The translations under genes were made by a program, and so were the position numbers. Source: Ruminococcus sp. (GTDB taxonomy: Bacteria; Bacillota; Clostridia; Oscillospirales; Acutalibacteraceae). From it: a stretch of DNA of 40,976 nucleotides. Where the stretch lies: positions 1 through 40,976 of the forward strand of contig JAFUOM010000010.1 of the NCBI GenBank assembly GCA_017481885.1. The letters are read 5' to 3'. The notes under the pieces were generated by a model that saw only the letters and a list, made by a program, of their open reading frames with translations, had not been told where the DNA came from and ran no database searches. The stretch's first letter is position 1; every line of letters begins with the position of its first letter. Positions 1-40,976 of this stretch are shown piece after piece.

Positions 1-810
1 GGAGAGATTGACGACGCACAGCACTTCCCAGCATTTAGTAGCGTTATTTCAAACGTAGCTGACATTGACGGCGAAGTTTACTACAACTACTCAAACTACA
101 AGGGCACATCCCTTGAAAACAAGGTTGTATTCACAGCTCAGTTCAAGGTAACTGCTGCTAGTGGTACATACAATATCACAACTAGAATCAAGACAATGGC
201 TGACACAGATATGAACGCTCTTGTTTATGATTTTGAGAAGAAGGGCGACTTCACACAGGAGTCAGGTCTTGTTGATTATGTAGAGCCAACAAATCCAACA
301 AAGCCAACAGAAGAAGTTAAGCCAACTCAGGACGTTAAGCCAACAGGCAACGTAGGCGGTAACCTCTTCCTTGATATCGACGGCACAAAGTATGCTGTTG
401 AGCAGGGCGAGATTTACACATACCAGTTCAAGTTAAACGTTCCAGGCGTAAAGATTTCTTCTTTCGACGCTCAGACATTCTATGAGACAGAAGGTCTTGA
501 CATCATTCCATTCACAACAGAGGATGGGGAGATTGACGACGCACAGCACTTCCCAGCATTTAGTAGCGTTATTTCAAACGTAGCTGACATTGACGGCGAA
601 GTTTACTACAACTACTCAAACTACAAGGGCACATCTCTTGCTGACAAGGTTGTATTTACAGCTCAGTTCAAGGTTACTGCTGAAAGCGGTACATACTCAA
701 TCACAACTAGAATCAAGACAATGGCTGACACAGATATGAACGCTCTTGTTTATGATTTCGAGAAGAAGGGCGACTTCACTCAGGAGTCAGGTCTTGTAGG
801 CTATGTTGAG
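1..810 (+). repeat. Near-identical 525-bp tandem repeat units inside the dockerin protein gene
   Basis: The stretch from base 6 recurs at base 531, an offset of 525 bp or 175 codons, and stays almost identical for about 280 bp. More diverged units continue to about 2880. The in-frame period of one module plus linker suggests unequal recombination or recent module duplication. Assemblers can collapse or expand such repeats. Confidence 0.85.
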
Positions 811-3096
811 CCATCAACTTCAGATGAGCCAACTGAGGATAAGCCAACTACAGTTGTAGGCAAAGAGCTCTACCTCAACGTTGACGGTACAAAGTACGCT
901 GTTGAGCAGGGCAAGACTTACACATACGAGTACAGATTAACTGTTCCAAACGTAAAGATTGCTTCATTCGATGCTAACACATTCTATGATACAGAGGGTA
1001 TCGATGTAGTTCCATTTATGGACGGCGAGTACGTTGACGACGTTAAGCACTTCCCATCATTTGCAAGCGTTATCTCTAACTTCGACATCGACGGCGAGAT
1101 TTACTACAACTATTCAAACCACAAGGGTATTACTGTGGACGACGCTGTTATCTTCACAGCTCAGTTCAAGGTAACTGCTGAAAGTGGTACTTACGATATC
1201 ACAACAAGAATCAAGACAATGGCTGATACAGCTCAGAACAGACTCGTTTACAACTACGAGAAGTTCGAGGAGTTCACAGAGAAGTCAGCTCTTGTTGACT
1301 ACGTTGCTCCAACAAAGCCAACTGAAGAAGTTAAGCCTACAGAAACAACTAAGGAAACAGAAGATGTTAAGCCAACAGAAACAACAAGGCCACAGCCAGA
1401 GTACACACTCTTCCTCAACGTTGACGGCGAAAAGTATCCTGTTGAGCAGGGCAAGACTTACACATACGAGTATAAGATTACAGTTCCTGGCGACGGCGTG
1501 AAGATTTCTTCATTCGACGCTCAGACAAACTACGATACAGCTGGTATCGAGTTAGTACCATTCACAGTTGATGGCGAAATCGATGATTTACAGCACTTCC
1601 CAGTATTGAAGAGTGTTATCAGCAACTTCGATATTCCAGGCGAAATCTACTACAACTACTCTAACTACAAGGGTGTTAAGCTCAGCGATGCTGTTGTATT
1701 TACAGCTCAGTTCAAGGTAACTGCTGAAAGCGGTACATACGACATCACAACAATGATCAAGACAATGGCTGACACAAATATGAACGCTCTTGTTTACGAT
1801 TATGAGAAGAAGGGCGAATTTACAGAGAAATCTGCTCTTGTAAATTACGTTAAGCCAACTCTCCCAACCCTTCCAACAGAGCCAGCTCCAACAACTCCTC
1901 CAGGACCTCAGCCAACACAGCCAGAGCCTGTTGACGAGCTCTTTGTAATAGTTGACGGCGAGCTCATTCCTGTAACTAAGGGTGAGACATACACATACAC
2001 ATACTACCTCACAGTTCCTACTAAGGTTAGAGCAATCGATGCTTCAATCTGGTACGACACAGAGGGTCTTGATGTAGTTCCTACACTTGATCACATCGGT
2101 GCTGAGGACGCATCTAAGATGTTCCCTAACCTCCCATCAAGCTTAGTTTATAACGTATCTGGCGAAGATGGCGAAATCCTTTACAACTTCTCACACCTCG
2201 GCGGTGTTGACTTCACAACTGAAACTGTAGTATCTAAGATTAACTTCACAGTTACAGCTGATAAGGGTATCTACGAAATCGCAACTCAGTTCAGAACAAT
2301 CACTGACATCAACGGTGACAAGTATGTTTACGGTTCTGAAACACTCAAGGATACATGGTCAGGCAGAGGCGAGTTCACACTCTATCAGGAAGAAGTTGAA
2401 GAGCCAGAAGACGGCCTCTTCATCAAGATTGACAGAACTTACTACGAAGTAGAACAGGGTAAGGAATACACATTCGCTTACTACTTACAGGTTGAGAACA
2501 AGTCAATCGACTCACTTGATGCTCACATCAAGTACGACACAGAGGGTCTTGAGTATCTCCCAATTCTCGATGATGACGGCGAAGACGATACAAAGAAGAT
2601 GTTCCCAATCATCAAGAACCCAATCTATAACGTTAAGGACGGCACAATTTATGTAAACTTTGCATCTGCTAAGGGTGTACAGTTCAGCACTAAGGAGAGC
2701 GTTCTTGTTCAGTGCAAGTTCAAGGTAACTGCTTCTGAGGGTGTTTACGAAATCACTCCTGAAATCTACAACCTCGGCGACGAAGGTAATAAGGATTACA
2801 TCGTAGTAAACGGTATTGTTTGCGGTGACTACTATGATAAGGGTGTTATCACAGATGCTGAAGTTTGGACACCTGAGTCAGAGAAGCTCTTAATCGGTGA
2901 CGTTAACTTCGACGGTTATATCACAATCTTCGACGTAACAGCTATCCAGTTCTATGCTGCTGAGTACGAAACATTTACTGACAAGCAGATGATCGTTGCT
3001 GATACAAACAACGATGGTTACGTTAATATCTTTGACGCAACAGACATTCAGCTTTACATTGCAGGTCACATTTCAAAATTTGAAAGAGAGTCCTAA
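1..3096 (+). CDS. Multi-module cohesin-like surface protein with C-terminal type I dockerin (5' end outside window)
   Basis: The frame is open from base 1, so the N-terminus lies outside the window; 1031 residues are visible. It holds one partial and five complete copies of a module of about 140 residues (module starts near nt 361, 862, 1402, 1933 and 2410), joined by Thr/Pro/Glu-rich linkers. Each module starts with a pattern like LFLDIDGTKYAVEQG and carries a YYNYSNYKG-like strand and a VFTAQFKVTAESGTY strand. That order resembles the cohesin/CBM beta-sandwich fold, but the family assignment is inference. The last 65 residues (nt about 2887-3072) are a clear type I dockerin: two calcium-loop repeats, GDVNFDGYITIFD and ADTNNDGYVNIFD, each followed by a helix. 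The first three modules are nearly identical at DNA level. Likely secreted and attached to a cohesin-bearing partner, as in a cellulosome or amylosome. If the modules are true cohesins this is an adaptor scaffoldin; otherwise a repetitive adhesin or binding protein. Confidence 0.8.
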   Translation, partial: GEIDDAQHFPAFSSVISNVADIDGEVYYNYSNYKGTSLENKVVFTAQFKVTAASGTYNITTRIKTMADTDMNALVYDFEKKGDFTQESGLVDYVEPTNPTKPTEEVKPTQDVKPTGNVGGNLFLDIDGTKYAVEQGEIYTYQFKLNVPGVKISSFDAQTFYETEGLDIIPFTTEDGEIDDAQHFPAFSSVISNVADIDGEVYYNYSNYKGTSLADKVVFTAQFKVTAESGTYSITTRIKTMADTDMNALVYDFEKKGDFTQESGLVGYVEPSTSDEPTEDKPTTVVGKELYLNVDGTKYAVEQGKTYTYEYRLTVPNVKIASFDANTFYDTEGIDVVPFMDGEYVDDVKHFPSFASVISNFDIDGEIYYNYSNHKGITVDDAVIFTAQFKVTAESGTYDITTRIKTMADTAQNRLVYNYEKFEEFTEKSALVDYVAPTKPTEEVKPTETTKETEDVKPTETTRPQPEYTLFLNVDGEKYPVEQGKTYTYEYKITVPGDGVKISSFDAQTNYDTAGIELVPFTVDGEIDDLQHFPVLKSVISNFDIPGEIYYNYSNYKGVKLSDAVVFTAQFKVTAESGTYDITTMIKTMADTNMNALVYDYEKKGEFTEKSALVNYVKPTLPTLPTEPAPTTPPGPQPTQPEPVDELFVIVDGELIPVTKGETYTYTYYLTVPTKVRAIDASIWYDTEGLDVVPTLDHIGAEDASKMFPNLPSSLVYNVSGEDGEILYNFSHLGGVDFTTETVVSKINFTVTADKGIYEIATQFRTITDINGDKYVYGSETLKDTWSGRGEFTLYQEEVEEPEDGLFIKIDRTYYEVEQGKEYTFAYYLQVENKSIDSLDAHIKYDTEGLEYLPILDDDGEDDTKKMFPIIKNPIYNVKDGTIYVNFASAKGVQFSTKESVLVQCKFKVTASEGVYEITPEIYNLGDEGNKDYIVVNGIVCGDYYDKGVITDAEVWTPESEKLLIGDVNFDGYITIFDVTAIQFYAAEYETFTDKQMIVADTNNDGYVNIFDATDIQLYIAGHISKFERES

Positions 3097-3104
3097 ATAA
3101 TAAG

Positions 3105-3138
3105 GGAAGCGGAGGCATTAGCCTTCGCTTTTCTTTTT
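3105..3138 (+). terminator. Intrinsic terminator of the dockerin protein gene
   Basis: An 8-bp stem (GCGGAGGC / GCCTTCGC) with an ATTA loop is followed by TTTTCTTTTT, 12 bases after the stop codon. Confidence 0.85.
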
Positions 3139-3157
3139 AGTGCATCAAACATAGACA

Positions 3158-3191
3158 AACAGGGCGTCCCACTGAAGTGAGAAGCCCTGTT
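3158..3191. repeat. Hairpin in the 3097-3608 gene-free stretch
   Basis: AACAGGGC pairs with GCCCTGTT around an 18-base loop. There is no T-run. This gene-free stretch of about 510 bp otherwise holds two REP-type palindromes, a terminator at each end and AT-rich sequence; I see no credible gene in it. Confidence 0.45.
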
Positions 3192-3285
3192 ACGTTGAAT
3201 TATAGTTTATCTGTTTTAAATATTCTATTAAACTTAATTGTTAGATGGAGGCTTTTGTGTGCGTCAAACCTCATTGTATCACCAC

Positions 3286-3342
3286 TCGTAGGGGATGGCG
3301 ACTCGACATCCCGCGTGCGTAGCACCCATAAAACTACAAATC
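3286..3342 (+). repeat. REP-type palindrome with tail
   Basis: GTAGGGGATG, a short spacer and CATCCCG form a hairpin. It is followed by the tail GTGCGTAGCACCCATAAAAC, which recurs with small changes at 14670, 21330 (minus strand) and 30750. Confidence 0.7.
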
Positions 3343-3416
3343 AAAAACGTTGCTTAATATTAAAATTTTATCTGTGCAACAAACATAAACGAGTAATATA
3401 TATAAACGCTCTGTAT

Positions 3417-3443
3417 CGGTACGTCAAGGATGCCGTACCCTAC
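3417..3443 (-). repeat. REP-type palindrome without tail
   Basis: On the minus strand it reads GTAGGGTACGG, then ATCCTTGA, then CGTACCG. It is closely related to the copy at 14641. Confidence 0.65.
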
Positions 3444-3548
3444 GACTTGTGTTTCATTTGAGTTTTGTTACACAGATAAAAAATGATATTCAGGAATGAT
3501 TTTTGGGGTAATTAGCTGTGCTAAACTTTAATTTACCTCAAAACAATA

Positions 3549-3581
3549 GGCTGTCTTACTACCTTACATAGTAAAACAGCC
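3549..3581 (-). terminator. Hairpin terminator behind the HAD hydrolase gene
   Basis: On the minus strand GGCTGTTTTACTA pairs with TAGTAAGACAGCC, a 13-bp stem with one wobble. It is followed by TATTGTTTTG, a weak T-run, 28 bases beyond the stop codon. Confidence 0.65.
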
Positions 3582-3608
3582 CTTTGTGAGTTGAATATTG
3601 ATTTGTTA

Positions 3609-4340
3609 TTAACCGATGAGGTAGTCTTTCATTTTTGTAACGTCGCCATCCATTATTTTGTATTTACAGATAAGCTTATGACCCTCAAGCGGTGTGCTGA
3701 TTTCCTGATGAATGTAAAGTCCGTCAAGACCAACAGCGTGTGCGCCCTGCATATCAGAGATGCAGTCGTTACCAATCATAATTGACTTAGTCTTGTCAAG
3801 ATTGTATTTCTTTAAAAGCTTGTTGAAGAACACCTTTGATGGCTTGCAACAAGCACAGTCGGAGCTGATGAAAATACCGTCAAAATACTTTTCAATTTTG
3901 AGGTCGCACATCTCGGGATATGTAAAGCAACGTTGAGCGTTTGAAAGCAGATATACCTTTTTATTGGCTTTTTTGAGGCTTTCGAGCAGGTCGATAACAC
4001 CGTCGTAAAGCTTGAGCAACTGAGTTGAAGCCTTGCGGAATTTTACCGCTGTGTCCTGAATCATCTTATCGGTAGGCTTAACACCCTTGCGTGTGTAAAG
4101 ACCGATAAAAACGTTTTCAAGATTGATTTCAATTTTGTCGTAAGTTAGGTGCTTAAGGCGTGTAAGGCGACTCTCACGTTTTGAAAGTTTGTGGTAGTAG
4201 ATCTCAATTTCCTTGCCTGTGTAATCTGCACCGTAGCTTTTGTAAATGTCCGCAACTGTGTTCCAGAAATCCTCGCCGGATTCGTCTGTACGAATGTCAA
4301 TGAGTGTGCCGTAAAGATCAAAGATACAATTCTGATACAT
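3609..4340 (-). CDS. HAD-superfamily hydrolase
   Basis: A 243-residue cytoplasmic protein of the haloacid dehalogenase superfamily. Motif I is FDLYGTL at the N-terminus: nucleophile Asp with Tyr at the +2 position, as in the haloacid dehalogenase/YjjG-type branch rather than DxD phosphatases. Motif II is LLSNAQ (about residue 130), motif III the lysine in KPSKVFF, and motif IV MIGNDCISDM (about residue 190). An alpha-helical cap lies between motifs I and II. The substrate cannot be told from sequence; small phosphorylated metabolites are usual. The start is supported by GGAAGGG upstream of ATG. It is divergent from nth. Confidence 0.85.
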   Translation of the reverse strand: MYQNCIFDLYGTLIDIRTDESGEDFWNTVADIYKSYGADYTGKEIEIYYHKLSKRESRLTRLKHLTYDKIEINLENVFIGLYTRKGVKPTDKMIQDTAVKFRKASTQLLKLYDGVIDLLESLKKANKKVYLLSNAQRCFTYPEMCDLKIEKYFDGIFISSDCACCKPSKVFFNKLLKKYNLDKTKSIMIGNDCISDMQGAHAVGLDGLYIHQEISTPLEGHKLICKYKIMDGDVTKMKDYLIG

Positions 4341-4374
4341 ATAGGTTTACCCTTCCATTAAACAATATGTGGCA

Positions 4375-4380
4375 ATTATA
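4375..4380 (-). promoter_or_regulatory. Probable -10 box for the HAD gene
   Basis: TATAAT on the minus strand, 35 bases upstream of the ATG. The matching -35 is poor, so only the -10 is proposed. Confidence 0.4.
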
Positions 4381-4407
4381 TACCTATTAATGGCAAAAAT
4401 AAAGTGT

Positions 4408-4436
4408 TTGAGATAAAGAAGATAATATGTTACAAT
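4408..4436 (+). promoter_or_regulatory. Sigma-A-type promoter for nth
   Basis: TTGAGA, 17-bp spacer, TACAAT, ending 23 bases before the nth start codon. Confidence 0.6.
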
Positions 4437-4459
4437 AGTAATATAAAGTAGGTGAAAAA

Positions 4460-5086
4460 ATGACCAAAAAACAGATAGCGCTAAAGGCTGTTGAGGCACT
4501 GAAAAACGAATATCCCGATGCAATTTGCTCGCTGACCTATGATGACCCGCTTCAGCTTCTGATTGCGACCCGCCTTGCCGCTCAGTGCACCGACGCACGA
4601 GTGAATATGGTGACTCCGGCACTTTTTGAGCGATTCAAAACAGCCGAAGATTTTGCAAACGCAACCTACGACGAGGTAGGGGAATACATCAAAACCTGTG
4701 GCTTGTACAAGACAAAGTCGAAAGACTTGGTGGAGATAGGAAAAATGCTTGTGAATGACTACGACTCAGTTGTGCCTGATTCACTTGACGAGCTGATTAA
4801 ACTGCCGGGTATTGGTCGAAAAACCGCAAATCTTGTTATGGGCGACATTTTCAAAAAGCCTGCGGTAGTTGTGGACACCCACTGTATCAGAATTACAAGA
4901 AGGCTTGGACTTCACACTGAAAAAGACGCTAAGAAAATTGAGTTTATTCTGCGTGATTTGTTGCCACAAACTGAGTCAAACGACTTTTGTCATCGCATTG
5001 TACTTCACGGCAGAGCGGTTTGTACCGCACGAAAAGCTATGTGTGATAAATGCTGTATGGCGGATTTCTGCAGAAAGAAACCTTAA
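4460..5086 (+). CDS. nth: Endonuclease III (DNA glycosylase/AP lyase)
   Basis: A 208-residue base-excision repair enzyme that removes oxidised pyrimidines and nicks the abasic site. The helix-hairpin-helix LPGIGRKTANLV is at residues 115-126 with catalytic Lys121, and the catalytic Asp139 is in VDTH. The C-terminal 4Fe-4S cluster ligands are Cys188, 195, 198 and 204, in the family's Cys-x6-Cys-x2-Cys-x5-Cys spacing. Length is normal for the family (about 210). The start is chosen by AGTAGGTG eight to nine bases upstream. It is a single-gene unit with its own promoter and terminator. Confidence 0.95.
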   Translation: MTKKQIALKAVEALKNEYPDAICSLTYDDPLQLLIATRLAAQCTDARVNMVTPALFERFKTAEDFANATYDEVGEYIKTCGLYKTKSKDLVEIGKMLVNDYDSVVPDSLDELIKLPGIGRKTANLVMGDIFKKPAVVVDTHCIRITRRLGLHTEKDAKKIEFILRDLLPQTESNDFCHRIVLHGRAVCTARKAMCDKCCMADFCRKKP

Positions 5087-5116
5087 ATACGCAATAATGA
5101 GTAATAAAATACGCAA

Positions 5117-5143
5117 AAACAGCGACGGATATCCGTCGCTGTT
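5117..5143. terminator. Bidirectional intrinsic terminator between nth and the convergent secreted-protein gene
   Basis: AACAGCGACGG and CCGTCGCTGTT form a perfect stem flanked by A-runs and T-runs on both sides, so it can end transcripts from both directions. Confidence 0.85.
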
Positions 5144-5169
5144 TTAATGTTTAATCAAATGAAGTTTTG

Positions 5170-5808
5170 TTATTCAATATATTGTGCCCACACGCTGTTG
5201 CAGTTATCAACTGCCTGAATAAGAGCAACAACATCAGCGTAGCTTATCCCTAGGGCTGTAGCCAGTGCGCCTGCTGTTAAATCGTCTGCACTATATGCAT
5301 TGATAGCCCATACAGCAATTAAGCCACCTGCGTTGGTAACTGCAATTTCAGCAGCTTTAAGGTCGTCAACCGCTTTTGCATAATTTTGAATAGCAAGACT
5401 GTCAATCGGGAAAGAACGATATACAGTTACGCCATTATTAGTAAGCTTATATTCCAATGGTCCAACCTGTTTGTAAGAAAAATTCAGGTAGGTTTCTTTA
5501 CCATGAGTGTATTCGCAAGAAGCAACCCCTATAGCACCAGTTGGTAAGCCGGTACCAAGCTCAGGCATACGGATTAATTTAGTGGAGGTCATTGTGCCGG
5601 TTTCGTCAAAAGTTTGTGTAGTCAGTTCGTACACTACTTTGTCAAAGGTGTACACATACTTTACTCCATCAATATATTCTGTTGCAATGCGAGTGATAGA
5701 ATCATCCTGGATTACTTTGTAGGAAAAATTACTTTCGGCGCTAAATGCCTGAACAGACATTGCAAAAAGCAGGGTTAAAGTAAGAATGAAAGCAAAAAAT
5801 CTTTTCAT
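5170..5808 (-). CDS. Small secreted protein of unknown function
   Basis: 212 residues. A classic signal peptide (MKRF, hydrophobic core, AFSA/ES cleavage near residue 24) predicts export. The mature part starts with a beta-rich region (SYKVIQDDS, YTFDKVVYELTTQTFDE). It ends in an Ala-rich amphipathic or hydrophobic section (from about residue 140: AEIAVTNAGGLIAVW, then TAGALATALGISYADVVAL) with one Cys. I do not recognise the family firmly; the layout is reminiscent of large secreted bacteriocin-like proteins such as the geobacillin-26 type, but this is only a resemblance. RBS AGGAGT precedes the ATG and a strong promoter lies about 80 bp upstream. Confidence 0.7.
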   Translation of the reverse strand: MKRFFAFILTLTLLFAMSVQAFSAESNFSYKVIQDDSITRIATEYIDGVKYVYTFDKVVYELTTQTFDETGTMTSTKLIRMPELGTGLPTGAIGVASCEYTHGKETYLNFSYKQVGPLEYKLTNNGVTVYRSFPIDSLAIQNYAKAVDDLKAAEIAVTNAGGLIAVWAINAYSADDLTAGALATALGISYADVVALIQAVDNCNSVWAQYIE

Positions 5809-5886
5809 AAAAATACTCCTTATTCTGACTTCCGCAATAGTCAGTTCATTTTAAATTGTAATTGCTCACCGCATTTGAGCTAGGCT

Positions 5887-5915
5887 AATATAACACGCAC
5901 AACAACTATTGTCAA
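5887..5915 (-). promoter_or_regulatory. Strong sigma-A promoter for the secreted protein gene
   Basis: On the minus strand TTGACA, 17-bp spacer, TATATT. The sequence GTGTTATATTAGCCT around and after the -10 is also present at the promoter at 29542-29570. Confidence 0.75.
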
Positions 5916-5981
5916 TGCTTTTACTTGTTTTCATTAAAAGCACTAGTTTTTTGGAAAAGCGTGGCTCGGGTTTTATGCAAT

Positions 5982-6015
5982 AAAAAAAGCTCCCACGGTT
6001 TAAGGGGAGCTTTTT
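5982..6015 (-). terminator. Terminator ending the valS transcript
   Basis: On the minus strand AAAAGCTCCC pairs with GGGAGCTTTT and is followed by more T. It lies about 440 bp downstream of the valS stop, after three A-family elements. A-runs on the other side make it look bidirectional. Confidence 0.75.
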
Positions 6016-6035
6016 GTATATTGGTCTGCGACAGC

Positions 6036-6170
6036 GATATCACGCCTCGTTGCTCTTCGCTGTTCCTCAAAAGTCTACAGTCTCGCATTGATTTTCTTCA
6101 TCGACTTTGCCGATTACGAAAATGTAGACTCGACTTTGACTTTGTGAGGGCTACGAGCCTCGGCGCTTAA
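6036..6170 (-). repeat. A-family nested-hairpin element, copy A1
   Basis: 135 bp. Read on the minus strand it starts TTAAGCGCCGAGG and ends AACGAGGCGTGATATC. An outer stem pairs CCTCACAAAGTC with GACTTTTGAGG; the apical stem is ATCGGC/GTCGAT (6100-6114). A further GCTGTCGCAGACCAATA follows (6019-6035), which is also found after copy A8. Confidence 0.85.
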
Positions 6171-6305
6171 GATATCACGCCTCGTTGCTCGTCGCTGTTC
6201 CTCAAAAGTCTACAGTCTCGCATTGATTTTCTTCATCAACTTTGCCGATTACGAAAATGCAGACTCGACTTTGACGTTGTGAGGGCTACGAGCCTCGGCG
6301 CTTAA
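6171..6305 (-). repeat. A-family nested-hairpin element, copy A2
   Basis: Exactly 135 bp and directly abutting A1, with a few substitutions. The apical stem is ATCGGC/GTTGAT (6235-6249), which keeps pairing through G-T wobble. Confidence 0.85.
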
Positions 6306-6458
6306 GATATCACGCCTCGTTTGTCTTCGCATCTCTTTCAAATCTCTTCTGTTCCTTGCTCTCATGCTAAAATCAAAGAATATATTTACTCTTTGATTTT
6401 TTAACGCGAGAGCTCGGTCACATTAAGATTTGAAAGGCTCGGACACTCGGACGCTTAA
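6306..6458 (-). repeat. A-family element, divergent copy A3, fused to the valS stop codon
   Basis: Same termini as A1 and A2 (TTAAGCG..., ...ACGAGGCGTGATATC) but a different interior of similar length. It still folds: CTTTCAAATCT pairs with AGATTTGAAAG and AATCAAAGA with TCTTTGATT. The first TAA of the element is the valS stop codon. Confidence 0.75.
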
Positions 6459-9079
6459 TCCAGCGCCTCAATTGCGGCTTTGATGAGAGCGATTTTTTCT
6501 CTTTCACGCTGAGCCTGTCCTTTGATTTTCTCAATAACAGCCTCTGGTGCTTTTGCCATAAAGCCTGCGTTGTTTAGTTTGCCTTCGTCCTGAGCGAGCA
6601 TCTTCTCAACGGTCGCTAACTCTTTGTTAAGACGCTTGAGCTCTTCTTCCTTATCAACGAGGTCGCTCATTGGGATGTAAATCTTTGCGTCGTTAGTAAC
6701 AACAGTTACAGCCTTTTCGAGAGTGAACTCGTCGCCGATTTCGATTTCAGTAGCAGAAGCTAACTTCTTGATGAACTGGATACCGTGTGTGAAAGTGTCC
6801 TTCTTATTGGTTGCGATGAAGTAGTTTGCTTTCTTTGATGGTGGAACGTTCATTTCGTTACGGCGTGTACGGATAGCTGTGATTGCTTCCATAATAACTT
6901 CCATCTGCTTAGCTTCATCGGTAAAGTTGAGAGAATCAGTATACTCTGGGTATCTTTCGAGCATAATTGTCTCGCCATCGTGTGGGAGAGTCTGCCAGAT
7001 TTCCTCAGTGATGAATGGCATAAATGGATGTAAGAGTTTTAAAATCTTGTCGAGAACGTAGAGGAGTACCTGTCGAGCGTTTTGAGCTGAAACAGCATCA
7101 TCACCATTAAGACGGGATTTTGCAAGCTCGATGTACCAGTCGCAGTAGCAATCCCAGATGAAGTCGTAAAGCTTCTGTACAGCGATACCAAGCTCAAACT
7201 TGTCGAGATTGTCTGTGATTTCTTTTGCCAAAGTGTTGAGTGTTGAAAGAATCCACTTGTCTTCAAGCTCAAGTGTTTCAGGGAGTGTAAGAGGTACATC
7301 GTGGTCGTCGATGTTCATATGAACAAAACGTGATGCGTTGTAAAGCTTGTTAGCAAAGTTACGGCAAGACTCAACTCGTTCTTCTGAGAATCTCATATCG
7401 TTACCAGGTGAGTTACATGTAGCAAGGAAGAATCTTAAAGCGTCAGCGCCGTATTTGTCGATAACTTCGATTGGGTCAACACCGTTGTTTAAGGACTTAC
7501 TCATCTTTCTGCCCTGTGAGTCACGGATGATACCGTGGATAAATACAGTGTTGAATGGAACCTCACCCATATGGTGCAAGCCTGAGAAAATCATTCTTGC
7601 TACCCAGAAGAAGATAATATCGTAGCCTGTAACAAGAGTGTTGGTTGGGTAGAAGTATTTTAAGTCCTCAGCGTCGTTTGGCCAACCTAAAGTTGAGAAT
7701 GGCCACAGAGCTGAACTAAACCATGTGTCGAGTGTGTCTTCGTCCTGATGTAAATGTGTGCAACCGCACTTTGGACAAACTGATGGAGCTTCTTTTGCAA
7801 CAACTGTTTCGCCACACTCATCACAGTAGTAAGCAGGGATTCTGTGACCCCACCACAGCTGACGTGAAATACACCAGTCTTTGATGTTTTCCATCCAGTG
7901 GAAGTAGATTTTGTCGAAACGCTCAGGAACAAACTTAACTCTGCCGTCACGTACACACTCAATAGCAGGCTCAGCGAGTGGCTTCATCTTAACAAACCAC
8001 TGCTTTGAAACTCTAGGCTCTACTGTTGTGTGGCAACGGTAGCAAGTACCAACGTTGTGTGAGTAGTCTTCAATCTTAACGAGGAAACCGCCTTCTTCTA
8101 AGTCTTTAACGATAGCTTTTCTAGCTTGGTAGCGGTCCATACCTGCGTATGCAGGGTAATCCTCAGTGATTTTCGCATCGTCTGTCATACAGTTGAGGAC
8201 TGGGAGATTGTGACGTAAACCAACCTCAAAGTCATTAGGGTCGTGAGCAGGAGTAATCTTAACAACGCCTGTACCGAAATCCATCTCAACGTAATCGTCG
8301 GCAACGATTGGAATTTCTCTGCCAACCAGTGGGAGAGTAAGTGTCTTGCCGATTAAGTCTTTGTAACGCTCATCGTTAGGGTTAACAGCAACAGCGGTAT
8401 CGCCGAGTAAGGTTTCAGGGCGTGTTGTTGCAAGCTCAAGATATCCTGTGCCGTCTGTGAGTGGGTAGCGAAGGTGCCAGAAATGACCTGCCTGCTCTTC
8501 AAACTCAACCTCTGCGTCAGAGATAGATGTCTTACAATGTGGGCACCAGTTGATGATTCTCTCGCCCTGATAAATTAAGCCCTGCTCGTATAATCTAACG
8601 AAAACTTCTTTAACAGCTTCTGAGCATCCCTCGTCCATTGTGAAACGCTCACGTTCCCAGTCGCAGGATGTGCCGAGCTTTCTAAACTGCTTTGTAATTC
8701 TTGAGCCGTACTCTTCTTTCCAGTCCCAAACACGCTCCAAAAACTTCTCTCTGCCCAAAGTCTCCTTTGACAGACCTTCCTTTTTGATAGCCTCAACAAC
8801 CTTAGCCTCAGTAGCGATAGATGCATGGTCAGTACCAGGAAGCCACAGTGCACAGTAACCCTGCATACGTCTGAAACGGATGAGGATGTCCTGCAAAGTG
8901 TTGTCGAGTGCGTGGCCGATATGCAACTGACCTGTGATGTTTGGCGGTGGCATAACGATTGTGTAAGGTTTCTTGTCCTTGTCGATTTCTGCGTGGAAGT
9001 AGTTGTTTTCCATCCAGAAGTCATATATCCTGTCTTCAACCTGTTTTGGGTCGTAAGACTTAGCTAATTCTTTAGCCAT
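6455..9079 (-). CDS. valS: Valyl-tRNA synthetase
   Basis: 874 residues, the usual bacterial length. It charges tRNA-Val with valine in the cytoplasm. The class I signatures are present: HIGH at residues 53-56 (in [15 protein letters not shown]) and KMSKS at about 525. The editing domain lies between them, with Cys pairs near WCPHC and YYCDECGE...CPKCG. An anticodon-binding region follows, then the Val-specific C-terminal coiled coil ([21 protein letters not shown]). The start is set by GGGAGGAATTGAA before ATG. A promoter lies 50-75 bp upstream with no room for a T-box leader. The 3' end runs into a triple array of A elements. Confidence 0.97.
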
Positions 9080-9124
9080 TTCAATTCCTCCCTATTATTC
9101 CTATTATAGGTTATATACTTAGTT

Positions 9125-9153
9125 ATTATCGCATTTTTGCGTGCGTTTGTCAA
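9125..9153 (-). promoter_or_regulatory. Promoter for valS
   Basis: On the minus strand TTGACA, 17-bp spacer, GATAAT, about 45 bp before the valS ATG. Confidence 0.7.
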
Positions 9154-9182
9154 TGATACTGAAAGCTATTGTAAAAAAATAT

Positions 9183-9204
9183 AAGCCCTCAATTACGAGG
9201 GCTT
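9183..9204 (-). terminator. Terminator downstream of the DUF4340 gene region
   Basis: AAGCCCTC pairs with GAGGGCTT around a 6-base loop; on the minus strand it is followed by ATATTTTTTTA. It lies about 345 bp past the DUF4340 stop, with A-family sequence and a coding remnant between. Confidence 0.75.
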
Positions 9205-9212
9205 AAAAGATA

Positions 9213-9341
9213 TCATTGATTTTGTGCTGTAACCGATGTGTCAATTACGCCAAGGCGGTCAACAAAGGTGTTTGCTTCAACGTATTTTAACGTTGTGTCA
9301 AGGTGATACTGGGCAATCCCAAGATAAAACCAAGAAGTATA
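9213..9341 (-). pseudogene. Possible remnant of a protein C-terminus
   Basis: A 42-codon open stretch on the minus strand with no start codon reads as protein-like sequence (WFYLGIAQYHLDTTLKYVEA, then NTFVDRLGVIDTSVTAQNQ and stop). It has normal codon use and ends just before an intrinsic terminator. It may be the tail of a gene truncated when A-family repeats accumulated here. I do not recognise the family, and chance is possible. Confidence 0.3.
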
Positions 9342-9369
9342 TTATTTCCTTGATTTATTAACAACAGTT

Positions 9370-9413
9370 TTCGGTCACATTGAGATTTGAAAGGCTCGAG
9401 TGCTCGGTGCTTA
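9370..9413 (-). repeat. Truncated A3-type element
   Basis: Matches the first third of copy A3 (TTAAGC, CCGAG, CCTTTCAAATCT, ATGTGACCGA) and abuts copy A4. Confidence 0.65.
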
Positions 9414-9546
9414 ATATCACGCCTCGTTGTGCTACGCAGTCCCTCAAAAGTCCACACACTCTCTCGCCCTGTCTTGTTTATATTCATAAACCGCAACAGG
9501 TCGGGTTCGTGTTCGACTTATCGAGGGCTTCGCACCTCGGCGCTTA
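9414..9546 (-). repeat. A-family nested-hairpin element, copy A4
   Basis: Read on the minus strand it starts TAAGCGCCGAGG, two bases after the DUF4340 stop codon, and ends AACGAGGCGTGATA. The outer arm GACTTTTGAGG is kept. The interior differs from A1/A7 but folds: CCTGT pairs with ACAGG and GTTTAT with ATAAAC around a 4-base loop (9476-9491). Confidence 0.8.
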
Positions 9547-9548
9547 GA

Positions 9549-11231
9549 TTAGAAACTACCTACAGTTTTGCCCATAATGAGGTCTTGTACACACTGTGAG
9601 AACTTTGTGCAGTAGCTCTTGTACACAAGGCTCTGGGTGTTGCCGTTGAGCTCGGCGATGTACTTTGTGTTGCCTGTCGGGTAGATGTTAATTGTGTCTG
9701 TTGCTCTGCCTGTTGAGTAGGAAAGTCTGATTGTAAGCACCGGTGTGCCTGAACCATTTTCAGTAGCTTTGCCTGCGTTTTGCATTGCACAGATGTTCTG
9801 GTAGAACACGTAGAAGTTGTCAGAGTCAAGCTTTTTGCCGTTGTAAGTAGCGGTTGTTGAGTTAACCTGCTCCTGTGTGCCGTCGGTTGTGTCTACGCTT
9901 TCGGTTGTGGTTGTTACATCAATAACGTAGGTTCCGCTTTCGTCTGTTACTTCAATCTGTGACAAAGAGTCAAAGTTAGGGTCGATAACCATATCAGGAA
10001 CAAGCTTGTCAACGTTTGTGTAAATCCACATAACTGACTGTGTGCCGATTGTGTAAATGATGTTTGAGTCAGCGATGATGTAAACCATATCGTCCTTTGG
10101 CTTTGAAACCCTGAGATTCACGGTTGTGTCAGGGTAAACAGCTGAAAGCTGAGCGTATGGAGTAGCAAGGCCGTACTGTGAAAGCTGAGCAGAGCTCGGG
10201 TTAACACAGACTACCTCTTTGCCTGAAAGACCGCGGATACCGCCTGTGATGTTTGCAGCTTCTGTTTCGCTTATAAACATCTTCTTTGGAGCAATCATTT
10301 TGTAGGTTGTGTCGATTGCCACATCTTCGTTTGGTCTAAGCTCAATTGTTGTGCCGTAAGCTTCGCCCTTTAAAGTGAGTGACTCAAATTCAGCGTTGTC
10401 AGTTGTTGTAGCTGCGTCGTTGATTGCGATTGTCACAAGGTCGAGTACAGAGAACAGCAAGCCGTCTACTGCGTCGTTTGGAACAATGTACACAACGTCG
10501 CTGTTACCAAACTGAATGTATGTGCCCATCTGTGATGGAGCTTCGTTGCCGACAATTACGGTTGATGTTGTTTTGTCGGTGAAGGTTGTCTTTACAGTTG
10601 CTCTTGGGTTGTCAAAACCGAAGTCTGCTGACTTGTCGCCTACAGGGTCAGCAACTGAGTCAAAGTTAATTCTTGCTACATCGTTTGCGATTGTGTCAGG
10701 ACCACCTGCCTGGAGCTCGATGTCCTCAAAGCCAACAAGTGTGTAAATTGTTGCGTCGGTTTCTTCTTTCCCTGTTTCTTCGTTAACGGTAACAGGAGTT
10801 TCAGCGAGAACCGTAAAAGTACCTGAGGTGTTTTCGACATCGATTTTTGCAATGTCAGACGGTGTGTACTCGATAAGTGTGCCGTAGCTGTTGTTGTCGA
10901 GCTTGCCCTTATCGTTTAAAACAACGTTTGCCTGATGCTCACCCTTTTCGTCAACTGTCAATGTGATTGGTGTGCCAGGGTCGATTTCGCTTTTTTCGTC
11001 TTTTTGTGGGAGTGTAACAAGTAAAACGATGATTGCCGCAATAAGCACAATTGCTACACCTGCAATGATGAACCATTTTGCGTTTTTAGAGAGCTTTTTG
11101 CCCTTTTTGCTGTCGTCTTTCTTGTTTAATTCAACAGAGGTTTCACGCTCTAAAAAAGAGTTTAACGCATCGTTTTGAGTGTCAGTGTTTTCTACTGCGT
11201 CTTTGTTTAAGTTGTCTTTGTTTTCAGCCAT
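9549..11231 (-). CDS. DUF4340 domain protein of a Gld-like ABC export system
   Basis: 560 residues from the ATG at 11231; a GTG 24 bp upstream is in frame but lies behind the RBS (GGAGG). The N-terminus is cytoplasmic, Lys/Asp-rich and disordered. One membrane helix follows (WFIIAGVAIVLIAAIIVLLV), then a large extracytoplasmic region with repeated beta-rich DUF4340-type units (for example YTLVGFEDIELQAGGPDTIA and ANITGGIRGLSGKEVVCVNP). Its start codon overlaps the stop of the preceding gene (TAATG), so the two are translationally coupled. Proteins of this type accompany GldG/GldF-like ABC genes; what they bind is unknown. An A-family element begins two bases after the stop. Confidence 0.8.
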   Translation of the reverse strand: MAENKDNLNKDAVENTDTQNDALNSFLERETSVELNKKDDSKKGKKLSKNAKWFIIAGVAIVLIAAIIVLLVTLPQKDEKSEIDPGTPITLTVDEKGEHQANVVLNDKGKLDNNSYGTLIEYTPSDIAKIDVENTSGTFTVLAETPVTVNEETGKEETDATIYTLVGFEDIELQAGGPDTIANDVARINFDSVADPVGDKSADFGFDNPRATVKTTFTDKTTSTVIVGNEAPSQMGTYIQFGNSDVVYIVPNDAVDGLLFSVLDLVTIAINDAATTTDNAEFESLTLKGEAYGTTIELRPNEDVAIDTTYKMIAPKKMFISETEAANITGGIRGLSGKEVVCVNPSSAQLSQYGLATPYAQLSAVYPDTTVNLRVSKPKDDMVYIIADSNIIYTIGTQSVMWIYTNVDKLVPDMVIDPNFDSLSQIEVTDESGTYVIDVTTTTESVDTTDGTQEQVNSTTATYNGKKLDSDNFYVFYQNICAMQNAGKATENGSGTPVLTIRLSYSTGRATDTINIYPTGNTKYIAELNGNTQSLVYKSYCTKFSQCVQDLIMGKTVGSF

Positions 11232-12787
11232 TATCTGTGCCTCCTGCGTAACCACTTAACAATACCTACAGTAACCACTGCAAGTGGTACAAGGTATCTG
11301 AAAATAATTGCGAGAATTGTTGATGTGAATGTTGATGTGATGCCAAGCTCAGCAGAGTCGAGTGTCTTGCCCTCAACAGTGATTGATGCGTCCTCACGGT
11401 CTGCGATTGTGTTGAACAGGTTGAGGATGTATGCTGAGTTGTTGAAGCTTGTTGTGCTCAGTGCACTCTGGGAGAAGGCTGCGTATGAGCCGAATACAAC
11501 AACGTTTGAGCTCTTTGTTTCGTCTTCGTTACCTGCTGTTGAAATAGCGGCACCAACGAGTTTTTGTGGCTCTTCTTCGTTGTAATCCCAGTTTTCGTCT
11601 GCATCAAGTGGCATCTTGACAGCTGCGTCTGATGAAGAAAGAAGTGATGATGCCTGAGTTGTGTCTAAGCTTACAGGCATACAGTACATTAAAACTACAG
11701 GGATTGACGTGTCTTTCAAACCAGAAGAGAACTCTGTTTCATCATAGTTGAAGATTGAAATAAGATTAGGATAGAGTGAGTTTGTCATATACTGGGTGTT
11801 TGTTTCGTAAATCCAGCTCTTGTCAATGCTCATACCCCATTCCTCTAAAAGGGTGTCGATGTTTGGCATTGGGTCTAAAACAGTGTCGTTTGGAACGTAA
11901 AGCAGGGTGCGACCGTAGTTGCCATCGTTGTAAAGCCAGTTTGAAAGTGTGTTGTAGCCGTCTTTGTCGAGGTCGTTTGTTGGAGCAAAGAGCACAACAA
12001 ACTGTGAGTCTTTGGAAATCTCGCCGTTTAAGAGGCTAACCTTTTCAACTTTGTAGGCATTGTTTGAAAGAAGTGTTGAGAAAGCGTCAACTTCAAGACC
12101 GCCAAGACCGTCGATAAATGTAACAGTAACCTTTTCCTCGGTTGTAACGTTTAAGATTGCTGTGAGCAACGCCTGCTCAAGCTTCTGGCCGTTAACGTAA
12201 TATTCGCCGTAAGTTGACAGATACTCCTGGTCATAGGTGAAAACATCATCAAAGGAAACTGCAATGTACTCGTCACCGTGAGCAACAAGCATCAGATACG
12301 CTGAGTTCTGCCAGTTTACGTCAGGATATTCAGCAGTGAAAGTAGGATTTGTAGCAAGGTTAATGTAATCAACATTAATGTGCTTTGACTGCTGTTCAAA
12401 AGCATTTAAAAGTTTGTTTACCTGAATGTAGTATTCGCCCTGAGCTTCCAGGGATTTTTCTTCCATTAGTACGTAAACATCTACGTCTTTTTCAAGCTTG
12501 TCTACAAAGTCAATTGATGGCTGTGTAAGCTCGTAAACATTGTTTGAAGTGAGGTCTGTGCTGAGTACCGGGAAACGGTTTGTCAGCATAGTTGCGATTA
12601 TGTTGAGTCCCACAACAACAGCTACAAACACAACTGTCAGCATTACTGCCACAGAGCCACGCTTTGCATTTCTGGACTTTAAGAAAGCGACGATTTTCGA
12701 AGGCTTTTTAGACTTCTTTTCAGCTTTAGCTTCAGGCTTGTTTTTGCTCTCAACAGGAGCAAAGTTTTCTAAATCTTTGTTATTCAT
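11231..12787 (-). CDS. GldG-like ABC transport auxiliary protein
   Basis: 518 residues. A basic N-terminal cytoplasmic segment is followed by a membrane helix (SVAVMLTVVFVAVVVGLNII), then a large extracytoplasmic GldG/ABC_transp_aux-type region starting TNRFPVLSTDLTSNNVYELT (the start typical of this family). A second helix near the C-terminus (STILAIIFRYLVPLAVVTVG) precedes a basic tail RRRHR. It is the third gene of the operon, 14 bp behind the permease gene, with GGAGGTG before its ATG. It probably forms the extracellular part of the exporter. The substrate is unknown. Confidence 0.82.
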   Translation of the reverse strand: MNNKDLENFAPVESKNKPEAKAEKKSKKPSKIVAFLKSRNAKRGSVAVMLTVVFVAVVVGLNIIATMLTNRFPVLSTDLTSNNVYELTQPSIDFVDKLEKDVDVYVLMEEKSLEAQGEYYIQVNKLLNAFEQQSKHINVDYINLATNPTFTAEYPDVNWQNSAYLMLVAHGDEYIAVSFDDVFTYDQEYLSTYGEYYVNGQKLEQALLTAILNVTTEEKVTVTFIDGLGGLEVDAFSTLLSNNAYKVEKVSLLNGEISKDSQFVVLFAPTNDLDKDGYNTLSNWLYNDGNYGRTLLYVPNDTVLDPMPNIDTLLEEWGMSIDKSWIYETNTQYMTNSLYPNLISIFNYDETEFSSGLKDTSIPVVLMYCMPVSLDTTQASSLLSSSDAAVKMPLDADENWDYNEEEPQKLVGAAISTAGNEDETKSSNVVVFGSYAAFSQSALSTTSFNNSAYILNLFNTIADREDASITVEGKTLDSAELGITSTFTSTILAIIFRYLVPLAVVTVGIVKWLRRRHR

Positions 12788-12801
12788 ACTCGCACACCTC
12801 C

Positions 12802-13506
12802 TTAGCTCCAGCGTTTTTTCTCAAACACTCTGATTGTCAGGAAAATGAAAATAGCAATAACGCTGAGGAAGAAAACAACGTTAGAGAGGTTGAGAATACC
12901 GTATGTGAAATTGTTGAAATTATGGTTGAATGACACAGTGCTCAGTATATTGATTAAAAACTGTGACTGTGTGATGCTTGCAAGTGAGTCAATCATATAA
13001 ACGAAAAGACCAACAGCAATACTGATAACAGCAGCGATTACCTGACTTTCGGTAAGAGCTGAAATGAAAATGTCAATGGCAATAAGTGCACCGCCAAGCA
13101 GTAACATACCAAGCAATGTGCACAAAATTACAGCCCAGTCAGGAGTTGTGAAGAAGCAAATAACAAGTGTGTACACAAGGAAAATTGCAACACAGCAAGA
13201 ATAAAGCACAAATGCACCCAAAAACTTGCCCATTACTACCTCGAACAGACTCACAGGAGCGGTGAGCAACGCCTGGTCGGTTTTCTGTCGCTTTTCCTCA
13301 GAGAACGATTTCATCGTAATAATTGGAATGAGGAAAAGGATAATCATAAACATACTTGCAAATACAGGTGTAAGCGAAGCCTGACCATAGTGCAGGCAGT
13401 AAAGGTAGAAGTACATACCTGAGAAGAAGTAGAAAACAGCGAGCACGATGTAACCGATAGCGCTGTTGAAATATGCGGAAAGTTCACGCTTTAAAATAGC
13501 CAGCAT
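12802..13506 (-). CDS. ABC-2 type permease (GldF-like)
   Basis: 234 residues with about six hydrophobic segments, beginning MLAILKRELSAYFNSAIGYI, a typical start of GldF/NosY-type ABC-2 permeases. A conserved cytoplasmic stretch after the second helix reads ITMKSFSEEKRQKTDQALLT. The start codon overlaps the ATPase stop codon (TAATG), which shows coupling. It forms the membrane channel for the neighbouring ATPase. Confidence 0.88.
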   Translation of the reverse strand: MLAILKRELSAYFNSAIGYIVLAVFYFFSGMYFYLYCLHYGQASLTPVFASMFMIILFLIPIITMKSFSEEKRQKTDQALLTAPVSLFEVVMGKFLGAFVLYSCCVAIFLVYTLVICFFTTPDWAVILCTLLGMLLLGGALIAIDIFISALTESQVIAAVISIAVGLFVYMIDSLASITQSQFLINILSTVSFNHNFNNFTYGILNLSNVVFFLSVIAIFIFLTIRVFEKKRWS

Positions 13507-14447
13507 TATTTGTTACCTCCTTTTGCTCTTTGGTTTTCTGATGTGAGCTTTAGGAAGCTCTCTTCAAGAGTAAGACCGCCGTTTTTCATTTCAAGAATTG
13601 TGCAGTCTGCGTTAACAAGGGCTTTGAACACGCCTTTTCTGATGTCTACTGTGTTGTCGTAGTCAACAGCGTAGCGTTTTGTTGATGTGCAGGTAACCTT
13701 CTTTACGCCGTAAACTTCGTTTAATGCGTTTGATACAGCAGACGCTGTACCATCTACTTCGAGTAAAAGCTGAGCCTTGCCTGAAAGAGCAGTTGAAAGC
13801 TCGTCTGTTTTAGCATCAGCAACGATTTTACCGTTTGAAATAACAACGATTCTGTCGCAGATTGCAGAAACTTCGGAAAGCACGTGTGATGAGAAAATAA
13901 CTGTGTGCTTTTTGCCAAGACCTCTGACAAGGTTTCTAAATTCAATAATCTGTTTTGGGTCAAGACCAACAGTTGGCTCGTCCAAGATAAGTACAGGTGG
14001 GTTGCCAAGGAGAGCCTGAGCAAAGCCGACACGCTGTTTGTAACCCTTTGACAGGTTTTTGATAAGACGGTCCTTTACTTCGAGAATTTTGACAATTGCC
14101 ATAACTTCTCTTAAGTGTTCTTCTTTTGGAAGCTTGACCTTCTTGATGTCGTACATAAACTCAAGGTAAGCCTTAACCGTCATATCAGGATACAGTGGTG
14201 GAATTTCAGGCAGATAGCCTATCTTCATTTTTGTCTCTTTAGGGTTTTCGAGAATTTCAGAACCGTCAACGGTAACTGTGCCTGATGATGAAGAAAGGTA
14301 GCCTGTGATGATGTTCATCGTGGTACTTTTGCCTGCACCGTTAGGACCTAAGAAGCCGAGCACTTCGCCGTCGTTGACAGTAAAACTGATGTTATCCACA
14401 GCTTTGATGTCGCCGTAGACCTTGGTCAGGTTTTTAACTTCAACCAT
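13506..14447 (-). CDS. ABC transporter ATP-binding protein (GldA-like)
   Basis: 313 residues. Walker A GPNGAGKST is at residues 34-42, the Q-loop region is near EIPPLYPDMTV, the signature LSKGYKQR near 137 and Walker B VLILDEPTVGLDP near 157; the switch histidine is in SSHVLSEV. The C-terminal about 80 residues form the accessory domain found in multidrug and Gld-type exporters. It is the first gene of the four-gene unit with AGGAGAAAC before the ATG. I see no fully convincing promoter upstream. Confidence 0.92.
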   Translation of the reverse strand: MVEVKNLTKVYGDIKAVDNISFTVNDGEVLGFLGPNGAGKSTTMNIITGYLSSSSGTVTVDGSEILENPKETKMKIGYLPEIPPLYPDMTVKAYLEFMYDIKKVKLPKEEHLREVMAIVKILEVKDRLIKNLSKGYKQRVGFAQALLGNPPVLILDEPTVGLDPKQIIEFRNLVRGLGKKHTVIFSSHVLSEVSAICDRIVVISNGKIVADAKTDELSTALSGKAQLLLEVDGTASAVSNALNEVYGVKKVTCTSTKRYAVDYDNTVDIRKGVFKALVNADCTILEMKNGGLTLEESFLKLTSENQRAKGGNK

Positions 14448-14640
14448 ATTTGTTTCTCCTTTTTAAAGTTTTACGCACAAAAATGTGCACATATCTACAT
14501 GCTAATAATACTACAAATCCGTGCAAGAATAAAGCATTTTACACGATTGTAAACAAATTTTCAGATGCTTGTCACATAACCGATGGTCAAAATGACAAAG
14601 GTGTAGCTCAAATTTTAATGATAACCTTGATGATAAATTT

Positions 14641-14691
14641 GTAGGGTACCATAACCTTGACGTACCGTTTGCGAAGCACCCACAAAATTAC
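14641..14691 (+). repeat. REP-type palindrome with tail
   Basis: GTAGGGTAC and GTACCG flank ATAACCTTGAC; then comes the tail TTGCGAAGCACCCACAAAAT. It is the only distinctive element I see in the gene-free stretch 14448-14851, which otherwise is AT-rich. Confidence 0.7.
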
Positions 14692-14851
14692 AAAAAATAT
14701 GCGTTTTCGGGTTAGTATTGGACTAATTAAGAACCCATACCATAAAAATTTAAAAATCTTTGCAGAAACTTGCATACTTTTATGCAATATTTAACGTTTT
14801 TTCGTGTTAAGTAGAAGGGCGTTTACCCTGAAATACGAAAGGCGTGATTTG

Positions 14852-15331
14852 ATGTATACAGACGGATTCTTAAAAATAAGCAGAAAAATACTCGACTGGC
14901 GGTGGTACACAAACTCTAATACTATGAGGTTGTTTTTACATTTGATGCTCAGAGCAAACTACACGGATGCTGAATTTGAAAACCACAAAATAAAACGAGG
15001 CCAGTTAGTTACAAGCAGAAAGACACTCGCTTATGAACTGAAAATGTCAGAGCAAGCAATACGCACAGCGTTAAAACACTTAAAATCAACACACGATATA
15101 ACCATCAAAACAACCTCAAAATACTCGATAATTACTATGCTTAACTACGAACAGTACCAGACACCAACCAACACTTTAACAAACGAGCAACAAACAAAGA
15201 ACAAACAACTAACCAGCAATCAACCACAATATAATAAAGATAAGAAATATAATAAAGCAATAAATAATGATGAATGGACTGGTAGTTTTACTTTGGAGGA
15301 TTTTGAAAACCACTCGTTGTTTAACGACTGA
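14852..15331 (+). CDS. Phage-type replication/helix-turn-helix protein
   Basis: 159 residues from the ATG at 14852 (RBS AAAGGCG, eight bases before); an in-frame ATG 48 bp upstream has no clear RBS. The start MYTDGFLKISRKILDWRWY and the winged-helix-like part RGQLVTSRKTLAYELKMSEQ...IRTALKHLKS, followed by TIKTTSKYSIITMLNYEQYQ, are typical of phage replisome-organiser/DnaD-like initiators. The C-terminal third is low-complexity (Thr, Asn, Gln, Lys) and AT-rich. No other phage gene is near, so it is an orphan, perhaps a prophage or plasmid leftover. Function as an initiator or adaptor is inferred. Confidence 0.7.
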   Translation: MYTDGFLKISRKILDWRWYTNSNTMRLFLHLMLRANYTDAEFENHKIKRGQLVTSRKTLAYELKMSEQAIRTALKHLKSTHDITIKTTSKYSIITMLNYEQYQTPTNTLTNEQQTKNKQLTSNQPQYNKDKKYNKAINNDEWTGSFTLEDFENHSLFND

Positions 15332-15367
15332 CGAGGATAAAACAGAAACGCTGATGTTTGTTTGCAA

Positions 15368-15396
15368 CAAAAAACCTCCCCTGAAAACAGAGGAGG
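15368..15396 (-). terminator. Terminator of the rnf operon
   Basis: On the minus strand CCTCC TCTG pairs with CAGG GGAGG and is followed by TTTTTTG, about 40 bp after the rnfB stop. Confidence 0.8.
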
Positions 15397-15412
15397 TATA
15401 AACGTTTATTAA

Positions 15413-15435
15413 AATACTTCGGTGCTCGGCGCTTA
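15413..15435 (-). repeat. Truncated A-family start, fused to the rnfB stop codon
   Basis: Read on the minus strand TAAGCGCCGAGCACCGAAG matches the first bases of copies A7 and A8. Its TAA is the rnfB stop codon. The rest of the element is missing and an intrinsic terminator follows. Confidence 0.7.
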
Positions 15436-16227
15436 AATTGTAATGCACTTGCTAGGGCAGTTCTCAACGCAAACACCACAGCCTGTGCATTTTTCAGGGT
15501 CGATGGTTGCACAGAAGTTGTTTACTGTGATAGCACCTGCTTCACAGACTTTCATACACTTCATACAGCCGATGCACGCAGCCTTGCAGGCTTTCTTTGC
15601 TTGGGCTCCCTTGTCGTGGTTACTGCAACGCACCACTGCCTGTTCTTTGACAGGAGCTACAGTAATAAGCTTTCTAGGACAAGCTTGCTCACACAATCCG
15701 CAACCGCCACATTTGTCAATATCAACAACAGCAACGCCGTTGCACACTGTGATAGCATTGCTCAGACAAGCACTCACACAGTCGCCAAAACCAAGACAGC
15801 CGTAAGAACAAGCGGAAATATCGCCGTAGCGTGAGGCAGACAAACAGCTCTTAACACCTTGGAAATCTGCTTTATATGATGTGTTGTCGCAGTTGCCCAT
15901 ACAGTGAACATGAGCGACTTTTTTGACAGCTTCACCAGCTGAAACGCCTAAAAGCTCTTCAACAGCGTGGGTGCAATCTTCACCGCCAACAGGACAAGCA
16001 CCCGGTTTTGCCTGACCTTTTGATAAAGCAGATGCGTAGCCTGCACAGCCTGAATATCCACAGGCACCGCAGTTTGCACCAGGCAGAAGTTCAAGCACCG
16101 CCTCAGCTTTTTCGTCCTTTGGCACAGCCATAACAATTGATGCAATCGCAAGGATAAGACCAATCAGCAAGCCAATGCCTGCTACAACCAAAACTGCAAT
16201 AAGTACAGCAAATAATGTTTGATTCAT
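15433..16227 (-). CDS. rnfB: Rnf complex subunit B (electron-transfer iron-sulfur protein)
   Basis: 264 residues from the ATG at 16227, chosen because GGAGGT lies just before it. One N-terminal membrane helix is followed by the Fe-S domain with Cys53, 56, 61 and 78 (CGACGYSGC). Then come several 4Fe-4S ferredoxin motifs (CSYGCLGFGDC, CGGCGLCEQACP, CIGCMKCMKVC, CTGCGVCVENCP). It is the subunit that receives electrons from ferredoxin and passes them into the membrane complex. It is the last gene of rnfCDGEAB, the order usual in Clostridia. Confidence 0.95.
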   Translation of the reverse strand: MNQTLFAVLIAVLVVAGIGLLIGLILAIASIVMAVPKDEKAEAVLELLPGANCGACGYSGCAGYASALSKGQAKPGACPVGGEDCTHAVEELLGVSAGEAVKKVAHVHCMGNCDNTSYKADFQGVKSCLSASRYGDISACSYGCLGFGDCVSACLSNAITVCNGVAVVDIDKCGGCGLCEQACPRKLITVAPVKEQAVVRCSNHDKGAQAKKACKAACIGCMKCMKVCEAGAITVNNFCATIDPEKCTGCGVCVENCPSKCITI

Positions 16228-16240
16228 TTCATTTACCTCC

Positions 16241-16864
16241 TTATGCAAGCGGGATAAGCTTATCAACAAAGCCTGAGAAGCCTAAGAAGCTGAGTGCTAC
16301 TAAAGATGCCGAAATCAGCGTAATAGGGAGTCCCTGTAAGCTCTTAGGAATGTCAGCAGACTCAAGACGTGAACGTACGCCCGCAAACATTACCATAGCA
16401 ACCAAAAAGCCGATGCCTGCACCAAGAGCGTTAATAAGAGCGTGACCGTAAGTGTAGGTGTAAAGAGCAGTTGTCTCAACCTTCTGGAGCACGAGCATTG
16501 TAACGCCTAAGATAGCACAGTTTGTTGTGATAAGCGGAAGATAAACACCAAGTGACTGGTAAAGGGATGGAATGTACTTTTTGAGCACGATTTCAACCAG
16601 CTGTACAAGACCTGCGATGATTAAAATGAACACAATTGTCTGCAGGTATGAAAGGTCGTTTGGTACTAATAAATACTGATAGATAGGGAAGGTAACGGCT
16701 GTTGCGAGCACCATAACAAAGGTTACGGCAACGCTCATACCAACCGCTGTGTTAAGCTTTTTGGAAACGCCTAAGAACGGACAGATACCAAGGAATTTGC
16801 ACAGCACGTAGTTTTCAGTGAGGATAGCCGCCAAAAATACGGAAACAAGCGATTTAATTAACAT
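16241..16864 (-). CDS. rnfA: Rnf complex subunit A (membrane protein)
   Basis: 207 residues with six hydrophobic segments. The N-terminal ENYVLCKFLGICPFLGVS and the mid-protein TTNCAILGVTM contain the conserved Cys residues that ligate the intramembrane Fe-S centre shared with RnfE. Its 5' end overlaps rnfE by 11 bp. It is part of the Na+/H+-pumping ferredoxin:NAD+ oxidoreductase. Confidence 0.95.
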   Translation of the reverse strand: MLIKSLVSVFLAAILTENYVLCKFLGICPFLGVSKKLNTAVGMSVAVTFVMVLATAVTFPIYQYLLVPNDLSYLQTIVFILIIAGLVQLVEIVLKKYIPSLYQSLGVYLPLITTNCAILGVTMLVLQKVETTALYTYTYGHALINALGAGIGFLVAMVMFAGVRSRLESADIPKSLQGLPITLISASLVALSFLGFSGFVDKLIPLA

Positions 16865-17567
16865 TATCGGCTACCTCCTTGCTGTTTGAATTGTTCTCTT
16901 TGTTTGCACATTCAAAGCTCTTGCAGGTACTGCTCATCGGACAGCCCTGACAAGGAGAAGTGACAACTTTTTTGCCTGCCTTTGTGTTAAGCTTGTTGGC
17001 GATAGCGATGAGTATACCGAATACAAAGAAACCGCCAGGAGGCAAAATGAAGATGAGAATCTGTACAGGAAGAAGCTGTATGCCAAAGATTGAACCAGCA
17101 CCGAACAGCTCACGGATGATACCCATACAAAGCAGTGCCGCAGTAAAACCGACGCCCATTCCAAGACCGTCCAAAATTGACGGCAATACAGGGTTTTTGC
17201 TTGCGTACATTTCGGCACGACCGAGAATGATACAGTTAACAACAATCAGCGGTAAGAAAATACCAAGCGAGTTGTTGATTGCAGGGGCAAACGCTTTGAC
17301 AAACATCTGAACGATTGTTACAAAGCCTGCGATGATTGTGATATACGCAGGGATTCTAACTTTGTCAGGAATAACTTTTCGAAGCATCGAGATAACGGCG
17401 TTTGAGCAGATGAGAACCGCAGTAGCGGCAACACCCATACCGATAGCGTTTGATGCTGAGGTTGTGACAGCCAGTGTAGGGCAGGTGCCGAGCACTAAGC
17501 ACAGTACAGGGTTTTCTTTAATGATACCCTTTGTAAATTCCTGCATTAAGGTTTTTTTCTCAGCCAT
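16854..17567 (-). CDS. rnfE: Rnf complex subunit E (membrane protein)
   Basis: 237 residues from the ATG at 17567, which has GGAGGTGAGC before it; the longer open frame has no RBS. Six hydrophobic segments and the paired motifs NPVLCLVLGTCPTLAV and VVNCIILGRAE mirror RnfA, with which it forms the intramembrane core. The C-terminal extension carries extra Cys (CQGCPMSSTCKSFEC), a small cytoplasmic Cys cluster worth noting. The start overlaps the rnfG stop by 8 bp. Confidence 0.95.
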   Translation of the reverse strand: MAEKKTLMQEFTKGIIKENPVLCLVLGTCPTLAVTTSASNAIGMGVAATAVLICSNAVISMLRKVIPDKVRIPAYITIIAGFVTIVQMFVKAFAPAINNSLGIFLPLIVVNCIILGRAEMYASKNPVLPSILDGLGMGVGFTAALLCMGIIRELFGAGSIFGIQLLPVQILIFILPPGGFFVFGILIAIANKLNTKAGKKVVTSPCQGCPMSSTCKSFECANKENNSNSKEVADNVN

Positions 17568-18144
17568 CAAGCTCACCTCCCGAAATCTCAGTATTGTAAA
17601 TGTCACACGCTGTGTTGACAGCGTCTGTGACGGCACGTGATGAAATAGTAGACGAAGTTACAGCGTCAATCTGCTGACCTTCTCCTGCGTAGTCTTTTGA
17701 AACGATAATATTGTCGTTTGACAGCAGTCCCTTAAACTGAGCAGTAAAGCTCTCGTTTGAAGTGTTTTTGCCAAGGCCAGGAGTTTCGTCGTCGTTGTAG
17801 TAAACGTCAATGTTGATGATAGAGCCATCGTTTGCAATACCTGTCATTACTTTAATCTGACCGCCGTAGCCTGATGCTACAGTTGAAACAGCGTAGCCTG
17901 TAATTTCGCCTGAGTCATCTTTGCCGGCAAAGGCTGTGCCGTTGTCACCTGTGTAAACTTCTTCGAAGTCTTTTGCATCAGGACAAACAATCTTCATTGA
18001 TTCCTGCTGAGCCTGAGCTTCGTTTTCAGCGATTTTTGTGGATGTCACAGCGTTTGTAACAGCGAGTGCCGCTGTGATTATAACGCAGATAATAAACAGG
18101 GAAATTGTCGGGATGAATACATCTTTAAAGTTCATCTTTCTCAT
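17560..18144 (-). CDS. rnfG: Rnf complex subunit G (FMN-binding)
   Basis: 194 residues. One N-terminal membrane helix (ISLFIICVIITAALAVTNAV) and an extracytoplasmic FMN-binding domain. The flavin attachment motif is DAVTSSTISSRAV with the probable FMN-bearing Thr at 166. Upstream of it is the conserved GYGGQIKVMTGI. It overlaps rnfD (ATGA) and rnfE. A second in-frame ATG three codons in is possible. Confidence 0.93.
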   Translation of the reverse strand: MRKMNFKDVFIPTISLFIICVIITAALAVTNAVTSTKIAENEAQAQQESMKIVCPDAKDFEEVYTGDNGTAFAGKDDSGEITGYAVSTVASGYGGQIKVMTGIANDGSIINIDVYYNDDETPGLGKNTSNESFTAQFKGLLSNDNIIVSKDYAGEGQQIDAVTSSTISSRAVTDAVNTACDIYNTEISGGELDG

Positions 18145-19079
18145 TTTTTGTCCCCCTTTGTCTGCTTTATAAAGCCGAAAGGCTTTGGAGTTGTAGCCAT
18201 TTCAATCAGCGGAACAAGAATGTTCATAAGTAAGATTGAGAACGATGCACCCTCAGGCATATTTGAGTAGGTTCTAAGCAGTATTGTGAGCACACCGCAA
18301 CCTACAGCGTAAATAACCTTGCCCCATTTTGTGATAGGAGATGTAACGTAGTCAGTAGCCATAAAGATTGCACCAAGGAGCAGTCCGCCTGACAGTATCT
18401 GGTACAGCGGGTCTTGACCAACTATAAGAGCCATAACACCTGCTGAAAGAATGTAAACGCAAGGGATAATAGGGGATATTACCTTTCTTACTACAAGGTA
18501 AACACCGCCTAAAACAAGAGCAATAGCACAGGTTTCGCCCAGTGAGCCACCGTGTGCACCGAGTAAAAGCTCTACGTAAGAATATGTACCGCTTTGTGCA
18601 GCTAACGGAGTAGCGGATGCAACAGCGTCAAAATCAGATGCAAAAGCGTCTGTCCAGGTCATCATAGCGTTAGGGAATGACACAAGCAAAACAATTCTTG
18701 CAGCTAAAGCAGGGTTAACAAAGTTCATTCCGAGTCCGCCAAACATCTGCTTTACAACTACAATGGCAACGATACTGCCGAAAATCGCAATCAGCGGATT
18801 GAGTGACGGCGGAAGATTGAGCGCTAACAGCAAGCCTGTGACAACTGCGGACAAATCGCCGATAGTTGTGTCACGCTTCATAACTTTTCGTGAAATATAT
18901 TCGCACAGCACACATGAAGCAACGCAAACACCGATGAGCATCAACGCTCTCCATCCAAAAAATACAACGGATGCAATGGATGCAGGCACCAAAGCGATGA
19001 TAACGTCGAGCATTATCTTTGTTGTGGAAGAACTAGAGCGAAGATGAGGAGAGGATGAAACGTATAATTTATTTTCCAT
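18141..19079 (-). CDS. rnfD: Rnf complex subunit D (membrane protein)
   Basis: 312 residues. It begins with SSSPHLRSSSSTTKIMLDV, the family start, followed by about nine hydrophobic segments including GGLGMNFVNPALAARI. The RnfD/NqrB flavinylation motif is expected in the SxxxSATPLA area (SDFDAVASATPLAAQSGTYS), where SAT holds the Thr likely to carry FMN. Its start overlaps the rnfC stop (TAATG). Confidence 0.94.
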   Translation of the reverse strand: MENKLYVSSSPHLRSSSSTTKIMLDVIIALVPASIASVVFFGWRALMLIGVCVASCVLCEYISRKVMKRDTTIGDLSAVVTGLLLALNLPPSLNPLIAIFGSIVAIVVVKQMFGGLGMNFVNPALAARIVLLVSFPNAMMTWTDAFASDFDAVASATPLAAQSGTYSYVELLLGAHGGSLGETCAIALVLGGVYLVVRKVISPIIPCVYILSAGVMALIVGQDPLYQILSGGLLLGAIFMATDYVTSPITKWGKVIYAVGCGVLTILLRTYSNMPEGASFSILLMNILVPLIEMATTPKPFGFIKQTKGDKK

Positions 19080-20446
19080 TATTTACCCTCCTTTAACGGC
19101 ATCTGCCTTTTCTTTTCGTTGTTGATAATCTGTTTTCCCAGACGGATAGTGTTTACAAGATGGCGGTGTGCAGGGCAAGAATACGCACAGCAACCGCATT
19201 CCATACAGTTCATAATGCCGGATTTGAGCATACTTTCGACGTCCTTTGCGTTAACAGCCTTGCAAATTGACGGCGGAACAAGGGTCATAGGGCAGGCATC
19301 AACGCATTTTCCGCAGTGGATGCACGCTGTAGGTTCCTGAAGTTTTGCCTGCTTTTCGGTGAATGCCAAAATAGCGTTGTTTTGCTTTGCGATAAACAGC
19401 GAGTCATCGCTTACGGCAGAGCCCATCATCGGACCGCCCATAATAATCTTTTTAGGTTCTTCTTTATAGCCACCACAGAACTCGATGATGTCTTTAACAG
19501 ATGTGCCCACAGGGACAATAACGTTCTTAGGTTCAGCGATAGCATCACCATCAACGGTAACACGTCTTTTTACAAGCGGAACACCCGACTTGAGGTAATA
19601 CGACAAAAATGCAATAGATGCGACGTTCATAACAAGACAGCCGGCATCAGCAGGTAACTTGCCCATTGGAACAACTCGGTTTGTGCACGCTTTGATTAGC
19701 ACTTTTTCAGCACCGTAAGGGTAACTTGCTTTAAGCGGTAGCACTCTCACTTCGTCGTACTTGTCAACTTCGTTATCAGCGATAGTTTTGAGCACTTTGA
19801 TAGCGTCAGGCTTGTTGTCTTCAATGCCGATGATAACACGCTTTAAGTCCAGGATATCCTTTAAAGTGTAAATACCGCTCATAATGTTCCACGAGTTTTC
19901 AATTACTTCTCTGTGGTCAGCGGTGATATATGGTTCGCACTCAGCAAGGTTAATGATGAGTGTGTCAACGTTTTTATCGGTTGGGATGTTGAGCTTTACG
20001 TGTGTAGGGAAACCTGCACCGCCAAGACCAACAAGTCCGCAATCTCTGGCAGCTTTCAAAAGGTCTGACAGGTTGTTTACAACAGGTGGCTTGATGCCCT
20101 CATACATACGCATTTCGCCGTCAGATTCAATTGTTACAGCGTCAACTTTAGCACCGTTAGCGGCTGTGATTTTGTCGATTTTTTTGACAACACCCGAGAT
20201 TGAGCTGTGGATTGGCGCAGATACATACGCATCGCTGTCGCCGATAATTTGACCTACAGCAACCGTGTCGCCGACTTTGACAACAGGCTTGCACGGTGCA
20301 CCAATGTGCTGTGACATAGAAATGGTAACACTTTTAGGTGCAGGCATATAGATGCTCTGAATGTTAGCGGTGTTTTTTCTGTGTGGTACGTGTACACCTC
20401 CGTGGGTGCGGTACGGCTTTTTTGGGAAAGTAAGCTTTGCTTCCAT
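19079..20446 (-). CDS. rnfC: Rnf complex subunit C (NADH-binding, iron-sulfur)
   Basis: 455 residues. The N-terminal barrel-sandwich part is followed by the NADH/FMN-binding region with GLVGLGGAGFPTHVKL (about residue 135). Two 4Fe-4S motifs lie in the last 90 residues (CIHCGKCVDACP and CMECGCCAYSCP). It is the peripheral subunit that reduces NAD+. It is the first gene of the operon; the promoter at 20497-20525 precedes it. Confidence 0.95.
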   Translation of the reverse strand: MEAKLTFPKKPYRTHGGVHVPHRKNTANIQSIYMPAPKSVTISMSQHIGAPCKPVVKVGDTVAVGQIIGDSDAYVSAPIHSSISGVVKKIDKITAANGAKVDAVTIESDGEMRMYEGIKPPVVNNLSDLLKAARDCGLVGLGGAGFPTHVKLNIPTDKNVDTLIINLAECEPYITADHREVIENSWNIMSGIYTLKDILDLKRVIIGIEDNKPDAIKVLKTIADNEVDKYDEVRVLPLKASYPYGAEKVLIKACTNRVVPMGKLPADAGCLVMNVASIAFLSYYLKSGVPLVKRRVTVDGDAIAEPKNVIVPVGTSVKDIIEFCGGYKEEPKKIIMGGPMMGSAVSDDSLFIAKQNNAILAFTEKQAKLQEPTACIHCGKCVDACPMTLVPPSICKAVNAKDVESMLKSGIMNCMECGCCAYSCPAHRHLVNTIRLGKQIINNEKKRQMPLKEGK

Positions 20447-20496
20447 ACAAAAACCCCTTCGTATTTAGTAAAAAATGTAAAAGTTCGTCACATAAC

Positions 20497-20525
20497 ATTA
20501 TACCATTTTGTGCATCTTTTTGCAA
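20497..20525 (-). promoter_or_regulatory. Promoter of the rnf operon
   Basis: On the minus strand TTGCAA, 17-bp spacer, TATAAT, about 50 bp before the rnfC ATG. Confidence 0.75.
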
Positions 20526-20597
20526 TGTGAATATCCGCCAAAATAATCAGCACAATATGGTATATAAATACTAAAAACAAGGTTCGGAGATGATTAA

Positions 20598-20951
20598 ATG
20601 CAGTATGTTTATGCATTTTTAATTGGCGGTGCAATATGTCTGGTGGGTCAGGTGCTTATTGATAAAACAAAGTTGACTCCTGCACGTATACTTACAGGCT
20701 ACGTTGTGGCAGGTGTTATACTGTCGGCTGTGGGTTGGTTTCAGCCACTTGCCGATTTTGCAGGCGCCGGAGCAACGGTGCCGCTGTGTGGTTTTGGTCA
20801 TTTGATGGCTCAGGGCGTCAAAAACGCTGTGGATTCAATCGGGCCGATGGGAATACTAAAAGGCGGACTGACAGCAGGTGCCGCGGGAATAACAGCAGCG
20901 ATTGTTTTTGGTTTGGTTGCCGCCTTGCTGAGCAAATCCAAAGAGAAATAA
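20598..20951 (+). CDS. spoVAE: Stage V sporulation protein AE
   Basis: 117 residues, hydrophobic throughout with four predicted membrane segments. The sequence GQVLIDKTKLTPARIL and QPLADFAGAGATVPLCGFG are diagnostic of SpoVAE, a part of the inner-spore-membrane channel that moves dipicolinic acid. Length matches the family (about 115-120). Start by GGAG ten bases before ATG. Unusually, spoVAC and spoVAD are not adjacent. A weak sigma-G-like match (TGAATA at 20528, CAATATG at 20553, 19-bp spacer) lies upstream; I give it low weight. Confidence 0.9.
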   Translation: MQYVYAFLIGGAICLVGQVLIDKTKLTPARILTGYVVAGVILSAVGWFQPLADFAGAGATVPLCGFGHLMAQGVKNAVDSIGPMGILKGGLTAGAAGITAAIVFGLVAALLSKSKEK

Positions 20952-20974
20952 TTGCCCAAGTGACATAAAGTTTG

Positions 20975-21003
20975 TTGACATTTATTAAAATAACTGCTAT
21001 TAT
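20975..21003 (+). promoter_or_regulatory. Consensus promoter for the 50-residue membrane protein gene
   Basis: TTGACA, 17-bp spacer, TATTAT, 37 bp before the ATG at 21041. It shows the small gene is transcribed independently of spoVAE. Confidence 0.75.
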
Positions 21004-21040
21004 TTTATGTAGAAATCGAAACCTGCAAGGAGGTACTCTT

Positions 21041-21193
21041 ATGGAGAGAAAGTCTAAATTCGGCTGGATCGTTGTACTTGTTTCAGCTGTTGCCGCTGTA
21101 ACTGCGGCTATTACCGCATTTTTGGTTGTCCGCGAAAAGAAAAAGAAGGACGACGCTGAGCTTGAGGAATACCTCGATTATTCAATTCAGTAA
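21041..21193 (+). CDS. 50-residue single-pass membrane protein
   Basis: Starts MERKSKFGW with AAGGAGG seven to eight bases before the ATG. It has one membrane helix (IVVLVSAVAAVTAAITAFLVV), then a basic stop-transfer stretch (REKKKKDD) and an acidic tail ending EEYLDYSIQ. The own promoter and a strong terminator make it a complete tiny transcription unit. The function is unknown. Confidence 0.75.
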   Translation: MERKSKFGWIVVLVSAVAAVTAAITAFLVVREKKKKDDAELEEYLDYSIQ

Positions 21194-21206
21194 TATGTAA
21201 AAAGTT

Positions 21207-21240
21207 ACGCCCGTACGTTTTTGTACGGGCGTTTTCTTTT
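21207..21240 (+). terminator. Terminator of the 50-residue protein gene
   Basis: ACGCCCGTAC pairs with GTACGGGCGT and is followed by TTTCTTTTT. Confidence 0.9.
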
Positions 21241-21261
21241 TGTGCAAAACTTTGCAATATA

Positions 21262-21319
21262 AAAAAGCCTTCCCCGAGAATGGGGAAGGTGGCACCGATA
21301 GGTGACGGATGAGGTTGAA
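21262..21319 (-). repeat. B-family repeat, one arm
   Basis: GCCTTCCCC / GGGGAAGG hairpin followed by TGGCACCGATAGGTGACGG and ATGAGG. The same sequence is found inverted at the right arm of the copy at 22749-22904. Confidence 0.75.
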
Positions 21320-21326
21320 AACATTT

Positions 21327-21383
21327 TTTGATTTATAGTTTTGTTGGTGCTACGCACGGCGGACGACCAATGGTTGCCCCTAC
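21327..21383 (-). repeat. REP-type palindrome with tail
   Basis: Read on the minus strand GTAGGGGCAACC pairs with GGTCGTCCG; the tail GTGCGTAGCACCAACAAAAC follows. Confidence 0.75.
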
Positions 21384-21389
21384 GATTGA

Positions 21390-21419
21390 GCTGTGGTGCT
21401 CGGACGCTCGGACGCTTAA
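21390..21419 (-). repeat. Truncated A-family start near rpsT
   Basis: Read on the minus strand TTTTAAGCGTCCGAG with a duplicated CGTCCGAG, resembling the start of copy A3. It lies just behind the rpsT terminator rather than in front of it. Confidence 0.5.
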
Positions 21420-21426
21420 AATAACA

Positions 21427-21455
21427 AAAAAAGCAGGGCGTGTAGCTCTGCTTTT
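21427..21455 (-). terminator. Terminator of rpsT
   Basis: On the minus strand AAAAGCAGAGC pairs with GCCCTGCTTTT, followed by TTTG. Confidence 0.85.
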
Positions 21456-21481
21456 AAGGTCGTCATATTAACGCTTTTAAA

Positions 21482-21742
21482 TTATGCTGATGCATTGAGT
21501 CTCTTCATGAGAGAAGCCTTGCTTCTAGCAGCTGTGTTCTTGTGCATGAGGCCCTTTGCTGCTGCCTTGTCGATCTTCTTGATAGCAAGACGAACTGCCT
21601 CAGCCTTGTTGTCAGCGTTTGTATCAACAGCAACGTATGCTTTCTTTACTGCTGTTTTAAGAGCACTTTTAGTAGCTTTGTTCTGAGCTGTCTTAGTAGC
21701 GATAACCTTAACACGCTTCTTAGCTGATTTAATATTTGGCAT
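21482..21742 (-). CDS. rpsT: 30S ribosomal protein S20
   Basis: 86 residues, highly basic and helical, starting [13 protein letters not shown] and containing the family stretch [21 protein letters not shown]. It binds 16S rRNA in the 30S subunit. GGAGGTGGGAC precedes the ATG, which gives a strong start. It has its own promoter and terminator. Confidence 0.97.
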
Positions 21743-21777
21743 TGTCCCACCTCCTTAATTTACGCTCATATAGACGT

Positions 21778-21806
21778 ATATTAACATTATTGATTGAAAA
21801 ATGCAA
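21778..21806 (-). promoter_or_regulatory. Promoter of rpsT
   Basis: On the minus strand TTGCAT, 17-bp spacer, TAATAT, about 35 bp before the ATG. Confidence 0.65.
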
Positions 21807-21936
21807 GTGTTTTGCGAAAAAAACGCACATTTTTTTATTAATTTTTTGTGTCCTTGCGGCAAATCGCAAGATGTTGTGATGCTTGCTTTGACGTGACACT
21901 AAGGATTTACGAACGACATATCAGAAAAAGCCGATG

Positions 21937-22215
21937 TTATTCGTTTTCTTCGTTAAGTCTGGCTTTTCTTGCTTTGCTGTAGGCTATGATGCACACAATC
22001 AACACCACAATCGCCACACCTCGGTAAATGAACGAATACGGCGGAGCAAAAAGGTTAGTTTCAATCAGTTTGTCTATTAACTGCCACACAAAGGAATACA
22101 GAAAAAATCCGCTGAGCACAAAAAGAAACTTAGAGTGTTTGAAAGCAAGATAAAACATATATATTGCCAGTATCAGCCACATCGCTGCGTAAACGTAGCC
22201 TGTGTATGCTTCCAT
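21937..22215 (-). CDS. Small membrane protein (92 residues), second of a pair
   Basis: Three hydrophobic segments (YVYAAMWLILAIYMFYLAF; FLFVLSGFFLYSFVWQLI; YRGVAIVVLIVCIIAYS) and a charged C-terminal tail. It follows the equally sized membrane gene at 22219 by three bases, so the two are co-expressed and probably work together. I do not recognise the family and propose no function. Confidence 0.7.
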   Translation of the reverse strand: MEAYTGYVYAAMWLILAIYMFYLAFKHSKFLFVLSGFFLYSFVWQLIDKLIETNLFAPPYSFIYRGVAIVVLIVCIIAYSKARKARLNEENE

Positions 22216-22218
22216 AGT

Positions 22219-22497
22219 TTAGTCTCCTTTTCTCTTACGCTTTGACTTGTTCTTTGTCATAAGCAGGATGAAAATGTAGTAAATAACAATTACAATCGTG
22301 CCAACCTGCGAAACAATGTCGCCCAGAGTGCTGACAGGGTTTAATTCGGAGAGGATGTAGGTGAGCATTGTTGCGCATCCTTCAAAGATAAGGTAAATCG
22401 CAAGCGGACGCAAAAGAGTCATCTTGCGGTAGTAAGACGAAAACATAAGCATTGCCGCTAAAAAGCAAACAACGGTTGTGATTATAGAAAGTATCAT
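22219..22497 (-). CDS. Small membrane protein (92 residues), first of a pair
   Basis: Three hydrophobic segments (ILSIITTVVCFLAAMLMF; LRPLAIYLIFEGCATML; VGTIVIVIYYIFILLM) and a very basic tail (KNKSKRKRKGD). GGAGGAC precedes the ATG; a consensus promoter lies just upstream. Family unknown. The 92-residue partner follows directly. Confidence 0.7.
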   Translation of the reverse strand: MILSIITTVVCFLAAMLMFSSYYRKMTLLRPLAIYLIFEGCATMLTYILSELNPVSTLGDIVSQVGTIVIVIYYIFILLMTKNKSKRKRKGD

Positions 22498-22529
22498 AAT
22501 GTCCTCCTATGCAAAATTTTGCTACCTAT

Positions 22530-22558
22530 ATTATATATGTTGTGCTTTGCACTGTCAA
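22530..22558 (-). promoter_or_regulatory. Consensus promoter for the small membrane protein pair
   Basis: On the minus strand TTGACA, 17-bp spacer, TATAAT, about 33 bp before the ATG at 22497. Confidence 0.8.
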
Positions 22559-22667
22559 ATTAAAATGTTTACACAGCGGATAATCATACTTTGAAAATAT
22601 ATTGAAAAGTTTGCTCTTTTTTTCGGTAAATTATAGTTTAGTATACCCGAAACGTTTTAGGGTATTT

Positions 22668-22691
22668 GTAGGGGCGAGCATTGCTCGTCCG
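22668..22691 (+). repeat. REP-type palindrome without tail
   Basis: GTAGGGGCGAGC pairs with GCTCGTCCG. It is identical in core to the copy inside the transposase gene at 28502-28525. Confidence 0.75.
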
Positions 22692-22748
22692 AAAAATTTC
22701 TTGAAAATGTGTGTTATATCTGTGTAGCCATACATAAATGACTAGCTA

Positions 22749-22904
22749 AGGCTTCCCCTGTTTTTATCAGGGGAGGCTCCGCCGTAGGCGGTGGTGAGGT
22801 AAAAACGCTTGATAACAGCAATTTAATTGTTAAGCTATCAACGCCTTCAACCTCATCCGTCACCTATCGGTGTCACCTTCCCCAATCTCGGGGAAGGCTT
22901 TTTG
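22749..22904. repeat. B-family palindromic element (about 155 bp)
   Basis: The left arm has its own hairpin (GCTTCCCCTG / CAGGGGAGGC), as does the right arm (CCTTCCCC / GGGGAAGG followed by CTTTTT, terminator-like on the plus strand). The outer ends are complementary. GCCGTAGGCGGTGGTGAGG on the left faces CCTCATCCGTCACC on the right. It fills the gene-free stretch between the small membrane pair and the CIRCE promoter together with one REP copy. Confidence 0.75.
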
Positions 22905-23032
22905 TTCACCTAAACTATAATTTACAGTAAAAAGGGGGCGATGTATTTATTGTAAAAACTCTTGTTTTCAATTTGTAATGGGGAAAAATCCATTTGTTAA
23001 CCTTGTTCACAAATTGTTTACCAAGATATGGC

Positions 23033-23066
23033 TTGACTTTTTCTTACCTTTCTGCTACATTATAAT
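23033..23066 (+). promoter_or_regulatory. Promoter of the hrcA-grpE-dnaK-dnaJ operon
   Basis: TTGACT at 23033 with TACATT at 23056 gives 17-bp spacing; a better -10 hexamer, TATAAT at 23061, lies five bases further and would need a weak -35. Either way the start site falls at or in the CIRCE operator. Confidence 0.65.
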
Positions 23067-23072
23067 ACAGAG

Positions 23073-23099
23073 TTAGCACTCAGACACCGAGAGTGCTAA
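23073..23099 (+). promoter_or_regulatory. CIRCE operator (HrcA binding site)
   Basis: A perfect TTAGCACTC-N9-GAGTGCTAA inverted repeat, directly behind the promoter and about 90 bp before hrcA. HrcA binding represses the operon at normal temperature. Confidence 0.98.
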
Positions 23100-23189
23100 A
23101 ACTTAAAAACTTTCCTGCTCGGATGTCCGTGGTGATTATGTGCTTTGTTTTAACACAAAATCTACGGGAACCTGAAAAGAGGTGGTGCA

Positions 23190-24218
23190 ATGGAGCTCAA
23201 GGAAAGAAAAGCGAAAATTCTCAAAGCTGTCGTTGAAAACTACATCCACTTTGGTGTTGCTATCGGCTCAAAGGCTTTGATAGCTCAGACAGGACTCGCT
23301 GTTTCGTCGGCGACAATCCGAAACGAGCTTTCAGAACTTGAGCGACTTGGGTATCTTTTACAGCCTCACACTTCGGCAGGCAGAGTGCCAACCAATATGG
23401 GCTACAGGTACTACATCGACAAACTGATAGATAAGCAGGAACTCGATCAAAGGGTTAAAGCTCACATCGAAAACGCTATTCTTTTTGGTGCAGACGCACC
23501 CGAAAGAATACTCTCAAACACCGCACAGGTGCTCTCTCAGCTTACTGGTATGGCTTGTGTGACTACAACTCCGAGCGGTACAAACGCCAGAGTTCACAAA
23601 ATCCGTTTTGTAATCACAGGACGACACACCTGTATGGCGGTGCTCATCACTTCAAACGGTATGGTTAAAAGCAGGCTGTTTAGAGTTGAGTTTGTAGTAA
23701 CGCCGGAGCTTGTCAGTATGTTTGACAAGGTGCTTAACGATGCGTTTGTGGGCGTCGAACTCAAAAGTATCGACAGAGCGTTTTTGCAGACAGTCGGAGC
23801 ATCGTTTGGCGAGCTTTCAATGTTTATGCCTGATGTGCTGTTTGCGATTATGGACTCAGTAAAACAGGCGATGCAACAGAGCATTAATGTCAGCGGAGCT
23901 ACAAATCTGTTGTTTTTACCCGAATACGATACGAACAGTGCGAGAAATGTACTGAAATTTCTTAACGACTCCGAAAATGTTTCGACACTTCTCAGCGAGA
24001 ATATCAAGGACACTAAGGTATTCTTAGGTAAGGAAAGCGGGTACTATGAGCTAAGTAACAGTATGGTTATCGCAACAGGATACGAAATCGGCTCAGTGTG
24101 TGCCGGAGCAATTGCTCTTGTGGGACCGCTTCGAGCTGACTATCAAAAACTTATTTCAATGGTTGAATATGCAAGCGACTACGCTTCAAAGCTTATAGGC
24201 GAGTTGCTTGAGGTATAG
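23190..24218 (+). CDS. hrcA: Heat-inducible transcription repressor HrcA
   Basis: 342 residues. The N-terminal winged helix (VAIGSKALIAQTGLAVSSAT then IRNELSELERLGYLLQPHTS) is followed by the GAF-like and dimerisation domains; the C-terminal IALVGPLRADYQKLISMVEY is typical. It binds the CIRCE site upstream and represses its own operon; activity depends on GroEL in related organisms. AGAGGTGG sits before the ATG. Confidence 0.96.
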   Translation: MELKERKAKILKAVVENYIHFGVAIGSKALIAQTGLAVSSATIRNELSELERLGYLLQPHTSAGRVPTNMGYRYYIDKLIDKQELDQRVKAHIENAILFGADAPERILSNTAQVLSQLTGMACVTTTPSGTNARVHKIRFVITGRHTCMAVLITSNGMVKSRLFRVEFVVTPELVSMFDKVLNDAFVGVELKSIDRAFLQTVGASFGELSMFMPDVLFAIMDSVKQAMQQSINVSGATNLLFLPEYDTNSARNVLKFLNDSENVSTLLSENIKDTKVFLGKESGYYELSNSMVIATGYEIGSVCAGAIALVGPLRADYQKLISMVEYASDYASKLIGELLEV

Positions 24219-24227
24219 GAGATAAAT

Positions 24228-24782
24228 ATGAGTAAGAAAGAAAAAATCGAAAAAGAGCAGGTTGAAGAAGTGGATAAAGAAACCGCTGAAAACACCGAAG
24301 CTGCTCAGACTGAAGAAGTAAAAGAGCCTACTGCTGAAGAAAAATTACAGGAAGAGCTCCAAGCTTCAAACGAAAAGTATATGCGTCTTTACGCTGAGTA
24401 CGATAACTACAGAAAACGTACTCAAAACGAAAAGGCTCAGATTTACGCTGATGCAACAGCGAAAGCGGTTGAGCAGATTTTACCGCTTGCTGACTCTTTA
24501 GCTATGGCACTGTCCCAGTTTGAGGGCAAGGATGTGCCAGCTGAATTTAGTAAAGGCATCGAGCTTATCGCAAATCAGCTGAAATCTAGCTTTGATAAGC
24601 TTTCAGTAACACCGTTTGGTGCTGTCGGCGACGAGTTTGACCCTAACATCCACAATGCGATTTCTAAAATTGAGGATGAGTCTTTAGGTGAAAATACCAT
24701 CGCTCAGGTTTACCAGACAGGCTACAAATTAAACGACAAGATAATCCGTCACGCAATGGTAGTCGTTGCAAACTGTGACTGA
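24228..24782 (+). CDS. grpE: Nucleotide exchange factor GrpE
   Basis: 184 residues. A Glu/Lys-rich N-terminal tail leads into a long coiled coil (about 40-90, with RLYAEYDNYRKRTQNEK) and a beta-rich C-terminal head (GDEFDPNIHNAISKIED...VYQTGYKLNDKIIRHAMVVV), the family signature. It releases ADP from DnaK. It starts 9 bp after hrcA with TAGGAGAT as RBS. Confidence 0.96.
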   Translation: MSKKEKIEKEQVEEVDKETAENTEAAQTEEVKEPTAEEKLQEELQASNEKYMRLYAEYDNYRKRTQNEKAQIYADATAKAVEQILPLADSLAMALSQFEGKDVPAEFSKGIELIANQLKSSFDKLSVTPFGAVGDEFDPNIHNAISKIEDESLGENTIAQVYQTGYKLNDKIIRHAMVVVANCD

Positions 24783-24806
24783 TATATAAATATTATTTAG
24801 GTTTAA

Positions 24807-26687
<1,881 letters not shown>

Positions 26688-26713
26688 TTAAAATATAAAA
26701 TATATACACAAGC

Positions 26714-26737
26714 GGTGACTCGATTTTTCGAGCCACC
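26714..26737 (+). promoter_or_regulatory. Hairpin between dnaK and dnaJ
   Basis: GGTGACTCG pairs with CGAGCCACC around a short T-rich loop. A second, weaker hairpin (GGTGACT/AGTCACC) follows to about 26779. No T-run follows, so a processing or stabilising element is more likely than a terminator. Confidence 0.5.
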
Positions 26738-26827
26738 GTGTTGTGCGTAATGGTGACTACCACTTGACTTGAGTCACCTTATCGTGTTTAATAACATATA
26801 GTTTGTTAATAAAGCAGGTGAACCCTC

Positions 26828-27973
26828 TTGGCAGATAAGAGAGATTATTATGAGGTCTTAGGCGTACAAAAAGGTGCGTCAGACGATGAAATAAAAAAAG
26901 CATACAGACAGAGTGCGAAGAAATACCACCCTGACTTGCATCCGGGCGATGCTGAGTGTGAAGCTAAGTTTAAAGAAGTAAACGAAGCGTACGAGGTGCT
27001 GTCCGATAAGGACAAAAAAGCCAGATACGACCAGTTTGGACACGCAGGTGTTGACCCTAACTACGGTGCAGGTGCAGGCTCATACGGCTCACCGTTTGGT
27101 CAGGACATCGACTTTGGCGATATCTTCAGCTCAGTGTTCGGCGGTTTCGGCGGATTTTCAGGCAGACGTAGTGCTAACCCTAACGCACCACGACGCGGTA
27201 CTGACGTTGAAGCAACTGTGTACATTTCTTTTGAAGAAGCGGCTATGGGTTGCAAAAAAACTGTTGAGTATCAGGCAGTGTCAACTTGTACTGAGTGTAA
27301 TGGTACAGGTGCTAAAAAGGGTACTACTGTCAAAACTTGTCCTACTTGCTCAGGCAGAGGTCAGGTAACAGTTAACCAGCGTACTCCGTTTGGCGTTGTG
27401 CAGACAACCCGTCCGTGCGACACTTGTAAGGGACAGGGAAAGATTGTTGAACAGCCGTGTCCAAAATGTAACGGTCAGGGCAGAGTAAGACGCAAAAAGT
27501 CAGTTGAAATCAACATCCCTGCAGGTATTTCGGACGAGCAGGTATTAAACGTAAGCGGTCACGGAAACAGTGGCTCAAACGGTGGTCCTGCCGGCGACTT
27601 GCACGTTTACGTTGGTGTTCGTCCTCACGCAGTGTTTGAACGCAGAGGTGACGACGTGTGGTGCGAGCTTCCTATCACATTCGCTCAGGCGGCTCTTGGT
27701 GCAGAGGTGGTTGTGCCAACTCTCTACGGCAAAGTAAGCTACCAGATTCACGAAGGCACCCAGCCAAACGATGTGTTTAAGTTAAAGGGCAAGGGCATCC
27801 AGCATTTAGGTTCAAAATCTAAGGGCGACCAGTACGTTAAGGTCGTTATCGAAGTACCAAAGAACCTGTCATCAAAGCAGAAAGAACTCATCAGAGAGTT
27901 TGACTCTGCAAGCTCCGACAAAAACTACGCAAAGCGTAAAACTTTCAAGCAGAAATTAAAAGATTTGTTTTAA
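26828..27973 (+). CDS. dnaJ: Chaperone DnaJ
   Basis: 381 residues. J-domain with HPD at residues 34-36 ([10 protein letters not shown]), Gly/Phe-rich linker, four zinc-binding repeats ([32 protein letters not shown]), then the substrate-binding C-terminal domains. The start codon is [15 protein letters not shown] is the family N-terminus, and AGGTG lies seven bases before it. It stimulates DnaK ATPase. The stop TAA is also the first TAA of an A-family element. Confidence 0.96.
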
Positions 27974-28105
27974 GCGCCGAGGTCCGAAGCCCTCAAAAGT
28001 CAAAGACGAGTCTGCATTTTCGTAGTTGACGAATGTCAACGTAGGAAATCAATGCGAGACTGTGGACTTTTGAGGAGAAGCGGAGGACAACGAGGCGTGA
28101 TATTC
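27972..28105 (+). repeat. A-family nested-hairpin element, copy A7, fused to the dnaJ stop
   Basis: Starts with the dnaJ stop codon (TAAGCGCCGAGG) and ends AACGAGGCGTGATATT. It folds as one long hairpin: CCTCAAAAGTC with GACTTTTGAGG, GTCTGCATT with AATGCGAGAC, and apical GTTGAC-GAAT-GTCAAC (28025-28040). The dnaJ terminator follows at once. Confidence 0.88.
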
Positions 28106-28116
28106 TAGAAAATAGA

Positions 28117-28155
28117 TAACAGCGACGAGAACACAGAATCTCGCCGCTGTTTTTT
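28117..28155 (+). terminator. Terminator of the hrcA-dnaJ operon
   Basis: AACAGCGACGAGA pairs with TCTCGCCGCTGTT and is followed by TTTT. Confidence 0.85.
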
Positions 28156-28159
28156 CGTT

Positions 28160-28648
28160 TTAATATAATTCGTCAAGCTCCCATTTTATAGGATTGTTGT
28201 CGATGTATGTGTAGTGTTCAATATAATCACGCTCATTACGGATGATGTGCTCGATGAATAATTTTTGCCATATGCTATAACCAATTTGCTTTGACACATA
28301 TCCCTTCATCTGTTGTATAACCCGCGATATCGTAGGGGCGACCACTGGTCGTCCGTCTATGTTACCTTCAATACTAAGCAATAGGTGTATGTGGTTTGGC
28401 ATAACAACATAATTATCGATATTAACATCGGGATAGTGTATTGGTATCTGGCGTATTGCATCATCAACAATCTTGCCATATACAGACAGATTTGCACTTT
28501 GCGGACGAGCAATGCTCGCCCCTACATTATTCCACAACAACGGTTTCTTGTCTTTTGTACACACCGTCACAAAATACACGCCTGCGTTACTATAATCATA
28601 ACCATTCAATCGTGTTGGTTTGCGTTTTGGGAGCTTTTTGTTTTCCAT
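28160..28648 (-). CDS. REP-associated tyrosine transposase (Y1/IS200-like family)
   Basis: 162 residues. The HUH-nuclease core motif is VMPNHIHLLL with His86 and His88, and the C-terminal part IWQKLFIEHIIRNERDYIEH, then YIDNNPIKW, is typical of this family. These single-copy enzymes act on short palindromic REPs in the host chromosome. Remarkably, two REP copies lie inside its own coding sequence in frame: VGASIARPQ (residues 42-50) and DGRPVVAPT (98-106). Both sit in loops, just before conserved blocks (LSVYGKIVDD and ISRVIQQMKGY). The gene follows the XRE gene by 6 bp and may be read from the same promoter. The catalytic Tyr cannot be assigned safely by eye. Confidence 0.9.
   Translation of the reverse strand: MENKKLPKRKPTRLNGYDYSNAGVYFVTVCTKDKKPLLWNNVGASIARPQSANLSVYGKIVDDAIRQIPIHYPDVNIDNYVVMPNHIHLLLSIEGNIDGRPVVAPTISRVIQQMKGYVSKQIGYSIWQKLFIEHIIRNERDYIEHYTYIDNNPIKWELDELY
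28332..28355 (+). repeat. REP copy inside the transposase gene (first on the map)
   Basis: GTAGGGGCGACC pairs with GGTCGTCCG. It is read through in frame on the minus strand as DGRPVVAPT. Orientation is opposite to the copy at 28502. Confidence 0.85.
28502..28525 (-). repeat. REP copy inside the transposase gene (second on the map)
   Basis: On the minus strand GTAGGGGCGAGC pairs with GCTCGTCCG. It is read in frame as VGASIARPQ and matches the intergenic copy at 22668. Confidence 0.85.
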
Positions 28649-28654
28649 AAGCTT

Positions 28655-28867
28655 TTACTCTTCTTCGCTGTACTCTAGAATATCGCCTGCATCACACTGC
28701 AGAGCCTCGCAAATAGCCGCCAAGGTCTGGAAACGGATAGCTGTTACTTTGTTATTCTTGATTTTAGAGAGGTTGACGTTTGAGATGCCGACTTTTTCGG
28801 CAAGCTCGTTTAAAGACATTTTTCGCTCAACCATCATTCTGTCCAGTCTTAGTATAATTTTTCCCAT
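28655..28867 (-). CDS. Small XRE-family transcriptional regulator
   Basis: 70 residues, nearly only a Cro/CI-type helix-turn-helix: RMMVERKMSLNELAEKVGIS then NVNLSKIKNNKVTAIRFQTL and LAAICEALQCDAGDILEY, the last stretch typical of the small single-domain regulators that travel with DUF2975 genes. It begins 12 bp after the DUF2975 gene and so is co-transcribed. Targets are not known; autoregulation of the unit is a fair guess. Confidence 0.88.
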   Translation of the reverse strand: MGKIILRLDRMMVERKMSLNELAEKVGISNVNLSKIKNNKVTAIRFQTLAAICEALQCDAGDILEYSEEE

Positions 28868-28879
28868 ATTTTCCTCCGA

Positions 28880-29449
28880 TTAAAGCAGTCCGTCAACTTC
28901 TTCTTCGAGCTGTGCACCGTAAGAGAAAATCTGTGTCAGGCACAGGCACACAAGACCTACGACAACACCTTCCAGCGAAACAGAAACACCAACAGGAGTG
29001 CCGTTAATGAGGGAAACCACATAGACGATTGTTGTTAACACAAAGCTGAAAACAGGTATTGCGATTGAAAGAATACCGATGTTCTTAACACGTTTTACAA
29101 CGTCTTTCTGGAATGGAGATGTGCTTTCTGCCTTTTCGTATCTGCCCGAGATTGTGTGCAGAATGATGTCGAGATTGCGGAAAATCAGTGCTATTAAAGC
29201 AAATGCGATAACGGTGCCTAAAAAATACATCGACAGCGCAAAGTAGTTGATAACCCCTGTATTGGTGATTACTCCCAGCTCAAAGCCAATACTTTGCATC
29301 ATGTGGGGTTCTCCTGCAACGATTTCTTGTGCCACATCTTTGTTGAACGAGCCCGCAAATACGATTAAACCTGCCACAACGCCAATCCAAGCTCCAATTT
29401 CAGCGATTTTAGAAATCACCGACAATGTTCTGTTAAGTCCTTTTTTCAT
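28880..29449 (-). CDS. DUF2975 membrane protein
   Basis: 189 residues with four hydrophobic segments (IGAWIGVVAGLIVFAG; YFALSMYFLGTVIAFALIAL; IGILSIAIPVFSFVLTTIVY; VVVGLVCLCLTQIFSYG) and the family-like RNLDIILHTISGRYEKAEST loop. DUF2975 proteins are almost always followed by a small XRE regulator, as here, so the pair is probably a sensor or regulated membrane protein with its regulator. The mechanism is unknown. The last residues EEEVDGLL are the usual C-terminus. Confidence 0.8.
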   Translation of the reverse strand: MKKGLNRTLSVISKIAEIGAWIGVVAGLIVFAGSFNKDVAQEIVAGEPHMMQSIGFELGVITNTGVINYFALSMYFLGTVIAFALIALIFRNLDIILHTISGRYEKAESTSPFQKDVVKRVKNIGILSIAIPVFSFVLTTIVYVVSLINGTPVGVSVSLEGVVVGLVCLCLTQIFSYGAQLEEEVDGLL

Positions 29450-29541
29450 TTTAAAATACCTCCAAGTACCGACCGATTAAACGGTCACTCATTTAACTTC
29501 CAAATTTTCTAAAAATTTTCTCAAACGCGTTTGTTGAGGCT

Positions 29542-29570
29542 AATATAACACAGCTTTTTACGTTTGTCAA
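29542..29570 (-). promoter_or_regulatory. Strong promoter for the DUF2975-XRE unit
   Basis: On the minus strand TTGACA, 17-bp spacer, TATATT, with about 90 bp of leader before the DUF2975 ATG. It shares GTGTTATATTAGCCT with the promoter at 5887-5915. Confidence 0.75.
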
Positions 29571-29670
29571 TAGATTTTTAACGTAAAACATTAAAAAATA
29601 TTCGAAAAAGATTAAAACAATATCGTAAAACGTAAACCAACCCTATAAAATGGGAGCTTGACGATTTATA

Positions 29671-29699
29671 TTGAAATATCCGCTGAAATGGTTTATTAT
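29671..29699 (+). promoter_or_regulatory. Promoter for prmA
   Basis: TTGAAA, 17-bp spacer, TATTAT, 35 bp before the prmA ATG. Confidence 0.65.
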
Positions 29700-29734
29700 A
29701 TGTGATGTATGTAAAACAAAGAAAGGGTGCTACT

Positions 29735-30655
29735 ATGGAGTGGACACAAATTACGATTAATGTAAGCCCTAAAGACGTTGATTTAGCGGGCGACATTGCG
29801 AATATGACCGTGCCGTACGGCATATATATTGAAGATTACACTGACCTTGAAATCGGCGTGCAGGAGATTGCTCACGTAGATTTGATTGATGAGGACTTGC
29901 TCAAAAAGGACAGAAATGTTGCTAAAATTCATATCTACATCGACCCTGAGGATTCACCTGCTGACGCAATTGCGTTTTTGACTGAGCGTTATCTTTCAGA
30001 GGGTATTGAGCACAGCATCGAAGAAGAAAAGTGCGAAGAAGACGACTGGCTCAACAACTGGAGAAAGTATTTCAAGCCGACTAAGGTTGGAAAAAAGCTC
30101 CTGATTTGCCCATCCTGGTATGAGGTGGAAGACACAGAGGGCAGAGTTGTGCTTGATATTGACCCAGGGCTAGCATTTGGTACAGGTAAGCACGAAACAA
30201 CACGCCTTTGCCTTTCGACCTTGGAGCAGTATGTAAAGGAAGGCTCAACTGTGCTTGACGTCGGTTGCGGTTCGGGAATACTCGGCATCGCTTCAATTTT
30301 ATTTGGAGCAGAAAGTGCGTTTGGTGTTGATATTGACCAGATGGCAGTTCGCACAGCGGTTGAAAACGCTAAAGTTAACAACGTCAGCGACAAATTCGAG
30401 GTAGTCTGCGGTGACCTGACCGAAAAGGTAGAGGGAAAATACGACATTATTGTTGCAAATATCGTTGCAGATGCTATAATATTCTTGTCAAAAGGCGTTC
30501 GTGAATTTATGAACGACGACACAGTTTACATTATGAGCGGTATCATCGACACTCGTGTTGACGATGTGCTAAACGCTCTTAAAGATGATTTTACTGTCAT
30601 CGACAAGATTTTTGATAACGGTTGGTACTGTTTAGTTGCAAAGAAGAAGAGCTGA
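29735..30655 (+). CDS. prmA: Ribosomal protein L11 methyltransferase
   Basis: 306 residues. The ATG at 29735 is chosen over a GTG 33 bp upstream because AAAGGG lies seven bases before it and MEWTQITI is the family start. The N-terminal L11-recognition domain is followed by the SAM-binding motif VLDVGCGSGILGIAS (about residue 173) and the NIVADAI motif that replaces the NPPY of related enzymes. It trimethylates L11 in the cytoplasm. Standalone gene. Confidence 0.93.
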   Translation: MEWTQITINVSPKDVDLAGDIANMTVPYGIYIEDYTDLEIGVQEIAHVDLIDEDLLKKDRNVAKIHIYIDPEDSPADAIAFLTERYLSEGIEHSIEEEKCEEDDWLNNWRKYFKPTKVGKKLLICPSWYEVEDTEGRVVLDIDPGLAFGTGKHETTRLCLSTLEQYVKEGSTVLDVGCGSGILGIASILFGAESAFGVDIDQMAVRTAVENAKVNNVSDKFEVVCGDLTEKVEGKYDIIVANIVADAIIFLSKGVREFMNDDTVYIMSGIIDTRVDDVLNALKDDFTVIDKIFDNGWYCLVAKKKS

Positions 30656-30667
30656 CACCGGTTTAAC

Positions 30668-30690
30668 AGACGACCAATGGTCGCCCCTAC
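30668..30690 (-). repeat. REP-type palindrome behind prmA
   Basis: On the minus strand GTAGGGGCGACC pairs with GGTCGTCT. It starts about 13 bases after the prmA stop. Confidence 0.75.
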
Positions 30691-30721
30691 AAAATGCAAC
30701 AGAAACGTTGATACTCAATTT

Positions 30722-30772
30722 GTAGGGGAGGGTTTCTACGCCCTCCCGTCGTGCGAAGCACCAACAAAATTT
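30722..30772 (+). repeat. REP-type palindrome with tail
   Basis: GTAGGGGAGGG pairs with CCCTCCCG; the tail GTGCGAAGCACCAACAAAAT follows. Confidence 0.75.
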
Positions 30773-30844
30773 GTGTTTCATCATAAAACCGTCACATTGT
30801 GCGATTATCATTTATCTTAACTTACATTATCGGAGGAATTTACA

Positions 30845-31414
30845 ATGAAAAAATCAAGCAGAGAGAAACTTAATTTATTCTTCTCATCATTTTTAGTTAT
30901 CGGTTACATTGTTTGCACATACTTCTTTATGTCGCTCACAACAAGAGTAAGCCAGAGCGTTGCTAACCTCATTCAGGTTGCTGTGTTTACACTCTTCGGT
31001 CTTATTGTTTTCTACGCAACAAGAGTTGGCGAAGGCGTTCCTATAAAGCGTTTTTCAGCTATCGTTTTATGTGTGCTTGATATCCCTGCACTTTTCGCAA
31101 TTATCGCAACTTTAGCTCCTGCATTCCCACTCCACGAAGCTTTAGCTGCTCAGCCAATCGTTATGACATTTGCTTGTGTTGCACTCGGTTACGGTATCCC
31201 ATACACATTCCTTTCAGGCTTTGAGCTTAAAGAGGAAATCGACGAGGATGCCTTAAACGCTGCTATGGTTGAGGGCGGTTTAGCTCAGGAACTCGCAGCT
31301 TTAGAAGAAACTGAAAACGCACAGGAAGTTACAGAAGAAGAGCTCTCAGACGAGGTTGCTACAGCTGACGACGTAAAAGAGCTCGAGGCTGTTGACGGTG
31401 CAGACGCTGAATAA
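30845..31414 (+). CDS. Membrane protein with acidic C-terminal tail, unknown function
   Basis: 189 residues. Four hydrophobic segments occupy residues 10-130 (LFFSSFLVIGYIVCTYFFM; LIQVAVFTLFGLIVFYA; FSAIVLCVLDIPALFAIIA; PIVMTFACVALGYGIPYTFL). The last about 60 residues are strongly acidic (ALEETENAQEVTEEELSDEV and on), probably cytoplasmic and disordered. GGAGGAATTTAC precedes the ATG. I do not recognise the family. Codon use is like that of the highly expressed genes nearby. Confidence 0.7.
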   Translation: MKKSSREKLNLFFSSFLVIGYIVCTYFFMSLTTRVSQSVANLIQVAVFTLFGLIVFYATRVGEGVPIKRFSAIVLCVLDIPALFAIIATLAPAFPLHEALAAQPIVMTFACVALGYGIPYTFLSGFELKEEIDEDALNAAMVEGGLAQELAALEETENAQEVTEEELSDEVATADDVKELEAVDGADAE

Positions 31415-31450
31415 TAGCATAGCATTTAAAAAATAATATTATATAACAAA

Positions 31451-31472
31451 AGGGCGGACAGATGTTCGCCCT
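31451..31472 (+). terminator. Possible weak terminator between the membrane protein gene and the Mrp gene
   Basis: AGGGCGGA pairs with TTCGCCCT. Only GAATTTTG follows, so termination may be partial and the Mrp gene may be read through. Confidence 0.4.
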
Positions 31473-31495
31473 GAATTTTGAAAGAGGGTATAATA

Positions 31496-32329
31496 ATGGG
31501 TTGTTCACATGATTGTTCAAATTGCAGCGAAAACTGCTCAGAGCGTACAGCTCCACAGGATTTAATCGAAAAGTTGAACTCTATGAGTTCAGTAAAAAAG
31601 GTCATCGGTATCGTGTCAGGTAAGGGTGGCGTAGGCAAAAGCCTTGTTACTTCTGCTTTAGCTGTTGAGCTTAACCGCCGTGGCTATAAGACAGCTGTGC
31701 TCGATGCTGATATCACCGGTCCGTCAATTCCAAAGGCTTTCGGCATCAAGGAAAAAGCTCTTGGCAACGAGTTCGGTATTTTACCACGTACAACAAAAAC
31801 AGGTATCGACATTATGTCAGTTAACCTGCTTTTACAGAACGAAACAGACCCTGTTGTATGGCGTGGCCCTGTAATTGCGGGCACAGTAAAGCAGTTCTGG
31901 ACAGACGTTATCTGGAAAGACGTTGACTATATGTTTGTTGATATGCCACCTGGAACAGGCGATGTTCCGCTGACCGTTTTCCAGTCACTTCCGCTTGACG
32001 GAATTGTTGTTGTAACATCTCCACAGGAGCTTGTTTCAATGATTGTAAGTAAGGCTATAAAGATGGCTGATATGATGAACATTCCGGTGCTCGGCGTAGT
32101 TGAGAATATGAGCTATTTCGAGTGCAAGGAGTGCAAAACTCAGCATAAGATTTTTGGCGAAAGCCACATTGACGACATTGCAAAAGAATTCGGCACACGA
32201 GTGCTTGCAAAGGTTCCAATGGACGATTCTCTTGCAAAGTGCGTTGATACAGGTTCAATCGAGCTGTTTGTGGGCAACTATTTTGAAGAAGCTACAAACA
32301 TCATCGAGGATGAACTGTCTGTAAAATAA
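31496..32329 (+). CDS. Mrp/NBP35-type P-loop ATPase (iron-sulfur carrier)
   Basis: 277 residues from the ATG at 31496 (GAGGG seven bases before). The N-terminal Cys cluster MGCSHDCSNCSENC is like that of NBP35-type proteins and of Clostridia Mrp homologues. Deviant Walker A GKGGVGKS follows at about residue 43, then DADITGPSIPKAFG. The C-terminal CKECK near residue 206 is the Fe-S-bridging CxxC-type motif at the dimer interface. It likely binds and hands on iron-sulfur clusters in the cytoplasm. The stop TAA is also the first TAA of an A-family element. Confidence 0.9.
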   Translation: MGCSHDCSNCSENCSERTAPQDLIEKLNSMSSVKKVIGIVSGKGGVGKSLVTSALAVELNRRGYKTAVLDADITGPSIPKAFGIKEKALGNEFGILPRTTKTGIDIMSVNLLLQNETDPVVWRGPVIAGTVKQFWTDVIWKDVDYMFVDMPPGTGDVPLTVFQSLPLDGIVVVTSPQELVSMIVSKAIKMADMMNIPVLGVVENMSYFECKECKTQHKIFGESHIDDIAKEFGTRVLAKVPMDDSLAKCVDTGSIELFVGNYFEEATNIIEDELSVK

Positions 32330-32478
32330 GTGCCGAGCACCGTAGCCCTCAAAAGTCAAAGTCGAGTCTGTATTTTCGCAGTTGACGAAGTCAACGTAGA
32401 AAATCAATGCGAGAATGTGGAGCTTTTGAGGATTAGCGGAGGTGAACGAGGCATGATATTGCTGTCGCAGACCAATAA
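32327..32478 (+). repeat. A-family nested-hairpin element, copy A8, fused to the Mrp gene stop
   Basis: Starts with the stop codon (TAAGTGCCGAG), outer stem CCTCAAAAG/CTTTTGAGG, apical GTTGAC-GAA-GTCAAC (32381-32395), 3' end ACGAGGCATGATATT, then GCTGTCGCAGACCAATA as also seen at A1. The terminator follows. Confidence 0.85.
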
Positions 32479-32485
32479 TTTATGG

Positions 32486-32514
32486 GTGTACCGTTTGGTG
32501 CACCCTTTTTTTGC
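32486..32514 (+). terminator. Terminator of the Mrp gene
   Basis: GGGTGTACC pairs with GGTGCACCC around GTTT and is followed by a run of seven T. Confidence 0.9.
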
Positions 32515-32536
32515 CCATACTACATTGGGTGATACT

Positions 32537-32956
32537 ATGGAAGAACTGCCATCAAAAGCAAAAGCCGTGATGGGAATTTACGGTGCGGCGGCAACGCTTG
32601 CTCAAAGCTCGTTTGCATTTTTCGGGTTTAACAGGGAAGATTTTATTGTAATTTTAGTGTCGTTGTTTATTGCGTCAACTGTCGGTAGCTATGTATACAT
32701 CGTGCTGTTTTTCAGACACTATCGTTACTATATCTCGCACGGAGTTATTGTAATAAAAAAAGGTGCCCTCTTTAAAAGAAGACACCTGATATATGTTGAC
32801 AAAATCAGCACCATTACCATTCACGAAAGCTTTGTGCACCGATGGTTTGGGCTGTGCACAGTATACTTTCACGTTCAAGGAAGTGTTGTTAGGCTGTCGT
32901 TTGTGAGTGTTGAAAAATCAGACGAGTTGCAAAAAATTCTTGATAGCCACCATTGA
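32537..32956 (+). CDS. Bacterial PH-domain membrane protein
   Basis: 139 residues from the ATG at 32537. An earlier in-frame ATG (32453) lies inside the A8 element in front of the Mrp gene terminator, so I reject it, although GGAGGTG precedes it. Two membrane segments (VMGIYGAAATLAQSSFAFFG; FIVILVSLFIASTVGSYVYI) are followed by a bPH2-type domain (YYISHGVIVIKKGALFKRRH, then IYVDKISTITI and RWFGLCTVYFHVQG). Proteins of this kind sit in the membrane with unknown roles. The 3' end overlaps the convergent mtnN gene by 39 bp. The RBS (GGGTGA) is modest. Confidence 0.75.
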   Translation: MEELPSKAKAVMGIYGAAATLAQSSFAFFGFNREDFIVILVSLFIASTVGSYVYIVLFFRHYRYYISHGVIVIKKGALFKRRHLIYVDKISTITIHESFVHRWFGLCTVYFHVQGSVVRLSFVSVEKSDELQKILDSHH

Positions 32957-33613
32957 TTTGTCAGCGGCTAAAAAGCGGAATTCCATAAAGTCCATAAAAT
33001 CGTTTTCGTCAAAATCGTCAGAGATGCAACGTAGCACTGCACAAGGCACTTCGTTTCTGTAGCACACCTGAGCCACAGCACCGCCCTCCATTTCGCACGC
33101 AACGGCTGAAAATTCGTCTGCGATGCTCTGTCGCATTGCTTTTTCTGCTACGAAAATGTCGCCTGTTGCAATTCGAGCGAGCATTACGTTTGTGTTCTCA
33201 ATATCCCTGCACGCTTCAAAAAGTTTTTGTGCAACGTCCGCGTTTACAGGAATGTCGATTCTTGTTTCGTCGTTGTACTGAATCAGTCCCTTAGGGTCGC
33301 CCATCTGTGTGCCGTCAAAATCGTGCTGAACGCAGTCTTTTGAGATTACAATGTCGCCGATTTTAAGCTCACGGGAAACCGAGCCTGCAATGCCTGAGTT
33401 GATGATAACATCAGGGCTGTAGTGGTCAATCATCACCTGTGTACTCATAGCAGCGTTTACCTTGCCGATACCGCACTCGGTCATAACAACTTCTTTGCCG
33501 TTGATGGTACCTGAAATGTACTTCATTTTAGCGTAAGTGTTTTCTTCTTTGTTACTAAGTAATTTTGTAAGCTCTTCAACCTCGATTGAAAGAGCACAGA
33601 TAATACCAATCAT
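32918..33613 (-). CDS. mtnN: 5'-methylthioadenosine/S-adenosylhomocysteine nucleosidase
   Basis: 231 residues, normal family length. It splits MTA and SAH to adenine and the thio-sugar in the methyl cycle and in sulfur salvage. The N-terminal MIGIICALSIEVEEL holds the catalytic Glu; INSGIAGSV and ACEMEGGAVAQVCY (substrate Glu) are conserved. The catalytic Asp region is RCISDDFDEND, where the family usually has RxISDxAD, so the Asp is present. It lies downstream of rsmE on the same strand and its 3' end overlaps the PH-domain gene. Confidence 0.93.
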   Translation of the reverse strand: MIGIICALSIEVEELTKLLSNKEENTYAKMKYISGTINGKEVVMTECGIGKVNAAMSTQVMIDHYSPDVIINSGIAGSVSRELKIGDIVISKDCVQHDFDGTQMGDPKGLIQYNDETRIDIPVNADVAQKLFEACRDIENTNVMLARIATGDIFVAEKAMRQSIADEFSAVACEMEGGAVAQVCYRNEVPCAVLRCISDDFDENDFMDFMEFRFLAADKSMVAIKNFLQLV

Positions 33614-33633
33614 TTTGTTCTCCTAGTCTATGT

Positions 33634-34359
33634 TTATTCTAAATTTTTTGTTTGGTACATCACGCCTGCGATACCTGCAATCGGTGCAGTTTGTGCACGC
33701 AGTATTCGTGAACCTAAAGTTAAAGCTGTGGCACCGTTTTCTTTTAAAAGCTCAATTTCAGCTTCTTCAAAACCGCCCTCACTGCCTACAAACATAGCAA
33801 GCGTTTTTGTGTTTTCGTCAACAGTGTCCCTTAGTTTTTCTCCGCCACATTCGTAAAAAACAACAGCTTTCTCAAAGTCGGAAAGTGTCTTTGACGCTTC
33901 CTTTAAAGTCATCATATCCTTGACCTGAGGGATGATACCTCTGCGTGACTGAGAAGCTGCGTTGTCGGCAATTTTTTGCCATCTTTGCACCTTTTTCTTC
34001 ATCTGCTTTTCGTCAGGACGTGAAATACATCTTGCTGTTAGTACGGGTACGATTTCGTACACGCCAAGCTCAACGGATTTCTGAACAATATCGTCCATTT
34101 TGTCGCCTTTTGTCAGTGCCATAAACAGCGTGATTTTAACGCTGGGTTCCTGCTCGCAAACAGTTGATGACAGCACCTTTACCGTTACCGTGTCAGTGGA
34201 AAAAGCGGTGATTTCACACTCGTGTCGTCTGCCGTCGGTTGTGCACAGTGTGAGTGCTTCGCCTATTTTCATCCTCAGCGATTTTGAGATGTGTCTGGCA
34301 TCTTCACCAATTATGTCAAAGCTGTCGCTTAAAATTTCGTCAGTAAAAAACCAAGCCAT
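33634..34359 (-). CDS. rsmE: 16S rRNA m3U1498 methyltransferase
   Basis: 241 residues. The N-terminal PUA-like domain (HISKSLRMKIGEALTLCT) and SPOUT methyltransferase domain with the knot motifs FVGSEGGFEEAEIELLKENG and LTLGSRILRAQTAPIAGIAG are diagnostic. It methylates U1498 of 16S rRNA. Two genes, rsmE then mtnN, are separated by 20 bp and probably form one unit; both consume or recycle SAM-derived products. Confidence 0.94.
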   Translation of the reverse strand: MAWFFTDEILSDSFDIIGEDARHISKSLRMKIGEALTLCTTDGRRHECEITAFSTDTVTVKVLSSTVCEQEPSVKITLFMALTKGDKMDDIVQKSVELGVYEIVPVLTARCISRPDEKQMKKKVQRWQKIADNAASQSRRGIIPQVKDMMTLKEASKTLSDFEKAVVFYECGGEKLRDTVDENTKTLAMFVGSEGGFEEAEIELLKENGATALTLGSRILRAQTAPIAGIAGVMYQTKNLE

Positions 34360-34411
34360 AAGTATTCTCCAGTCTAATTGTTAATAAAATGATAACAGAT
34401 GTCGCAATGGA

Positions 34412-34440
34412 TTGCAATATTTTAAGTTATTTGGTAGAAT
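34412..34440 (+). promoter_or_regulatory. Promoter for pncC
   Basis: TTGCAA, 17-bp spacer, TAGAAT, about 63 bp before the ATG. Confidence 0.6.
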
Positions 34441-34503
34441 GAACCTGCATACGAGGCTGTAAAGTGATGTTTTTGCAAATACCCATATATTTGAGGAGAA
34501 ATT

Positions 34504-35040
34504 ATGAAAGCACAGGAATTTTTAGATATACTGAGTAAGGAGAACATCGACATAAAAGAACTGTCGGCGCTTGTGGTCGAAGCGCTCTCCAAAAAATCGC
34601 TCAAGATTGCAACCGCAGAAAGCTGTACAGGTGGAATGATTTCGTCGCTGATTACAGATGTTTCGGGTTCATCGCAGGTTTTTGATTGTGGAGTGTGTTC
34701 TTATTCAAACGATATTAAACGCAAAATTCTTGGTGTAAAAGAAGATACGCTGATGACCTACGGTGCTGTGTCGGACAGAGTCGCAATGGAAATGGCACGA
34801 GGTGTCAGACTGCTGTCAAACGCGGACATCGGCATCTCGACAACCGGAATTGCAGGCCCTATGGGTGGCACAATGTACAAACCTGTCGGACTTGTTTATA
34901 TTGGCGTCAGTACCAAAAACGGGCTGATTGCACACAAGGTGTTGATGGGCGAGGGCAGAGACCCACAACGTAGGCGAATCAGGGAACTTAGTAGCGCTTG
35001 TGCGCTGTATTACGCTTTGCACGAAATTGGCGAAATATAG
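34504..35040 (+). CDS. pncC: CinA C-terminal family protein (nicotinamide-nucleotide amidase)
   Basis: 178 residues, a standalone CinA C-terminal domain without the N-terminal molybdopterin-binding part. Motifs: AESCTGGMISSLIT, SGSSQVF, SYSNDIKRKILGV, GAVSDRVAMEMA, GIAGPMGGTMYKPVGLVYIG. Members deamidate NMN to nicotinate mononucleotide in the pyridine nucleotide cycle. The usual GG after SSQVF reads DCG here. GAGGAGAAATT precedes the ATG. Confidence 0.9.
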   Translation: MKAQEFLDILSKENIDIKELSALVVEALSKKSLKIATAESCTGGMISSLITDVSGSSQVFDCGVCSYSNDIKRKILGVKEDTLMTYGAVSDRVAMEMARGVRLLSNADIGISTTGIAGPMGGTMYKPVGLVYIGVSTKNGLIAHKVLMGEGRDPQRRRIRELSSACALYYALHEIGEI

Positions 35041-35050
35041 TAAAAAAGTA

Positions 35051-35079
35051 TTGTATTTTGTACCTTTGTATGCTATTAT
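35051..35079 (+). promoter_or_regulatory. Promoter of malQ-glgP
   Basis: TTGTAT, 17-bp spacer, TATTAT, 84 bp before the malQ ATG. Confidence 0.65.
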
Positions 35080-35162
35080 ATTGCTGTATGTTTTACCTTG
35101 GGGTATAACATCTTGGTCTTTCACATTATTATTTGGTTAAATAAAAGACAGGAGTTGATTTT

Positions 35163-36656
35163 ATGGCTAGAGTTGCCGGAATACTCATGCCAATCACATC
35201 CCTTAGTTCCCCATACGGTATCGGAACTATCGGAAAAGAAGCAAGACAGTTTGCTGATTTCTTAAAAGCGTCAGGTCAGAAGATCTGGCAGATTCTGCCT
35301 GTAGGACCTACAAGCTACGGTGATTCACCGTACCAGTCTTTCTCTACTTATGCAGGCAACCCTTATATGATTGACCTTGACACACTTGTTGAGCAGGAAC
35401 TTTTGGACAAGGCTACTTTGGATTCTTACGACTGGGGTAGCGATAGTGGTCGTGTTGATTACGAGAAAATCTACAACAACCGTTTCGAAGTGCTCAAAAT
35501 TGCGTACAAGAACTTCAAGGAAAACAAGGACCAAAAAGCGTTCAACTCTTTCAAGCGCAAGAACGCTGCTTGGGTTAAGGACTACGCTCTTTATATGGCT
35601 GTTAAAAACGGCTTTGATTGTCAGGGCTGGACACAGTGGCCTGATGAATCAATCAAGCTTAGAGAAGAAGCTGCAATCAAAAAGTACGAGCGTAAGTACA
35701 GAGAAGAAGTTGATTTTTGGAAATGGCTTCAGTTCGAGTTTTACACACAGTGGGAAGACTTCAGAGCTTATGTTAACTCTTTAGGCATCCAGATTGTCGG
35801 CGATATGCCAATCTACGTTGCTATGGACAGTGCTGACACATGGGCTAACCCTGAGGTATTCTGGCTTGACGAAAACCGTGAGCCTGTATGTGTTGCAGGT
35901 TGTCCACCTGATTTCTTTGCAGAAACAGGTCAGCTTTGGGGTAACCCTATCTATGACTGGGATTATTTAAAGGAAACAGGCTACGACTGGTGGATCAGAC
36001 GTGTTGAAGCAGCTGCAAAGCTTTTCGACATCACACGAATTGACCACTTCCGTGCTTTTGACACATACTATGCTATCCCTTACCCAGCTGAAAACGCTAT
36101 CGGCGGTGAGTGGAAAATCGGTCCAAGAATGGACTTCTTTAACAAAATGCGTGAAAGACTCGGCGACGTTCCGATTATTGCGGAAGATTTGGGCGAGCTT
36201 TTCGACAGCGTAACAGAGCTCTTAAACGAGTCAGGTTATCCTGGTATGAAGATTCTCACATTCGGCTTTGGCGATGGTTGGGACAACGACTTCTTACCAC
36301 ACAGATATACATCAAACTGTGTTGTTTACACAGGTACTCACGATAACGATACAGTTAACGGCTGGCTTGCAACAGCTACACAGCAGGAGATCGACTTTGC
36401 TAAACAGTATTGCGGTATCTCAGATGGCGACAACTTCTGCTGGAAGTTAATCGAAAAGTGCTACGAATGTGTTGCGGACTATTGCGTAATTCCGTTACAG
36501 GATATTCTGGAGTTAGGTTCAGAAGGAAGAATGAACATTCCATCAACTCTCGGCGGCAACTGGGAATGGAGAGTTGACCCTTCAATGCTGACAAAAGAAG
36601 TTTCAAATAGACTTTACAATTTAGCACAAACATACTCAAGACTGGAGGAGAACTAA
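35163..36656 (+). CDS. malQ: 4-alpha-glucanotransferase (GH77)
   Basis: 497 residues, normal length. It transfers alpha-1,4-glucan segments between maltooligosaccharides in the cytoplasm. The catalytic residues fall where the family has them: nucleophile Asp294 in RIDHFRAFDTYYAIP, acid/base Glu341 in PIIAEDLGE, transition-state Asp394 in YTGTHDNDTVNGW. The N-terminal SSPYGIGTIGKEARQF and SPYQSFSTYAGNPY are family motifs. AGGAGTTGATTTT precedes the ATG. glgP follows after two bases, so they are co-expressed and work together on starch or glycogen. Confidence 0.97.
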   Translation: MARVAGILMPITSLSSPYGIGTIGKEARQFADFLKASGQKIWQILPVGPTSYGDSPYQSFSTYAGNPYMIDLDTLVEQELLDKATLDSYDWGSDSGRVDYEKIYNNRFEVLKIAYKNFKENKDQKAFNSFKRKNAAWVKDYALYMAVKNGFDCQGWTQWPDESIKLREEAAIKKYERKYREEVDFWKWLQFEFYTQWEDFRAYVNSLGIQIVGDMPIYVAMDSADTWANPEVFWLDENREPVCVAGCPPDFFAETGQLWGNPIYDWDYLKETGYDWWIRRVEAAAKLFDITRIDHFRAFDTYYAIPYPAENAIGGEWKIGPRMDFFNKMRERLGDVPIIAEDLGELFDSVTELLNESGYPGMKILTFGFGDGWDNDFLPHRYTSNCVVYTGTHDNDTVNGWLATATQQEIDFAKQYCGISDGDNFCWKLIEKCYECVADYCVIPLQDILELGSEGRMNIPSTLGGNWEWRVDPSMLTKEVSNRLYNLAQTYSRLEEN

Positions 36657-36658
36657 AA

Positions 36659-39013
36659 ATGGGTATTACAATGGAACAGCTTACCACTATTTCACAGAGC
36701 GAGTATTGCAAAAAACCTAAAGAGTTAACTCTTGAGCAGCTTCACTTTGTACTTGGTAAAGCTATTATGGGCGAAATTGCCGACAATTGGCAGAAATCAA
36801 AGAAGAAGCACGCTTCTAATAGAAGAGCTTACTACTTCTCTGCTGAATTTTTGATGGGTAGAATGGTTTACAACAACCTTTACTGCTTAGGTATTCTTGA
36901 CGACGTTAAGGCACTCTTAAAGAGCAAGGGTATGGACATCAACGCTTTTGAAGATGTTGAGGATATGGCTCTTGGTAACGGCGGTCTTGGTCGTCTTGCT
37001 GCTTGTTTCTTAGACTCAGCAGCTACACAGGAAGTTCCACTCGATGGCTACGGCATCCGTTACAAGTACGGTCTTTTCAAACAGCTTATCGAAGACGGCT
37101 ATCAGGTTGAGGTAGCTGACAACTGGCAGAAGTTTGAAGACCCATGGTGCGTTCGTCGTCTTGACGAGGCTGTTGTTGTTAAGTACGCTGATTCATCAGT
37201 TGTTGCTGTACCTTACGATATGGCAATCATCGGCTACGGCACAAAGAACATCAACACATTAAGACTCTGGCAGGCTGAGCCTGTTGAAGAGTTCGACTTC
37301 ATCGCATTCAACAACGGTCAGTACGACCAGTCTGTTAAGTCAAAGAACGATGCTGAGAACATCTCTAAGGTTCTTTATCCAAACGACAACACATACGAAG
37401 GAAAGGTTCTTCGTTTAAAGCAGCAGTATTTCTTCTGTTCTGCATCTTTACAGGACATCATCAAGAGATACAAGGCTAAATACGGCAACGATTTCTCACA
37501 CTTTAGTGAGCACGCTGCTATCCAGCTCAACGATACACACCCAGTTTGCTCAATCCCAGAGCTCATCAGACTTTTAGGCTTAGAGGGCATCAACTTCGAA
37601 GAGGCATTCCAGATTGCTCAGAAGACTTTTGCTTACACTAACCACACAGTTATGGCTGAGGCTCTTGAGAAGTGGGATATCTACCTTATGAGAAACGTTA
37701 TCCCTGAGGTTTACCACATCATCGAGCTCATCAACGAGCGTCTTTGGAACGACTTCAAGGGCAGAGGTATGGGTGACGACATCATCCACAGAATGTGCAT
37801 CCTTTCTGATGACAGAGTTCATATGGCTAGACTTGCTGTATACTGCTCATCTTACGTTAACGGCGTTGCTTGGATTCACACAGAAATCCTCAAGAACGAC
37901 GTATTAAACGATTGGTACAAGATTTACCCTGAGAGATTCCAGAACAAGACAAACGGTATCACTCAGCGTAGATGGCTCGGCCTTTGCAACCCAGAGCTTT
38001 CTGAGTTCATCACAGAGAGAGTGGGCGATGGCTGGCAGAGAGATATGGCTAAGGTTGACAAGCTTGCACAGTGCATCGACAAGGACTCTGTTAAGGCATT
38101 CAACAAGATTAAGGCTACAAAGAAAAAGCAGCTCGCTGCTTACGTTAAGAAGATGGAAGGCAAGGACATCAATCCTAAGTTCATCTTTGACGTTCAGGTT
38201 AAGCGTCTCCACGAGTACAAGCGTCAGCTCTTAAATGCTTTCTCTATCATGTGGATTTACTTTATGATTAAGGATGGTCAGCTCCCTGACTTCGAGCCAA
38301 CATGCTTCATCTTCGGTGCTAAGGCTGCTCCTGGTTACAGAAGAGCTAAGGCTATCATCAAATATATTAACGAAATCGCTGATTTAGTTAACAACGACCC
38401 TGATACAAAGGACAAGCTCCAGGTTATCTTCGTTTCTAACTACAACGTTTCTTACGCTGAGAAGATTGTTGTTGCTGCTGATGTTTCAGAGCAGATTTCA
38501 ACAGCTGGTACAGAGGCTTCAGGTACAGGTAACATGAAGTTTATGTTCAACGGTGCTGTAACTCTCGGTACTTACGACGGTGCTAACGTTGAGATTACTC
38601 AGCAGGCTGGCGAAGAGAACGAGTACATCTTCGGTGGCAGAGTTGAGGATATCGACAACTTAAAGAGAAACGGTTACGATCCAAAGGCTATTTACATGAC
38701 AAACCCAATGTTAAAGAGAGTTGTTGACACTCTCATTGACGGCACATTCGACGACGACGGTGCACAGGGCGAGGGCAGCTTTGCTGAGCTCCACAACGGT
38801 CTTGTAAACGGCACACACTGGCACATCGCTGACCACTACTTCCTGTTCTACGATCTCCCAGGTTATGTTGAGGCTAAGCTTCAGGTTAACCGTGATTACA
38901 AGGACAAGAACCTCTTTGGTACAAAGTGTCTCAACAACATTGCAAAATGTTCAACATTCAGCTCAGACAGAACAATCCTCCAGTACGCTAAGGAACTCTG
39001 GATGGTTAAGTAA
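36659..39013 (+). CDS. glgP: Glycogen/maltodextrin phosphorylase
   Basis: 784 residues, the short bacterial form. It cleaves alpha-1,4-glucans with phosphate to glucose-1-phosphate. The PLP site is EASGTGNMKFMFNGA with Lys627; other family motifs are NGGLGRLAACFLDSAA, GYGIRYKYGLFKQ, QLNDTHP and FDVQVKRLHEYKRQLLN. GGAGGAGAAC overlaps the malQ end. Its codon use is that of a highly expressed gene. Confidence 0.97.
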   Translation: MGITMEQLTTISQSEYCKKPKELTLEQLHFVLGKAIMGEIADNWQKSKKKHASNRRAYYFSAEFLMGRMVYNNLYCLGILDDVKALLKSKGMDINAFEDVEDMALGNGGLGRLAACFLDSAATQEVPLDGYGIRYKYGLFKQLIEDGYQVEVADNWQKFEDPWCVRRLDEAVVVKYADSSVVAVPYDMAIIGYGTKNINTLRLWQAEPVEEFDFIAFNNGQYDQSVKSKNDAENISKVLYPNDNTYEGKVLRLKQQYFFCSASLQDIIKRYKAKYGNDFSHFSEHAAIQLNDTHPVCSIPELIRLLGLEGINFEEAFQIAQKTFAYTNHTVMAEALEKWDIYLMRNVIPEVYHIIELINERLWNDFKGRGMGDDIIHRMCILSDDRVHMARLAVYCSSYVNGVAWIHTEILKNDVLNDWYKIYPERFQNKTNGITQRRWLGLCNPELSEFITERVGDGWQRDMAKVDKLAQCIDKDSVKAFNKIKATKKKQLAAYVKKMEGKDINPKFIFDVQVKRLHEYKRQLLNAFSIMWIYFMIKDGQLPDFEPTCFIFGAKAAPGYRRAKAIIKYINEIADLVNNDPDTKDKLQVIFVSNYNVSYAEKIVVAADVSEQISTAGTEASGTGNMKFMFNGAVTLGTYDGANVEITQQAGEENEYIFGGRVEDIDNLKRNGYDPKAIYMTNPMLKRVVDTLIDGTFDDDGAQGEGSFAELHNGLVNGTHWHIADHYFLFYDLPGYVEAKLQVNRDYKDKNLFGTKCLNNIAKCSTFSSDRTILQYAKELWMVK

Positions 39014-39040
39014 TTTAGCTGAATATTATATATAAACATC

Positions 39041-39070
39041 ATCCCCATCGCTTTTGCGGTGGGGATTTTT
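39041..39070 (+). terminator. Terminator of malQ-glgP
   Basis: ATCCCCA pairs with TGGGGAT around a CGC/GCG inner stem, followed by TTTTTG. Confidence 0.9.
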
Positions 39071-39125
39071 GTATGATTTGTCAAAAATAGCGGGTTAAAT
39101 TCTACACTCAAAATCGCAGACCTTG

Positions 39126-39154
39126 TTGATTGTGGAGTTGAGCAGTGATATAAT
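39126..39154 (+). promoter_or_regulatory. Promoter for the secreted repeat protein
   Basis: TTGATT, 17-bp spacer, TATAAT, about 33 bp before the ATG. Confidence 0.7.
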
Positions 39155-39186
39155 TTAAGAGTACAAGTATATTTAGGAGGCGAATT

Positions 39187-40976
39187 ATGAAAAAGATTAT
39201 TTCATTAATCCTTGCATTGGTTATGGTGTTTTCTTCAATGCCGGTTGTGGCTTTTGCTGATGACGCTGACACTCTCGCTGTTACAGTTGATGGTGTTACT
39301 ACCAATGTTCCTGTAGGAGAAAAATTTACTTACACTTATACACTTACAGACGTTAAACTTCTTAACGCCGAAGTAGAAGTGAACTACGACAGCGAAATGC
39401 TTGCGGTTACAAACGTTTATGAAACTGACCCGGCTTTTGAAGAGTGGATGACAAAGGTTTTCCCTGTTGTATCAGATTACGCTGTTGTTAATGCTTCACT
39501 CGACGATATAATTCTCTACAACTTCTCAAAGTCAAAGGGCGTTTCGTTCACAGGTGAACAGATTCTTGCGACTTTTGAGTTCACAGTTCTTGCAGCAGGC
39601 GAAACAACTATCAGCACAAACGTTGTTGAGATGGTTGACTCTAACAAGGATTACTATGTAGACAAAACTCCTGAGGGTTCAGTTAAGTGCAAGGATATCC
39701 CATACCGTGAGTTTGTTACATACACAGTTGTTGAGCCTGTAAAGGTTAAAAACCTTACATATACTGACGTGAAATGTAATACATTCACAGTTAATTGGGA
39801 TGCACTTGATGGTGCACAGCAGTACAAAGTACTCGTTAACGGTGCTGATTATGCTGAAACGAGCGAAACATCACTCGTTGTTGCAGATGTAACAAGCGAC
39901 TCATCATACGACGTTTGCGTTATCGCTGAACTAAACGGAGTTTGGTCAGATGTTGCTGACGCAGACGTGGTTAAGGTTACAACTTCTAGTCACGACCACA
40001 AGTCTACTGTTACACCTCCAACTTGCGAAGGTAAGGGTTACACAACCCATACATGTTCACGTTGTGGTGACACATATATTGATTCCGAAGTAGATGCTCT
40101 TGGTCATACAGAAGTTGTTGACGATGCAGTAGCTCCTGATTGTGAGAACACAGGTCTTACTGAGGGTAAACACTGCTCAGTATGTGACAAGGTTCTTGTT
40201 GAGCAGACAGTTGTAGACGCACTTGGTCATACAGAAGTAGTAGACGCTGCAGTAGCTCCTGATTGCGAAAACACAGGTCTTACTGAAGGTAAGCACTGCT
40301 CAGTATGTGACAAGATTCTCGTTGAGCAGACAGTTGTAGATGCTCTTGGTCATAAACCAGGTGCTGAGGCTGACTGTACAAACGCACAGATTTGTACTGT
40401 ATGTAAGAAAGAGCTCGCACCAATGCTTGGTCATAATTATGTTGGCGTGGTTACTCCAGCAACATGTTTAACAGACGGCTACACAACATACACATGTTCA
40501 AATTGTAACGACAGCTACATTGATGACTATGTACCTCACAAGGGTCACACAGTTGTTATCGATGATGCAGTTGCTCCTGATTGTGAAGACACAGGTTTAA
40601 CAGAAGGCCAGCACTGTTCAGTATGTGACGAAGTATTAGTTGAACAGACAGTTGTAGACGCACTTGGTCATACAGAAGTAGTAGACGAAGCAGTAGCTCC
40701 AGATTGTGAAAACACAGGTCTCACAGAAGGTAAACACTGTTCAGTATGTAACGAAGTTCTTGTAAAACAGGAAGTTGTAGATGCACTTGGTCATACAGAG
40801 GTAGTAGACGAGGCAGTAGCTCCTGACTGTGAGAACACAGGTCTTACAGAGGGTAAACACTGTTCAGTATGTAACAAGGTTCTCGCTGAGCAGACAATTA
40901 TCCCTGCAAATGGTCATAAATTAGGCGAAAACGCCGATTGTACACACGCTCAGAATTGTACAGTATGTGGTAAAGA
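39187..40976 (+). CDS. Secreted protein: cohesin-like module, fibronectin III-like domain and Cys-rich 41-residue repeats (3' end outside window)
   Basis: 597 codons are visible; the frame runs off the window end. A signal peptide ([16 protein letters not shown], then MPVVAFA/DD) directs export. Next is one module resembling those of the gene at 1-3096 ([20 protein letters not shown], a FPVVSDYAV part and [13 protein letters not shown], residues about 37-145). A fibronectin III-like domain ([20 protein letters not shown], about 195-265) follows. Then come Cys repeats: at least five copies of a 41-residue unit such as [17 protein letters not shown], then [20 protein letters not shown], separated by related units ([31 protein letters not shown]). 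Each unit has a Cys...Cys-x2-Cys pattern and a His. Such repeats are common in surface proteins of gut Clostridia, function unknown. AGGAGGCGAATT precedes the ATG. Confidence 0.85.
40100..40910 (+). repeat. 123-bp in-frame tandem repeat units
   Basis: TTGGTCAT recurs at 40100, 40223 and 40346 and again at 40664 and 40787, each spacing 123 bp (41 codons), with unit-to-unit identity high at DNA level. A divergent spacer of about 200 bp lies between the two groups. Confidence 0.9.

Follow-up and report, generated by a model that had tools for sequence, protein, structure and literature searches.

What kind of genetic element is a structured repeat that occurs several times between the genes of a Ruminococcus sp. 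genome, and by which route has it come to lie there? The window analysed here is the whole stretch of 40,976 nt (contig JAFUOM010000010.1, assembly GCA_017481885.1). An initial annotation, made from the sequence alone, had described in it six complete and three 3′-truncated copies and considered either a structured 3′-UTR RNA or a MITE-like element. All six complete copies were found, to within about 2 bases, where it had placed them. The three truncated ones are present as well, each on the minus strand and devoid of the 3′ part (Table 1).

Table 1. Copies of the repeat, their remnants and associated features in the window.
Feature	Position	Strand	Remark
Mini-hairpin tail CGCTGTCGCAGACC	6023..6036	-	Behind the 6037 copy
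Complete A-type element	6037..6169	-	Terminal copy of the three-copy array behind ORF 6455-9079
Complete A-type element	6172..6304	-	Middle copy of the three-copy array
Complete B-type element	6307..6457	-	TAA 6455-6457 is the stop codon of ORF 6455-9079
Follower, 3′-truncated B-type copy	9325..9413 (end approximate)	-	Abuts the 9414 copy
Complete A-type element	9414..9546	-	5 nt behind the stop of ORF 9549-11255
5′ remnant of 19 nt	15417..15435	-	TAA is the stop codon of ORF 15433-16269
Mini-hairpin tail	21346-21359	-	Behind GTAG-REP 21360-21383
5′ remnant	21384..21418	-	Behind a terminator-like T-run; cut off by GTAG-REP 21360-21383
Complete A-type element	27971..28103	+	TAA 27971-27973 is the stop codon of dnaJ-like ORF 26828-27973
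RAYT-like ORF (REP-associated tyrosine transposase)	28160..28648	-	Neighbour of the 27971 copy, outside the element; uncertain mover candidate
Complete A-type element	32327..32459	+	TAA 32327-32329 is the stop codon of ParA/NUBPL-like ORF 31478-32329
Mini-hairpin tail GCTGTCGCAGACC	32461..32473	+	Behind the 32327 copy

Five of the six complete copies bear the 3′ end ACGAGGCGTGATAT unaltered, and the sixth (32446-32459) shows one change. With up to three mismatches this end occurs at seven sites of the window, namely the six copies and one unrelated site at 3276 (2.09 expected; 0 of 100 shuffles reach seven). The signal of the 5′ motif alone is weaker, with 10 sites against 4.82 expected and 4 of 100 shuffles reaching 10. 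A covariance model detected exactly the six complete copies in the window with E-values from 1.9e-36 to 1.4e-15; its training set contained five of them, the copy at 6307-6457 being outside it. When the mini-hairpin was used as a search pattern, most loci examined were coding or other chance matches.

When one mismatch is allowed, the 3′ end occurs 20 times in the host genome as a whole (0 in the reversed control), and its exact form is present in 33 of 161 genomes of the genus. A covariance-model search of 244 other genomes of the order gave no match, and the end-to-end pattern had no exact match in viral contigs. Most counts below are based on a set of 105 copies, restricted to lengths of 108-114, 126-141 and 144-154 bp and leaving out 25 3′-end matches (not de-duplicated) that had no recognised 5′ end; an earlier extraction had yielded 92 copies with both ends recognisable. 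These copies do not represent independent insertions, since orthologous sites of different species were counted separately. The length of about 135-150 bp given at first needs correction, since there are two classes: 73 of the 105 copies measure 129-139 bp and 30 measure 146-152 bp, and two further copies have 111 and 113 bp. A scan of the whole window against Rfam returned no match at or above the gathering score, the best permissive match of one copy being Twister-P5 (14.7 bits against a gathering score of 37.6, E 0.87), and searches of an open-access library turned up no paper on the repeat. The refutation tests named by the initial annotation did not overturn it.

On the gene-sense strand the element folds into a single long stem. 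Its ends are conserved and its internal loops rich in purines, and the stem sequences vary freely without losing complementarity. The apical and outer stems first listed for the window are indeed there, and two-sided changes that preserve pairing were seen in two alignments (22 rows chosen from 25 B-type copies, and 49 rows chosen from 27 A-type and 52 other copies) as well as in the 105-copy set. In 88 of 104 copies the two sides of the four-base stem P2 match each other exactly, and nine versions of it recur; shuffles reach at most 33. Standard pairing is found in 91 of 104, which leaves almost no G-U pairs, and P2 varies as a block. Of 222 single mismatches on the gene-sense strand, 192 set purine against purine, a bias that marks this strand as the folded one. 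RNA folding gave z-scores of -4.1 to -9.2 for the element strand of the six window copies and of -5.7 for the opposite strand of one of them; DNA folding gave -2.8 to -5.0 (six foldings of five copies). The RNA foldings thus deviate from shuffles more than the DNA foldings, which, if anything, favours RNA over DNA and speaks against a route through single-stranded DNA.

Such covariation might also appear without selection if palindrome correction during replication, by template switching, kept the arms of long hairpins alike, and the block-wise and nearly always exactly complementary change of P2 would be in line with this. However, correction of this kind works without strand preference and does not match the purine-purine bias of the sense strand, nor the conservation of ends and loops across copies with unlike interiors; we consider it very improbable. 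Taken as a structured family, the repeat has a strongly supported fold.

The copies are placed very closely at gene ends. Of the 105 copies, 52 begin at a distance of 0-8 nt from a stop codon of the same direction, the stop codon itself forming the beginning in 29, and none begins at 9-43 nt; others lie behind T-runs (15 of 105), tRNAs or another copy (11 of 105). The zone at 9-43 nt is empty even though pyrimidine-TAA sites are as common there as closer to the stop (behind 437 ORF ends, 157 sites at 0-8 nt and 151 at 9-43 nt), which speaks for the mobile reading preferred below. A pyrimidine (T or C) precedes TAA in 24 of the 29 zero-distance copies compared with 214 of the 437 ORF ends. As a correction to the initial annotation, the TAA that opens the element frequently serves as the stop codon of the gene upstream. 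The near-nucleotide placement behind stop codons, tRNA ends and terminators is a new observation and was absent from that annotation.

Copies are also stacked upon each other. Nearly half of the set (50 of 105) directly precedes the start of another, mostly truncated, copy, where up to two substitutions were allowed without a chance control and one follower (L078) is doubtful; of 33 followers called truncated, at least two (L031, L059) are similar over about 150 nt and merely have no recognisable end. Stacking at one nucleotide and the strand asymmetry had likewise gone unmentioned before. At orthologous genes of different species both filled and empty sites were observed. One and the same gene often shows remnants in some genomes and no copy in others, as at the fba loci (30 loci, 13 of them unparsed and one, L219, without a usable end), and in one genome a GTAG-REP lies behind the fba stop codon that is followed by element copies in other genomes. 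Dispersal, tandem copies and presence or absence at orthologous sites bear out the MITE-like behaviour suggested at the outset.

Stable folds in sense orientation directly behind stop codons could be read as functional RNA. On this view the copy becomes the 3′ UTR in the transcript of the gene before it and is maintained by selection, because its long hairpin shields the mRNA or plays a part in termination. The purine mismatches on the sense strand, the very stable RNA folds and the covariation agree with such a role, and among the bcr repeats of B. cereus some are described as co-transcribed, with bcr3 linked to longer mRNA half-lives, in the part of PMC3446304 drawn on here. On the other hand, the copies behind T-runs presumably lie outside the transcript, and a position behind another copy fits poorly as well. 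Furthermore, 128 of the 161 genomes in the genus have no exact 3′ end, a gene with a copy in one genome often has a remnant or nothing in another, and the near-absence of G-U pairs in P2 would be unusual for a slowly drifting RNA stem. Of the two initial suggestions, a structured family with MITE-like behaviour is retained, and the 3′-UTR RNA role stands as an alternative that is possible but rather unlikely.

A conventional MITE, derived by deletion from a DDE transposon and mobilised via terminal inverted repeats, would account for the imperfect inverted ends, the size and the dispersal. It would not account for the single orientation relative to genes or for ends that bear a conserved G-T pair and do not form a simple inverted repeat. 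In addition, target duplication is not evident by eye, and a parent transposon was not encountered, although no family-specific search stands behind this. We regard this origin as improbable.

The reading we prefer, with a probability of about 45%, is a non-autonomous mobile palindromic family with a way of working like that of REPs and of miniature elements derived from IS200/IS605. Insertion would probably proceed as a folded single strand through a putative HUH/Y1-type enzyme. This enzyme would read the foot of the hairpin together with the 5′ motif (TAA, TGT, TAT or GAA) and, on the 3′ side, GATAT or GACAT, cut the hairpin-bearing strand at its feet and join it beside a like motif without target duplication. 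Given a liking for pyrimidine-TAA, a stop codon would serve as a harmless landing site that is left intact and can be used again, and repeated use of one site would push older copies downstream, where they may decay. IS200/IS605-derived elements make no target duplication. For the present copies its absence was judged by eye, from single junctions and one clearly empty, diverged orthologous site, which is a weak point of this reading. The ends TAA, GAA, TGT or TAT before GCG, and GATAT or GACAT (first three and last bases), are found in 103 of 105 copies and are coupled: TAA occurs with GAT in 63 copies and GAA with GAC in 16, the crossed combinations in 4 and 0. Such coupling would follow from the guide model described for IS200/IS605 and TnpA-REP in the cited part of PMC8266576, in which cleavage at either foot is directed by its counterpart. 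Relatedness could also account for the coupled ends.

Several known systems share single traits with the element. Integron attC sites vary in sequence, conserve the fold of one strand and lie close to stop codons, with the core boxes RYYYAAC and GTTRRRY at their ends; these boxes are not at the element ends (by eye, 71 aligned copies), and no cassette array surrounds the window copies. As far as the cited excerpts go, REP/RAYT (TnpA-REP) systems likewise comprise dispersed palindromes near ORF 3′ ends, often grouped, with a folded single strand and an unpaired motif 5′ of the hairpin (PMC3733652, PMC2817692, PMC8266576). REPs, however, carry tags (GTAG and CGTC superfamilies) that are absent from the element ends, GTAG occurring only internally in one version of an internal loop. 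They also measure 20-40 bp (PMC3733652, in part), whereas the element has 129-152 bp in 103 of 105 copies and 133-151 bp in the window. Unlike REPs, it keeps a single orientation relative to the gene upstream throughout the classes counted, and of six RAYT loci examined in one clade, only that of the window has the element nearby. The bcr1-bcr18 repeats of the Bacillus cereus group are intergenic as well, with a 150-bp class, some MITE-like members and some with conserved secondary structure that are transcribed in UTRs; the likeness is one of description, the host group differs, and stop-codon placement is unmentioned in the parts cited (PMC3446304, PMC2267715). In IS200/IS605 miniature elements a hairpin is read on one strand and guide sequences beside it choose the cleavage sites (PMC8266576, in part), but they have two subterminal hairpins where the element has a single long one, and IS200 copies in the genomes examined have other ends.

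The candidates tried as mover did not convince. A RAYT sharing at least 70% identity with that of the window is present in six genomes, all of them among the nine with at least five exact 3′ ends, but three of these nine are without it, and relatedness could explain this partial association. One element copy lies beside the window RAYT and none within the stretch examined at five other loci of its clade; its own repeats seemingly are GTAG-REPs carried inside the RAYT gene. Canonical IS200 transposase was rejected: Y1_Tnp matches occur in 18 of 34 genomes, including two without an exact 3′ end (G009, G010), while the carrier G014 has none. The canonical Y1 gene loci examined in four carriers (G000, G011, G012, G016) show no element ends, and the IS200 copies in L139 and L141 end differently. 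Reverse transcriptase matches were found in five of seven carriers, carriers alone being searched, and the two characterised are of unlike kinds. As to a larger parent element with a gene, three 5′ ends were read closely (window 15425 and 21407; G000:C66:23545) among those of the host without a 3′ end, which also include C3 and C22. Each of the three is a short remnant, and a GTAG-REP cuts two of them.

The repeat, which occurs in gut bacteria with kinship to Ruminococcus, looks like an apparently undescribed family of small mobile elements that resemble REPs without their hallmark letters. REPs lie close behind the 3′ ends of ORFs (PMC3733652), and these and similar palindromes cluster just behind stop codons, for which the cited portions of the REP literature give no mechanism. 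The present family displays this clustering at near-nucleotide resolution, together with orthologous sites that are occupied or vacant, coupled ends and copies stacked at one nucleotide, and this combination makes the cause of the targeting testable. More speculatively, and in our view unlikely, it may represent a new mobile class aimed at the ends of translation units. Such an element would travel as a folded sense strand of DNA or RNA, land a few nt from stop codons, tRNA ends and terminator ends and reuse the same nucleotide, so that arrays would record successive insertions; the nine recurrent complementary versions of its exchangeable four-base stem could then serve as a code by which element and enzyme are matched. 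Should this stem and the coupled ends act as recognition signals, they would constitute a new specificity of hairpin-reading enzymes.

The window carries six complete and three truncated copies of a folded repeat of about 135-150 bp, and a covariance model trained on 49 copies returned exactly those six complete copies and no other match there, among them one from outside the training set (Table). The host genome (G000), a draft of 1.94 Mb at 88% completeness, contains 20 copies of the element 3' end when up to one mismatch is allowed, while the reversed 3' end gave zero matches. The window also contains two sets of other repeats, one in and around a long ORF and one close to the window end (Table).

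On the sense strand, i.e. the strand of the upstream gene, the A type reads TAA-GCG(N)CC-GAG-P2-GNA-GC ... GC-GNA-P2'-AACGA-GGCGT-GATAT, and the B type has identical ends and a different interior. The outer stem P1 (GCGCC/GGCGT) is nearly invariant and contains one constant G-T pair. The next stem, P2, consists of four pairs and recurs in nine versions; it is fully paired in 91 and exactly complementary in 88 of 104 copies, whereas 2000 shuffles averaged 20.2 exactly complementary copies and never exceeded 33. When a structure drawn up from one window copy was scored on 49 A-length copies, 85.1% of cells were paired versus 72.5% in shuffled and 36.9-44.5% in slid controls, with a covariation of 0.338 versus 0.137 shuffled, the shuffle control being inflated by kinship of the copies in this and the following test. 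Two of the five measures did not clearly exceed the shuffles in this set: 29 of 500 shuffles matched the value for pairs with two-sided change, and 172 of 500 that for pair types. One inner helix was weak (66.1% paired) because the interiors of the copies differ. For 22 B copies scored against their own consensus structure, pairing reached 94.6% (85.4% shuffled, 36.2-47.2% slid) and covariation 0.280 (0.113 shuffled), with every measure beyond all shuffles.

Among 91 distinct copies, evaluated with DNA energies and with G-T pairs disallowed, single mismatches on the sense strand were purine-purine in 192 of 222 cases (G-T 18, A-C 5), and those on the opposite strand were pyrimidine-pyrimidine in 74 of 109. 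Palindrome repair by itself would not produce such a purine-purine bias, and the sense strand, as RNA or single-stranded DNA, is the relevant form of the element. GNA/GNA accounts for 23 of 33 three-by-three loops, a motif stable in RNA as well as in DNA. The alternative that the element acts as RNA stays alive, since the same sequences fall further below shuffles when folded as RNA (z -4.1 to -6.1) than when folded as DNA (z -2.8 to -5.0).

Occupancy was compared at related gene ends. Behind fba, identified from its translation, complete copies stand in loci L086 and L093, a 22-nt 5' remnant in the host genome, a short 3' remnant in genome G016 and a GTAG-REP (a known REP repeat with a GTAG tag) in G025; neither element nor GTAG-REP was found in 13 other parsed fba loci. 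An rpoA-like gene, recognised from its translated end and an rplQ-like neighbour, is followed by a copy in L053 and L095 and by none in L085. Overall, the distance from the element start to the stop codon of an ORF running in the same direction is 0-8 nt in 52 of 105 copies and 9-43 nt in none; in 29 the element start is the stop codon itself. Other copies lie behind a T-run (15), another copy (11) or a tRNA end (3, a class recognised via one tRNA sequence only), and 24 fell into no class, some of them owing to genes shorter than the ORF cut of 100 codons. Downstream of 437 ORF ends from carrier loci, 151 pyrimidine-TAA sites occur at 9-43 nt versus 157 at 0-8 nt; with equal use of such sites, the chance of 49 copies all falling at 0-8 nt is 4.6e-15, a figure which ignores selection, assumes a pyrimidine-TAA target and takes related copies as independent. 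In several of the 13 element-free fba loci the terminator hairpin, judged by eye, starts about 25 nt or more past the stop, so a lack of space before the terminator is not enough on its own to account for this precision.

Another copy's 5' end follows at 0-5 nt behind 50 of 105 copies, and 41 of these 50 followers show no 3' end inside 185 nt; in the first set of copies, 40 of 92 had a follower, and seven of these followers were complete. The subtype of followers often differs from that of the copy in front, which suggests that they inserted earlier and that a later copy then entered at the same nucleotide, an order that we infer. Two element 5' remnants stop exactly where a GTAG-REP begins (Table), as if the latter had replaced the rest of the element. 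A different repeat, starting CGTCCTCAC, lies behind the element 3' end in several copies (L041, L025, L102, L065), and a palindrome, GGGGTCCCCGAAATC, recurs in L051, L059, L065 and L102.

The two ends of the element are coupled: among 105 copies, GAT accompanies TAA in 63 and GAC accompanies GAA in 16, the crossed kinds occur 4 times and never, and TGT and TAT both go with GAT (12 and 6 copies). For IS200/IS605, and probably for REPs too, the cleavage site is chosen by guide sequences next to the hairpin (PMC8266576). By analogy, the coupled ends may hint at a guide-type choice of cleavage site, and at most hint, because they could also derive from common descent and T with T is no base pair. 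Inspection by eye showed a mini-hairpin after 11 of 92 element copies; it is similar to the tail that 4 of 26 GTAG-REPs carry, a hint that the two kinds of repeat share a route.

An ORF resembling a REP-associated tyrosine transposase (RAYT) is located in the window next to the element copy at 27971-28103 (Table). It has matches at E up to 1e-20 in 56 of 161 genomes of the genus, and matches of at least 70% identity over most of the protein in six (G000, G011, G025, G064, G079, G133), all of which belong to the nine high-copy genomes (at least five exact 3' ends each); the other three of these nine, G014, G078 and G145, lack such a match. Five other RAYT loci share with the window locus the gene alone (about 440-450 bp), L284 adding a 36-nt piece. 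Two oppositely oriented GTAG-REPs lie within the coding region of all six genes, and the five related genes stand at unrelated genomic places. In our reading the window RAYT mobilises the GTAG-REPs, and it may also move the hairpin element. An inverted piece resembling the 3' end of the RAYT gene was noticed about 1.4 kb away, ahead of a prmA-like ORF, by eye and through the 36-nt match to L284.

Features and their coordinates (window positions unless a locus is named)
Feature	Position	Strand	Remarks
Long internal repeats	1-3096		units roughly 500 bp
966-aa ORF	196-3096
Element copy outside training set	6307-6457		E 1.4e-15
5' remnant cut off by GTAG-REP	21346-21418 (including the GTAG-REP and its tail)	-
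5' remnant cut off by GTAG-REP	L007, about 546-592
RAYT-like ORF	28160-28648	-	NF047646 70.2 bits, E 1.6e-19 (cut-off 80); Pfam Y1_Tnp 20.7 bits (cut-off 23)
GTAG-REP inside RAYT ORF	28332-28355	+
GTAG-REP inside RAYT ORF	28502-28525	-
Piece resembling RAYT gene 3' end	29646-29679		inverted vs about 28168-28200
300-bp unit, three copies	40090-40953

A scan of a one-genome-per-species collection for the end-to-end element pattern yielded 62 stretches; such scans may omit records very close to the window's own genome. All were in records titled Ruminococcus, Oscillospiraceae, Clostridia, Clostridiales, Eubacteriales or plain 'bacterium', many naming a ruminant gut source; viral contigs gave no match to the pattern. 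The exact 3' end was present in 33 of 161 genomes of the genus (control, one match over all 161) and was not found in 23 genomes from other families of the order. The covariance model was run under stricter filters on 245 genomes of the order, scoring no more than 13 candidates in any listed genome, and matched the host genome only. Given these genus, other-family and order-wide searches, the family appears restricted to a single genus within the genomes sampled.

No description of this family was found in the open-access literature searched. The element works most like REPs and miniature elements moved by Y1 enzymes, although the defining tag and the size of REPs are both missing; its mechanism and enzyme are inferred. 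The repeats form a genuine family, mobile and folded, within one genus.
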